A stretch of 64,000 bases of DNA from Arthonia radiata (Eukaryota > Ascomycota > Arthoniomycetes > Arthoniales > Arthoniaceae). This document shows, in pieces, positions 1 through 64,000 of the stretch. The DNA is taken from the NCBI GenBank assembly GCA_002989075.1, contig PSQN01000002.1, positions 186,001 through 250,000 on the forward strand, written 5' to 3'. A program made the position numbers and the translations under genes. The notes under the pieces were generated by a model, which saw nothing but the letters and a program-made list of their open reading frames with translations, searched no databases and had not been told where the DNA came from. The stretch's first letter is position 1, and the number at the start of each line of letters is the position of its first letter.

Positions 1-623
1 TAAAACTCCTCAAACTCTTCGCCCCAACCCCAAACCATCACCACCTCTAAGTTTCACCTAAAATGAAATTTGCTTCAATCTTTTCAAATTTATGTTCATT
101 CGATTCAGAAAGTGCGTGCTATACGCGTGTGGAGAGGTGAGTCTGTTTGGAGTGCGATTGAAGATTGACACTGCGCTGTGCGCGGCCCCCTTCCATGCTG
201 GCAACCGGCGCACATGAACCCGGTATCCATCATTTGCAATCAGTACCCCCAGGGATGAATTGTCCATTCGAGTTTTCACATCCGCATTCGCCGGTGTTCG
301 GATCTTTGATGCAGCCCGCCCCTTCACCACTCTCCTCCCCAGCGTCGCTCCAGAAGAAGGTCCAACAGTCTTCATTCGCCGTAAGCGTGGTTGGTGGTGC
401 GCACGTGTAGGCGGAGCAGGTCCCGTATGGGGCGCCGGGCCTAGCAGACTAGGTATTAGTATTGACTGAACGTTCAAGGGTGGTCGTTCGGGTACTGACC
501 CATCCTACCGGGACGTTAGCATGCTTTCTTGTGGCTGCTAGCGTAGAGATGTCTTTGTCACCGCCAGATTGCCCTCGGACATTGAGGGTGATGTGCAATA
601 ATAACAGAAGGTTGTCTCGGGGT
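1..623. other. No confident gene (left edge)
   Basis: Reading frames here on both strands do not resemble a known family. A minus-strand frame at 477-58 is open but rich in Arg, Pro and Ser with no recognisable motif. It could hold the 3' exon of the small secreted protein encoded just to the right on the minus strand, because AG acceptors in the right phase exist near 500-540. I could not choose between them. Confidence 0.4.
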
Positions 624-845
624 TCAGCTTACCGTCTTCGTCACCGTGAACGTGGCATACGTCTGCTTGGTGTGCGTCCGAGTATTGTGGCTGCATTCCG
701 CGGCCTGTATATTCTTGGACGTCTTCTCCGCATTGCAGTTCGCTGTGGTAGGGCACTGGCCCTTCGTGTTGGACAGCGCTGGCTGCAGTGTCGCCATGGC
801 CGGCATGGCGACGAGTGCTGAAACAAGGAACGCTGAAAGTTGCAT
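624..845 (-). CDS. Possible small secreted protein (3' end unresolved)
   Basis: The minus-strand frame starts at an ATG (845) and its first 18 residues (MQLSAFLVSALVAMPAMA) form a textbook signal peptide: short polar start, hydrophobic core, and small residues at the predicted cleavage site. The mature part has three Cys and is Thr/Asn rich. The frame as read is only 73 residues, but a good GTAAGC donor follows the VTKT codons (about 630), so the last three codons are probably intron and the true protein continues in a downstream exon to the left. No family is recognised. It could be a secreted effector-like or cell-wall protein, or a chance frame. Confidence 0.38.
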   Translation of the reverse strand: MQLSAFLVSALVAMPAMATLQPALSNTKGQCPTTANCNAEKTSKNIQAAECSHNTRTHTKQTYATFTVTKTVS

Positions 846-1138
846 ACTGAGTGTTGTGAGAAGGCGCGCGTTGAAGAAGCCAAGGATCAGAGCCGCTAAC
901 GAAGAGACGCAATGAGTGGAAAATGATCAACTTTGAAGAAAGGAGAGAAGAGCGAACGCGCTGTTGAAGCTTTTGAGGTCTTCGGAGATTTTGTCCATGT
1001 TTCAGAGATCCTGGCTGCGAAACGCTTGCTCCCCGGCCTCAAATTTTAAGCATACAATTCGCCCCTTTTATACCGTTACTTTCACTCAGCCCCATATGGA
1101 AGTTCTCGCTTGCATTGACTTTCGACTTCGTCCTTGTC
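846..1138. other. Intergenic, nothing recognised
   Basis: This would be the upstream region of the putative small secreted protein on the minus strand. I see no convincing open frame, repeat or RNA gene in it. Confidence 0.4.
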
Positions 1139-1949
1139 TTACCGGACCTGACCCTCGGAGCCCTGCTGCTGACATTCCCTGGTTTGATGCCGTACATCGG
1201 CTTCTGACCACTGGCGAAGCGACCTGGTGATCCCAAATGGGATAAAACATAGTTCTTTGTCCTCGCGTGTGATGCTGTAAGCGTAATGCATTGAACTGTC
1301 TGTGATCGTCCAGTATCTTTGTGTCCCTAAAAACTCATGCATCTTCGCGGACTGATCCCGCGCGCTGGAATACACGGCAAAAATATGCACGGTATGAGGT
1401 ACGATGAAATACTCGTTGCCCTTTGGGGTCCGCCAGGAGTCCCATGACCTTACCGAGAGACATACGCCACCGCTGCTATAGCTTTGTACTCCAGCAAGTC
1501 TTCGCCCACCACAACATACGACTCATTATCCTCTTCCGTGAGTACAACCACGTCGCCGATATATTCAGGTGCATCTTGAAATCCTGACAGGATACCAACG
1601 AGCTCGCCAACTGTCCGCGCGCCAGGTCTGCATTGTCTGAGAGACTGACGAGCCGTCTGGTCCTTGCGGGGATCCAAGCATAGGAACCAATGCATTGGTA
1701 GAGTGATCTTCGCAGTAAGTTTGCGATGCCTTCAGGACATTCAGAGTAAAGATAGCCCGTCAAGGGAGGCTCCGGGTCCATCACGCGGCAATAATTGCAC
1801 ACCCGGTGATAAATGAAGCGTGGCACCGCTCTGCTCATGAGGCTCTTCGGCCGCCAGGTAGTGGTGTTGGCTGCTCTCAGATAATCGGCAACAAGCCAAA
1901 AGAAGGCTTTTTGGAGGACGAAGCGGACGAAAGCGCCGTTTCCGAGCAT
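1139..1949 (-). other. Minus-strand coding-like stretch, structure unresolved
   Basis: Three minus-strand segments read like protein but lie in different frames. From the ATG at 1949 one frame gives a hydrophobic start and later CNYCRVMDPEPPLTGYLYSE. From about 1695 a second frame gives VGELVGILSGFQDAPEYIGD followed by an acidic stretch, to about 1450. From about 1440 to 1300 a third frame gives GNEYFIVPHTVHIFAVYSSA. GTAAGG and GTATGT sequences near 1455-1465 could be donors, so this may be one intron-rich gene. Otherwise it is a decayed gene with frameshifts. It lies 15 bp downstream of the 7TM gene on the same strand. No family is recognised. Confidence 0.3.
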
Positions 1950-1964
1950 CGAGTTGCATGGGTC

Positions 1965-3203
1965 TCATGAAGCAGATGACTTAGTGACGCTCACATCAAC
2001 CTTCCGCTGTATGCCGCGAGATGGCAGGTCTTTGAGCTGGATTTGTTCTGCGTCTGAGGGATATCCGCTGGTGACACCCGCTTCGGATAGCGGAGCCTTC
2101 TCAGCCGCCGGCGAATACGGTGAGATCACGCTATCCGAGTCTTGCAACCGGCTGAAGTTCTTCGGGGTTCTGCCACCGAGGATCTGCCCACTTGCGCGTG
2201 AGGATTTGTGCCCTGGATGGTAAGCCGCAGATGTGCCTGTCCAGGTATGCCATTTTGTTCTGAGTCGCTTCGGGGTGAGGGCGATGAACACCGGTCGCAT
2301 CATTGGTAAGCACGCGGCAATCTCGTAGACTCCTGCTTCGATGATAGCCCAGCTGAGCATTGGGCCAGTGACATTAGGCCAGATTTGCTGAGCTGAGTGT
2401 GTCAGGTAAACACCCCACCGGACGCAGCAAGTGACGAGACCACTGTTGAGAGTTAGTCAAGAGTGCAGGGTGGTGAAGCGTGCACAAGGGAGACATACAC
2501 TCCACCAGTTAGGAAGATGAAGATGACTCCCAGCTTTTTCAGTCGGGAAGCCTCCAGTTTCCACACAATTGGTATCGGTAAAAGTAGAGTGACAATGTCA
2601 GTAACAATGTTGAACGGTGGGATCGCTCTCCAAAAGGTATCAATATTCATGCACTGCCCGCCAGGGGCCGTACGATCCCAGTAGAACCTTGCAGGCTGGC
2701 AGAGAAAAGCTGCGGTGAGAGAGAACGCTACCCAACAGAGCGTAGTGACGCCAATAAGACCCCATGTGACAAATTTGGACCAGCGTGCTTCGAACACGCG
2801 TAGGTAAAGAAACAACAGCGACAGTTTGGGGAACGTGAAGCCCGCATAGAGAAGCTGCTCAGCCGCGTAGATGGCCTTGAGGATTGGTTCAATCTGAGCC
2901 GGGTTCTCCACTGGGAGATGTGCTGGCGTATCGCCCAGGCTTTCGTAGTGGTATATAACTGGACTTCATCAGCATTGGGCATCCTCATATGCCCCGTCGC
3001 GGCTTACCAAGTGCATCAACGCAAAGGCCGATATTGACGACAAATCCGGCGACAATGAAAGCATCATCGAGGCCAATCTTCTGTTGTTTGACCTGGAAGC
3101 GAGCGACAAACCTCAGGATGACGAAGACAGTGATCAAGACAATGAAAGTAATGCACGTGGCCACCAATGGCTGAAGAACCTCCCAGGCAGTTTCAACGGC
3201 CAT
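1965..3203 (-). CDS. Fungal rhodopsin-domain 7TM membrane protein
   Basis: Three exons, 3203-3008, 2958-2499 and 2442-1965, join in phase to 377 residues. The donors are GTAAGC and GTATGT and the acceptors CCAG and CAACAG; intron 2 has a CTAAC branch point. Seven hydrophobic helices are visible, among them CITFIVLITVFVILRFV, FTFPKLSLLFLYLRVF, GVTTLCWVAFSLTAAFLC and WAIIEAGVYEIAACLP. The conserved LDDAF, PKLSLL, FWRAIPPFNIVTD and CLPMMRP-type positions match the large fungal integral membrane family with a rhodopsin-like domain, often annotated as satratoxin-cluster SAT4-like. A Ser/Pro-rich cytosolic tail follows. The ligand is unknown for almost all members. A CFEM domain, present in some Pth11-like relatives, is absent. 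Start chosen at the ATG just before the first helix. Confidence 0.87.
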
Positions 3204-4657
3204 TTGATCGCCGCGCCCAACTAATGGAAGACCAAGGACTAGGACGAAGCGCAGGAGCACAAGGAGATGTTTTGGTGATCAATGATGGTTGGAAAGGGAG
3301 TAAAGCAGAAAAGACAAGACAGTTCCACCTCTCCACCGGGCCACGAGCGAGATCGTTGATGGAATATCTGGGCCGAATTACCGAACAGCCGCGAGCCCGC
3401 AGCCATTCTGGGCATCGCTCCACGTGGAAAGCCAATGGTGGAGAGATCCATGCACGGCGGCGTAGCAGCGAGGCAGCGGGTCTGGCATCTGCTCGTGTGC
3501 TTATGGTCCGCACAAGACGCTACGATGCAAAATGCCACTAGCGCCCTTGCTGAAGATGCAATAGCAAGGAGTCGCTAATGCAAGCACATTTTCGGGAACG
3601 TCAGAATGAATGCCACTGCGCAAGCGAGATGTGTGTGGCAGCGTATGATGTACGGCCCTGACATCCGGGCTTGCGTTCTTTGCCGAGTAGTGAATTTCTT
3701 GCGGACTGACAATTTGACCCTAGAAAGTTTCTCGAAGTCGCCAGCTCCGGCGATAGGGTACGGAAGAGGTTGGTGTCAAGGATTGTCAATATCTTAATCT
3801 TTGAACTGATGAAACCTTGCTAGCCGAGGGCAAGCACCCAAGATGGAGCATGAAAGCCCATGATCCCAAATTGAACGTCAATTGCATGCTCGAATCCGTG
3901 TCTTCGCCTGTGAGTGGTCGAGAGAGCATTGACAAATGGAAGGTAGCATGCGCTTGTCCATCGTTCGTGGGAGAGGATTTGTTGCGTGGGCATAGAGGAT
4001 GGTCCGGATGGAAGTCAAGCTCGGCAATTGACGCGGTACCTTGGCCCGTGCGCGGTTCCGTACCGGGATGAAACTCTTGCGCAAGGGGAACGCTATCCTT
4101 GCAACGCCGCCAGCAACAAGCTTGCTTCGTAGGGTATCGGAAATGCTGAGGTTGACCAAGACAGATGAAATTACGGAATGATCGAACAACTGCGATCGAG
4201 AATGAGCTTTTGCCGCAGGCTGGGGGCAATAAGCACTGTTAAATTCAATTGCGATGCTCTGTCGATCTTCCTCTGGATGCTACTGTCAGCACAACGAATC
4301 AATCTCAGAATGTCGCTGTAGTCTTGCTTTTGGAGCCAGTCAGAGCCTCACATGAACGTCTCGCAATACTCGGCCAGATGCCGAGACCGAGGGTGTTTCA
4401 ACCAAGTACCCATCCCTGAGTAGGTGCATGCCCTGACAATCACCGCTTGTCCGATCGGCCGGCTTTCGGAATTTGATTTCCGCGCAGTGTGTTTCCATGA
4501 GAGTCGCTGCAACGATTATTTCTCCTGCTTTGGCCTGGCTTCAGGACATCCTATGCGGATCGATGCTCCCATGTCGATAACGTTGCCGTGTATTATACGA
4601 TCGTGTTACCATACCCCCATAAGACAATGTCTGATCAACTTCCGCGTCGCAATCAGC
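3204..4657. other. Intergenic, no supported gene
   Basis: About 1.45 kb between the 7TM gene and the zinc-finger gene. Several open frames of 60-147 codons occur on both strands (for example minus 4229-3786 and plus 3167-3541), but none shows domain-like sequence, a signal peptide or a convincing intron pattern. It probably contains the upstream region of the 7TM gene. Confidence 0.4.
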
Positions 4658-5752
4658 TCACATGGTGGCTCCAGGATGACGCTTGAATATTTTGAACACG
4701 AAAGGGTTGGCGGCATTCTTGTGCATTTCCTCCAAGGCGACTCGCCACACCACTTCATTGCTGACCGTCTTCGTTCGTCCACCTGTGAAAGTATGTACAA
4801 TCTTGTCGTCGTTGGCAGCGTTGAACATAACGTCGTCGTCGTGCTGTAGCAGGCTGATGAACGGCATGAACTTGACGTCGTTCACAGTAATATCCTCCGC
4901 GGCCTTGGGCTCCTCGAGGAGGTCCCCAGGTCGGCAAATGACAAAGGATCCTCCGGGCTCAGCGCGCTCAGCGATGATCGTAGTGAGACCGAACGGGCCT
5001 GCGGGTTGCTTCATGACGGGGATTGAGGGCAGAGGATGGCTCGAGTCGTTGGTGATTGATGACCGCGGTATCGAAGTTGTTAGAGCCTTTCGCTGATAGT
5101 TGCTCTGCGGGACAGACGAGTTGGGCGGTTGACCATTCCTTCTCTTTCGGTTGGCAATGTATGCCATGCTGGTCATTGCATTCGTCTTGTCTTGCTCAGG
5201 AATTCGAGCCGTGACCTCGGACCATTTGTCATTGATGTGGAAGAATGCCTGCTTGAGCAAGTTACGGCCGCCTGATGTGAGGAGACCAGCACCAGAGATG
5301 TTGAGAGCCATCATCTGGCCGTCAAGCTCGCGCTCAATCTCCAGATACATGGTCTGATCTATTCGAAGCGCGCGCATGATTTGCTCTTCTGTCATGCGAT
5401 CGGATCCCGAGAACGGTGACTGCCCGTTCATCGATGGATTTGGTGTGGGGGTGTTAGGAAAGCCGGACGCGTTGCCGGTAAGGCCATACTGAGGCGTGCC
5501 GTTCTGATTCTGAGCAGTGATCGCAGGACTCTCGTACGGCGAGTTATAGGGAAAGGAGGGTGTCTCGCCAGCGTCAAGAGACGCGAGGACCTGGGCGTAA
5601 TGCGGACATTCGTCGAGATGCTTCTGGCATCGCTTGGGATTTCCAGCAGACTGCTCCTTGCCGCAATAGTTGCAGCTGATGGCGCCGTTCTTGCGTGTAG
5701 ACTCGGGGATCGCGGTGAAGTGTTCACGGATGGGATGGCGAGGGCGGGGCAT
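4658..5752 (-). CDS. BED-like zinc-finger nuclear protein
   Basis: Single-exon frame of 364 residues from the ATG at 5752. The frame stays open upstream to 5908, adding 52 Ser/Arg-rich residues, but the internal ATG directly precedes the folded part. Residues about 24-51 hold C-x2-C ... C-x2-H-x3-C (CNYCGKEQ ... RCQKHLDEC), the spacing of BED-type fingers that bind DNA and are common in transcription factors and transposase-derived proteins. A Pro/Asn/Ser-rich linker follows, then a helical segment (MTEEQIMRALRIDQTMYLEI) and a well-structured C-terminus ending near FVFKIFKRHPGATM. The role is inferred as DNA binding. Targets are unknown. Confidence 0.72.
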   Translation of the reverse strand: MPRPRHPIREHFTAIPESTRKNGAISCNYCGKEQSAGNPKRCQKHLDECPHYAQVLASLDAGETPSFPYNSPYESPAITAQNQNGTPQYGLTGNASGFPNTPTPNPSMNGQSPFSGSDRMTEEQIMRALRIDQTMYLEIERELDGQMMALNISGAGLLTSGGRNLLKQAFFHINDKWSEVTARIPEQDKTNAMTSMAYIANRKRRNGQPPNSSVPQSNYQRKALTTSIPRSSITNDSSHPLPSIPVMKQPAGPFGLTTIIAERAEPGGSFVICRPGDLLEEPKAAEDITVNDVKFMPFISLLQHDDDVMFNAANDDKIVHTFTGGRTKTVSNEVVWRVALEEMHKNAANPFVFKIFKRHPGATM

Positions 5753-5908
5753 CCTGGATGGCAGCAGACGCGACGAGCTGGATGACGCGACGGAGTTGAT
5801 GGATACGCGTGGGAAACGGTGTTGATGTGGAAGAAACAAGCCGAGAAAAAGACGCAAATTAGTCCTAGGGTTATAACCTAACCCGAACGCCCGCCCGCGG
5901 AATCTCAT

Positions 5909-6505
5909 CTACGACTCAGTTCTGCTGCACAGCTGCCGTTTGTAGAGTACAGATGTATGCAGAGTTTTGTGAATGACATACATTGAAAAGCTGTATTTGT
6001 AAGGTCTACCACGGTATTGTCTGCGCTTTTCTCTTACGATCACTGGGCGGTATCTGTAAGACCTCACGGCCTCAACATCATCTCCCAGTGCCCCCACAAG
6101 AAAGGGTAAATGCTGGGCCATCGCACACTCTGTATAAAGTCAAAAGTCTCACTTGGGCGCTCAATAGTTGTTGGACAAGCGTGTATCCCGTTTCCGATTA
6201 CGAGTCGATACTTGATGTTGCAAAAAATGGGATCTCACGAGGATCCGCGATAATCCCTGATGTTGCGAGAAACTTGCTGCAAACGCTGCGATTGCGGGTC
6301 TGCGATGTCAGTCCTGTTCGTGGGTCCTTCATGCAAACCAGAGTAGGTAGGGTTTACGAAACGGCCAATATCCAAGCTGTCGAGTACTTAAGCAATGATA
6401 GTTCTGTCCCCGAAAAATCCGCATAGCCAGTAAAGAAGCACTTTTCAGGACCAAGGGGAACAGAGATAGTAGACAGTAGGACACCATCGAGACATTGGAA
6501 CATGA
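5909..6505. other. Shared upstream region, possible 5' exon
   Basis: Lies between the minus-strand zinc-finger gene and the plus-strand gene at 6506. A plus-strand frame (5983-6426) contains SILDVAKNGISRGSAII and ends in a GTAGGT donor-like site near 6343, in a phase that would join the next exon. No ATG fits at its start, so I leave it unassigned. Confidence 0.3.
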
Positions 6506-7163
6506 CACAAGAGCATATTCGCAGAAAGCGACGATGCAGCAACGAAAGACCAACATTTGAACCTGGCTCGTGACCACGACGTGCACTATCTCCGGAGTGA
6601 GTGCGCAGGGCAGCGAAGAGTGATCTACCACGAGCTTGCCAGACTGTCTGCACTCGCGGGAACTGCCGTCGACTGCACGCAGCGCATTTCGCGAGCCATG
6701 TCTCATCATCAAATAGCTAAAGAGAGGACAACGTGATATTAGTAGCAGTATATGTTTCCAACAAGCAAAACGGGAGGCTTGTCCGACGAAGCATCTTACT
6801 GCTTTCCATTTCGTTGTAGTACCCTTCTTACAAAACACAAGAACATATCCCGACGTCCGTAACAGCGCTTTCAGCATTAATGTGTTCCAAGGCACCTGGG
6901 TAGAGACTGTGAAGGAGTTCCTCACCCATCACAGAGATAAGAGAACGTATCACGAGGAAGAGGCGGAAACGGCCGCACAGGACGGTGACACGGCGCAAGT
7001 GGAACACCATTTGCGACACATTTCCTACCATCGAAACGAAATACGGTATTGGAAAGATGAAGACGAATTGCTCCGAGACAGCTCAGTGTATAGGAATGAG
7101 GAAGAGGAGAGGTACACCAAGTGTGGGCATAAGCGTGATGAAATGCACAATGTAGGTGGTTGA
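6506..7163 (+). CDS. Hypothetical charged protein (5' exon missing)
   Basis: Two plus-strand exons read as protein: from the in-frame stop at 6503-6505 to 6732, and 6842-7163. They join in phase across a GTGATA..CAAG intron. Exon one is helical and charged (LNLARDHDVHYLRSECAG). Exon two contains YPDVRNSAFSINVFQGTWVE, then a strongly Glu/His/Arg-rich helix (RNEIRYWKDEDELLRD). No ATG occurs early in exon one, so a 5' exon must lie to the left. The family is not recognised. A minus-strand frame overlaps exon two, but the plus frame has the more protein-like composition. Confidence 0.42.
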
Positions 7164-7189
7164 GACAGCTACCCAGGGGATCTAAGTTA

Positions 7190-7470
7190 GCTAATCGTAT
7201 TCGTAGAGGGATGCCCCACCGGAAGGAGGTTAGAACATGTAGATATGGCATCTTTGAAACGGGCTGAGATCCTGGCGTATCGTCCGCAGGTAGCAGCGTC
7301 TTTGCCTCTGCAAAAGATATATCCACACAGCGTCTGATTGCCCTATACTTGAACGAATAACGATCAGAATAACTTGCGTGGAGCACACTGTGTAGCGTAG
7401 AACGCAGCTCATCTCGCGAGCCGTCTTCCAATACCAAACGCCACAGCTTAGCAGTAGAACAGCGTGTCAT
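7190..7470 (-). CDS. Possible minus-strand hypothetical protein
   Basis: From the ATG at 7470 the minus strand is open to 6922, running over the charged plus-strand exon. The first 90 codons (7470-7190) look protein-like, with a helical acidic/basic stretch (WRLVLEDGSRDELRSTLHSV) and LLPADDTPGSQPVSKM. The remainder is His/Cys/Pro rich, as expected for the shadow of a charged plus-strand frame, so the real gene, if any, should end or splice near 7190. It would be convergent with the neighbouring plus gene. No family is recognised. Confidence 0.25.
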
Positions 7471-7894
7471 CCACGATACTGTCTGTAGAATTCCAGTCAC
7501 ATGCGCTCAATCTTGATTAGCGCTAATCCGAGGCGCCAAGCGCGCTTACTCAAAGTAGTTTAGGTCGCCCCGCCTTTCTCTTGCACTCCTAAAACGCGCG
7601 TCGCCTCGTGACTTGTTTTCATTCTCCCATTTCCCGTGACCATCTTTCCCGTGACCACCGTCGACCCAGATCACGGGACGTCCATCACCAGGTAAGAAGT
7701 GTTTTATTACTACCCCAGAAAGACTGCAAAAGCATTCCAGGCGAAGAAATATCAGCCCCTGCGTCCCTCGTGAATAGAGCTTTACGGCTTCTCGCAGCTG
7801 CCAAATCGCCGCCGTTGCCTCGAAACCGCTCTGTCAAACCGTTCACCGTACATCGGGCTTGCTGTTCAAGACCCCCAAACCTTCTACTAACTCA

Positions 7895-8782
7895 ATGTCG
7901 AAAGTGAAGACGCTCATGGCCACTGCGACCTACCCTGACGGCGCGATCTCCTCACCGCCAGCCAAAGTCAACTCTTCGACCACCCTACGCAGCTCCAAGC
8001 GCAAGCGTGATACCTCTCCCACGCCTGCCCGCAGCGCGCCCTCAGCCCGGCGTAGCGCCTCACAACAATATCCAGCAGCCCAAGCCGCCGCTGCTCCGGG
8101 CCCCGACTTCGACGAACCCACCAACAGCGCCCAAGTCTTCGACCTCAACACCCTCGACTCCACCCAATCCCCCACGCAGCCCCCCCAACAACCCCAATCC
8201 GGCATCGACACCGCCGCCGCGGCGCTCAACTACAGCATGGCCGCCCCAGACCCCAACACCTCCGGCTTCAACCTCGACGCCCTCCCCGCCAACGGGACCG
8301 CCGCATCTCCCTCCCCGCCCCTCGCCGGCGGCTCCACAACCTCGCAGTCCCCCCCGCTCGAAGCCGCGCCCTCCAATCCTTTGACCACTGCAAACCCGAA
8401 CAAACCCGCCGTCGGCTCCACGGAATGGCACAAAGTCCGCAAAGACAACCACAAAGAAGTGGAGCGGCGCCGGCGCGAGACGATCAACGAGGGGATCAAC
8501 GAGCTCGCCAAGATCGTGCCGGGGTGCGAGAAGAACAAGGGCTCTATTCTGCAGCGGGCGGTGCAGTATATTCAGAAGCTGCAGGACGACGCGCAGGCGA
8601 ATGTTGATAAGTGGACGTTTGAGAAGCTGGTGACGGACCAGGCGATTACGGATTTGAGTGGGAAGTTGGATCGGCTGCAGCGGGAGAAGGAGGCGTGGCG
8701 GGGGGCGGCGGAGCAGGCGGGCGTGGGGGAGGGGGATGTGGCGAGAAGGATGGGGGAGGGAGAGAAGGGAGGGGAGGAGTGA
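7895..8782 (+). CDS. cbf1: bHLH transcription factor, Cbf1-like
   Basis: 295 residues from the ATG at 7895. The first 180 residues are Ser/Thr/Pro/Ala-rich and disordered. At about residues 183-228 lies a basic helix-loop-helix (NHKEVERRRRETINEGINEL, then a KIVPGC loop and GSILQRAVQYIQKL). The His-Glu-Arg triad that reads the CACGTG E-box is present as H186, E190 and R194. A leucine-zipper-like helix follows (DLSGKLDRLQREKEAWRG). This matches the Cbf1/centromere-binding-factor group, which regulates sulphur metabolism and, in yeasts, acts at centromeres. A GTAAGA donor at 7692 and a TACTAAC box at 7885-7891 suggest a 5' leader intron. If it is used, translation may start at the next in-frame ATG (7916). 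Confidence 0.85.
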   Translation: MSKVKTLMATATYPDGAISSPPAKVNSSTTLRSSKRKRDTSPTPARSAPSARRSASQQYPAAQAAAAPGPDFDEPTNSAQVFDLNTLDSTQSPTQPPQQPQSGIDTAAAALNYSMAAPDPNTSGFNLDALPANGTAASPSPPLAGGSTTSQSPPLEAAPSNPLTTANPNKPAVGSTEWHKVRKDNHKEVERRRRETINEGINELAKIVPGCEKNKGSILQRAVQYIQKLQDDAQANVDKWTFEKLVTDQAITDLSGKLDRLQREKEAWRGAAEQAGVGEGDVARRMGEGEKGGEE

Positions 8783-9242
8783 GCGTGGGGGGAGGGTGGG
8801 GGTTTGGAATGGGCTGTGATGGGGCTGCGCCGGTGATTTGAAGTGTTTCGTGAGGGTCGTAGGACTGAGGGCACACGGCGTGTCGGCTCGAACGTATGGC
8901 TACGCGGCATGGTATTGCGCTCAGCAGCATTCAGTTACATTAGATCACGATTATGGAGTCAAGAGTGGGATGGTGGTATTTTGCTAGGATTGCAGCATCT
9001 ACGCAACGCGCATATTATTCGAATCTCGCCATGAAAGGCAACTCGAGCTGCCGCGTGTTCGATTTTCGTGATTGTCTAGTCGTGGTATGCATGCATAGTA
9101 TGCTGTCTCTCTCAGGGCTGACGGCAGTCTCCTTCTCTCAACCGAGCTGCTATCATCCACGAAAGCCTACCAGGAAGCGTCTGTTCCTGTACCAATTTCG
9201 TTGACAAAGCTCGCGTGAGCAACGAGAAAAGCGAGCCAACAC
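8783..9242. other. Convergent intergenic region
   Basis: This separates the 3' ends of the bHLH gene and RAD23, which converge. I see no coding signal. It should hold both 3' untranslated regions and polyadenylation sites. Confidence 0.45.
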
Positions 9243-10655
9243 TCACGCAGCGCCGCCAGTCCCATCGTCCTCCTCTCGCTGATTATCGAACAGAAAGTTG
9301 GCGGCCAGCTCTTCGTTCTTATCACAAGCGAAGTACGCCTGGATGACCAGATCACGCTCGAAGCCAAGGTTGCATAACTGCGACCACATTAGCATAGCTC
9401 TCCACAAAAGCAGACGTGTATGGCTACTTACCCGCTCAATCGCATCCCGCTCATCCTCTGTCACGCTGATATCTCGCGCACCAGGTGGCAGAGGCACATC
9501 CCCACCCTCACCGTCACCACCTTCCGTCAACATCTCCAGAAACTGCTGCGGATGCTGGCTGATCAGCTGCGCGAGCTGTGGATTCGCGGCAGATACCTGA
9601 TGTAAAACCGACTCCAACATCGACGGTTGTGCTTGAACGAGCTGGCGGAGTTGTTGGAACATAGGGTTGTCGCGTAGGAACGTGAGATCTGCGGTTTGGC
9701 CGCCTGCTCCGCCAGCAGCTGCACCAAGACCGCGAGCTGCGGCACCTGTAGTAGCAGCACCACCGCCACCAGATGCGCCTGAGCCACGACCGCCTTGGTT
9801 CGCGGCGGCGGCTTGCTCGAAAAGATTGACTGGCTCGTCGCCTGAGGCGGGCTGAGCTGGCGTGGCCGCAGCGGTGGGGGCAGCGTCGCCTGTAGCACCA
9901 GCGACTGGTGTTGAGCCTTGACCCTGGCCCTGGGCCTGACCCTGACCTTGGCCCTGCTGCTGGCCCTGTTGTTGGCGGCTCTGTGCAGCGTCGAGTTCAC
10001 GCTGGATGTTGTCCGGAATGCCGTTCAGTAGAAAGTCGACGGCGCGATCGGGGTTGAAGAACGCAGCACGCATAGCTCGCTCGATCTCGGGGCGCGCGAA
10101 GCCCATGGATTCCATGTTGGCGATCGCAGCTTGACGCTCCGGCCCCATTAGTGGAGATGTGTCATCAAAACGTCGCTCAGCGGCGGACCGCTCCGACGCA
10201 GCCGGCGTGGGTGTGCCTGGTGCATTTTGTGCAGTCGCGCCGGTAGCTGGAGCCGGAGCGGCAGGTGTCTGTGCGGTGGAGGACTGAGCGGGCGTGGAGG
10301 GCGCTTGCTGTGAGACTGGTGGAGGTTTTGGTTTCGAGACCATGCAGATGATGTGATCGCTCTCTTTGATGCCGTACGACTCTACGGTCTTGTCATCCGC
10401 CAACACCTTGCCGGAATGGATCAGGCGTATTTGGGAAGTCTCCGCGCTCTCATGCTCTGCAACTTGCTTCTTGACGTCGCCGACCTATAAGACGTCAGTC
10501 AGTATTTCATGAAGCGATTTGATAGACGCGGGACGTACCGATGACGAGGGCTCTGCTTCTATCGCGAATTGCTTCTTCTTGATGTCCTAAGAGCTTGTCA
10601 GCTCTGTTGGATGTTATGCTTGTCAACCTTGACCTACCCGAAAGTTCAACTTCAT
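9243..10655 (-). CDS. rad23: UV excision repair protein Rad23
   Basis: Four exons, 10655-10638, 10586-10539, 10484-9432 and 9377-9243, join in phase to 417 residues. Introns have GTAGGT, GTACGT and GTAAGT donors. The order of domains is diagnostic. A ubiquitin-like domain occupies residues 1-72, beginning MKLNFR and containing LIHSGKVLADDKTV. UBA1 is at about 136-179 (IANMESMGFARPEIERAM), an STI1/XPC-binding domain at 289-341 (FLRDNPMFQQLRQLVQ), and UBA2 at 365-412 (LGFERDLVIQAYFACDKNEE). Linkers are Gln/Gly and Ala/Gly repeats. Rad23 binds Rad4/XPC in nucleotide excision repair and shuttles ubiquitinated proteins to the proteasome. An 18-bp first exon is typical of this gene. Confidence 0.95.
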
Positions 10656-13399
10656 TTTGAAGGTATGCCGCCCGCGGGGCACGAGGTACACCTGGTCTTC
10701 AAGATTGGTTTCGGACTTTGTGCAGCTTGAGACGATTATCAGAGTTGTGTTTCGAGATCGATGAGTTGTGTAGAACCGCAGTGGTGATTGGGTTCTGTTT
10801 GGTCGATTGACGAGAGCACCAAAATGGAGAGGCAACAGAGCAAGTACGTTTTTGTGGCAGGCGAAACCACTGACGAAATCTCCCTTGCCCGATCAGGCAA
10901 CCCAGTGCATACACCTCAGAAGTCTTGGCGCATTGTGTTCAGCGGAATATTTTCTCCAATCTTGTTGTTCATCGTGAGGGAGCTTAAGGCATTGGATCCA
11001 TGGCGAAAAGTATGAGTTTGGTTAAAATGCGCCCTCCACTGATCTTACTTACGAGCCGTGAGCATGGCCCACAGAGTCGGGCTTGAGAGAAACACTCCGT
11101 TCTCTGCAGTACCTAATGATTTCAGCCTTCCACGCCGCCATCCTCCTTTCTCCATTATGTGTGTTTGAAAATTGTTGAGCAAAATGCTGTGCTCTCAAGC
11201 GCCTTCCAGACAGATCAATAGCTGCGTAAGAATACATCCTCAAACTTCTTTGAAATACTAAGTACCCACAATTCATCTACATGAAAGAAAGGGGTAGAGA
11301 CCAAATCTGCGACATCGCTTCGTGTTCAGTCGACGATAGTCAGGATTCGCATTTGCGGTTTAGTGACTAAAACATGAGGCCTCTGGCGAAAGGCTTGTAA
11401 TCAGCTCATGTCACGGCTGATTTTGCCCGTAGTCCTCATCAGATTCTAGGCATCGGTCTTCAGCTCTGCGCTGTTCTTCAGTGAGCGGAGCAGATATTCC
11501 AGGACGCCTAAGTGCGCACACATGAAGAACATGAATATCATCACACAGCATAGTGTCGGAAAACAAAAATGGAAGTTTGGCTGATTCGCCACAGAATTAG
11601 GATGCCAAGCGAGTTTGGCGGCTGCTCTCTCGAATTGCTGACTTGCGGGAATTTAGCGAGGAGCGTACTAAATGCGCGATGTAAAAGTATTCGAATTGAC
11701 TCGTCCGTACGCTACAATAACCGTCTGTTTATGCTTTGCCCGTCTGTAAGCAGGCCTTGTGTAAGGCGTCAAGACGCTCGAACGATTTTACGATTTCGCC
11801 CACCATGGAAAAGATTCATGTTGAGTTGGAAAACTGCATTGAGACCCACTGGTCGTCGTACGCACACTCGAAAAAGCTCCGAGAGACATTGGCCTTGGAA
11901 GCCCCATCTAGACCCACTGAGAGCATCCCCTACCGAGGACATCCTCCATTCTGAAGCCTGTTTCCTCCGCGGACTATAGCGATCCATGTGCAGAGGCTCC
12001 CGCTATTGTCAGGCAATAGCGGCGATTCAAGGCGCCGAATTTGGTATGAGGCGGATTGGATCTAGGCAGCGCCGCCAGTCGTGCGCCGATTGGCGAGTCC
12101 CGACTCGGAATACTGGTCCAACGAGCTGGACAGAGGATCATGAGGGCAGAGCTCACCGACATTTGGAGGGGCATCTTACGTGGCCGGCTTTCTATGTTGC
12201 CTTGCAACGGGCTTCTGATTGCGAGCCATCCATGTCTAGCACCTTGGCAAAGACAGAGCATTATCCCATTTGACACGGCCTCTAAGGATATGATCGTCCG
12301 TCAAGAGCTAATATTCATAGCAGACAGCGCGACTCGTAACCAGAGCGTGGTAGAAGCACAAGCTTGGCCCGGTGGCCGGGTTCGGCGCATAGGCGGGCAA
12401 GGGCACCGTGGTCTCCGACAACAGACTAGAACACACACGAAGGACGCTACGATTCAAGCTGAGCTTGGGAAGCTGGTGGCAAGTCTGTCAGGGCTGACCC
12501 TAGACGTCTTGTATCGATGCAGCAAGCGCGCTACCACCTCGTTGCCTGTTCGAGATGGAGATAGTGGCAAGTGACCGTGTCAAGTGATCACCGTCGAGAC
12601 TCTGGGGCGGTGTTATCGATGCACGTGTACAGACGGGCGTCGCTGGTAAGGGTTCAGCCTTGGTATTCTAGTAGCAATCATGACGAAGCGATAGTAGCGA
12701 TACCGGGGGATCAGCAAGGCGGGATGCCGCATGCAGATGCAAAGTGCGGAGGATGTGCAGAACGGTCTGTGGGTGTCGATATTATGTCGATCACCAAACA
12801 GCAGATCTGGAGTGTTCAGAGTAGTGCATATTGATTGCGGGTTGGAAGCGAAGAGATGGAGTGATCGTCGCAAGTTGTGGCTGAGGCAGAGGACAAGGTA
12901 GGGCTAGGAGGGGCAGTGATTCGTCCGAGGAGTCGACTGTTACATCTTGAATCGCTCCCACCAGGCTGTTTAGCAAGCATTCCTCGCGCGGGAGCTCAAG
13001 GACGTCATTAGCGCGATAGGCTTTCTCTGCCAATGAAATGGTGGATGATCCCACAATGAGATAGCTGGCGTGGTCAAAATACACTGATTTGAGAGGTCAA
13101 TCCAGTGTGAAGCCTGCTATCCCTTGCGTGCACAATGAACGAGAATAGGGATTGCGGCGCCTGGGACGTGATGGCCGCATTTGTGTGAGGTTGTAATAGA
13201 GAGTCTGCATCTAATAGCGGATAAAGGTGCCGTTGGTCGCGGCGGGCCGCACAAGTGTCAGCATTAGAGCAGGGCTTCTGTCGCGACGGCCGCTCTAGAG
13301 TGCGCGTCTTCTCGAGCAGCAAATACACCCGAGTCATACATGTTCAGCGAGCGAGCTGGGTTCTCCCTAATCAGCGAGCGGTCTCGTCCTCTTTCAGGC
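10656..13399. other. Gene-poor 2.7 kb, nothing recognised
   Basis: Base composition is normal, unlike the AT-rich island. Frames of up to 172 codons exist (plus 12056-12574, plus 11569-11979, minus 13084-12791), but they start at non-ATG codons or show no domain, coil, signal peptide or convincing splicing. It may hold a non-coding RNA, a degraded gene or long regulatory DNA for the chromatin gene to the right. I see no tRNA-like B box. Confidence 0.4.
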
Positions 13400-14748
13400 G
13401 ACTTTTCGGGCCTGTCGCAAGGTTGCAGTAGTGAGGCCCACTGTGGGCATATATAACCGTCAAGGTTGGCAGATCGTTCCCTGAAGTAACAGCTCCACTT
13501 TGCAAATCCCTCTCTGCACGCGAACCAGGCTACAAGCTGGAGTAGTGTCCGATCCAGCGAGAGAGAGTCGCGTGAGAAGTCGCGTCGCGAGCACTCAAGT
13601 CACATCTTCACCCCACGGCAGGCTCGAAAAGGCGACCAAGGTACTTGACTCCAGAGACAGACCACCTTAGCTGTGCATGATGGCGCTGGTCAAACTCACG
13701 TTTCCGAGCCATCCTGCGTCGCCAGTGGCCTGAGCTCTGCGTGGAGCACCCTGCTTCAGCTGCACCTACCCGGCACTTGACAGTTCATGCCAGAGAGCGA
13801 GTACAGTACTGGGCTGGATGCAGCCTTGTCGCTGTCGAGCACCAAGCGGCGACGGCACTGCAGCCCAGGTTCGATCTGTCACCCGCGCATCGTCTTCAAA
13901 CCTTACTTGGGCAACGAGCGCGCCTGCACGCTGCTGTCAGGCTGTCTGCGGCCTGCGTCTGTCTCTGCCTGGTGTTCGCAGCAACGCGTGGAGCCTCAGC
14001 TACTCCATCTTGAACGTGCTGCCTTTGCAGCTGGCAGCAGTCGTGACACGCAAACACGCAAACACCCCCGCCGCATTCTGTCGTCCCCGCGCGCCCCGAC
14101 AATCGGATCGGCGCAGTAACGCGTCTGAGCTTGCTGGGATCGTCGAGAGAATTGATCCTTCAGCGCAAAGAGTGAGAAGACAGTCTGGTCGCTAGCGTCG
14201 GATTTGCAGCCAACGAGCCCGAGCTACCTGTGACTACTCATCATTCTATCCATTCAATTGCGACAACAATTATCCCGTCGCATCACCATCCGAACCTCTA
14301 TCGTCAACCCATCTCCCAGCTTTGTCATCGCTCTCACCCACGCCCGCATCATCCAGGCTCCACATCATCGTCAGCTTCGCCGCTTACTGCCTATTACACA
14401 TTCTCTTCCACGCATCCGATTGCGCTTACACACGCTGCCGTCCGCGTCGCATTCACGCATAGTCCAGCACACCTTCCGCCCTTTCTCCTCCATCTCTTCG
14501 CATACCTTCCTCGACACCTCCACCGTCGCAGCCCCACCTGACTTTTCGCGTCGCGTTTCATCTGCTATCCAGCCCACGAGGTGCTCAAGCCACCTGGTTA
14601 CAGACGAAGCCTTGTGCCTCGTCGACCACGATCCAGTCCTCTGCGCTACCCGTTTCAGCCAGTCCCTTTCCGAATCGAGCCGCATGTGTGACAGACGTCG
14701 CTCAATACATCTCTGTTGGAAGCTTGTCAACTCTCACCGGCCCAGTCG
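13400..14748 (+). promoter_or_regulatory. Upstream region and leader of the Rsc7-like gene
   Basis: A TATA-like string (catatataacc) lies near 13448. From about 14230 the plus strand becomes strongly C/T/A rich with few G, such as repeated ATCATTC/CATCACC, which is typical of a long fungal 5' untranslated leader. No coding sequence is supported. Promoter and leader limits are inferred. Confidence 0.35.
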
Positions 14749-17126
14749 ATGCCCGGCATCATGGCATCATGGGCCGACTCTGGGACCATCAACCCAGCCA
14801 ACTTGAACACAGGTACGTCCGTGGGGTTCGTTTCGCGAGGGGGGTGGGTCGTACTGCGTGTACAGTCACACCGCCAACGGTTGCTGGTTTGCGAGCACCA
14901 TGCTGACATGTCGCTTTCCGTTCAGACTTGAGACCAACCAACCCTCCCCCAACCCACGTGCAAGATAAAATCCGGGGCATAAAGCGCAGTCGCTCACCCG
15001 ATGTCACATTGTCTGTTGCAGGCGAGGATGGTGAAGGTAAATACGCTGACGCGCATGCCCTTCATCCCATCGCGTACACTGACACCGCTACTTTAGATGA
15101 CGGCAGAACGCGTAAGAGGGGCAAACTCACGAAGAAGTCCACAGAATACATCCACACCGAAGAGTTTCGGGCCACGTCAGGCACCCCAAAGCTTGCGACA
15201 CCGACACCGCAGCCGAAAGCCGAGAGTGTGCCACAAGCATCCCCTCCTGCTGCTTCACCAAGCAGAGCCACACCCTCGAAGGGTCTCAAGGCCTTACCTA
15301 CCCAGCGCGACCATACGACTGACCAGCTCAACCCCGAAGGAGACGAATATATCGTGCGAGAGACGGATGAAGCGGGAGAGCAAAAGGTGACCGCGACAGG
15401 ACATCTAAGAGATGGCAGAGAATACAGATGTAGGACATTTTACATTCCGAACAGGGGAGAGAAGCTGTTCATGCTGGCGACGGAGTGTGCAAGGGTCTTG
15501 GTGTATCGGGATTCATATCTGCTCTTCAACAAGAATCGCTCCTTGCACAAGATGATCGCCAACCAGACAGAGAAAGATCATTTGATCAACGAGGGCATTC
15601 TGCCGTATTCATACCGCTCGCGTCAAATAGCAATGGTCACCGCTCGTTCAATGTTCAGACAGTTCGGCGCGCGGATGATACAGAACGGCAGACGTGTTCG
15701 AGATGACTACTGGGAATACAAGGCCCGCAAGCAAGGCTTCACCGAGGATGATTTGGCAAGCGACAAGCGACCCACAACCAACAAACCTAAGGAGACCTCG
15801 AGTGAGACAGCTTCCGCAAACGCCAACGCAATGAACTTGCTCGCTGGCAGCGAGATCCGATACGTGGACAATCCACTACAGGACCCACTGCTCCTCCCCG
15901 GAGCCGGGCTGGGGATAGGCAACATCGCGCCAAACAATCATATGTATCCGATGATGAGCTCTGATGATATGCTGCCGCGCGACTTCGGGACCCTACGCCG
16001 GCCACGGCAAGATGTGACGGGAACGCCGTATCAGGACCGGACCCAGTCAAGCTCAGGCGCTGAGATAGTCAACCAGGCTGCTCAGGCTGCCGATTTCAAC
16101 AAGGCACTAAGAGCACAGGGCGCCGTTCGAGGGCAGCTACTAGCAAACGAGTGGAACAGAGAGCATCATAGTCAGACCCCTGAGTTGCTTCAAACACTTC
16201 CGCCTGAAGACCCTTCAACGACTGCACCACTGCCGCCACAACACCCTTCGCCACAGCCGCCGATGCGTCCACACCCGTCTATGGGCCCTGGCAATCGCTC
16301 GGCTTCGATGATGGCACAGCAGCAGCAACATCGTCGGTCTTCTTCTTCCATGAACCATCCGGCATTTAATCAACAACATCCATATCATTCGCAGCCTGGC
16401 GTTGCCCAATCGCCGGCTCACATGCATCAATCAATGCCTGGTCCGTTGCGCGGTGCCACCGGCCAGGCACAGCCATCACCATATCCTTTCAGCAATCCGG
16501 GAGCGATGACGAACAACCCTGGGCTCTTTCAATACATGCAGCAGCAGCAAGCCGCGCAGCAGCAGAACGCAAACATGTGGAGCCAAGGAGGTCAGCAAAC
16601 TCCCACGCACAATCCCAGCGCCACACCAAACCCCCAGAATCCACATCAGTCACCGATGCACGGCGGCCACTCGCAGCTACCGCAACAATTTCAGAATCAA
16701 CAACACACAATCTCACCGCACATGGCGCGCTCACCGCATCCGCAAGGACAAGGCCAGCACCCGTCGCACATGCAGGCGGGTATGCACGGCCAACATGGCG
16801 GTATGCAGAACCATCACGGTGGCGGCATGCCCGGGTCATCGATGTCGGGCGGCAACATGTCATCGCCAATGCCAGCTGGCGTGGGTCCGAACATGGGCAT
16901 GGGCTTTCAAAACATGGGCGCCGGCTCGATGCCGACCAATCCATACGCAGCGATGAATCGGCAGATGTATCAACAGCAGGGTGCAGGCAGCCCACAGCAG
17001 TTCATGGGAAGCCAAGGTGGACAGGGACCCAATATGGGCATGTATGGCCCTGGAGGAGGCATGGGCGCGATGAATCCGATGCAAACGAGCAGTCAGTCTC
17101 AAGGCTCGCAATGGGGCGGCTTTTGA
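14749..17126 (+). CDS. rsc7: RSC/SWI-SNF subunit Rsc7/Swp82-like
   Basis: Exons 14749-14812, 14926-15036 and 15097-17126 join to 734 residues. Intron 1 has GTACGT and TTCAG. Intron 2 is 60 bp (GTAAAT..TTTAG, with CTGAC) and is a multiple of three, so an unspliced reading also stays open. Residues about 136-265 form the chromatin-remodelling Rsc7/Swp82 domain (GDEYIVRETDEAGEQKV, YRCRTFYIPNRGEKLFML, SLHKMIANQTEKDHLINEGI, FRQFGARMIQNGRRVRDDYW). A basic patch (KIRGIKRSRSP) lies near the N-terminus. The last 330 residues are Gln/Met/His/Pro/Gly-rich and disordered. The protein belongs to an ATP-dependent nucleosome remodeller in the nucleus. The choice between RSC and SWI/SNF cannot be made from sequence alone. 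Confidence 0.92.
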
Positions 17127-17676
17127 GGATGGCGGACAGTGATATCAGGATGCGAGGCATACTGATTTGTTGCAGGTGGTGGCGGTTCTTACTAGCATTG
17201 TCGATGTTCATCGGCGCGTGGGACGCGCTGTGCATTTATGGGCGTTTGAGACAGGGGACGAGAACATGGAATATCCACGCGAACACTCGGCTCAATGCTG
17301 TGGGTGCAGTCGAATCAGTATGGCGTTGCGTCGCATGGATTATCAGTCGATCTAGATGATGCATTGGGTTCCAGGTAAACGGGCGTTCATGAACTATCTG
17401 AATACTACTAATGCAGCGCGGATCATTCTCCGATCAATTTCGCCTTGTCGGTTTGCGCCTACGCTGTTAACTGACTGACCGCGTCAGCATGCACGAAGTG
17501 TTACCGACAAACCGACAGGCTTCATGTAGAGCAACGCAGGCAATTGGATTGTCTCCGATGTTTGACAAACTCAGATAACGGCAAACTTCAGGATCATGAG
17601 CTACATAATCATCACTCCTTCAGTACTCGATCGTCTGCTCGTTCACACTCTAACCTCACGACTAGAATCCACGAAA
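17127..17676. other. Intergenic, no gene seen
   Basis: This is the 3' flank of the Rsc7-like gene and upstream region of the proline-rich gene. An ATG at 17596, in frame with the next gene, could add 27 residues to it. No repeat or RNA gene is evident. Confidence 0.4.
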
Positions 17677-18401
17677 ATGTCAGGCACGGACAAGCATGAC
17701 AAGCCCGAAGAGGAAGGCCAAGCGGACACGCGTCCTTCAGGAAATCCTCCTGGTATCAATCGAGAGCACATCGATTAGCCATTCCATGACTTCCAACTAA
17801 CGTTTCCCACACAGGCCCAGATCGTTTACAAGCTAGCCGCACTGAAGCTCCTCCAGGCAGATCGAACGCGCCTCCTCCACGCAGATCAGATGCACATGCT
17901 CTCAACAGACTAATTTTACCTCCTCCAGCCAGGAGAATGGCACCTCCACCCCCCCGAGCACCAGCAGATGACATACCTTGGCGACCAGGCGCGCCGCAAT
18001 CCGGACAGCAAGACAGTCCTCGACCCCACCGAGCACCAGCAGACGATATACCTTGGCGGCCAGGAGCGCCGCGATCCGGACAGCAAGACAGCCCTCGACC
18101 TGCGGTGCCTTGCCAGCCTCGCCGACTGCCCCCAGAGGTAAGAGCATTGCGAGACGCCATGCCAATCACAGGCGTCCCTCCTCCGTTTTTGACTCTCGAT
18201 CCTAATCGACGCATCACCGACGAGGAGCTCATAGATGCCATGTCTCGGGCTCAAGCAGTTCTGGTGGTATGGCGCCAACAGCGTCGTATGAGCGGTGAGG
18301 CGACGCCTCATGGCGACTCGAGGACCAGGCTTTACTCAGATATGGATCAATTGATCGCATGGCTGAGGGAGAGAGCGAATGCGCAGAGACGCGAGACTTG
18401 A
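17677..18401 (+). CDS. Proline-rich protein with duplicated segment
   Basis: Exons 17677-17752 and 17815-18401 join in phase to 220 residues. The intron has GTATCA, a CTAAC branch point and CACACAG. An acidic/basic N-terminus (MSGTDKHDKPEEEGQ) is followed by a Pro/Arg-rich region carrying two 25-residue direct repeats whose core is ADDIPWRPGAP. The C-terminal 90 residues look folded and helical (TDEELIDAMSRAQAVLVVW, then LIAWLRERANAQRRE). The family is not recognised. It directly precedes the F-box-like array on the same strand, but lacks the array motif. It may be an intracellular adaptor: there is no signal peptide or membrane segment. Confidence 0.68.
17955..18104 (+). repeat. 75-bp tandem duplication, two units, in frame
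   Basis: Units 17955-18029 and 18030-18104 abut directly. They differ by a few substitutions (for example GATGAC/GATATA-type changes and CAA to CGA), mostly silent or conservative. Each encodes 25 residues of the proline-rich protein. Confidence 0.85.
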
Positions 18402-18685
18402 GACTTGAGGGGACTAAGTGGCTGAGAAGGCTGAGAAGGTATGAAAGCCCATCGTCTGCCAGAGAGGGCTCAGACAAAGGTGAGGTAGTCGGTGTGTCAT
18501 TATATGCACGACTGGTCTAACATCTCGACCGCTCGGTAAACGTCTTCGAAACTGAATGTGTTCTCTTCGTCATCCTTCTTCATAGCGTTCAATATTTTGC
18601 TACTTCTTCCTGATACCGACGCGCACACATTGCCCTTCTCAGTCACTATCAAGCTTTACTTTCAGGTTTTCGCAGAATTACAATT

Positions 18686-19179
18686 ATGGCCCCTCAGCAA
18701 GCTCATGTAACAGAGCAGAAGTATAGGAAGAGAACACCCACTAGCGTACAGAAACGAAGCCCTCTTCCAGATCTACCTACAGAGGTCCTCGACATCATCC
18801 TCAGACAAGCCTTCACCGACGCCTTCAACGCACTCGTCTCGGCCGCGCCGTTGGAGAGCTTCCGGCAAGCCTTCGCAGCCTACAGGAAAACGGCAATGTC
18901 TCTCGCGCGCATCAACTCCACTATCTTCACTTCGTCCGGAAACAACTTGTTGCGCACCGTAGAAAGGTCGTCAGAGCACACGTCCGAGCTAGCGATGCAT
19001 GGTTTGCGCTTGTGTGGCAGGGAAGATTTGAGCTTGTCGTTCCTGATGCACAGGTGGAGGTACACTACAGGTTTGAAGACCTCCAAGAAGTATCGTATTG
19101 GATTGAGCGAGCTTCCATGCGACTGCGCATGATAGAACTGGAGAGGGAGGTGGAAGTCTTGCGGATACCGCTGGCGTAA
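18686..19179 (+). pseudogene. Array member 1: F-box-like/coiled-coil, frameshifted
   Basis: From the ATG at 18686 the frame gives the family motif LPDLPTEVLDIILRQAF and block two (SLARINSTIF). The homologous continuation is then in another frame. It begins about 18920-18945 (FVRKQLVAHRRKVVRAHV) and runs to 19179 with the expected helical tail (RMIELEREVEVLRI). The original frame ends at 19132 after an unrelated Cys-rich stretch. One small indel near 18905-18945 explains this, with no good intron there. It could be a sequencing error, but other members are also broken. Confidence 0.62.
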
Positions 19180-19288
19180 TTACTACGTCATTGGCCTTGC
19201 ACGGGACCTTGACGGACTGAAGTGCTCTGAAGGGCAGCAAACCACTAGAATCCAAACCCTCACGGCCAATTCGACAGCTACAGCACTC

Positions 19289-19762
19289 ATGGAAGCTAGT
19301 CGCTGCTCAATGGCAGCCTCAGCTACCACAGCGCCCTCAAAAGCCCTGCCCCTGGAGATGGTCCACCGCATCATCGACGTTGCTCTGAGCTCCGCCTACG
19401 ACGACATCATCTTCACGCGACGCTCTCTGAAAACCAGGTTGCGGGATTTGTGGAACGACTACCACAAGACCGTACTGAAGATGGCATCATTGGATAGTAG
19501 CCACTTCACCCAAGTGCTGCGCGCTCTCCAAAACCAGAAGGAAGCAGTCACGACAATTACGATTTCTGCGAACACAGCCTGGGCCCGAGCGGCCGAAGCG
19601 ATTCCGGATGAGGATAATGATCGCAACCTCCGCCGACGTCGTGTCAGAGCGGTGAAGTTGAGTTGGTTGGCTTGGAAATGGGGGCATTTGGTCCGCCATT
19701 TGGAAGGCGTGAAGCGCGATTGCAGCGATCGAAAGGAATGTCTATTGGTACCCGACTTTTGA
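19289..19762 (+). CDS. Array member 2: F-box-like protein
   Basis: 157 residues from the ATG at 19289; a second ATG lies at codon 8. The motif is the shortened form ALPLEMVHRIIDVALSSAY. Block two is VLKMASLDSSHFTQVLRAL. Instead of the usual acidic coiled coil, the C-terminus is a basic, Trp-rich helix (RRRRVRAVKLSWLAWKWG), so partner binding may differ or the tail may be replaced. It lies 110 bp after member 1 on the same strand. Other frames do not restore a coil. Confidence 0.6.
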   Translation: MEASRCSMAASATTAPSKALPLEMVHRIIDVALSSAYDDIIFTRRSLKTRLRDLWNDYHKTVLKMASLDSSHFTQVLRALQNQKEAVTTITISANTAWARAAEAIPDEDNDRNLRRRRVRAVKLSWLAWKWGHLVRHLEGVKRDCSDRKECLLVPDF

Positions 19763-19899
19763 AGCACTGTGCGAGGGGATGCGTCGCCACTTACCTTTCA
19801 CCTCTTGTGCTGCTTTTGCGGCTGGCTCAAGACCTGACCTCATTTTCTAGCGATTCTCATCAACAACGCTTTGTTCATCAACGGAGCATCTCGACAGTG

Positions 19900-20436
19900 A
19901 TGGAAGGCCCAGTTCCAAGTCGACGTCCAGCAACCAAGCCTCTACCAACACTCCCTCCAGAGATCACTCACAATATCATCGACCACTACCTCCAATCCGA
20001 ATTCAAGCGCATCATCTGTCGGCCTCGCCCACATCATTTGGATTCATTGCAGCAGTACCCCAACGCTGTGCTATGCCTGTCACAACTTAGCAACGCCTGC
20101 GCCGTCCGGACTGCTCAGATCACGCAGCAGCATTGCCAGACCGTCAAGGCCAATTTGGAGCTGTGGAATGCGGAGGCTCGGGAGGCTCGGGAGTTCTGGG
20201 AGAATTTCGATCCATTGGAATGGACTGCCGATATGATGCCGGAGCATGGCATCGCGTGGCAGAATATGGCGGTGGTGCGTGGAGCGCACGACGCTGTGGT
20301 CAATGTGACGTTGAGAAATGAGGTGAGGGCGCTGCGAGCTGAGTTGATAGAGGGCAAGCAACAGAGCGATGAGCTTGCACTGCAGGTTGAAGACTTGAAG
20401 CAGGAAAATGAGCGGTTGCGACGACAGTTACCATAG
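19900..20436 (+). CDS. Array member 3: F-box-like/coiled-coil protein
   Basis: 178 residues from the ATG at 19900; the frame is open further left but without family similarity. The motif is PLPTLPPEITHNIIDHYL (residues about 14-31). Block two is LCLSQLSNACAVRTAQI. The tail is a strong coiled coil of about 45 residues (LRNEVRALRAELIEGKQQ, then QVEDLKQENERLRRQL). It appears intact and is a good reference for the layout of the family. Confidence 0.72.
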   Translation: MEGPVPSRRPATKPLPTLPPEITHNIIDHYLQSEFKRIICRPRPHHLDSLQQYPNAVLCLSQLSNACAVRTAQITQQHCQTVKANLELWNAEAREAREFWENFDPLEWTADMMPEHGIAWQNMAVVRGAHDAVVNVTLRNEVRALRAELIEGKQQSDELALQVEDLKQENERLRRQLP

Positions 20437-20654
20437 TGGTGTCTCAGCATGCAAGGGCGGTGGATACGGTGCCAAGATGTGCGATGTCAGCACGCGGTGG
20501 GGTGCAGCTACAACCCCAGGCAGGAGTCTACGTCCTCTGCTGCTACGCTGGACCCTCGCTCGCATCTGACCTGTACAAGTCTAGTCCTTGATGGATCGGA
20601 CTACATCATCCTGTTTGCCAAACGTCCTCCGCATCATCTTCCTTGCAAACCTCC

Positions 20655-21319
20655 ATGCCGAGAACCATTCCAATGGATTCAGCCTGCTCAGTGCTCACAT
20701 CAAGCCTCGAACAGCCGGGTGCAACGAGCACCACCAAGAAGTTGCCGGACCTACCGCCCGAAGTCATCAACATCATCATTGACGAGCTGCTCCTCAGCCG
20801 TGCAGATGCCTTCCACGATGCCATATTTTGCGGGCGCGAATGGGCATTCGCGTATTACTGCATAGAGGCTCTCACGCCGTCCAAAGTTAGTGTCGCATTC
20901 TGCAATGGCGTCTTACGAATGTCGCGCCATCAGATGGGCGAGTGCAAGCGCATGATTGCGATACTCAGCGGGGAACTCACTTTCGATCGAAAAGGCACAG
21001 TCGCCGGTTTGAAGGTATCAGAAGAGTTGGAAAACATCCATAAGCGTGCACAGTACCGGAGGATTCATCCGGAGCTGATGGTGCTTTGCAAGATGTTGGC
21101 GAAGAAGACGCAGATAACTCAGTCGTCGCGTCGAGCGCAGCCACTTGGGCTCTGCGCAGAAGTAGCCGCGAGTGCGATCGGAAGGTCTCGGAGTTTCAAA
21201 CGGAGTTGGAGACTGCGAAGTTGGAGTTTGAGCGGTTGCGGGGGCTCAAACGCAAGGTGATGATAACTGAATCAGGCCGTCCACTTTGCTGCTGGTGGGT
21301 CGACCGACTGAGCATCTAG
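20655..21319 (+). pseudogene. Array member 4: F-box-like, frameshifted tail
   Basis: From the ATG at 20655: motif KLPDLPPEVINIIIDELLL, block two VSVAFCNGVLRMSRHQMGE, then LMVLCKMLAKKTQIT. The coiled-coil tail (VSEFQTELETAKLEFERLRG) is encoded in a different frame from about 21110 to 21319. The first frame runs through the tail as Ser/Arg/Trp-rich nonsense and stops at 21260. A single indel near 21100-21140 separates them. The copy lies about 90 bp from the start of the AT-rich island. Confidence 0.62.
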
Positions 21320-21576
21320 GACTTCAGCAGGGTAATGGTAACGAGATTGCTCAACCGGCAGTCCAGTCTCGGAACCCCAGCCTATCTTTTGGGGACGTGC
21401 ACGTTTATATAACCAGCCTAGTTACGTAAGGTACGTAACTTCTCTTTATAAATAGTTTAGGCTGCTAACCTATATTTATACTAATTTTATATAAAATTCC
21501 ACTTAAATTGCTACTATTTTTACGCTCTTTTTTTTATTTAAATATACTCTAAATTAGCTTAAATTAGGCTACTTTT
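21320..21576. other. Left border of AT-rich island
   Basis: Composition changes from normal to strongly AT-rich at about 21410-21440. At 21421-21439 there is a perfect inverted repeat, GTTACGTA / TACGTAAC, with a 3-nt spacer. The AT-rich part beyond it, read on the minus strand, weakly continues the integrase of the old gypsy element that resumes at 22084. Confidence 0.45.
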
Positions 21577-22083
21577 TGTTAAAAAGATGTAAAGAAGAAG
21601 AAGAATACTACTACAAAGAGTAGAAAGACGAGACCAGCTTAAGACTGATACAATACTCAGGCTTAGTACAGATACAATACTTAGTAGCATAGAAAAGCTA
21701 TTGTTATGTTGTCTGTCTTGTTAGCTAGAATTCTCTAGAGAGATTCTAGCTTATATATCTAAGTCTAGCGGCCCGTATAGGACTTACTAAATATCTGTTC
21801 TTTTAATAGAGGCTAGATAACCTATAACTTACCGTATAAGACAGTAATTCTGTTTATCTAAAACTATTAGTCTTTAAGTCTATTTTATATTGTCTTAGAC
21901 TATAGGCCAGCTGTCTAAAACGGGTCGTATAATGCTTCTTTTTGTTCTAAGTCTAGGCTACTAGGCCCGACCCTTTAAATAAAAGGCTTATTCTATTCTA
22001 GACCGAGACAGCTAGTAGAACTTGTCCGATACTCCGGGTTCCTAAGGATTCCGGCTAACTAGCTAATTAGTTAATTTCTAACA
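21577..22083 (-). repeat. Copia-family LTR, copy A (507 bp)
   Basis: Begins TGTTAAAAAG and ends CTAACA. It is similar over its whole length to the LTRs at 39713 and 44619. No internal region is attached. Its flanks (CTTTT / ATCTT) do not match as a target duplication, so it may be an old solo LTR or a recombinant. The integrase-like frame of the surrounding gypsy element seems to continue across it. Confidence 0.8.
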
Positions 22084-22862
22084 ATCTTTATTAAAGATAA
22101 TTTCTACTAATACTCTATGTTAAGTAGTAATATATTGATATAAAAGAAATACTGTATTGTATATAGTATAGCTTCGTTTTATTAAAATAAAGTATCTATA
22201 CTCTGTAAATTAATTTAAAATTATATAAATTGTATTGTACTTTATATTATTTTCTAGTTCTTTAGAAGATAGTAAATCTATAATAAAGTTTATAGTAATT
22301 AAGCTTTATAACTCTAATAGAATCTTCAATAGTTAAAGAAGGCTATATAGTTAATATTATTTATTCTTAATTCTTTTATATATATCGTACTTACTAATAT
22401 AGTTATCGATTATCTTTTTAAGTTTTAAAATAAAGTAAGTTCTTATAACTTTTTCTATAGTTATAGCAACTTCTCAGTATTTTTTTATAAGCTTTGTAAA
22501 TAACAGTATTCTATATATTTCTTAGAATATAGATTTTGCCGTTAAATATTTTAAATTTATACTTATTATCGAGCTTTACGGTATTATTACAGACTACTTA
22601 GTTTGTTTCTTCTTAACTAATCTTCTACTCTTATTAATACTAAAAGTTTCTTAGTTTTGTTATATTTAAGTGCTCCGTTCTAATTGTGTTATAAAATTAT
22701 ATATAAAACGTATATCTTATTAGCTATATAGTTTAATCTTTAATTAAGAGTATCGGCTCTCTAGTTTTTAATTCTTTCTAATGTATAATTTAAAAGTTAA
22801 ATAATACTAACTCTTCTATTTATCTTATCTATCGTTGGTTAAGAACTTTAATACTTATAAAG
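22084..22862 (-). pseudogene. Old gypsy element: RNase H end and integrase remnant
   Basis: The minus strand reads, with many stops, an RNase H C-terminal stretch (KVLNQR-IR, then ADTLN), a zinc-binding-like segment (YIEYC) and the start of the integrase core. This joins the RT/RNase H part at 28778-29900: reading order is restored if the solo LTR and gypsy insertion between them are removed. Catalytic residues are lost. Confidence 0.6.
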
Positions 22863-23101
22863 TATTAAAAATGGGTGTAGAAAAGAAGAAGGATACTACT
22901 ATAAAGAGTAGAAAGACGAGACCAGCTTAAGACTAGTACAATACTCAGGCTTAATACAGGTACAATACTTAGTAGCAAGGAGAAGCTATTGTTGTATTGT
23001 CTGTCTTGTTAGCTAGAATCCTCTAAAGGGATCCTAGCTTATATATTTAAGTCTAGCGGCCCGTACAGGACTTACTAGATATCTATTCTTTTAATAGGAG
23101 C

Positions 23102-23298
23102 TAAAAGTAATGGAAGCTAAGTATGAACCTTAACGTAGATTCCTATTAATAAGACATTGTATAAAGAAACTAAACTGAACTACGAACGATAGAAGAGCGT
23201 ATCTATGTGTTAAGCTACGCTAGTTCTAATCCTCGTGCCTGGTCCTGCACGTAACCTCCTGTCTGCGATGCTACATAATTTAGCCTAAAATTCTTTTA
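23102..23298 (-). repeat. Gypsy element 1, left (3') LTR
   Basis: 197 bp with TAAAAG/CTTTTA ends. Differences from the right copy are mostly transitions. Confidence 0.85.
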
Positions 23299-25399
23299 AT
23301 ACTTCCTCTCTTATAGGCTTGTGTCTTACGAGGCTATTAGCCTTAACGTGTCTAGTCCTAGTTAATCTGGGTACGTAGCATAAAAGTTGTTAATTGATTC
23401 TTGGGTATTGTCGACGTTTTAGCAAGGTTCCTATATAAGTTCGTCTTAGCTATACCATTAAACAAGATATTTAAGCTTACGATACTTAATTTTTAAGTTA
23501 AGTATCTTTTTTACGGCGTACGTCTTAGTATTATCGTCGTTAATCTAAATTAACAGTAAATTTAGTGCGTTTTGATTATTAAATACGTTAAGAGAGGCAG
23601 AGATAACTGTTTTTACGTTCTATTAACTAGGGAGTTTAGATTCGTAGGGAACGTTAACTACTACTATAGTAGCATGCTTTATTCTAATTACCTTATATAG
23701 TTCTACGCGCATATAGTCTAGCTTTAGCGTAGGTCTATCGTAATTAAGATGTCGTACGTTAAGAAAGACAAGGTCTTCTTCTTTAAACTTAAGTGCTAGT
23801 TAACGGTGTCGATTTGCTTGTTGCGCTGTACGCTTCTAAGCTGCTTTAATACTGTAACGTAGCTGCTTTCGTGCAACCGTCAATTGTTCAGCAAATATAT
23901 GTTTATTTCGTAATTCTGGTCTGTCTAACTCCGGTTCGTGGTCTTCTTGTGAGTGGCAGCCAAAGGCGGCAAAGTACGGAGTCGCGCCTGTTACTGCGTT
24001 GGTACGATTGTTATAGTATATCTAGGCGCTAGCGAGCTAACTCGCTTAGTCGTTTTAATATTAATTTATATAGTAGCGAAGGAGTACTTTTAGAAACCGG
24101 TTAGTACGTTCGATCTAACTATCGGTCTACAGGTAGTACAAAGAGGACACCTAGTGCTTAATAAATAGATCCTTGTATATATATTGCTAGAAGTAGGAAA
24201 AAAATTAGGGGCCTTAATTTAATACAAGAGAGTCTAGGAGGCCTATATTGCGAATAATATGGTCGCAGAATACTTAAGCAGTTAAAGGTACGGTAATATC
24301 CAGCATTATAATAAACTACGCCTATTTTGTAAGACGATCGACGATTACAAGAATAAAGCGACAGTCTTAGCCTTGGTGTCTGCTTGGTTGCAGTAGTCTA
24401 ATAAAGTTAAGCGTTAGATAACGAAACGGGTATTAAGCAACTAGTAACAGGTAAGCTAGACCTAAAGGCTTAAAAGTACTAGGGTTGTTATGCTTGTAGC
24501 TGTGGTATGCGCGTACGTATTTAGTTGCGTTGTATAGTGCTTTAAATTAAAAATAACGACGATAAATAAGACTAAATAACTTCTTTGCTCCGTAATAACT
24601 ATATAACTAATATTCGTAGTAGTACTTTAATAGCTTAGAACGTACTAATTTAGGAACATAGTAACGATCGTTAAATTTGAATCTGTGTTCAGTCTTTTTA
24701 TAGTCTGTAAGTTTAAACTAGGGGTAGCTTCGTGCTTTAGAATCTAGCAGTTCGCAAATTTTCTTGGTAATAGGGTCGTTCTAATATGCTTAATGCCAGT
24801 TAATCTCGGTATTTAGGTTCTCTAGTTCGTCTTCTGCTTTGATAGAGCGTAACATATATTCTTTCTTAATTAACACTTAGCTTCGTTGGCTAATACGTTC
24901 GTTACTTAAGTCTTTAGGTTTGTCCTAATTGCGTCGAGTAGTTAAATTAGCTATAATATTAAACTTTCCTTTACGGAATTCCTATTCTATCTTAAACTTA
25001 GAGAGGATAATGCTCTATCGAGCTTAACGAGGCGTAAGCTTTTTAGTAGTCATAAAGTATAAGAGATTCTTATAATCGGTAACTACGCGTATTAGCTTGA
25101 GAACGGAGCTTAGCTCGGTGGCTTATTTTTAAAAGCACGGACAACGGCAAGAAGTTCCTTATCGTAAATATTATAGTTATATTCTATAGATAGTATCTTC
25201 TTCGATATAAAGGCGACCGGTCGGAGCACGTTTTAATCATCGTACTGTAAAATTACGGCGCCGGTGACGTAGTCCGAGGCGTCGGTTTTTAGTACCGTTT
25301 TACGATCGGAGTCAAAATACGTTAAAATTTGTTCTTCTTAAAAGTAGCGCTTAAGTCTCTAGAAAGCAGCTCGGCATTCGTTTATCTAAATAAACTTAG

Positions 25400-26050
25400 T
25401 ATCCTTCTTTGTTAAGGCCGTCAAAGGTTTAGCAATACGGAAGAACTTAGGGATAAATCGTCGGTAAAAGTTTGTAAAACCAAGAAAACACTGTATGTCT
25501 CGCACAGAGGAGGGGTCCACCTATTTAGATATAACGGAGACTTTCTTAGGATCTATACGGATACCTTTTGTATCGATTAATAGCCCTAGATAGTGTACTT
25601 CGGTTATCTTAAACTTATACTTAGAGATATTAACTTAGAGGCTGTATTCGCGGAGCCGTACTAATACTTACTTAATATAAGCTCGATATCCTTCTAGAGT
25701 CTTGCTGTAAACTAAAGTATTATTAACGTAGACAGTACAAAAGTCGTTAAGGAGCTCTCTTAGCGTATAGTTGATGTACGATTAGAAAGAAGCAAGGCCA
25801 TTACAAAGACCGAAGGGCATAACAAGATACTCGAATAAGCCGTATCTTGTCTAGAAGGCGGTCTTCTATTCGTCGTCTTTTTAAATTGGCAGCTTATTAA
25901 ATGTGGAGATAATATCGAGCTTAGTGTAGTATCGTATATACAAGAGGCGATCGAGGGTCTCATTAATTAGCGGTAACGGGTAGCGGTTCTTAGTAGTAAC
26001 TTAGTTTAACCCTCGGTAATCTATATAGAATCGAAGATCTCTATTAGCCT
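25400..26050 (-). pseudogene. Gypsy element 1 reverse transcriptase remnant
   Basis: The minus strand shows [32 protein letters not shown] and [16 protein letters not shown], the standard order of Ty3/gypsy RT landmarks. The catalytic box reads VYVNN: both aspartates of the usual YxDD are asparagine (G-to-A changes). At least three Gln/Trp positions are stops. Non-functional. Confidence 0.85.
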
Positions 26051-28305
26051 TCTTAACAAAGAGTACTGGTGCTGCGGCAGAAGACTTTAAGACACAGATA
26101 AAGCCGTTCGACAAGTTCTTTTTAAGATACGCTCGTAGAGCCTCTAACTACTAACAATTTATAGGGTATATCTTAATATTTAGCGGTCTTTTACCGAGTT
26201 TTAGGTCAATAGCATGGTCCTAGTTACAATAAGCGGGCAATTTGTCCGCCTCCTTTCGGTCGAACACGTCGAGAAAATTATAGTACTAGCGCGGTAGGTG
26301 GTCTCAAGGATTAGTATCCGTAGAGATAATTATAGCGGCGTTTCTAACGCGGAGGGTACGCTGTAGTTATCGGGAATCTTCTAGTAGAGCGATGTCTAGT
26401 AAACGGAGACTAATAGAGAAGAACTTAGATTCTTTCTAGACGGCGGTATAGTAAAAATTCTACGCGCCGAGTTTAGTAATAGAAGGGAGTTGCGAATTCT
26501 TGTCCGAGGTTATAAAATATAGGCGTAGTTGTTAGCGTTGTAGTTTATTAGAGCCGTTACGCTTACGTCGCTTATAGCTTTTCTTAGCTTAAGCTGACCT
26601 ATTAGGCTTATTCGCGCTTAGTAGCTTGGGTTCGAGTGAACGTAATTAATTAGGTTAACTAAGAGTTATTTTCTGTTCTAAGCTTTGCTAGGCGGGCGCT
26701 CGTCGCGGCGTCTAATAATACGGAACGATCGTTTTAAATTGGTAGTAATTCTTCTTAATACAACGCGACCCAAAGGTAAGCGTTTAATTGTCTAGTTTAA
26801 TAATAATATAATGTTTCTTAGTCTAAGGAAGACTAAGAATAAGATCTCGCTTATTGTTAGGTAGAATAAAAGCGGCAATAGTTTCCTAATGTCGTAATAT
26901 AGTTAATAGGAAAATAGCAGTATACGTAACTTAAGGTATAAGAGCTCTGTTAAAGTTATAGAGTTAAATAGGTTTAGATAGCTTATAAAGCTAGACATAA
27001 ATATTGTGCGCAAGGGAAGTATTAATAAAGGTATTGCCAAAGGCGCTAGTATTAATAAGAGCTCGGATATTAAATTTAGGTACGTAGAGGTCTATAAACA
27101 TATAACGGTTTTAACGAAGATTTACGCAAAGCTCTTAATTTACGGACTAGATAAAGTTTTTAAGTACTTTCTGGTTAGCAGGTCTCTAAGTGCGACTTTC
27201 GTTAGAAACTAGTCTTTTAACTGCTGCTCGTAGGTAGGCAGAGCAGCGTTAGGAGACTAAGATAGCGAAGGCGATAGCAACTAGCGTAATTTACAAACCT
27301 AATACTAAGAGCTGCTCTAGCCGAGAGGGTAGTTTAAAGCAGTATATCTTTTCTTGTTATAGCGAAAACAGTAGTTTAGCTAATAATAGGTATCTTTAGT
27401 AGCTAGCGTAAGGCGATTGTCTAAACCGTGCTAGTTTAATAGCGCATCGAGGTCTATATAGGAACCTCCTTGCGCTGTAGTCTTGTTGGCGGCGGCAACG
27501 TTAGCCGTAGGCGGCTAGAATACTAAGAGTTGTAGAGCAGAAAAGACTTACGAAGCCTGTTTCTAGAAATACTGGGTAAAAGCAGGGGACTGCAAGGAAG
27601 ACTGAGACTAAGACTAAGAGTTGCTCGCGTACGCCTTATGCTGGTTAGTAGTAAAAATAGAGCGTTGTTGTAGAGACTTGGTCTAGTACGGCTTGTTCTA
27701 GCTTAATTCGTATCTATACAATCTAAGGTTTAAGGTTGTTTAGAGTGCTATTAAATAGATCGGGGTTAGAGTGTTTTAAGGTACGTAGTAGGCTTCTACT
27801 ACAAAGAGCTGCTTAAAAGGCGGCGACGAGGTCTTAATTGTTTAAAGATACTTATGCTTGTATAGCTCTAGTAATAGTACCTTAGTTTGCTGACTAAAGT
27901 ATTTAGGCGGCGTAGTAAGTATCTTTAGCAAAGGCTGCGGTTATAAGTTTTAGAGTGTTTAGAGTTACTAAGGTTTACTACTTCGGAGCAGGGAGGTCGA
28001 TTTAGAAAGGTACTATACTAGTCACCTAACTTAGCTGTTAACTAGAGGTTAGTTCTTAAGAATCTTTTACGGAGAGACTCGAAAACAAGGAGACGAGGGT
28101 TTCTTAATCTTGTGGTTCTGGGTCTTGGGTACTAGAGACTAGAGGCTGGGAACTAGGGACTTAGGTCTAATAGTTGCTTATTGACTAGACTCTGTTCCAG
28201 AATAATAGCTGGTCGCTTACACAACGGTAGCACCGAACTTAAGACTTGAGCAAAAACAAGGAGTAGTTAACCGACTGCTAACAGAAGACGTTTAATATAA
28301 TGTAA

Positions 28306-28502
28306 TAAAAGTAATAGAAGCTAAGTATAAACCTTAACGTAAATTCCTGTTAATAAGACATTATATAAAGAAACTAAACTGAACTACAAACGATAGAAGA
28401 GCGTATCTATGTGCTAAGTTACGCTAGTCCTAATCCTTGTATCTGGTCCTATACGTAACCTTCTGTCTACGATGCTACATAATCTAACCTAAAATCCTTT
28501 TA
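28306..28502 (-). repeat. Gypsy element 1, right (5') LTR
   Basis: 197 bp, partner of 23102-23298. It is the 5' LTR in the minus-strand orientation. Confidence 0.85.
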
Positions 28503-28777
28503 GAAGCCAGATAACCTGTAACTTACTACACAAGACAGTAATTCTGTCTATCTAAAACTGTTAGTCTCTAAGTCTATTCTATATTATCTTAAACTACGGG
28601 CCAGCTGTCTAGAACGGGTCGTACAATGCTTCTTTTTGTCCTAGATCCGGGCTACTAGGCCCGACCCTTTAGGTAAAAGGCTTATTCTATTCTAGGCCGA
28701 GATAGCTGGTAGGACTTGTCCGATACTCTAGATCGCTAGGGGTTCCGGCTAACCAGCTAGTTGGTTAATTTTCAACA

Positions 28778-31555
28778 TAAAGTAAGTTAAATTTTTATAA
28801 TTAATAATAATATATAATTAGTATTTTAATATTATACAATAGTACTTCTAATACTTAAGTAATTTAACAATCGATAATAACTCTTTATCGTAGATATTGT
28901 AGTTTAACTTAAATATTGTTATTATTCTTAAGTAAAATACTACTAGATATAGTACTCTACTTTTATTTAATTAGCTTAGTACTAATCCGATTACAAAGTC
29001 GAATATATTTATTTTTATAGTAATTAGTTTGTTATAGTTAAAGGTTATTAAAACTAGTATAGTTATAAACCGCTACTTAAGATTCTAAAACGCCTCGGTT
29101 TTATCCTTTTTCTATATAAAGAGCAAATCTTTTTATATAAGTTTTGTAAGTAATAAGACTACTTTAAAGTATCTATTAATAAATCTTCTATAAAAGTTTT
29201 TAAAACCGAAGAAGGATTGTAATTTCTTAATATTGTTTTAGATAAGCTACTTAAGTATAGCTTTTACTTTATTTAATAATATTTTAATTACGCTAAGTTT
29301 AATAATATATTCTAGAAAGTTAGTTTTTTATATATAGAACTTATACTTTTAAAGCTTAATATAAAGATTGTATTTTTTTAGCTATTTTAATATCTATACA
29401 ACGTATTGCTTATATTCTTTTAGCGTTTTAAAGTAAATAATAATATTGTTTATATATACTATTATAAACTTGTTAAGATATATAATTAGTATATTGTTAA
29501 TATATTATTAAGAGGTTACTAAGACGTTTATTAATCTAAAAGATATAATAAAATATTTATAAAGGCTAAAGAGCGTCTTAAATACTGTCTTCTACTTATT
29601 TTCTTCTCTTATTTAAATTAAATTGTAAGCGCCTTAAAGGTCTATTTTTGTAAACTACTAGACTCTTTAAAGAGAGTCTCTTTTGTTGTTAATAAGAGAT
29701 AATAAATATCCGTTCTTTTTTGTTATTACGTTTGTTAGTTAATAGTCGATAATTAATTAAAGCTTGTCTTCTTTCTTAAAAACGAAGAATAAGAAATATT
29801 TAAATAGAGCTTTTAATTTTCTAAGAAATCCTTTCTTTTTAAGTTTATTAATATACTTTCTATATTTATTTTGGTAATTTAGTCTTATTAAGTATAATTT
29901 AGTGCCCTTAGAATTTAAGTCGAGTAGAAACTTAATTTTATAATCCTATAGTATATATTTAAATAACTCGTTATTAGCTTTTTTTTAAAAAGCTTATTTA
30001 TACTACTAATATTTCTTAAATAACATCGATTAAGGAGTATTAAAGCTTATTAGTCTAGCTACTTTCTTTATTTAAGTACGCTCTTTATGTCTTTTATTAT
30101 GGTAAATTAGTATAGCTGTTACTAACTTATTAATAGCGTCTTTTTATAGACTGTTTAAGAACAAAATAGTTTAATATTGTCTTGTTTCTTATTTAAGAAA
30201 TAACATTAGTATATTTCTCTATTTTAGTGTATATTAATTTAAAAAAGACGTTCTTAATATTACTTAGTATGCTTTAGTATTAGTAACGTCTAAGATAATA
30301 TCTTTTTAAAATATTAATATTTTTATCGTAGTTCTAACTTTGTATATAATAGCGCCGTCGTAATATATATTTCTAAATTTATCTGCGACTTGTAAATTAT
30401 ATTAGAAATCCCTTCTTTTTCAGTTTTTGTTAAATTTTAGATACTATATTAAAGTAAATAAAATTTTCTGTCGCTTCTAAATTAATTATAATCGTTACTA
30501 ATGTTCTATTAAGTAGTATCTTAATTAGTTCTTATTTATAGTATAGTCTTTAGTTTCTTAATAGTAAACAGAGGTTTTTTAGTTTACTAAATAGAGACTA
30601 GATTGCTGATGTCCGCGTATTTCTCTTAATTTATAAATAGCGTTATTGTTTCTTAATATAAACTTGTACATAAGTTTCTATATATTATACTAATTTAAAA
30701 TAACTTATTTTTAAAATATTTTATAAACACTCGCTATTCTTTATTAATTTAGATTACTTATATTATATACTATTTTAGAAATAGCACTATTTCTGTTAAT
30801 ATATTAATAAGGATATCTTAGAGTTATAGTATTAGATCGGTATTCGGTACCCTATATATAAAGCTATTAATAAGTAATTATATTCTTATTTTAGTTTCTA
30901 AGTCTTATAAGCATAACTTAGCTGTTTAAAGCTACTATACTATATCTAAATAGTTTAGCTATTTTTTGTCTTCCTTCGATAATAATTCTTCTTTTTCTTA
31001 TACTTGTTGCTCTATAGCTATAAGAGCTTATAACTTATTAATCTGTTAATCGTTAGCTTCTGTTATCGTAAGTTAATTTTTTTGTTATAGAGCTTTAAGA
31101 TTATATTCTTTAAGTTTTTAAAGTTGCTGAGCTATTACTACTAAAGACTGCTTATTCTATTATTTAAGGTAAAAGAGGTTCTCAAGGGCTTTAATTACCT
31201 TTTTCTTTTATTAAATTTCTTCTTATTCTTAGTATTTTACTAGTACTAACAATATTTGTTCTAAATAGGTATTTTAATAGTAAGTTTAGTTTTAGTTAAT
31301 ATTGTCTTACTCTTTCTTAGTAAGTAGCTCTAAATAGGTTACTTTCTATACAAATTAGTTTTTTAATTCTTCTATTAGTACTATAAGAGAGTTATTGTTA
31401 AGATTCTTAATTATATATCTTTTAAGTTGTGCTAGTATCTCGGCTACGTTTTTCTTATTATATCCGTTTTATTTAAGAGTATAAAGCTTCTTAGTTGAAT
31501 CTTGCTGTTTAAATTTATATTTAGCTGCTTTATAGCTCTTTTTACTGTAGTAAAG
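28778..31555 (-). pseudogene. Old gypsy element: RT, RNase H and upstream remnant
   Basis: The most AT-rich part. The minus strand from about 29900 to 28790 gives degraded RT (FTKIDL-GAYNLI, VYINNIIIYF in place of a YxDD box, SFFGFKNFYRRFI) and RNase H ([26 protein letters not shown]). Stops occur every few codons. 30-31.5 kb should be protease and gag but is too decayed to read. It is interrupted at 31556 by gypsy element 2 and continues at 38904. Confidence 0.75.
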
Positions 31556-32027
31556 TATAACGCCGGTCGCTGGGGGGACCGAACTAAGGCTCACTTGCCT
31601 TGTGTGCTTGTCGACCTTGGTAGTAAGTATCTTGTGTGCTAGAGACTAAAAGGCAGGAGAGGCGAGACAGATTACAGAGGGTGAGAGAGGCTTAACTAAA
31701 GTAGATAGAAGATAAAGCACGTTATTTAAATATAGTTAAGGAACTTATATTTAAATATTAAGTTAGCAGACTAAAGTTTATTCTAAGGTTAGCTATTAGT
31801 TTAGCTATATAATCTAAGGTATATAGGGAAGTTTCTCTATGTCTATTAATCTTAATAATGCCTATATCGGGTTTATAAGGAACGTAGGCTCTTATAGCCG
31901 TCTTGTTCGATAATGCCTACAACGGGTTTATAGGCTTAGTCGGGAATAATGCTGGTAGAGCTAAGATAACTAACGGTGATTGATACTTAGGTGTACGCTA
32001 GGCCGTTTGGGGCTAGTATCTGTAATA
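31556..32027 (-). repeat. Gypsy element 2, left (3') LTR
   Basis: 472 bp, the same length as its partner. Differences seen are C/T and G/A. Confidence 0.88.
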
Positions 32028-32132
32028 CAATCCCTTCTCTTTTAGTTAAATTATTCTCGATTGACCCTTAGCCTTTTAAATACCTATAAGTTACGTTTTG
32101 TCCCTCCTTTCGTAACTAATCTATAAGTCGCT

Positions 32133-32666
32133 ATGCCTCGCATAAAGTTTATTGCTACGGGTCCTAACAAAAAGTACAGCTAATACCTGTTAATTAAAGC
32201 CTACGGTATTAAAATGCCTCCTTGTTCTAGATATATATCGACTAAGGAAAGGTATGTAGTTTAGTTTAAGAAGGCGACGTGTTTAGTGTATACTCGGGAT
32301 AAGAAGAGTTATAATTTACGGGTATCGATAGCAGATAGTATGCCCTGTTGTTGTCTTTCTGTAATGCTTAGATCTAACTTAGTTGCAGCGCGTTCAGTTT
32401 ATTCTCAATATTTCTCCTAGTCGGCTGCCCTTTAGCGTACAAAACGTTAGTTGCGCGCGTTAAAGTTCTAGGCAGCAGTGTTGATTGCGGCTATATAGCG
32501 TAACCGATCTAAGATCTGGAAGTTAAAAGAGAAGGTTAAGAAGACTTATACGCAGATAGTAGCAAAGTTAGCTTAAAATAAGTTATTAGAGCAAGAAAAG
32601 TTTACTACGTTAATAGCTAGTAGCAATATATTTAAATGTTTGAGCGGGTTATTTATTAACTTTTAG
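32133..32666 (+). pseudogene. Accessory Cys-rich/coiled ORF, antisense to gypsy 2 pol
   Basis: Plus-strand frame of 178 codons from the ATG at 32133, 106 bp inside the left LTR and opposite to pol. The readable sequence (MPRIKFIATGPNKK, YGIKMPPCSRYIS, FKKATCLVYTRDKKS, then a Lys/Glu-rich helix KIWKLKEKVKKTYTQIVAKL) suggests a Cys-cluster, perhaps metal-binding, segment plus a coiled coil. About eight in-frame stops are all TAG/TAA, and several positions in the Cys cluster are Tyr, both expected from RIP. Similar small Cys-cluster frames accompany some fungal gypsy elements. Function unknown. Confidence 0.5.
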
Positions 32667-34849
32667 GGTAACCCTTACCTAGAGTTGGGTAGTAGTTCTA
32701 TAACGTAGTAGGCTAGTTTGTTTGTAGATAACCTAGGTATCGGCGAGGCGTACTAGATAGTAAATTAGGGTGTTAGTGCTGCTATAACTAACTAATATTT
32801 TAATCTTAATATCGTTAAATAGTGTCTTTATAGTTAGTTAGGTTTCGTTCTAGTTTCCATTAATTTTTATATTTAGAATATCCTCTCTACTTTATAAGAT
32901 ACTGTCGTTTGCCTCGATATTGTCTATAAGCTCGAATCGTTTTAACCTTATACTCGGGTTCTTAGTTGTTAGAAAGGATTTCTAAGTTGAGTCGTTCTAC
33001 CTCTCGGAAGTAAGCTAGTTTCAACAGCGCTACGTAGAATACAGAATATATTTTTATTATTTTTAAGAGTTTAAGTTTAAATGTTACGGGTCTTAATTGC
33101 TATAAGATTTTAAACGGTTTTATCTTAGTATAGTCGAGTTTCTTACTTAGTTTAATAGTTTTTATGTTTCTTATAAGCAAGTAAGCTCTTCCCCTCTCTT
33201 TTATGCTTATATTTAGGGTAGTTCTTAACTTATTATACTATTTCCTTGTTTATTCGTTAATAAACTCGCTATCAGCCTTTAACTGCTGGTACAGGGTCTT
33301 TATATTCGTTACTATTCGTGTAGCAGTGTCGTTTTCTGTAGTGTTTTGTAGTTGTCTGCCCTAAAGAGGGTAATAGCCGTATAGAGCATAGGACGGTATC
33401 GTTTTGGTCGTATCGTTTTTCGTATCGTTGTGCGCTACTTACGCTACTAGTAGTAATTGTATCTAGTCGTTCTGCTAGTAGTTAATATATGCCCGGAGAT
33501 ACTATTCTAGTGTTTAATTTGTCTGTTCTGTCTGTCCGTCTGTTTGTAGATAGAACGACATTAATATCTTTTGTTTTGTCTCTAGCTGTTGTATTAGGGA
33601 TATTTAAAATCGTAAGACAAATTTCTAGTCTCTGTCTAAGACAATTCTTTGTGGTTAACTATAGTTTGCTAAGATAATCCGAAGAAAGGTATATACTAAC
33701 TGTTCTAAGTTGCTAGCTTCCTTGTAAGGTACAAAGTACGCGTACTTTGTTAGTTTGTCGCATATAACTAGAATAGCGTTGTAAGCTACTCCTATAAGTA
33801 AATCCTTGGAGGTTAGTAACTTAGTAATAAAGTTTAGTAAGACTGTATGCTATAGTCTCTCGGGCGTCTCTAGTAGCTATAGTTCACCGTATAGTAAATA
33901 CCTCGGATGCTTAGTTCTTGCGTATACGTTACATTCTTGAATATAATTCTCAACGTAATGTCGAATTCTTGGGATATAGTAGGTTCGTATAATCTTTTTA
34001 ATAGTGTTATTAATACCCTTGTGTCCTTTCGTTAGGTTATTGTAAAAGTTACTAATAATGTATCGGATTAGATTCCTCGGAACGTAGATCTTGCCTTAAA
34101 ATTCGTAATAGCCCTTGCTATTTTTAGTTAGTCCTAAGTGTCGCTTCTCGTTTTCCTAGTAGATCTTAGGGTCGTTCAGGATATCTAGGATTCGGCTGTC
34201 TAGTTTAATAACAAACTCGGTTGTTATAGCCAATTGATTGTATCTAATCTCATTATTATATTCTCGGAATATTATATACTCGACGTGTTCCTTGTTATTA
34301 AGGTAATCTAGTCGTTAGCTTAGAGCGTCGGCCCTATCGTTCTTAGAACCCTTCTTGTAGATAATAATAAAGTTGTATAGAGCTATAGTTTCTAACTATC
34401 TAACTTGTTTACAGTTAAGTTTCTTTGTTGTTGTAAAGTAAGTTAGGTTCTTATAGTTTATATATACTATAATCGTATAGTTTGCTTCTTCTAAGTAAGC
34501 TCGCTATATTTTAAATACTGCTATAATAGCTAAAAGCTCTTTATTGTAAATGTCGTAGTTCTGTTCTGTAGGTAACATTTTTCTTGAGTAGAAAGCTACT
34601 GGTCTAAGCTTCCCTTCCTTATTATTTTAACTTATATATGCTCCAATCGCATAGTTTAACGCGTCTGTTTCTATAATAATTGGCAGGTTAAGATCAAATA
34701 TTGCTAGTATAGGCCCAATCTTAAAAGCTTCCTTAAGCTCTTTAAATGCTAATTGTTCTTTTTGCGTCTAAAAGAATCCTATCGATTGTTTTGTCTGTTG
34801 AGACAGCGGTGCTATAATTCGACTAAAGTTAGATATTCATCGCCTGTAG

Positions 34850-35480
34850 TAGTTAATAAAACTAAGAAACTATTGCAATTGTTTTATATTCTTTAGTATA
34901 GGCTAGATTAAGACGGATTAAATCTTCGAATCTTCTATTTAAAGACTGTGCTCGATAATTATAAATCTAAGAAATTCGACGGATTGTTGATAGAACTAGG
35001 TTTTCTTAATGTTAATTCGTAAATCGGCACGCGCTAATCTTTCTAATACCTTCTTAATATGTTTCTTATATTCTTCTAGTATACGGCTATATACTAGGAT
35101 ATCGTTTAGATAAGTAGTTATAAATATATCTAGGTAATTACTAAGTGTGTTGTTAATTAGTTTCTAAAATAATACTAGTGCGTTTATTAGCTCGAAGGGT
35201 ATAACGCAATACTCAAAAAGTCTATGTCTGGTGCGGAAGGCTGTTTTCTATTCTTCGTCTTTCTATATATAGATTAGATTATAAGCTCCTTGCAGGTTAA
35301 ACTTAGTAAACTATTGCGCGTTATACAATCGGTCTGTTATTTCGTCGATACGTAGTAAAGAGTATTAGTTCTTAATAGTTACTTTGTTTAGCTGTCTATA
35401 ATCTACGTAGAGTCGTAGTTTGCTATTCTTCTTTGGTACGAAGAGTATCGAGTATCTAACTAGTAATATTAATTTTTAGA
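34850..35480 (-). pseudogene. Gypsy element 2 reverse transcriptase remnant
   Basis: The minus strand shows ILFVPKKNSKLRLYVDYRQL, DEITDRLYNAQ, TAFRTRHRLFEYCVIPFELI and the catalytic box as TYLND (one aspartate changed to asparagine). The order and spacing are those of Ty3/gypsy RT. Stops interrupt it. Confidence 0.85.
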
Positions 35481-38426
35481 TAAATCCTTTCTTAAGATTT
35501 TTGTTAAGATAGTTGCGAAGTACTTAATTTTCTACTTCTAATAGAGAGTATATTGGACCGAATATTGGCGTTTTGCCTTCTTGTAAAGGTATTGTGTAAT
35601 CCTACGGTTTGTGTTCTAAGAGAGCTGAGTTTAGCTTAGCTTCTTTAAACAGGTATCGGAATTAATTATATTTCTCAGGTATCTTAGTAATTAACTAAGT
35701 ACTTGTCGTCGTATAGAATTATTAGCGTATAGTTGTCTCTTGTTTATACTTGCGTATAGCTAGCTATAGACGAGATACTACATTAAACTTCTCTTATAGG
35801 ATATCTAAATATCGGAGTATAGTGGTGCTAATCCGTATAAGTTCTTTATCGCGCTCTTTATCCTTACTACTAAAAATAGCTTGTAGAGTATTTGTTCCGC
35901 AGAACGACTCTTGTTTAGAGTGCTTATATCTAGTGAAGAGGAGTTTCTTAGTTCTTTAATTTACTTCTAAGTTATATTGTTATAACTAAGGTATACCTAG
36001 TATAGCGCGGTACTAGTTAATATCTACGATATTATAAGTAATTTCTTTCTAATAGTCCTTAATTATTATATCTATTGGCGAAGTCTTGTAGTCGACTCTT
36101 TTCTCTGCCCCTTAAAATTTAAATAGTACGTAGAGTAATTTCTTCTTTTATGTTTGTATTTGGTACTTCTTAACGCAGCGTATTAAAATAAAGTTGCCTA
36201 TTACGCCTAAATCGATTATAATTTTAATGTTTCTATAGTTTATTGTTGCCTAAGTATACAGGTATATTCTGTAAGTAGCTAAACTCGCGCAGAGCTAGAC
36301 TTCTAAAGGGTTTAACCGTTGAACGGGTCGGTACTACTGCCCTTAAAGCAGTCGGCCTAGTCTTTTCTCTATTAATTATATACGTTCTAGAGTATTCTAG
36401 GTACCAGAACCTATTATCGATTAATTTGCTATAAGAATTCCTGTATAGGGTGTCCTAGTACTACTCTTATTATAACGTCTAGTTTATTGTTTACGATCTC
36501 TACTTTAATTATACAATTATTACTAGTTAAAACTTGTTGTGTCTATAGGTTGTATATTGTTAATTAAAGATATTAGTACTAACTATACAATTCTAGACCC
36601 CTAATAAGGTAGTTTACTAGTCGTCGTAAGTGTAAGTAAATATATTCTGAGATATTATTAATGTTTTTATTAGTGCTTAACTTTCTATTGTAGAAGGCCA
36701 ACTAACAAAGTCTCTATATTATTTCTTTCTAATAAATTAGGGTTTGCTCTTTCTAATTAGTATCGTCCTTAAGAGAGGATTCTGTACTATTAGAATTTAT
36801 ATTTTTGTCTTTGAGTCGTTGTCTTGTCTATAACGCATCGTAGCTGTTATCTTGCTTAGCTTCTACGGTCTATTCGTTCTTAAATTCCCCTTAAGTTTCT
36901 AAATAAGGTAATCTAGGTCGTTTTCGGATAAGGCCTAGTTCTTGTGTCGAACCTTGTCTCAGAGATATTAGTTTCTTCGGCCACCATTTTAATCCTAATT
37001 TGTCGGATTTGTGAGTCGTACAATTATTATTATAGTACGCAGTTTAGAATAGTGTTTTGTGTAGTACAACGGTACTCTGTACCTAATGCCTCGGAATAGT
37101 ACGGTTAATTTTGTTTCAGTCCTATAGGTCTTATTGTTCCTATTTTATTTGTCGTTCTTTTGTTTCTTCCTATAACTCGATGTCTATATTCTAGTTCTTG
37201 TGTAAATTAAATAAATTCTACTCGTAGTGCTTCTCGTTAAACAAAACCTAGTGAGTATTTTTCTGATTATAGAAGGTATTCTAGTAGATATTCTTCTGCT
37301 CCTTAGTTAGTTTAGTAACGTACTTATACTAGTTCTGGGTAGTCTTTTGTAGGAGACCTAATTCTTAGAGAAGGCAACCCTCGATCGGGTTCTTCTGCCA
37401 GCGGTCGGAGAAGGCTGCTAGTAGTTTTATTGCCTTATTGCGACCGTTGTTCTCTTTTGTCTGGGTAGTTATATTGAATTATTGTCGCGGGAAGCGGGGT
37501 TTCTTAGGTCGATTGTTTTGCCTGCTTCGTTCGGTACTGTTAAACTATTGTTTCTTAGAACGGCATTCTTTAACTTAATGCCCTAGCTTTCTGTAATTTA
37601 AGTATAGCTTATTCTTTATTCTATATTCTCTTTCTTAGTTATTTAGTTTTTCTCGAGGCTTTATAAAATCTAGCTCTATTGGATCGCCTCGGTCTTATCG
37701 TAAGTTTGCTCGATTCTTTGCTCCATAGAACTTATTAGTAGGGTTACCCTTCTTTTTTATCTGTCTTTCGAAGTTACTGTCGTCGATCTCCTTTGCTTGT
37801 TATATAAAGTTATTAAGATTATTAAACTTCTCTCTACGAATATAGATTATTTCCTTAATATAATTCTTAAGTTCTTCGTAAAAGGTCTCGATAAGGGGTT
37901 TCTTGTTCTATCCTATTTAATTAGCATACTATATAAATTCGGCGGCGTATCTGCTTGCTGGTCCTATTTGTTTAAGGTTCCTAAGCTTCCTAATAGCGAC
38001 GCGTCTAGCGTCGATCTGTTTAAAGATTTTACGAAGCTTCTTCTAAAAGAAGGTAAAGCTAGCGAAGAACTCGTCGGTATCCTCGCGCCTACTCTTTATC
38101 GGGGTAAATAAGAAATCGTTAAGGTAGTACTTAACCTACTTATAGGCATCTTTATCTATATAAGAGGTAGTAAATAGAACTATAGTAGTATCGTTTAAGA
38201 ACTAGTCTTTATAAGTTTTAAAGTACATAGCTAGACGTATTAAGAATAAAGTAACTTTAGAACGTTTATCTAAGAAGCTTTTTCCTATCTTAGTGTTAAC
38301 GTTCAATATTTTACTCGTGCTAGCCATTCTGTTGGTCAATCTATTCGTAGCGTCGTAGCTGTTGGGTGTCGAAGTAGTAAATATAACTAATCTGCTTTCT
38401 CTACTTTTGTAGCGAGTCTATTAAAG

Positions 38427-38898
38427 TATAACGCTAGTCGCTAAGGGGACCGAACTAAGGCTTACTTACCTTATGTGCTTATCGACCTTAGTAGTAAGTA
38501 TCTTGTGTACTAGAGACTAAAAGGCAGGAGAGGCGAGACAGATTATAGAGAGTAAGAGGGGCTTAACTAAAGTAGATAGAAGGTAAAGTACGTTACCTAA
38601 ATATAGTTAAGGAACTTGTATTTAGATATTAAGTTAATAGACTAAAGTTTATTCTAAGGTTAGCCATTAGTTTAGCTATATAATCTAAGGTATATAGGGA
38701 AGTTCCTCTATGTCCGTTAATTTTGACAATGCCTATATTAGGTTTATAGGGAACGTAGGCTCTTATAGCCGTCTTGTTCAATAATGCCTACGGCGGGTTT
38801 ATAGGCTTAGTCGGAAATAATGCTGGTAGGGCTGAGATAACTAGCGGTGGTTAATGCTTAGGTGTACGCTAGGCCGTCTAGGGCTGGTGCCCGTAACA
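38427..38898 (-). repeat. Gypsy element 2, right (5') LTR
   Basis: 472 bp, followed by the TAAAG target duplication. Confidence 0.88.
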
Positions 38899-39712
38899 TA
38901 AAGGTAGAAGTTATTAGCAAGTCTATATTTTTAGTTCTTTTCTAAAAGCTTTTCGAATTTCTTTTAACTGGGTTACGGTTCTCTCGTTTAAAGCGCGTTA
39001 AGATTTATAAGTTTAGTATAATAATTATTGTAGCGATATTAAAACGTATTTAGTATTTAACTAGGCTATTTACTAGTTTCTTTATGTTTCTGCTTATAAA
39101 GTTGTTAATTAAGCCTTATTAACTAAAACTTAATGTTTATAAGTTTTTTTGCACGTTTCTTATATAGCATAAGATTCTTAATCTCTTTATTAAGTCTTTT
39201 ATAGTATTAAACTACTAAGGCTTCTTTATTGAATCTTATAAGATAAGCGTACGTTATAAATTTAGCTATATATTATGTTACTAATAAAGTGCTTTATTTA
39301 AATTCTTTAAGCTTATACTGTACTTTAAGCTTTTAATTTTCTCCTCTATATATATTCTTAAGTATCTATATAAACTCTAAATATATACTAAAAACTCGTT
39401 TTATTTCTTTTTTAGCACTATTACTGTTATTAAGGTAATTATTAAGAAGTAATATAAACTAAAGAAGTATATCTCTATATAAATATAAACCTATATAAAT
39501 AATCTTTTCTAAATCTATACTTAACTCCTTTTATTTATTAATAAAGTTAACTTAATATAGACTAAGAAATATTAGTAAAGACTATTAATCTCCTTAGTAT
39601 TTAAGTATCTTAATATTATTGTTTCTATAAAAAGTAATAATATTGTTGTTTTTAATTATATTAATTGTTTGTTAAGATATTTTTAAAGATTTAAACTAAA
39701 TTACTGTCTTTC
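38899..39712 (-). other. Old gypsy element, 5' (gag-side) remnant
   Basis: Extremely AT-rich sequence between gypsy element 2 and the copia LTR. It is continuous with the 28778-31555 block once the insertion is removed. No protein is readable. No LTR of the old element is recognised, so it appears truncated where copia begins. Confidence 0.5.
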
Positions 39713-40219
39713 TGTTAAAAAGGTACAGGGAAGAACAAGAATACTACTACAAAGAGTAGAAAGACGAGACCAGCTTAAGACTAGTATAATACTTAGACTT
39801 AGTATAGATACAATACTTACTAGCAAGGAAAAGCTAATGTTATATTGTCTGTCTTGTTAGCTAAAATTCTCTAAAGAAATTTTAGCTTATATATTTAAGT
39901 TTAGCGGCCTATATAGGACTTACTAAATATCTGTTCTTTTAATAGAGGCCAGATAACCTGTAACTTACTATATAAGACAGTAATTCTGTTTATTTAAAAC
40001 TATTAGTCTCTAAGTTTATTCTATATTGTTTTAGACTACAGGTTAGCTATCTAAGACGGGTCGTATAATGCTTCTTTTTGTTCTAGACTTTGGCTACTAG
40101 GTCCGATCCTTTAGATAAAAGGCTTGTTCTATTTTAGACCGAGACAGCTAGTAGGACCTATTCAATATTCTAGATCTCTAAGGGTTCTAGCTAACCAGCT
40201 AGTTGGTTAATTTTTAATA
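39713..40219 (-). repeat. Copia left (3') LTR, copy C
   Basis: 507 bp, starts TGTTAAAAAGG. Same family as copies A, B and D. Confidence 0.85.
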
Positions 40220-41059
40220 TACCTTCTTAATTAACTAGTTGTTTTAGCCAGATTATAAGCTAATTTAAGTTCTAAACGTTAGTATCTTAGCTAAGTCGAT
40301 CGGTTTTGTTAAACCGTCTGCTAATTATTCCTTTGTAGAAATGTATTTAAGCTCTGTTTAGCCTGCCTAAACGTTTTCTCTAATATAGTAATACTGTATA
40401 TCAATATGCTTAGATTTAGCTTAGAAGGTAGAGTTTTTTATAAGTTCTTTTGCCGAATTGCTGTCGGTAAGTAACAGTTTTATCGGCAAAACTAGGGTCT
40501 CTGGTCTAATTTGACCGGCTTGCCCGGGCAAATATATGCTTGCTTAGTGCGTTAGAGCCCGCCGAGTCTTTTTATCTACAAACTTTTTAAAAGTACCCGC
40601 TAAAACGGTAGTAATCGAATTTTCTTTAAAAATTCTAGACAGTTTAGTAGCAATTAATTAGATAAATAACTGTTTCTTTATAGCTTCTTTAAGAGCTATA
40701 TATTTAGCCTTATAAGAGCTTAAGGCGACCATTTTTTGTAGCTTCGAATTCTAGCTAAGGGCTCTGTTTCTAAATAGAAAGATATAGCCGGTAGTCGATC
40801 TCCTAGTACTAAGGTTCTCTCCCTAATCTGCGTTACAATAGCCGGTTATACCGTCTATTAAGGAAGATTTATAGTAAAGGTTAAGGTTAGAAGTTTTATC
40901 TAAGTAAGCCTAAAGGCTACTTAAAACTCTTTAGTACTTCTTACTAGAATTCGATATGTACTAGGCTGATAGGCTAGTTATAAAGGCAATATTGAGTCTT
41001 ATTTTTGTTATTAGATACAAAATCGACCTAATTTGTTGCTAATAATTAGAAATATTGGT

Positions 41060-41335
41060 ACTGCTAGCTTAATTAGGATTCGGTATCAATTTTAAGCCGA
41101 CGGGTTGCAGTATTTTTTCGAGCATTCGGCCGTTTTTCTTTAAGTATTTAATTAAAAATTTAGCTAAATAAGTCGACTGGTCTAAGCGAATCGTTTTTGC
41201 CGGGCAATCTCGAGTAATTTTAATTTCTAGGAACTTACTAACGTCTTCTAAGTCCTTAATCATAAGAGTCTTGTTTATTTTCTGATAGATTCTAGAGATT
41301 GTTTCGGTAGAATCGGATACAGCTAATATATCATC
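41060..41335 (-). pseudogene. Copia reverse transcriptase remnant
   Basis: The minus strand reads IAYIDDILAVSDS, then KDLEDVSKFLEIKITRD and QSTYLAKFLIKY, the well-known Ty1/copia RT region. Unlike the three gypsy copies, the YIDD box is intact, but stops lie upstream (left of IAYIDD in the protein) and downstream. Confidence 0.85.
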
Positions 41336-44300
41336 TATATAGGCGATTAAAATTGCCTACTTTCCGGTTCTTTAAATATAAACCGACTAATCGGATACTA
41401 GGGGTTTAAAACCTATTCCTCTTAGTAATTCTTAAAGATAGGCTTTTTACTATCGGTCGGCCTATTTTAGACCGTAAAGGACCTTCTTTATTCAATAAAC
41501 TTTATTAGTTCCGTTAAATAGGCCAGTTAGTTACTTAATATAGATAACCTTGTCTAACTTTACGTTAGAATAAGCTAATTTTACGTCCTATTGCTTTATT
41601 TTTTAGTCTTTCTCTGCTACTAAGGCTAGTATAAGCCGGTAGATAATTAAATTTACTATATTTATAAAGGTCTCTATAAAATTAAGGCCGGGTCTTTGCT
41701 AGCAGCCCTTAGCTATTTAGCGGGCTTTAAAAATTAGCTTGTTCTTTAGAAGATACTTAATCTTCGGTACTCAGCGCCCTTTTAGCGTCTTTCTACTCGG
41801 CGGCAGCTTAGTTAATATCTAAGATTTTTAGTTAGCTAGCTCTTTAAGCTTCGACTATATTGCGTCTAGCTAAGAAGATTAATTCTTAGATACTTTTATT
41901 TCTTTTAAGTTATTAGACTCTTTAGTAACTACGACTAAGGCCTGTTCGACGTATTATTTTAGATTATTGTAAAACTCGTTAAACTAATTTTTGTCGGCGT
42001 TTTTATATATAAAATCTATTTTCTGGGCGCAATCAATGTCTACCCGGCCGAAGTCTTCGGTACTTTTATAATCTAACTCGGTAAAAAGGTTAGACTCGTT
42101 TAGAGCTCTAGTTTAGTATAGTTTTTATTTAAATTCGTCCGCTAGTTATTAAGATATAGGAAGAGTATACTATTTCTTATATAGAGAACTCCCTTCTTTA
42201 TTAGAAGGTACCTCTCTATTATCTTAAGATTTAGCGGTCGAATTTAGCTTATTTTTAAACTTAACTTCTAGTTATTCTTCGGACTCTTTTAAAAATACTC
42301 TTAGTTAATTAATTAACTGTAGATCTCCGTAGGTCTCAAATAAATTTTTCTTTCTAAACGTAGACATCTCTCTCTTAGTAAATTTTCCGGCTATTAGGGT
42401 CTAAGAGCTTATATTAGTTTAATCTATAGCCTATTAGAATGTAAACAGTTATTCTAGCGTCTAGTTTTTTTAGTTTAGATTCTTTAAGATAAGTAACTAA
42501 GCCCCAGATTTTAATAGTACTAACATCCGGTTTTTTGCCGTATTTTGCTTCGTACGGGGTAATAAACCCTAGTAATCTGGTATAAAGGGTTCTACTATAA
42601 ATATAGATAGCTACTTTTAGCGCTTTACTTTAATATATCTAGAGTAGTCCGGTAGTATAAAGTATTGCTTAAACTTTACTAACAATTGTTTAGTTAAAGC
42701 GTTCGGCTCGTTTATTTTGCTGGAGGATATACGATGCAAATATTGTTTGAATAGCTTCTTTTTGTTCTAAGAGCTGTTTTACCCGGCCTTTCTAGTATTC
42801 TTTTACGTTGTTTAAGTATAGTCTTTTAAAAGAATGCTCGAACTATGTTTCTTTCCGAGTAATATAGATAGATAGTGCGTTAAAAACCTAATTTTTAGAC
42901 TATAGTACCTCGGTAGTTGTATACCGGGTTTTATTGTCTATAAAGTTAGTAAATAATTAACCTTTAGAAGGGGTTTGCGGTACAATTAGCCCGCAAATAT
43001 CTACATAGACTTTTTTTAAATAATTAGCCGATTCGTCTAGAGTTTCTCGGCTAACTTTAGCTATTGCCTTTGCTTTAAGGCAAATTTAGCAATTATCTCT
43101 TAATTTGTCTAAATAATCTATTTCTAGGGCAACCTTTTTAAGCTATTTTTAAGGCGTTTTCGCCTATATGTCCTATTTGTTAATGCTAAAGGTCAGTTTT
43201 CAGAAAATTAGTATAGAGAGATCGAACTGTATTAATAGTCTGAGCTTTTATTACTATTAGGCCGTTAATATACCGCCCCTCGGTAGTTAGTTGTCCGGTT
43301 CAATTAACTTTTAGCTTATTTTAGCTAAGAGTTACCTTACCTTCCCTCTTTTTAAGCTTATCGAAGCTTAGAAGATTAATTCTAAATTCTTTAACAAACA
43401 AAACTTCGTTTAGGACAATTATTTTATTCTTAAAGAACAGTTTTGCTTTGCTTATCTAAAAGGCTCGGATTAACTTTCCCCCTTTCTAACAAATAATTCG
43501 GTTAGTTAGCCGAATATCCGTTAGAAGGTTAATATTCGAGTAAATATAGCTTATTAAGCTTATATCGAGAATTTAAGAATTAGTAGAGTAATTAAATCTG
43601 TTTAGTAATGCTGTAAAGCATTGTTCTTCTTGTAGGTTGGAACTATGTACAGAAAACATTTAAAAATCGGTGTTTTCGGAGCTTTTGTTGGAATTTAGCC
43701 GAAGCTTTAGGTATTTTTTCCAACAAGTTGCTAGTTTATGCCCCTTTTTGTTACAAAAGGGGCATTTTTCTTAGTTTTTACTTAGAGATTTTAATTTTTT
43801 TTCGGTCCTTTGCGTCGATTTATTGTCTATTGTAGTAAAAACCTTTTCTGCTGGGGTACTACCGCAGATTCGACGAGACTCGTCTATAAGTTAACTAAAT
43901 AAGTTTTATAGACTTATATCGCTAGTCGTTTGCCAATAGCTTTAGCTAATAATAGCTACCGTATGCTTATATTCAGAGGTCAGATTGTAGAGGACGTAGG
44001 CAGCTACCACCTTGTTGGGTAGTACTAGTTCTCAGGTTACTAAATCGTCTGTTAATTGCCTAGTTTTAGCAAGATAAAGCTTAAGGTTTTTTACCTTACT
44101 AAGTATAGTACTAAAGAGCTTCTTACAAATTAGAAACTCGGAACTAAAACCTTTCGATTCGTATAACCTTTTTAAGCTATCTTAAAGCTCTAAAGAGTTA
44201 TAAATCTCCTTTATTTAAATAAGAAAACCGTTCTCTAGAGTTAGTTGAATAAGAGCTACTACCCTTATTAACTATTCCTAGCGGCTAGCTTCTATAATAT

Positions 44301-44618
44301 CTCTAGCTAAATAGCCGGAAAAGGGGATTATAACATTACTGTAGCCCTTTTTAGTTAAAAGGGCCTTTATTCGAATCGACTAAATGTCTCAATTAGTCGA
44401 GCCCTTGAGTTTAGAAATCTTATAGGAGGAGTTTATAGCCGAATATATAGTCGGAGATTTCTAAAAAAAAGGAAATTCTGTTCTAACAGTTAAATTAAGC
44501 TAAAAAATTAGAGTCGATTGGTAATAGAATTGTTCGGAGGTGCCGATAAATGTTGTAGAAGAAATATTTTCTAAAAAGAAAATTTAAAAGGAATTAGTAC
44601 TAACTCGGGCTTATAACC

Positions 44619-45125
44619 TATTAAAAAGGTACAGGAAAGAAGAAGAATACTACTATAAAGAGTAAAAAGATGAGACTAGCTTAAGACTAGTACAATACTT
44701 AGGCTTAGTATAAGTATAATACTTAGTAGCAAGGAAAAGCTATTATTATATTGTCTGTCTTATTAGCTAAAATTCTCTAAAGAGATTTTAGCTTATATAT
44801 TTAAGTCTAGCGGCCTATATAGAACTTACTAGATATCTATTCTTTTAAAAGAGGCCAGATAACCTATAACTTACCGTATAAGATAGTAATTTCGTCTATC
44901 TAAAACTATTAGTTTCTAAGTTTATTCTGTATTGTCTTAGACTATAGGCTAGCTGTCTAGAACGGGTCGTACAATGCTCCTTTTTGTCCTAGGCCCGGGC
45001 CACTAGGCCCGACCCTTTAGGTAAAAGGCTTGTTCTATTCTAGGCCGAGACAGCTGGTAGGACCTGTCCGATACTCCCGGCCTCTGAGGGTTCCGGCTAA
45101 CCAGCTAGTTGGTTAATTTCCAACA
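44619..45125 (-). repeat. Copia right (5') LTR, copy D
   Basis: 507 bp ending CCAACA. Its end coincides with the abrupt return to normal composition. Confidence 0.85.
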
Positions 45126-45136
45126 AGTATAATTAA

Positions 45137-45328
45137 GGTAGCTATAAGAAAAGGAAGGAAGCGTTCCGCGCGCAGAGTAGAAAAGACAGGCGAAAGATCA
45201 AGGGTCTTGAGGCAGAGAACGCTGCGCTTCGTGCAAAGCTAGAGACTTATAGTATGCAGTGTAAGTCCAAAGCAGCTCGTCGAGTAGGCTGGCCAAAATT
45301 GCGATCGCTCGTGTTGCGCTTCAAATAA
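45137..45328 (+). pseudogene. bZIP-like or coiled-coil gene remnant at island edge
   Basis: A 63-codon plus-strand frame with no ATG starts 12 bp after the copia LTR. It reads SYKKRKEAFRAQSRKDRRK followed by KIKGLEAENAALRAKLETY: a basic stretch, then leucine heptads. A GTAAGT donor near 45260 suggests the exon ends after SMQ. It resembles either a bZIP DNA-binding region or the basic-plus-coil tail of an array paralogue whose 5' part was removed by the insertion. No matching 5' part is seen left of the island. Confidence 0.45.
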
Positions 45329-45531
45329 TATCCGTGTCAATGGAAATTGGGCCAAGGTCAACTCTTTACATTCTCTCGTCATCCCGCGTCACCTCCAACG
45401 ACCGTCACCTCTAACGATCGCGATCGGCCTCTCACCTGTCATCAACAGTGCTCAAAAGATCCCACATCATCAAACCTCATCAGAACTCAGTGGAACTTGA
45501 CAGCACTCACGGCATAGTCCAAGTTCAAGCA

Positions 45532-46011
45532 ATGCAGGAAACACCGAGCAAAGCTTCGAACCTCGGAAACAAGCGCTTGACAGACCTTCCACCTGAACTC
45601 ATCAACCAGATCATCGACACCTGCCTTTCAGAAGAACTTGCACAGCTCAACGAAGACGTCCTCTACACGGAACATGCACTCAACGCCATGACGCACTTCA
45701 AGGAGAGAGTGCTTGCCCTTGCAAACGTCAGCGTCGCCTTCCTCACTCGAACCGAGCAACACTCTCGACGACAGCACGATGACGCTAAACGCCTCGTCCA
45801 TTCGAGCACTGCTCTTTCAAACCAGGAGGCGGCCAGAGCGGAGATGGTCTTCGAGGTGCTGTTTAAGGTGCATGTCATGCTACGGGACTACAAGATGGAT
45901 GAGGAGAACAGAGGCTTGAGAGCTGAGAATGTGAGGATGCATGCGGAGGTGCGGAAGTTGCGGGAGCGTGTCGAGGCGCTGAAGATTCAGCTGCGAACAG
46001 TCTCGCAGTGA
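45532..46011 (+). CDS. Array member 5: F-box-like/coiled-coil protein
   Basis: 159 residues from the ATG at 45532; the frame extends left only through a GTG. Motif RLTDLPPELINQIIDTCL, block two LALANVSVAFLTRTEQHSR, then a tail coiled coil of about 40 residues (ENRGLRAENVRMHAEVRKL, ERVEALKIQL). Intact. It is the first member to the right of the island, on the same strand as members 1-4, which argues that one array was split. Confidence 0.72.
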   Translation: MQETPSKASNLGNKRLTDLPPELINQIIDTCLSEELAQLNEDVLYTEHALNAMTHFKERVLALANVSVAFLTRTEQHSRRQHDDAKRLVHSSTALSNQEAARAEMVFEVLFKVHVMLRDYKMDEENRGLRAENVRMHAEVRKLRERVEALKIQLRTVSQ

Positions 46012-46288
46012 GCCGCATGCCGGACTAGGTGGTCAACCGCGAGCGAGTCGTTCTGGAGATGCAAAGTGTTGATCTCAGGTCAAATCTAGGAGAAGAGGCG
46101 CCCGCAGAATCAAATGGTATCACTTGCACCTGCCACCTTCACATGGGCCACTTCTCTGTATTCCCCTAGCTCACCTACATGCTTTCTCTACTTACACATC
46201 TCTGCGACTCTTTTTCTTTTCCTTCTTCTAGTTGACGCATCAAGTCGGGTGCCCGAACTGATTACATCACTAGAGCTCTCGGTTCAAG

Positions 46289-46810
46289 ATGCAAACCGCG
46301 CACGATATTTCTTTGAGCAGCGATCAATCCGCTCAGACAATCTCGGTTAAGCCACCCTCAACTCCCCCGGATGGCGTGAAGAAGCCGATACAACTACCAG
46401 CTGAAGTCATTGACAAGATTCTTATCGAGCATGTGTTGGGTGACGACATTCAGGTCGTCTACGATGTCATGGATTACGAGCTCAAAACTGTTCAGCTTGA
46501 TCTGGGTGTGACAGCACAGATCATCTTTGCTGTTCATGTCGCGTCCGCCAACCGAGTATGTCACTGTCTCCAACATCACATCCGAGGATGCAATATAAGG
46601 ATGCTTGAGCTCGTAATGGAACTTCTTGAGCAATGCAGACCTAGACTCGATCGCCCGGATTCCATTGCCACCTGGAAATCCTTCCTTACTCCCGAGTATT
46701 ATCTACATCACCGCATCATCAACGCTCTAAGCAGAATTGAGACTATAAAACAAGGCTTTCAAGTGACCGACAAGAGGACTCGAAAGCTCATCATCGCCCA
46801 AAGGGTATGA
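46289..46810 (+). CDS. Array member 6: F-box-like protein, short tail
   Basis: 173 residues from the ATG at 46289. Motif PIQLPAEVIDKILIEHVLGD, block two IIFAVHVASANRVCHCLQHH, then a helical region. It ends KRTRKLIIAQRV without the usual heptad tail. A GTATGA donor-like site overlaps the stop, so the tail could lie in a further exon, but I find no coil in the next 250 bp. Confidence 0.6.
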   Translation: MQTAHDISLSSDQSAQTISVKPPSTPPDGVKKPIQLPAEVIDKILIEHVLGDDIQVVYDVMDYELKTVQLDLGVTAQIIFAVHVASANRVCHCLQHHIRGCNIRMLELVMELLEQCRPRLDRPDSIATWKSFLTPEYYLHHRIINALSRIETIKQGFQVTDKRTRKLIIAQRV

Positions 46811-47079
46811 TGAAACGATTTGATAGGCCTTTCTGAGCAAACGTAAGTGCTAGCCAGGCACGCCTCGTTTGCACCTTCCTTTTTGGGATTTCCGGAATGG
46901 ATTTCACGACATACCTTTCGGGCCTGCTCCTGCTTCTTCTTCTTCTTTCACAAACTCTGCAATTACAACCATGGCGAACGTCATCCCAAGAACGCCGATG
47001 AGGTTTCGTCCAGCTTCGGGTTTGTGACTACTAACTTCTTTTGTAACAGCGTCGCTAATGTTTCATAGGGGTTACGTAC

Positions 47080-47953
47080 ATGCCCAACTATCACCCCGCC
47101 GACGAATTACCGTGGCCCGTCGCACGTTACACACCTCGAAAACCCAAGCGACTGCCTCGGCTTCCTGCCGAGATCGTCAACACGATCCTTATCGATCATC
47201 TCCTAAGCGACTCTCTCAGTCTCATTGCACGGACCGCCAAATGGCAGCAAGGGCACGCGCGGAACGATTTCAAGGAGACCGCTCTCAGGGTGGCGGGGAC
47301 GAGTACGACATATGCGCGGAGCGTCGTGTACTTTGTCAATCAGCAGATTGATGAGTTTGAATTGAAGATCAAGAAGGTACTTCAATGACCCTTTCGCTGG
47401 CGCCCTCCTGTGTGATACAGTTTCTAGCCTATTTGCTGCTGGTATAATTGCTGATAAGACCAATTACTGACGTCTTTCCTCTAGGTATATTCAAAATTGA
47501 ACAGCCTCCACTCAAAGTCCTCTCTGGCCATCCATGGTCTTAAAATTGACCCGATCGCCGGCTCCTACCCTTAGTTGCGGTTACCAGCCAGCTTGCTGCT
47601 GTTGTGTTTGCTGTTGTATGCTGACTCTCAATCTGCAGGCCAGTCAGAACCTCCAAGCAGCTCAATACGGCATAGGAGGGTGGTCCAACCCCCACCGACG
47701 GGCACATTTTGCATATGAAGCTGGGATGTACGACGAAAGGGAGCTTGCTGGGTCGCTTTCATCCTTTCTGGAGGGTGTTGTTGAGGAGATCAAGAAGGTG
47801 CTCGTGGAAAATGAGACTCGCACCTTGCGCAAGGAGTTGAGGATGGTTCGTGGCGAGAACGAGAAGCTTCAGGGAGAGCTCAAGATGGCGAAGTTGGATG
47901 CTGAGAACGCGAAGCTGCGTTTACAGCTGAGCAGGTGCTCGGTGACGTGGTAA
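47080..47953 (+). CDS. Array member 7: F-box-like/coiled-coil, spliced
   Basis: Exons 47080-47376 and 47639-47953 join in phase 0 to 203 residues. The 262-bp intron has a GTACTT donor and ends CTGAC..CTGCAG. Exon 1 has RLPRLPAEIVNTILIDHLL and block two (RVAGTSTTYARSVVYFVN). Exon 2 has the coil (ETRTLRKELRMVRGENEKLQ and on to LRLQL). A TACTAAC..AACAG signal at about 47030-47049 suggests a 5' leader intron too. Most other members have no intron, so this one either gained it or keeps the ancestral structure. Confidence 0.66.
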
Positions 47954-48275
47954 AGCTCGAGGCCGAGAGTGCGGCGCTGCGGTTGTAGCTGATCATGAAA
48001 TCACAACCGTGCACTGAGGCAAGCTGACTCGCCGTGATTGAGAGGTGAAGGTCCGATAGAGCAGCTGCAAGCGAGCAAGCCAATGACGCACATTTTCGGC
48101 GTCTCAGGAATTCCAACTTATCTCGACCTTTGCCTTCATCTTCTCAAGTGAGTCTATCGCACCTTGCTCAACGTCGTCTTTGCGCGACTAGAGTCTCCGA
48201 TTTAGGCATATTCACCACATTCCAGCGATCAGCGACTTTCAAGCACCCATAGACAAACAAGATCCAGACCACGAC
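47954..48275. other. Intergenic gap in array
   Basis: No open frame of note. Immediately after the stop of member 7 the same frame continues the coil for about ten codons (KLEAESAALRL) to a TAG, so the stop at 47951-47953 may have shortened the tail. Confidence 0.4.
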
Positions 48276-48881
48276 ATGTCCTCCATCCGTGGGCGCTCGA
48301 CACAAGATCATCCAGTGCAACCTTCCAAGAAGCTACCTGGTCTTCCACCAGAAGTCATCAACAGAATCATCATACAACATGCTCTCGGCGACAGCTTCAT
48401 ATTCGTCTACAAGCCTACCGATTATGAATACGACGCCTCAGAGCCACAACTACAAAGTGTAGTCGCCACATTCAGCAAGGTCAGCCACGTATTCGCTACG
48501 AGTGTCCTCGATCATCTCAACGTGTACATCGAGTTGTGCGAGGCAGACTTGAGACAGGCTAAGCAAGAGCTTTACGGAGAACAAGTGGATGACGACCAAC
48601 AAGAGCGCGATCGCGTCGACCTAACGAGCCCGGGCGAATACCGATTATTTGCAAAGGTTGATAAAGTGAACAACATGATCGGTGCTTTGGTGACCCTGAG
48701 GGATAGTACGCACAAAGTGATAGTGGAAGACCGCAAAAGAGCGTTGTGCAAGGAGGTGCGGAGCCTGAAAGCGGAGATCCAGGAGCTGCGTCGGGACATG
48801 GTCAATTTGAAGAAAGAGAACACGGAGCTGCGTAAGGGCCTTGGTGCTGAGACGTTTGATCCTGAGCGTCGCCCATATTGA
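48276..48881 (+). CDS. Array member 8: F-box-like/coiled-coil protein
   Basis: 201 residues from the ATG at 48276. Motif KLPGLPPEVINRIIIQHALG, block two ATFSKVSHVFATSVLDHLN, an acidic Gln/Asp middle (EQVDDDQQERDRVD), then about 50 residues of coiled coil (CKEVRSLKAEIQELRRDM, NLKKENTELRKGL). Intact and one of the clearest members. Confidence 0.73.
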   Translation: MSSIRGRSTQDHPVQPSKKLPGLPPEVINRIIIQHALGDSFIFVYKPTDYEYDASEPQLQSVVATFSKVSHVFATSVLDHLNVYIELCEADLRQAKQELYGEQVDDDQQERDRVDLTSPGEYRLFAKVDKVNNMIGALVTLRDSTHKVIVEDRKRALCKEVRSLKAEIQELRRDMVNLKKENTELRKGLGAETFDPERRPY

Positions 48882-49149
48882 AGGAGTGACGGAGGGGTTG
48901 TGAAGTGGGGATTGGCAGCTGCTCCGCGGAGAGGCGGTGAAGGGTTGATATTGCGGCAAGAACGGTCGTGCGCACCTGCCTCGTCCAAGGTCCTCCTTTT
49001 AACTCTGCGGTTCTGTGCGTTTTCGTTTCTTTTACTTGTCACTTCCATTCAGCAAAGCATCCACTGGCGTTGCGGTCTCACACCTTCGCATCTGAGCTGA
49101 CGCAAGCACTTCGTCCAACATCAAGGTAATTGACTCCGCAAGCCCTGAA

Positions 49150-49752
49150 GTGCAGACACTGATTGCATATAGCTCATTCCAGCCATCATCAATCTTTGCC
49201 ACGGCGGAAAATGTGCAGCAAAACAGCAACAAGAAGATACCGGATCTGCCAGCTAAGATGATTGCCATGATCTTCAGAGACCACCTACTCAACGACGCCA
49301 TGGAGGAGGTCTACGAAGCGACCGGCAACAAGCGCCACGACTCGCTCACGTCTTTCACGGACTTGGCCGACGTTATACTTCAAGTCAGCATCCGGTCCGC
49401 AATGTCGGTTTCACAGTTCCTGGATCAGCATATGGAATACTGCGAGAGTGAAATGGAAGGACTCGCAGAACAGTTCTTCGACGAGCAGACAGATTCTTTT
49501 GCATATCCTCAGAGCGGTCCAATTACTGACAAGGGGTCCGAAACCTGGCAAGAACGATGTGCCGTTGAGCAGTTGTGGATGACCATGCAGAGCTACCACG
49601 CCATGTTGCATCGAGGCCTTCTGATGAATGAGGTGTCCAAGAACCGGGCGAAGCTTCGTGTGAGTCGGGCGGAAGTGAAGATCCTGCGGGGGGAGTCTGC
49701 GAAGTCGGAAGAAGACCTGCCGGTGCTGCGAGCGCGGTTGCTGAGACAATGA
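49150..49752 (+). pseudogene. Array member 9: F-box-like, no ATG start
   Basis: The frame is open from 49096 to 49752 and holds motif KIPDLPAKMIAMIFRDHLL, block two VILQVSIRSAMSVSQFLDQH and the tail (NRAKLRVSRAEVKILRGE, then EEDLPVLRARL). There is no in-frame ATG before codon 37 of the frame read from GTG 49150, which is inside the motif. The motif glutamate (LPxE) is Lys here. Either a 5' exon supplies the start (GTAATT near 49126 is a possible donor) or the start was lost. Otherwise the frame is clean. Confidence 0.55.
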
Positions 49753-50032
49753 GCCGACGAGCGTAGATGCTGTTAATCCCCTGAAGCCTGCAAAATCGCA
49801 TTCGCAGTATCCTGCGCAGCAGCCGTAGGCGGTTACTTTTTAGCTAGGCCCGATCGGGTAACCGGAAGCGCATCCATCGCACCTTCCCAATTCTAAACGT
49901 TCCGAGCAGAACGATTCACTTGCGACTATTCTTGCTCTCTCTTTGTTCAATCTCTTGAGCTGCAGCTCTCACGTTCAAGTTTCGGAAGGTCATCCTGCAA
50001 TTTGGCGTGCATTCAACTGCGCTCGTGGGAAG

Positions 50033-50596
50033 ATGGCGTCCATAAGCATGGCATCGTCTCCGCCTGAGGAGTCGTCTCCAGAGCAGGCAACTGAAATCAG
50101 ACCGCTACCAACGCTACCCAACGAGATCATCTACACGTAAAGCCTCGACTACCTGCTCCAAGCTTCGAAAGACGACCTCGACGCGACCCCAGCTAGGAGA
50201 AAAGTGGCATTCCACGGTCTTAACCAGTGCATCAGCATTATCTCCCACATCAATGTCTACTGCGCACGACGGCTTCTCAAGCTCCTTCGCCGCATGATTG
50301 ATCGAGGCAGGAAGGATATCAAGAGGCTCAAGCATGAGCGGAAGGCCCCGAATGGCGACTTTGTGATCGACTGCATCACTCACTACGCCCATCGCCAGCA
50401 ACTGGATGCGAATAAGATCAATTTCCTGAGCGCCAAGGGCAAGGTGAAAGGACGGCTGATGGATAATCAGAAGCTTTTTGCCAGAGGTGAGCTTCGAGTG
50501 GAGCGTGTGAAGACAAAGATTCTCAAGGGACGGCTGAACAAGCGGGAGGAGGATCTCAGGATGTTGAGAGAGCTGCTGGTGAGGACTACGGATTGA
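50033..50596 (+). pseudogene. Array member 10: F-box-like, in-frame TAA
   Basis: From the ATG at 50033: Ser/Pro/Glu leader, then PLPTLPNEIIYT, then TAA at 50138-50140. The same frame continues at once with SLDYLLQASKDDLDAT, block two ISIISHINVYCARRLLKLL and tail (VERVKTKILKGRLNK, EEDLRMLRELL) to 50596. One base change (for example CAA to TAA) explains the break. All else is intact, so the lesion is recent, or the sequence has an error. Confidence 0.68.
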
Positions 50597-50898
50597 TATA
50601 CCGAGGTGGTGGATTTCAGATAGTCAGGACAAGTGGGGACAGCGGATGGCTAGCAACCACCTTTGAGACTTCGTACATGACGATCGTCCGGAGATAGCAA
50701 GTGGAGCCTGCCGCGAATACTTCTGCATCTCTTGAACTCTTCCTGTTCCTCATCTCACAGCGTTCTGTGATCGGTCTTTCCCGCATTATATCGTTATCTA
50801 ACCGTCAACACTGAGAGGGCTACAGTGCACTTCAGCCTTCCACGACCGACACAGAGGCCCTACTAATTCCTCCAGAAGCTTGCTGCAGACAAACGGAG
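50597..50898. other. Intergenic gap in array
   Basis: Upstream region of member 11. Nothing recognised. Confidence 0.4.
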
Positions 50899-51561
50899 AT
50901 GCATCTGCCGACTTTAGAGGGTTCATCATTCGCTGCATCTGCTGCAGATGGAGATTCTACAAAGTCGAAACCTCTACCTCAGCTGCCCGTGGAGATAGTG
51001 CACAAGATCTTCTTCGACCGTCTGCTCAAGCCACTAGCGGAGGATGTCTATGAGAGCGAAGATCACACACCAGCTAAGCCGTTGCGCGACTTCCATAGAT
51101 CCGCCCAAATGATTGCGGACACCAACGTGGCATACCTGTACGAGATGTCCAGCTTTGCCAATGCTGCATTCGAGCGCTGCCAGATGGAGTACCACGAAGC
51201 GAACGCGAGAGTCCGAAGCCATCAGCCTGCACCAGCTTTCGGACCGATGCAACCCGAGAGACAAGCAGCTCTCGCCAGACTCAAGCAATCCGTTGTGGTT
51301 ATGATAAACATGATGCTGGCGCAGCAGGCGCTGCTGGCGAGGTCTAGAAACCATGAGAAGCGGCTCTTGCATGCGGAGTTGCTTGTGGCTCGTGCGAAGA
51401 TCAAGATTCTGAGGGGTCAGTGTATGAAGAAGGAAGCGGACGTTCCGGAGCTGATGGCTCGATTGAGAATTCAGAGGCAGGGCGTCAACAGGCTGAATAC
51501 CACATCGTCCCCCTCATCAAGGCCGCCAAATGGTTATGGAATGTGCCGACATATGAAGTAG
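50899..51561 (+). CDS. Array member 11: F-box-like/coiled-coil protein
   Basis: 220 residues from the ATG at 50899. Motif PLPQLPVEIVHKIFFDRLL, block two MIADTNVAYLYEMSSFANA, a Pro/Gln middle, then tail (LLVARAKIKILRGQCMKK, EADVPELMARLRIQ). After the usual tail end it runs on for about 30 Ser/Pro/Asn-rich residues to 51561, probably extra. Its tail and motif are closest to members 9, 10 and 12-14, suggesting recent local duplication. Confidence 0.7.
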   Translation: MHLPTLEGSSFAASAADGDSTKSKPLPQLPVEIVHKIFFDRLLKPLAEDVYESEDHTPAKPLRDFHRSAQMIADTNVAYLYEMSSFANAAFERCQMEYHEANARVRSHQPAPAFGPMQPERQAALARLKQSVVVMINMMLAQQALLARSRNHEKRLLHAELLVARAKIKILRGQCMKKEADVPELMARLRIQRQGVNRLNTTSSPSSRPPNGYGMCRHMK

Positions 51562-51611
51562 TCGGGACTGGCCGACAGAGATATAGCGAAGACAGAGGGC
51601 TCCACCTAGAC

Positions 51612-52290
51612 ATGCCAAGCCAGGCGTTTGCAGCACTAGCGCCTTTCACATCCTCTTCTTTATCTTCATCTTCATCTCTTCACAACGTACATGCTCCATC
51701 TTCATCTACTTCAGACACAGCATCTTTTGATAAGCCTGACAACAGCTCTTTCGAGATGGAGCACGAAACGCCAGCAGAGCACACAAAACCACTGCCAACA
51801 CTACCCACAGAGCTCATTATCAAGATCATCAAAGACCACCTACTCACGGATCTAGCTCGCGAGATCAGCGAAGTCGCGCGCTATCAGCTTGATAAAAAGC
51901 TTGGAGTACTGCATCAGACAGTGGAAGCGCTGTTCCAGACGGTTTAATCGTTGCGCCGGACGGTGGAAACGCTCTTAAACGTCAGTACTACAATCGCGCT
52001 CCTCACTCTCGGATTCCTCAGCAAATGGGAGGAGCGAGAACAGCGCAAGCTCAGGGAAGCGACGTCCCCGGCCCCCGACGGGAAACTTGACGCCGGTACG
52101 TCCAGAAATTCGATCTGGCGGACTTCGATCGGGAGGATCTGGCTGGAGCTGAACTTCTATGACGGAGGTCTTTTAAAGCCTATGATTGATAGGCATTGGC
52201 TCCTGGACGAGGCACGAGCGTTTAGACGGACACAAGGTTATGAAGAATGCAGGCCGGGGTGTTGAAGGAGCGGCTGCAAAAAGATCTAAG
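51612..52290 (+). pseudogene. Array member 12: F-box-like, stop plus frameshift
   Basis: From the ATG at 51612 (another at 51756) there is a Ser-rich leader and motif PLPTLPTELIIKIIKDHLL. TAA at 51945-51947 interrupts the frame, which then continues through block two (LLNVSTTIALLTLGFLSKW) to 52265. The terminal module (AGVLKERLQKDL) is in a different frame at about 52247-52290. With two lesions this copy is clearly dead. Confidence 0.66.
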
Positions 52291-52548
52291 CAGTGGCTGG
52301 GGAAGGACATCGATGCTGCGCGTACGCGTGGGCTTCGGCTCGGACGGAGGCGCTTGGAAATGGTCTCGGCTAGACCGTCTGGCCAAGGCACTTGCAACTT
52401 GCCGGCTTCCGCTATTGCCTTTCTACGTCCACTCGCTTTTTAGTTCGGCTAATCGTTCCATAACCTGGGTTCGATGTTGCAAACATCAGCATCACCAATC
52501 TCAATCTCGCATCATTGATCTCTAGCCAACTGACACTCGATAACCGCA

Positions 52549-53112
52549 ATGAACATGTTCCTTGCGACCACCGCAAAGGCAAAGACGCCAGCAAAACTCT
52601 CGAAGCGCCTGCCAACACTCCCCACGGAGATCATCACTATGATCGTCAAAGACCACGTATTGTTGAGCGCACTAGACACATTTCGCGAAAGCAAAAGTAT
52701 AGACACAGCAGCGTTGAAAGAGTTCAAAGTCATCCTGGCGGACTTTCCCGACGTCAGCGTAGGATTCGCACTCATGACCCACCAAGCACTGAAGCAGGCC
52801 TTAGAACGAGCAGTCACGGAGCGCGACAAGCTTGACCAACAGATTCCAGCGGATATGACGGCGTCCACGATCATGGAAAACCCCCGCTTCGTAACTCCGG
52901 CTATTAGAATGAACGCCGCCAGCGTAGTAGCAGACAGTTTCTGAATCCTCTTTGATGTTGTTGAAAAGAAACTGTTGGAGAACGAAATCCGTGCATTGAA
53001 AGCGGAGCTTCGGGTGCGCAAGGTCAACATCACGCTGCTACCGAAGGGCGCGCCAAAGCTGGACGAGGATATCAAGAACCTACAGTTCAAGCTGCGCAGC
53101 ATTGATCAGTGA
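52549..53112 (+). pseudogene. Array member 13: F-box-like, TGA before the tail
   Basis: From the ATG at 52549: motif RLPTLPTEIITMIVKDHVLL, block two VILADFPDVSVGFALMTHQ, then TGA at 52942-52944. The same frame goes on with KKLLENEIRALKAELRVRK and DEDIKNLQFKLRSID to a TGA at 53110-53112. The stop removes exactly the coiled-coil tail and could come from one C-to-T change (CGA to TGA). The truncated 131-residue product would still have the F-box-like part. Confidence 0.68.
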
Positions 53113-53458
53113 AGCAGCGTCTAGCATCATCGAGAGTTCAAGTGGCAAACCTGGGACGCTGCACGCCCTGATTCAGATATTGAGGTGTTGAAAGAGCGGT
53201 TGCGGAGGGCGTGAGACCTGAGGCAGCGTGCTGTTCAGGAACTCGCGGGTTGGTGGGGCCCTCGCACTTCTGATCGCGTGCGTTCATGGGAGGTGGAGGT
53301 ACTGACGCGATTCATCTGCCGCTTAAAGGTCTCTGGCTTTTAGCTTCATCTTCGTTAGCTTCACTAGCTTAGTCTCCATCAGTTTCGACTTCACTAGCTC
53401 CCTGTCTTTCATTCTCTATTGCCAGTCGAGTTTGCTTGGTCTCAACTCGAGACAGGAC
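53113..53458 (+). other. Gap holding an orphan tail module
   Basis: At 53170-53214, in the same frame as member 13 but after two stops, the sequence DSDIEVLKERLRRA repeats the terminal module seen in members 9-13. It is probably a leftover of another copy or a second tail of member 13. The rest of the gap is unremarkable, with TCATC/TTCACTAGC-type short repeats near 53340-53400. Confidence 0.45.
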
Positions 53459-54065
53459 ATGTCATCATCGTTGCCTACATTCCCAGTAGAGATGCAGCCC
53501 GCTCATCCCTCGAACATGCAGCCTGAAAACTCGGTGGAGCGAGCGAAACGAGTGCCAGAGCTTCCAACAGAAATCATCGTCAAGATAGTCAAAGACCACA
53601 TTCTTCTCAAGCTGCTAGACGATGTCTTCAAGCACCAGTCTAAGGGGAACAGTACGGCTTTGCAAGCCGACAACACAGCTTTGCGAGAGCTGCGCACCAC
53701 GGCGAACAAAATCTCCCGCGTCAGCATCATGTTCGCGAACATGACTCTTAGCGTCTTCTCGAGCGGGATCGAACGAGCGGAGAGCGGGATCAAACCAGCG
53801 GAGGGCGAGAGAGACTCCTGAGCATAGGCTCCATTTTCCGTTCTCGGAGCGATACATTATAGAGACCTCACTCAATGTGGTGGCGATGAGGATGAGAATT
53901 GCACGTTCGCAGGTGGAGACGCTGCTGTCGGAGAACAAGACGCTGGCGGGGTTGGCGAAAGCACGGATATATGAGTTCTGGGTGAAGCTGATGGGAGGAG
54001 ATGTGGATGGGTCCTCGGAGGAAATCGCAAGACTAGAATCGTCGCTATTTGCGATCGACTACTGA
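53459..54065 (+). pseudogene. Array member 14: F-box-like, frameshifted tail
   Basis: From the ATG at 53459: motif RVPELPTEIIVKIVKDHILL, block two NKISRVSIMFANMTLSVF, then ERAESGIKPAEGERDS and TGA at 53819-53821. The tail resumes in the +1 frame (SLNVVAMRMRIARSQVETLL to SSEEIARLESSLF), ending at 54065. An indel at about 53780-53815 accounts for this. Confidence 0.62.
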
Positions 54066-54322
54066 GTCTGCACTGTGCGATCGGAGAGGACACGGAGACA
54101 CCAAGGCGATGAATGTCGAGGGAAGCTGGTGGATGCTTAGGTGACGAGCTTGGCAGAGCTTGAGCTGCCAAGACAGATGATGAAGTGAGCCTCATCTGCA
54201 TCTTCGAAATCTTGTCTTCCGCGTACCGTTTAGAGTTTCTTGCGCTTGCCGCTTGCTGCTTTCTTCTTTTGCAGCTCCGTGCTATTCGACGCACATTGAC
54301 CGCTATCGCAATCGCGGAAGCA

Positions 54323-54796
54323 ATGGCAGCCCCAGACTTGCGGTCTATCAGCAATGCGGCATACAATGAGTCGACGCTCGAAAGCAGCATTACAGCAGCG
54401 CAAGCTTCACAACGTCCCTCAGAAGACCGCCAGAAGCTCGACAAACAACTCCCTGTACTCCCCACAGAGATCATCCACAAGATCATTGAGGCACGACTGT
54501 GGGATGCTGCCAACATCGAGAGCGACCTCAGCAACCTCGAGCAGTTCCATCTGTCAGCGTGGGCTCTTGCAAACGTCAGTCTCGGGTTTTGGAGGCGCGT
54601 CGACATTTTCTTCGACCAATACCACGATGCCATGAAGGAGGAAGGCCCGCACATCGAAAACACTGCTCAGGGGTATCGATACTTCATGGGAAGGCTCGTC
54701 GCGGTTGTCGAGGTGATCCATAATCCGGAGAAAACGAGGCTGAGGAATGAAATTCGGGCTTTGAGGATGGAGGTAAAGGGTCTGAAGGTGATGTGA
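54323..54796 (+). CDS. Array member 15: F-box-like/coiled-coil protein
   Basis: 157 residues from the ATG at 54323. Motif QLPVLPTEIIHKIIEARLWD, block two WALANVSLGFWRRVDIFFDQ, and a short tail coil (TRLRNEIRALRMEVKGLKVM). Intact. Block two is close to members 5 and 20, with a full aromatic pattern like the F-box second helix. Confidence 0.72.
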   Translation: MAAPDLRSISNAAYNESTLESSITAAQASQRPSEDRQKLDKQLPVLPTEIIHKIIEARLWDAANIESDLSNLEQFHLSAWALANVSLGFWRRVDIFFDQYHDAMKEEGPHIENTAQGYRYFMGRLVAVVEVIHNPEKTRLRNEIRALRMEVKGLKVM

Positions 54797-54955
54797 GGTG
54801 CTTCACCTCGTCTGGTCGATGGCTTGCCTAGTCAAAGAAGCTTCAGAATCTCTTCTTCCTGACTTCACATCTTTGTCATTCACGACTCTTCCAGAAACAT
54901 CTCTCACTGCAGACAATTGTAAAAGAGCATATCGCCACAGCTGAGAGCTGCCACC

Positions 54956-55486
54956 ATGAAGCGACCCCGTTCTCCACAGACCGGCGGCTCTATTAAGAAG
55001 CTTCACGTTCCATCTCGCTTCCGCAAGCGCAAGAGAGTCCCAGGACTTCCCACTGAGGTCCTCGACAGGATCATCGAAGAACGTATTCTTAGTATCATTA
55101 CGGCCGAACGTCGCTCGAGACAGCACCCTAGCACGGATGCTATCATCGACCTTGGCTTCGTAAACGTTGCCTTTCGGACGCAGACGATCAAAGTCCTGAA
55201 CGAGCAAGCTAATCTGTACCTCGAACTAGCTGCGCAAGGTGACGAAGATGAGAATCACGACTCAGACTGCGATTGCTTTGAGACCACGGAGACGGATGAA
55301 GAGTCAGATGATGGGTCCGAGAATAAGGTGATCTATCCCGATGAATTGGCGCTGAACCTTCGGGATCTCAGTAGTCGTCTGGAGAAGAGCTGCGTGGAGA
55401 ACGAGGTTCGAGCTCTGAAGGTTGAGAACCGGGTTTTGCGGGAGGAGAATGAGCGGCTACGCCAAGGAAATGGGTCGGCAGCATGA
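54956..55486 (+). CDS. Array member 16: F-box-like with acidic insert
   Basis: 176 residues from the ATG at 54956, with a strong CCACCATG start context. A basic leader (SRFRKRKR) precedes motif RVPGLPTEVLDRIIEERIL. Block two is IIDLGFVNVAFRTQTIKVL. An acidic stretch of about 28 residues (DEDENHDSDCDCFE and on) separates it from the coil (CVENEVRALKVENRVLREEN). Intact. The basic leader could act as a nuclear signal (inference). Confidence 0.74.
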   Translation: MKRPRSPQTGGSIKKLHVPSRFRKRKRVPGLPTEVLDRIIEERILSIITAERRSRQHPSTDAIIDLGFVNVAFRTQTIKVLNEQANLYLELAAQGDEDENHDSDCDCFETTETDEESDDGSENKVIYPDELALNLRDLSSRLEKSCVENEVRALKVENRVLREENERLRQGNGSAA

Positions 55487-55751
55487 GCACCAGGATGTGG
55501 TTTGGCGAGGCCTGCGTGCTATGATCTCAGGAGCGACTTCTGTTATTCGTCTAGTTCGTGTAGCGTTTCGCCAAGGCGATAAATGCGACCAAAGCAAAGA
55601 TGTTTCGTAAACAGCGCTAGAGGCCAGCAGTTGCTTGACTTCCCATAACTTCTGTTGAACATCTTGAGCTTGAACCATTTGCGTCAATTCTGCCAAAGCC
55701 CTGCAGGCTTCACGATAACCGTTGCCCATAGTGTTGGAGCAACGTGCAAAG

Positions 55752-56393
55752 ATGTCACACTGTGCGATTACATCCAAAACCCCTACGCCATCATCTACGG
55801 AGCATTCAAAGCCTGCAGTCGGCCGGAAAGTCAGTCTTCCAGCTGAGATCCAATGGCACATTATCGATATCGTTCTTCTGGGGTCCTATGAGCGCATGCG
55901 TGCTGGCGAAGCCCAAGGCGTGCAGACGTACACAAACATATTGCTGAAAGTTGCTGTCACGAGTGCGAGTTACCGCAAGCGCATCCGCCCGCACATCCAC
56001 GGGAAGGCCGAAGAGCTGCTGTCCTATTTCAAATCATCAATCGATTCTGCACGGAGCTCTCTTCGCCAGCGGCCGTCGCTGCAAACATATCAGTCGGTCT
56101 TGGATTTGTTTCGCGCCTTGGGATTGAGCACGTATTTGAAGTGGCTGGGAGCCATCGTTCAGGGGTACGAGCTTCACAGAAGCGAAGTTGAAAAGGACAT
56201 TCAGCTGATGCGCAAGAATCGCGACATCACAGCTCTGAAGGCAGAGATCGAGACCTTGAAGGCTGAGAACAGGTTCAATAACCAAGCGCTCTGCGAAGCG
56301 AACGCTAAGTTGCAAGGGAGCGCGAGACGTGTTGAGGAGCTGGAGAAGGCCAACGCTGCTTTGCGCGAACAGATACAGATTGCCTCGGATTGA
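55752..56393 (+). CDS. Array member 17: F-box-like, long coiled coil
   Basis: 213 residues from the ATG at 55752. Motif KVSLPAEIQWHIIDIVLLG, block two LKVAVTSASYRKRIRPHIHG, a helical middle, then the longest coil of the set, about 65 residues (DITALKAEIETLKAENRFN, RVEELEKANAALREQIQI). Intact. Confidence 0.73.
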   Translation: MSHCAITSKTPTPSSTEHSKPAVGRKVSLPAEIQWHIIDIVLLGSYERMRAGEAQGVQTYTNILLKVAVTSASYRKRIRPHIHGKAEELLSYFKSSIDSARSSLRQRPSLQTYQSVLDLFRALGLSTYLKWLGAIVQGYELHRSEVEKDIQLMRKNRDITALKAEIETLKAENRFNNQALCEANAKLQGSARRVEELEKANAALREQIQIASD

Positions 56394-56630
56394 TGGCGCG
56401 GCACTCAGAGACTGGTGAAGATGATGTTGGGGTCTCATCATGGGGCTGCCGAAATCTGTTGTCGGCCTCGAGCCTAGTCAGCTAGACAGCGGAGAGCGCC
56501 GATGGCCAGGGTAACTCTATTGCAATGCCATAGACAATCACACTTGCGCAACCGTCTCCGGTTTGATGCGGCGGAGCGTAATCGAAATGAGCGGGTTTCT
56601 TTATGAGTCCCCTCCGGCTTCCAGTCCTCT

Positions 56631-57376
56631 TTACAGTTCCACCACGACCATCATATCAACGCCTTCCATGGCTTGTTTCCCGACAATGGTGAACAGCACA
56701 CTGAATTGCCGGCTCAGCTCTTCTCCCGAATGAATCATGACAGCTTCGATAACACCGCCTTGTGAGAGTCGAGAGTCCGCAGGCGATAGATTCATATGCA
56801 CTTCCACGTCGACCCTCATCCAAGGCCGCACATGTCTTTTGAACCCATCGAATCGAGATCGGACTGAGACCATAGCACTGGGGCTTTTGGTTCGGATGTC
56901 CGCAAGCACATTCGGCAGGACTTCTCCAGATACAAAGTAGGAATCGTACGCATCTTGTTTGATGTGTTGAGGATCCTCTAAAGCGGTGCGATGCGATGTT
57001 GAAACATAACATGGCAGTCAAGAAGGATAAAAGCTACGCACGCGAGCATCGATCACTCAACGAGAACGTCTGAGTGAAACATAAAGATGAGGAGAGAAGA
57101 TGAACAACAGCGCGTCGTTGACGGTATGATAGACGATTACGTAATCATACAAATCTAAGAATTCGAGCTGCGCGCTTCACTCGATCAACATATACTCCCG
57201 ATTCTGTGCATCTCATTTCTCTGCGCCTCTGTGTTAGCTTTTGTGCTCCTTTCAAAGCCACAGCTCTCGACCTCTAACGTTACGAAAGTCCGCGGGTCAT
57301 GAACGTCCTCATTCCCGAATTCCACCGCTGCCGTCTTTGGAAAGCCCTCAGTAGACTGAGGCCACTCCTGCAACAC
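56631..57376 (-). CDS. Unrelated minus-strand gene inside the array
   Basis: Two exons, 57376-57196 and 56977-56631, join in phase (GTATAT donor, CTTTAG acceptor). Exon 1 reads STEGFPKTAAVEFGNEDV and FVTLEVESCGFERS. Exon 2 reads HIKQDAYDSYFVSGEVLPNV, VSVRSRFDGFKRHVRPW and VIEAVMIHSGEELSRQFSV. The start lies in an upstream exon not resolved (the frame opens after a stop at 57377 and has no early ATG). A third readable segment (EFLDLYDYVIVYHTVNDALL, about 57165-57105) sits in the intron and could be an alternative exon. Family not recognised; it is not an array paralogue. Confidence 0.5.
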
Positions 57377-57730
57377 TCAGCCGCCTAAATAACTAGACTA
57401 ATCGTGCCTGATACAATGATAGCAAGCTTGTGCTTCAACAACGAACAGATGTTGTCGTAGCCGAAGAACAGAGTGACTAAAGAGCTGTGACGGACACCGG
57501 GAGCATGCGGTCGATCGGCGGACGCATACGCGAAGATGTTGTAATACATTCGCAAGAGCTATGATCGAGATGACACGTTGATAATATCCACTCGAGCGCA
57601 AAGGTTGCGACTGCGCGCGCCAAGCATCAATCATGCCAAGCCTACTACGCTTTTCCACCGTCTCACGTTCTTCCTTCTCTTCACAGCGGAACCTTCCTGA
57701 AGTTGGAGTCTCGGTTCCTTCATTCGCAAC
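57377..57730. other. Divergent intergenic region
   Basis: Between the minus-strand gene and array member 18. A minus frame (57658-57398) with MIDAWRAQSQPLRSSGYY might be a 5' exon of the minus gene, but its donor phase does not match. Confidence 0.35.
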
Positions 57731-58282
57731 ATGGCCACCGCGATCGACGCTGAGAAGTCACAACCCGCTTCGAACATTGTCAGCAAGCGCTCAAAGCTCA
57801 CACTACCACCTGAACTGCAACAAACAATTGTTGATCATTTCATAGCCTCCGAATATGATAGTCTTTCGACTGAAGGAGAGCAAGCCTCGAAAGCGACCGC
57901 CGCCACACAATTTTCCGACGTGATGATCTGTATCTCCGAGGTCAATTCCGCATACAAATCCCGAGTGAGATTGTTCTTGGACAGGGAGTTGGAAGAGCTG
58001 GGCAATGGCTTGCGAGACAAGTTGCACCAAGCCCTCAAAGCCGTTCACGATCGTTCTATCGATCCAGCCGCGTTCAAGACGCTGCAAGACATCTGGGTCC
58101 CAACCGCACACGGGGCATTCCTTGAAAGCGTGGATAGGCGGCTGTCAAAGCAAGACCTGGTAAAGACGAATGAGGAAATGCAGCGCAAGGTTTCGAGCCT
58201 TCAGAAGGACAAAACAGAAGCCAACAGAGAGATTGATAGGCTGAGAGAGGAAGTTGAGGGACTCCGGGCACAGATTGCGTAG
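57731..58282 (+). CDS. Array member 18: F-box-like/coiled-coil protein
   Basis: 183 residues from the ATG at 57731. Motif KLTLPPELQQTIVDHFIASE, block two ICISEVNSAYKSRVRLFLDR, helical middle, and about 45 residues of coil (NEEMQRKVSSLQKDKTEAN, REIDRLREEVEGLRAQIA). Intact. Confidence 0.73.
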   Translation: MATAIDAEKSQPASNIVSKRSKLTLPPELQQTIVDHFIASEYDSLSTEGEQASKATAATQFSDVMICISEVNSAYKSRVRLFLDRELEELGNGLRDKLHQALKAVHDRSIDPAAFKTLQDIWVPTAHGAFLESVDRRLSKQDLVKTNEEMQRKVSSLQKDKTEANREIDRLREEVEGLRAQIA

Positions 58283-58724
58283 ACTTGGGAGGGACTCTAT
58301 GAGCATGATCACACTTCCGTAACGCCATAGAAGACAAGAGGCGAAAGCGGTCTTCTCAGAGGCGAAACGCATAGGCGTCGATCCGGGAAGGCTACTTGCT
58401 TGGTTGCTGTAGTTCCTCCCACGGTGTCGCATTATCGCAGCTGCTGAATGCCAATCCTACTGTCAGAGTTTCAGTAACCGAAAAACAGCGCCTCTAGCGG
58501 TCTCCCTGCCACATGAGAAGAGAGTGAAGACAGTAGGACAGATTAGTGTCATACTTCCGTTATTCACTAGAAGACAGCTAGCGCTTCCCGGTCATCTAGC
58601 GATTCTTTGCTTCTTTTTTCGAACCTCATATAATCATCGATTACAAAGACTACACCGAAGCCAACATTGTCTATAAGAACATGCGACAAATACTTTTATG
58701 AGCGCGCCTTCGGATCTTTGAAGC
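58283..58724. other. Intergenic gap in array
   Basis: 442 bp before member 19. No motif or coil found in any frame. Confidence 0.4.
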
Positions 58725-59216
58725 ATGGTTCCGTCGAGTCACCCCCTGCAGGGCCTTGCTTCGGTCCAGAGCGAGCAAAGTCTACCCGTTTTACCTCTAG
58801 AGATCGTTCTTCACATCGTGAATACTGCTCTTGATCAAGCCTTCGATGAGTGGGCCGCAGCAACCGTCTCGAACAGAGAATGGGAAGGTATGCACACCTT
58901 TGAGCAGACTCTATACCGACTTGGAGCCATTTGCCCTATCATTCTAGAACACGTCCGCCATTGGCTGCAGAAATCACTGGCTGTCACAAAAGGTCGCGCC
59001 GTCCATGCCGCCAGAGAAGCAATCGCCGCTAGCTATACCCCTACGAACCCTACGCAGACCAACCCGAGCAGAACAATAGTCGCTCTTGGTCGGACTGCGC
59101 AGACTCACACATGGATTGAGTTGATGCGTGAGAGGTTGCAAGCAAAGAAACTAAAAGCTGAAAATGTTGTGCTCGGAAAAGAGAATCGGAGATTGCGGTG
59201 CATGAGCTTGCATTGA
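58725..59216 (+). CDS. Array member 19: F-box-like/coiled-coil protein
   Basis: 163 residues from the ATG at 58725. Motif SLPVLPLEIVLHIVNTALDQ, block two YRLGAICPIILEHVRHWLQK, a Thr/Asn/Pro loop (SYTPTNPTQTNPS), then a tail (LKAENVVLGKENRRLRCM). Intact. Confidence 0.7.
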   Translation: MVPSSHPLQGLASVQSEQSLPVLPLEIVLHIVNTALDQAFDEWAAATVSNREWEGMHTFEQTLYRLGAICPIILEHVRHWLQKSLAVTKGRAVHAAREAIAASYTPTNPTQTNPSRTIVALGRTAQTHTWIELMRERLQAKKLKAENVVLGKENRRLRCMSLH

Positions 59217-59575
59217 AGACCTCACAGTGTTAAACTGACCAAGCAGAAGAGCATTCGCAGTCCAGAGATTTACAGATCTCGCCGAGATCAAGACATAACC
59301 TCTGAGAAAGGCGCGCTGTGACAGCATGGCGGCTATATTTCTGTCCCTCCAGCTGACTACCTGACTTCCTTCGTCAGCTGGCCGATCTTGCGTTCACGTC
59401 AAAGTCAAAATGTCCAGACGGATGACGCAATCGTGAACCAGACAGTGTAGAGGGATTGCCAACTCCAATTCAAAATGATCGCGCTCAGACCGCTACGTAT
59501 GCGCAGATGAAGCCGTCGCGCTCGCAAGGTTGTTCACTGATATAGGCCCACTCCGACCTCAGCTCTTCGATCACC
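59217..59575. other. Intergenic gap in array
   Basis: 359 bp before member 20. Nothing recognised. Confidence 0.4.
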
Positions 59576-60151
59576 ATGCCAGTCACTTCTTACGAGCAGC
59601 GTCTGCCTCTCGGAGTCTTGGAGCAAATACTCGATGCCTCTCTAGCAGCATCACTTCAGGAGCTTCTGGACGTAAAGTCCATCGAGGAGGGAAAGACAGC
59701 CCTGTGCTATCTGGAATGGACGATCGAGGATCTTGCCCTTGTAAACTTATGGGCTTTGCAGCGCGTGCGAACCTGGCTTCAACGCCAGAGTCATGATTTC
59801 ATAGAGGAGGCTGAACAGATCAGGGCAGCATGTCCACCATATTCTTCTCAATCTCCATCTGGTGTCTTGTACGACGCCATAACAAATGTCAACAAGCAGG
59901 AGGGAGCAGCGTTTATGGCGGTCTCCATGAGGCTTCAGAGCAAGAAGCTTGCGGCAGGTCAGCGCGTGAACAGCATGAGGATCTTGCGAGCTGAGAATAG
60001 AGCACTGCGAGCGGAGGTGGCGGCCTTGCGTGAACGTACGGCCAACATCACGGAGGACGCTCCGCGCGAACTTTCGAACGCGACGGATGGCTCGAACGCG
60101 AAGGATGGATTTGAAGCATCGCCATCTAACAGTCCCGCAACAAGCGCCTGA
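59576..60151 (+). CDS. Array member 20: F-box-like/coiled-coil protein
   Basis: 191 residues from the ATG at 59576, with almost no leader: the motif is RLPLGVLEQILDASLAASL, starting at residue 9, and lacks the LPxE glutamate. Block two is IEDLALVNLWALQRVRTWLQ. The coil is MRILRAENRALRAEVAALRE, followed by a Thr/Asn/Ser-rich extension of about 35 residues. Intact. Confidence 0.7.
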   Translation: MPVTSYEQRLPLGVLEQILDASLAASLQELLDVKSIEEGKTALCYLEWTIEDLALVNLWALQRVRTWLQRQSHDFIEEAEQIRAACPPYSSQSPSGVLYDAITNVNKQEGAAFMAVSMRLQSKKLAAGQRVNSMRILRAENRALRAEVAALRERTANITEDAPRELSNATDGSNAKDGFEASPSNSPATSA

Positions 60152-60405
60152 CACAGAGTCTGGCAACCTCGTTTGCGCGAACTTGATTTGTTGCCCTCAC
60201 CTCCTGCCACTCAGGATTATCTCCGTTTCCCTTCCACCTTAATCTTCTACCAAATCAGGATTATCTCCGCTTCCTAACCTCACAACCTTCACGTACCTTC
60301 AACAAGATTTTATTGCATGATCGCGACTGTCCGCAGCAGTAGTCGACCACCGTCGTTTTGACTGCAAACGATTCACGCAGTAGCCAAACTGTTCCCTATC
60401 GCAAA

Positions 60406-60996
60406 ATGTCCCAACCAATGCTCAGTCTAGCTGCACCGAAGTCATCGTGTACACGACTACCAATCGAATTAATCTATCAAATCCTCGACAACACTCTGAC
60501 AGATGCCTATCACCAAGCACTGAAGCATCTCGACTACATTGAGTTTCACGACACAATCGGAAACCTCGCTCGCGCCAGCCGATGGGTACTGAAATATGTA
60601 CGTTTGTGGCCGGACAGACAAATCAATCTTGCTCGAGCAGAGCGCGCCGAGGTCCATCGAAAGGGGGCTCATCTCCATCCACGACCAAGAAACCCCGACA
60701 ATGCCCAGCTCGCCGACATTCTCAAGACGAAGGAGGATACACATCGACTCGATGTCATTCACTTGATTATGCAAAGGGAGCGCGAGCGGTCAGGGAGGAA
60801 GAGGATGGAGGACGAGGCGCGAAAACAGAAGGCGAAGACTCGCGCAGCTCGTACCAGTTATTTCAAACTGCTCGAGGAGCTCAAGCACTGGCGCAAAAAG
60901 TACGACGGCATTGTTGTCGAGATTAGGAAGGTGTCTTGGGACAAACAGAGATTGCTCTCACAGATAGAGCAGCTGCATCGTAAGCATGCAAGATAG
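60406..60996 (+). CDS. Array member 21: F-box-like/coiled-coil protein
   Basis: 196 residues from the ATG at 60406. Motif RLPIELIYQILDNTLTDAY, block two GNLARASRWVLKYVRLWPD, then a long, very basic helical tail (RKRMEDEARKQKAKTRAA, YFKLLEELKHWRKKYDG, LLSQIEQLHRKHAR). The tail is more Lys/Arg-rich than others. Intact. Confidence 0.7.
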   Translation: MSQPMLSLAAPKSSCTRLPIELIYQILDNTLTDAYHQALKHLDYIEFHDTIGNLARASRWVLKYVRLWPDRQINLARAERAEVHRKGAHLHPRPRNPDNAQLADILKTKEDTHRLDVIHLIMQRERERSGRKRMEDEARKQKAKTRAARTSYFKLLEELKHWRKKYDGIVVEIRKVSWDKQRLLSQIEQLHRKHAR

Positions 60997-61318
60997 AGCA
61001 TAGGTTTGGCAACGCACAGGTGTTGCGCATCAAAAGCTCGTGCAAGCCAAGTCGGAACAAAGAACTGAAAAGAAACGCACTACAACAGTTGACAAAGTTA
61101 GCCAACTTGAGTTAACACTCTGTGCAGCCGCACCGCCTGCACCTCATATGTTCTCTGCCTGTCGACTTCCTTTTCTTTCTCGGGTCTTCGTGATCGATAA
61201 AACGCGTACCATAACTACATTTGGCTTCTTACATCAAACGCTCTAATACACAGAGACAACAAAGGCCAACAAGCTTTTCCTTCGGGATTAATCTTGCGAT
61301 TAAACTTGAAGCCCCTTC
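60997..61318. other. Intergenic gap in array
   Basis: 322 bp before member 22. Nothing recognised. Confidence 0.4.
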
Positions 61319-61801
61319 ATGTCAACGTCAATGGCGAACGCAGCTACGACAATCAATACAGCAACCGGCGGAATTCCTAGGCTACCCCCTGAAATACTCT
61401 ATAAGATCATCGGGGAGACACTAGCAACAGCTCGCCACGAATTTACGATCCCCTCAGACCCATCCCAGAACAAAGATGCAGCAGCCGCAGACTTTTCCAG
61501 CGTTGTATATAGTCTCGGTCACGTCAATCTCGCGTTCCTTGACATGACTATCCTGTGGCTGCGCAGCGTATTTGAGGCCGTCGTCTCCCACATGGCGAAT
61601 GCGAAGAAGACCGCCGCAGCGCCGGGCAATGCGCCGTCAACGGCAACGACGGGACTGACGGAAGTTCAATCTGCCAATCAGCTTGCTGCCACCTTGTTCA
61701 TGCAGGTGAGGATTGAGTTTCTGGAGAAGAAGAGGGTGATGAACCAGAATAGGGCTTTGTTGGCGGAGGTTAGGAAGCTGCGTCAGAAGCTCCGGGAGTG
61801 A
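61319..61801 (+). CDS. Array member 22: F-box-like/coiled-coil protein
   Basis: 160 residues from the ATG at 61319 (a second ATG at codon 5). Motif IPRLPPEILYKIIGETLATA, block two VYSLGHVNLAFLDMTILWLR, an Ala/Thr-rich loop, tail FLEKKRVMNQNRALLAEVRK then LRQKLRE. Intact. Confidence 0.71.
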   Translation: MSTSMANAATTINTATGGIPRLPPEILYKIIGETLATARHEFTIPSDPSQNKDAAAADFSSVVYSLGHVNLAFLDMTILWLRSVFEAVVSHMANAKKTAAAPGNAPSTATTGLTEVQSANQLAATLFMQVRIEFLEKKRVMNQNRALLAEVRKLRQKLRE

Positions 61802-62169
61802 AGGACACAGGCTCAGTGAGCGGAGGACCGGAGATGCATGTGACATTGCATCATCAAGCGCCTCCGCTGCTTGGGAAGCTATGTTGGAGGCTTGGTAAGG
61901 GAAGCACACGGGTCAGGTGGAAGCATACAATGCATGTGCATAATTGACATCATCAAATGCTTTCGCTGCAAAGGTCTCCAGTTGCTAGGCCAACGCATTA
62001 GCGGCTAATTAGCGCCCTTTACCCACGTCTCGCTCGACTTGTCCGCTTGTTCGCATGATAGGATACTGCCAGTTCAGTACAATCATGATCCATTAGCTAC
62101 GTGATAGCGGCCAGATATGTCAAGATCGATACCAATAGCGGTCGCAATTGTGTAACTAACAAACTCACC
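61802..62169. other. Intergenic gap in array
   Basis: 368 bp before member 23. Two similar short segments (GCATCATCAAGCGC at about 61848 and ACATCATCAAATGC at about 61947) hint at a small local duplication. Confidence 0.35.
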
Positions 62170-62661
62170 ATGTCCGCAACCATGCGAAGCTCGGCTCAGG
62201 TTCTCTCAGGCCCCGGCGTGAAGCTCCCTCAGCTACCAAATGAGATTGTACAGAAGATCTTGAGCATAGTGATCGTCGATGCCCTCGAGCGGGTGCTATA
62301 CGCGGAAACACCAGAAGATTTCAAAGAGTCTGCTCTCCTCCTGTTGGAGACTGGGTATGTCTTTCGAGAGATAAGCAGATCGATTGTCAGCTTCACATTG
62401 CAATTACTCTCCAAAAACTACGACATCCTTTGCACAGCACATGAAAACATGGTCAGAGACTCGAAGCAGCCATCCAAGGTGATCACCGAGCCCGCAGGTC
62501 AGATCCAAATCGAGACGTTGAACGAATACGAAACCAAATGCCGGTTTGCGATGACCCTGGTGACCGATATGCAAGTTGGTCTTATTAGAGAGCTTCGTGA
62601 AGACTACATCAGAAGGCTGGAGGCTAAGAACAGAGAGCTCCGCCAGAGACTCGGCGAATGA
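62170..62661 (+). CDS. Array member 23: F-box-like/coiled-coil protein
   Basis: 163 residues from the ATG at 62170 (context CACCATGTCC). Motif KLPQLPNEIVQKILSIVIVD, block two LLETGYVFREISRSIVSFTL, a helical middle, and a short tail (IRRLEAKNRELRQRLGE). Intact. Last member seen; it converges with the LysM gene, 139 bp between stops. Confidence 0.72.
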   Translation: MSATMRSSAQVLSGPGVKLPQLPNEIVQKILSIVIVDALERVLYAETPEDFKESALLLLETGYVFREISRSIVSFTLQLLSKNYDILCTAHENMVRDSKQPSKVITEPAGQIQIETLNEYETKCRFAMTLVTDMQVGLIRELREDYIRRLEAKNRELRQRLGE

Positions 62662-62800
62662 TGCAATGATTGTCGGGCTATGTGGCTAGGACAATGTCTA
62701 GGAGATGTCGCTGCTTGGAAAGACGAGACATTCCCACCATTCGCGTTGTCGGGAAAATGACTCCTTGGTCTGCACCATGCGCCCCGGTCACCAATTAATA

Positions 62801-63677
62801 TCAAGGTCCATCGACACATGTATAGTAGTCTCCCCACGCAAACGACTGATTGCTCTTTGAGATGTTTGGGTTCCATTTCAGCAGATTGTCAACACTCAGA
62901 GAAAATCTCGCCATGATCGCGGCCGGCGTCATGTTCCATGGCACCAAGTAGTACTTCCGGCAATCCGGTATGGTGTCGGGGGCTTGCGGTACAGGGGGGT
63001 TGAAGCTGCTCCGCATCGGATCCTCGGACGGAACAAGCTCAAAGTCCTGCCGTGGATTGTCACGACTTGTGACAGCGGGTCTGAAGCTGGGGAGAGGGTT
63101 GATGCAGAGCGGGTCGAGAGCCTCGAGACCCCTGCAGTCGAGGTTGATTTGGCTTGTGCCCTTGTCAGCTTCTCTGGGACGTTTTATTGAACTGCTGCAA
63201 GACTCACGGGTTCCACTTGTACAAGTCCGATAGCGTGAAGTTCTGAAACCTTTGCGCAATCGATTGGCAGGTGTCGCCTTTTTGAACAGTATAAAACGCA
63301 AGACCTGGAGAATAATCAAAAAGTAAGTGTGCTGGTAGACAAAGCGGTGCGACCAAAGCTGGCTTCATGATGGAGACCGAGACAGCGTGATAAAAAAGAC
63401 ACACATCGTTCGCCGGGAATGAAAGCCTGCGCAGCATTAGTCTAGACAGCACCCGAAGCTCAGATCCAGGACGCAGAAAGCCCACCTCACTAAATTTCAA
63501 CTTCTTGCATTGCTTCGCGTCCCCGTATGCTGTAATGATGCCTTCTGGTGACCGCGCACACGGCAGCTTGTCGTAAGGGTCGCTCGGTGGATTCAGGACG
63601 GTCTGCGCAGCGTGACTGCGGTCTACCAGGCCCGTGAGGACAAGGAGCGAACAGAAGCTGTAGAACATCACCCTCAT
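62801..63677 (-). CDS. Secreted protein with two LysM domains
   Basis: Exons 63677-63491, 63304-63208 and 63152-62801 join in phase to 211 residues (donors GTGAGG and GTGAGT). Residues 1-24 are a signal peptide (MFYSFCSLLVLTGLVDRSHA). LysM 1, about residues 65-110, begins FYTVQKGDTCQSIAQRF and is split by intron 2 at its KWNP. LysM 2, about 165-210, has YYLVPWNMTPAAIMARFSLS then LLKWNPNIS. A Pro-rich linker joins them. LysM binds chitin-type N-acetylglucosamine polymers. In fungi, small secreted LysM proteins often shield chitin from host sensing or bind fungal wall. No enzyme domain is present. Confidence 0.85.
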
Positions 63678-64000
63678 GTCTGCGAGTTGATGGCCTGATG
63701 GGACACAGAGCAGAGCATGTGCCAAAGACAGACGACGAATACGCGAGACAGTAAATTCAATGCTGCCCACAGAACGGCATTGGGGAGCACATATGGGGGA
63801 AGTCATAAAGCACTGTTTGGGTTGCACCAATCCACTGATGTATCTTGAAGTCACTACTTGTGGTCTTTCCGCGGGGTTACTCACGAAACCTGCAGCTCCT
63901 GAGCATGGACACTGATTCTACATGGTTGTGCGTTCTTAGACCAGGGTCTGAGCTGCTGCATGAGCGGATGTACGGGCGTTACGGCCAAGGAGGTGCAACA
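63678..64000. other. Upstream region of LysM gene / window edge
   Basis: The minus frame of exon 1 is open further upstream to 63884 but without similarity; the signal peptide fixes the start at 63677. Nothing else recognised. Confidence 0.4.

Follow-up and report, generated by a model that had tools for sequence, protein, structure and literature searches.

We found that the DNA analysed here, a 64,000-nucleotide stretch of an Arthonia radiata contig (hereafter, the window), carries a real tandem family of genes, all in one orientation, whose members begin with an LPxE-capped helix that appears, from profile comparison, to be homologous to helix 1 of the F-box. An F-box-like label is therefore partly supported at the level of sequence, whereas an F-box/SCF adaptor label is not supported, because helix 1 matches but the spacing is typically 46 rather than 23 residues and no family cut-off is reached.

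The array is a co-oriented tandem family that continues beyond the window

A previous sequence-only reading of the window had proposed a single-strand array of about 23 paralogues and, as a check, an HMM built from its intact members. We made a profile HMM from 19 window members and searched 344 kb of the array contig (C16) in six frames, a space of 8417 stop-to-stop frames of at least 25 aa in which 4747 bases are N. All 23 listed loci were recovered, together with seven loci that had been absent from profile building and that lie downstream of the window members, at about 71.4, 72.1, 78.2, 78.8, 79.5, 80.5 and 81.5 kb in window coordinates (E = 8.8e-18 to 5.6e-11). Since all 30 array loci are on the + strand, the proposal of a single-strand tandem paralogue family stands; its size estimate is correct for the window but too low as a total, given the downstream loci and the copies on other contigs. 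Outside the array, the 19-member profile gave no row at E ≤ 1 in the 344 kb, and one made from the whole set of 28 stop-free frames gave two (E = 0.32 and 0.96). With the 28-frame profile, reversed sequences scored at most 3.5 bits, and leave-one-out recovered 28 of 28 stop-free frames at E ≤ 4.4e-6, the weakest being member 17 at that value. The seven unused loci are the cleaner test, because each left-out row had taken part in the alignment. A gap of about 9 kb separates member 23 from the next loci, which lie past the window end.

The following members were included in the profile, and all lie on the + strand (E values are those of the HMM). Ahead of an AT-rich island that interrupts the array are member 1 (18686..19132, 148 aa, E = 4.9e-26), member 2 (19289..19762, 157 aa, E = 3.1e-26), member 3 (19900..20436, 178 aa, E = 2.5e-48), which has the full layout including the coil, and member 4 (20655..21260, 201 aa, E = 1.6e-38), the final one before the island. 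Beyond it lie member 5 (45532..46011, 159 aa, E = 3.5e-36), member 6 (46289..46810, 173 aa, E = 4.1e-29), which matches profile positions 1-115 only, and member 7 (47080..47388, E = 1.5e-26), which is open over 102 aa and has helices 1-3 only. A candidate remainder of member 7 is a + strand frame at 47501..47953 whose similarity is to the coil region of the profile (E = 9e-4); it is not in the frame of member 7, and 20 formal single introns could connect the two, none of them supported by data. Member 8 (48276..48881, 201 aa, E = 9.8e-49) is followed by member 9 (49150..49752, E = 3.2e-50), which has 200 aa counted from a GTG and for which no in-frame ATG was found upstream of the LP block, and by member 11 (50899..51561, 220 aa, E = 5.2e-51). 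The remainder are members 15 (54323..54796, 157 aa, E = 2.7e-31), 16 (54956..55486, 176 aa, E = 5.8e-37), 17 (55752..56393, 213 aa, E = 2.2e-35), 18 (57731..58282, 183 aa, E = 1.4e-38), 19 (58725..59216, 163 aa, E = 2.8e-32), 20 (59576..60151, 191 aa, E = 9e-40), 21 (60406..60996, 196 aa, E = 2.2e-36), 22 (61319..61801, 160 aa, E = 1.2e-40) and 23 (62170..62661, 163 aa, E = 8.2e-30).

Four further + strand members are visibly broken. Member 10 (50033..50596) has an in-frame stop inside the LP block, with E = 7.4e-10 for the remaining frame; member 12 (51612..52265) has one ahead of the second block, with E = 1.2e-11 for the part before the stop; member 13 (52549..53112) has one ahead of the coil, its two parts giving E = 1.2e-12 and 0.0076; and member 14 (53459..53821, E = 5.1e-12) is truncated, with no coil in frame.

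Members are highly divergent and under coding constraint

Among the 28 stop-free array frames, mean identity is 17.7%, and adjacent members are more similar than other pairs (permutation p = 2e-4). Identity of the aligned codons at positions 1, 2 and 3 is 0.351, 0.418 and 0.299, compared with a composition expectation of 0.267, 0.262 and 0.262; position 2 is thus kept best and position 3 is near chance, which is coding constraint. The AT-rich island (22000..44500, approximate edges, no strand) has a strong RIP-type dinucleotide bias: in 2-kb bins from 22001 to 44000, GC is 26-39%, TA/AT is 1.55-2.21 and the composite index is 1.05-1.79, falling to 0.65 in the bin after 44000. This bias is heavy in the mid-array island but not in most of the array, and the locus offers a natural case of a large tandem family persisting in a repeat-mutating genome.

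Members share a predicted four-helix layout

As read from sequence and models, a polar leader precedes an LPxE helix 1 of F-box type, the hairpin linking helices 1 and 2 is lengthened, V[SN]xxF marks the passage into helix 3, and helix 4 is long. The most conserved columns of helix 1 are L (28/28), P (27/28), E (26/28) and I (28/28), and the V-S/N pair at the junction has V in 17 of 28 frames, followed by S in 16 and N in 9. The coil has a heptad pattern of the type R-x-L-x-A-E-x-x-x-L-R, and 16 to 18 of the 28 frames retain its best columns. The heptad coil, previously described as part of a layout common to all members, is therefore not universal.

Two AlphaFold models (model 1, member 8, pLDDT 86.7; model 2, member 22, pLDDT 86.9; both 87 when rounded) concur in four helices of 20-21, 18-21, 30 and 52-70 residues, the fourth being very long; classical F-box helices are shorter. 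In both models, helix 1 begins directly after LP and the break between helices 2 and 3 coincides with the S/N of the V-S/N pair. Structure searches with these models returned helical proteins of many kinds. The C-terminal heptad coil is like that of leucine-zipper/bZIP proteins, but differs in that it is predicted to prolong a bundle helix; matches to bZIP families occur in 2 of 21 members, below cut-off (bZIP_2 best E = 0.0095, 16.4 bits versus 22.3).

The likeness to F-boxes is confined to helix 1

As an hhalign reference, we used a profile of 20 F-boxes hand-picked from the same genome. Against it, helix 1 scored 29.2 (probability 84.8) over 20 columns; none of 298 column shuffles reached this score (best 13.9), another set of about 300 gave a best of 17.0, and 23 windows of a Rad23 alignment, serving as a real-protein null, gave a best of 10.6. 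The claim that the first block resembles F-box helix 1 is therefore upheld, with the probability falling to 70.8 when eight off-array rows were added. The second block (helices 2-3), which had also been called F-box-like, scored 11.0 alone, with 10.5 for the best of 199 shuffles and up to 11.0 for Rad23 windows, and so does no better than the real-protein null. The spacer was rightly described as unusual, since the LP-to-V distance before helix 3 (V read at the MAFFT alignment column) is 38-53 in the 28 array members and 46 in 15 of them, about double the 23 residues seen in 14 of the genome's 19 F-boxes with the pattern found. The V-S pair itself is like the V-C or V-S of the 20 F-boxes read, and precedes an often aromatic residue.

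None of ten members with full Pfam lists reaches an F-box cut-off, no F-box family is among the best 25 of 55 Pfam families listed for 21 members (ordered by number of members matched, then by E), and the array is missing from 69 PF12937 and 42 PF00646 matches in genome scans that score best candidates only. The Pfam matches listed (in full for ten members, best 25 of 55 families for 21) contain no recognised substrate domain and, in line with the earlier claim, no WD40, LRR or Kelch partner. The comparison with PF00646 and PF12937 that the sequence-only reading had suggested thus succeeds for the LPxE-capped helix 1, leaves helices 2-3 level with the real-protein null and fails for Pfam cut-offs and spacing. 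Membership in the F-box proper is not supported, with no cut-off passed by the members scanned, the second block at the null and the spacing about double. The 2EXR and F-box-like_2 families (PF20150, PF13013) likewise have an LPxE start and a longer spacer. One array member touches PF13013 (E = 0.11); eight PF20150 genome matches at E ≤ 0.01 include none in the array, nor do two PF13013 matches from a scan scoring best candidates only.

Possible roles of the family

We tentatively favour, at somewhat below an even chance, a reading in which the members are divergent intracellular adaptors, with an F-box-like head that has been stretched, a bundle that varies and, often, a zipper. Local tandem duplication would have enlarged the family, and its members would then have diverged almost to saturation. 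The proteins would be small, helical and probably intracellular; their LPxE end may descend from the F-box and may still dock on a single invariant partner (Skp1 or a protein like it), while the zipper would pair members and the freely varying bundle surface and C-terminus would choose targets. Counted against adaptors are the lack of any F-box cut-off, helices 2-3 at the null, the decrease to 70.8 with off-array rows and a spacing difference of about 23 residues. If the head still binds Skp1, then a lengthened F-box form exists that current profiles miss, and F-box gene counts in fungi are too low. Plants and nematodes have tandem F-box and MATH-BTB arrays, which are large, local sets of fast-evolving adaptor genes with a canonical adaptor domain; here, in contrast, the adaptor-like domain is non-canonical and the open frames span 102-259 aa.

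The LP-capped amphipathic helix could also be convergent with the F-box, and it is distinctly possible that the array encodes a non-F-box, lineage-specific four-helix/zipper dimerisation family with a convergent LPxE helix cap, whose members would form homo- and heterodimers, for example as regulators. The restriction of F-box likeness to 18-20 columns, the helix lengths in the two models and the prominence of coiled-coil profiles among weak Pfam matches (the commonest being DivIC in 5 and HALZ in 4 of 21 members) point to such a family, whereas a helix 1 match far exceeding shuffles and real-protein windows, a V-S/N pair at the helix 2/3 break and bZIP matches under cut-off argue against it. 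We consider it unlikely that the array is a diversity store for recognition of self and non-self (heterokaryon), in defence or of a symbiosis partner. About 30 highly dissimilar tandem copies, with further ones on other contigs, would suit this role, as would a HET-domain open frame that begins some 2 kb to the right of the frame of the final member; however, this neighbour was spotted post hoc and is the weakest of 24 HET matches in the genome scan (25.0 bits versus a cut-off of 22.5, and 35.7 bits when scanned with Pfam), no array member is among the 24, and no HET or NLR domain appears in the Pfam lists (full for ten members, best 25 of 55 families for 21).

Secreted effector-like proteins are very improbable: divergence is fast and frames with LysM and cerato-platanin domains adjoin the array, but the leaders before LP appear, by eye, short and polar. 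A crude hydropathy measure found a strong N-terminal hydrophobic stretch in 0 of 28 frames, which decides nothing because both positive controls also fall below its limit. We give equally little credence to a relic in which most copies are decaying and functionless. Besides the four broken window members, members 6 and 7 match the first profile half only and several members are without a coil, but 19 of 23 keep an open, profile-matching frame, and the codon positions carry the constraint described above.

Copies elsewhere keep the head and differ in the tail

Seven of eight fetched off-array loci match the profile (contigs C2, C3, C10, C11 and C16). On C2, nine hits lie within 18 kb, on one strand throughout; over the final 80 residues, the three that were read contain 4, 7 and 5 cysteines (array mean 1.1, maximum 3). 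The off-array copies keep helix 1, most keep the junction and their C-termini are different, a pattern that fits an invariant head joined to a changeable tail. A bolder form of the adaptor reading, which we regard as improbable, is that a lichen-forming lineage possesses a new repertoire for intracellular recognition, made of adaptors with a lengthened F-box head and interchangeable tails, arranged in same-strand arrays on two or more contigs and diverged to near saturation in a RIP-active genome. One array would then carry a zipper tail and another a cysteine-rich tail, and a RIP-active genome would mutate duplicates that stay alike, driving this divergence. Such a repertoire would be a concrete gene set for tests of self and partner recognition.

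Protein searches with the family returned no relatives outside the genome, versus 1732 homologues for Rad23 from the same window. The family has so far been seen in its own genome only, which is consistent with the lineage specificity suggested earlier. Rad23, encoded beside the array, has its nearest homologue in Coniocarpon (Arthoniomycetes).

The array is a coding family on one strand

To recover the family, a profile HMM was built from alignment A1, which comprises 19 open frames from the 23 loci of the sequence-only reading (members 10, 12, 13 and 14 excluded), and was searched against 344 kb of contig C16 (46001-390000, of which 4747 bases read N). All 23 loci were recovered, together with seven loci farther downstream that had not gone into the profile and score E 8.8e-18 to 5.6e-11. 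The plus strand carries all 30. The single-strand array proposed earlier is thus confirmed, and it continues beyond the window. No row outside the array reached E <= 1 in these 344 kb; with an E limit of 10 on a shorter C16 stretch, rows outside the array appeared at E 1 to 9.6, and a 28-member profile gave two such rows (E 0.32 and 0.96). The larger profile uses the 28 stop-free frames, with members 10 and 12 omitted and members 13 and 14 represented by their first parts only. When each frame was left out in turn, 28/28 were regained at E <= 4.4e-6, and reversed sequences scored at most 3.5 bits against the family profile.

Over 53,889 aligned codons, identity at codon positions 1, 2 and 3 is 0.351, 0.418 and 0.299, against 0.267, 0.262 and 0.262 expected from composition. 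This position-wise pattern indicates that the array frames are coding and that silent sites are near saturation. Several members are irregular: an in-frame stop interrupts members 10, 12 and 13, and member 14 is truncated. Member 7 is open over 102 aa, and a coil that may belong to it sits downstream in another frame. An intron-like stretch was ruled out as the link, since its acceptor runs into a stop in the coil frame; 20 other single introns could formally join the two. Members 9 and 26 have no in-frame ATG upstream of the LP block, which may reflect an alternative start, an exon further upstream, or damage.

The array grew by local tandem duplication

Pairwise identity of the 28 frames averages 17.7%, with a maximum of 33.7% (members 13 and 14). 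Adjacent frames share 20.8% mean identity versus 17.5% for other pairs (p 2e-4, the lowest value attainable with 5000 permutations), and identity drops as array distance grows (Spearman -0.32). Since both trends are the mark of local tandem duplication, we conclude that the array grew in this way. Most gaps between the frames (20/27) span 137-514 bases.

Between members 4 and 5, the array encloses an AT-rich island of ~22 kb with strong RIP-type dinucleotide bias (window 22000-44500). Its composite RIP index is 1.05 to 1.79 in 2-kb bins, as against -0.67 to -0.92 at 46-64 kb, similar to the flanks, and -0.65 and -0.22 in the two bins containing members 1-4. The genome has therefore undergone RIP and, since RIP requires similar copies, the array copies are now too dissimilar to serve as targets. 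A weak coil-like match on the island's right border (window 45137-45325, E 0.43) may be the tail end of a member since lost.

The conserved head resembles F-box helix 1

AlphaFold models of members 8 and 22, computed from the same 21 sequences with each member heading its own alignment, have an identical layout (mean pLDDT 86.7 and 86.9), with predicted helices at residues 25-45, 49-69, 71-100 and 119-188 in member 8 and 24-43, 52-69, 71-100 and 108-159 in member 22. The top conserved columns include LPxE...I in helix 1 (L 28/28, P 27/28, E 26/28, I 28/28) and the V-S/N pair, which coincides with the helix 2/3 break. The coil in the layout ascribed to all members is not universal: its best columns are kept in 16-18 of 28 frames.

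For comparison, 20 F-box matches were chosen from this genome's PF00646/PF12937 lists and aligned. The array N-terminal profile matches their helix 1 with an hhalign score of 29.2 (probability 84.8), against a best of 13.9 among 298 scored shuffles, 17.0 in an earlier shuffle set and 10.6 over 23 windows of real Rad23 protein; with eight off-array rows added, L059 included, the score is 25.3 (probability 70.8). Taken by itself, the helix 2-3 segment reaches 11.0, against a shuffle best of 10.5 (199 scored), and equals the best real-protein window. The F-box resemblance read into both blocks is supported for the first and equivocal for the second. The unusual spacer was borne out: the LP-to-V distance is 38-53 in the 28 members (46 in 15/28), whereas the 19/20 F-boxes in which the pattern occurred give 23 in 14/19; of the remaining five, one has 22 and another 25, and the short distances of 5, 11 and 15 probably reflect misplaced pattern matches. 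No scanned array member attained a Pfam F-box cut-off. Given the helix 1 match, the equivocal helix 2-3 score, the longer spacing and the Pfam result, we describe the family as F-box-like, with a hairpin that is lengthened, and as probably derived; we do not class it as F-box.

In the portions of the literature covered by our search, no description of such a family was found; homologue searches with family proteins, by a method that requires shared words, found nothing.

Family copies occur elsewhere in the genome

Whole-genome single-protein searches with members 22, 26, 5 and 9, the C11 copy and one C2 copy yielded further places. Member 16 as query matched itself only; the search is therefore insensitive, and off-array counts are lower bounds. 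Eight loci were chosen from the matches and fetched, and seven of them score E <= 3.9e-5 with the 28-member profile: one each on C11, C3 and C10, one with two frames on C16 near 1.145 Mb, and three on C2. The eighth, L059, does not match it (E 0.6). The C2 loci belong to a second cluster (G000:C2:3364089-3381844; 18 kb, 3.364-3.382 Mb) with at least nine search-match places, all on the plus strand. Three of the nine were read and confirmed as family; by search score alone, the remaining six comprise two at E < 1e-3 and four at E 0.06-0.17. Cysteine-rich C-termini mark the three C2 proteins that were read (4, 7 and 5 cysteines in the last 80 residues); the mean in the array's 28 frames is 1.1 and the maximum 3. 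Paired family matches at L058 (C16:1145050-1145650) and at C3:1295275-1296704, where the first match was read, are perhaps small arrays of two. Three further weak matches, by score alone, lie on C3, C9 and C11.

Possible function and genome setting

The array holds a coding, tandemly grown family whose members join a conserved head to a variable remainder in one predicted fold. In such proteins, the head could dock a constant partner, Skp1 being one candidate; pairing between members might fall to the zipper, and target selection to the variable surface and tail. A HET-domain open frame (L004:313-1107; C16:270313-271107) starts ~2 kb beyond the frame of the last member, on its right; noticed afterwards, and one of 24 HET matches across the whole genome, it faintly hints at recognition.

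The window (G000:C16:186001-250000) lies in an assembly of 33.5 Mb in 16 contigs. A Rad23 reading frame at 9243-10403 (minus strand) has 1732 homologues at E <= 1e-10 (8000 candidates scored). Among the 120 of these listed, the closest is from Coniocarpon cinnabarinum (69% identity), a member of Arthoniomycetes, followed by an unnamed protein (65%) and a Chrysothrix protein (56%). The window is thus fungal, and its source is probably an arthoniomycete. Arthoniomycetes are mostly lichen-forming fungi. A 416-aa frame at 4658-5908 (minus strand) has a BED zinc finger match just short of the cut-off (E 8.9e-4; 19.7 bits versus 20.6). In the stretches between array blocks (window 63204-63884 and L002:473-6934), frames encode LysM, PAN, chitin synthase and cerato-platanin domains, a small set of cell-wall and secreted types.
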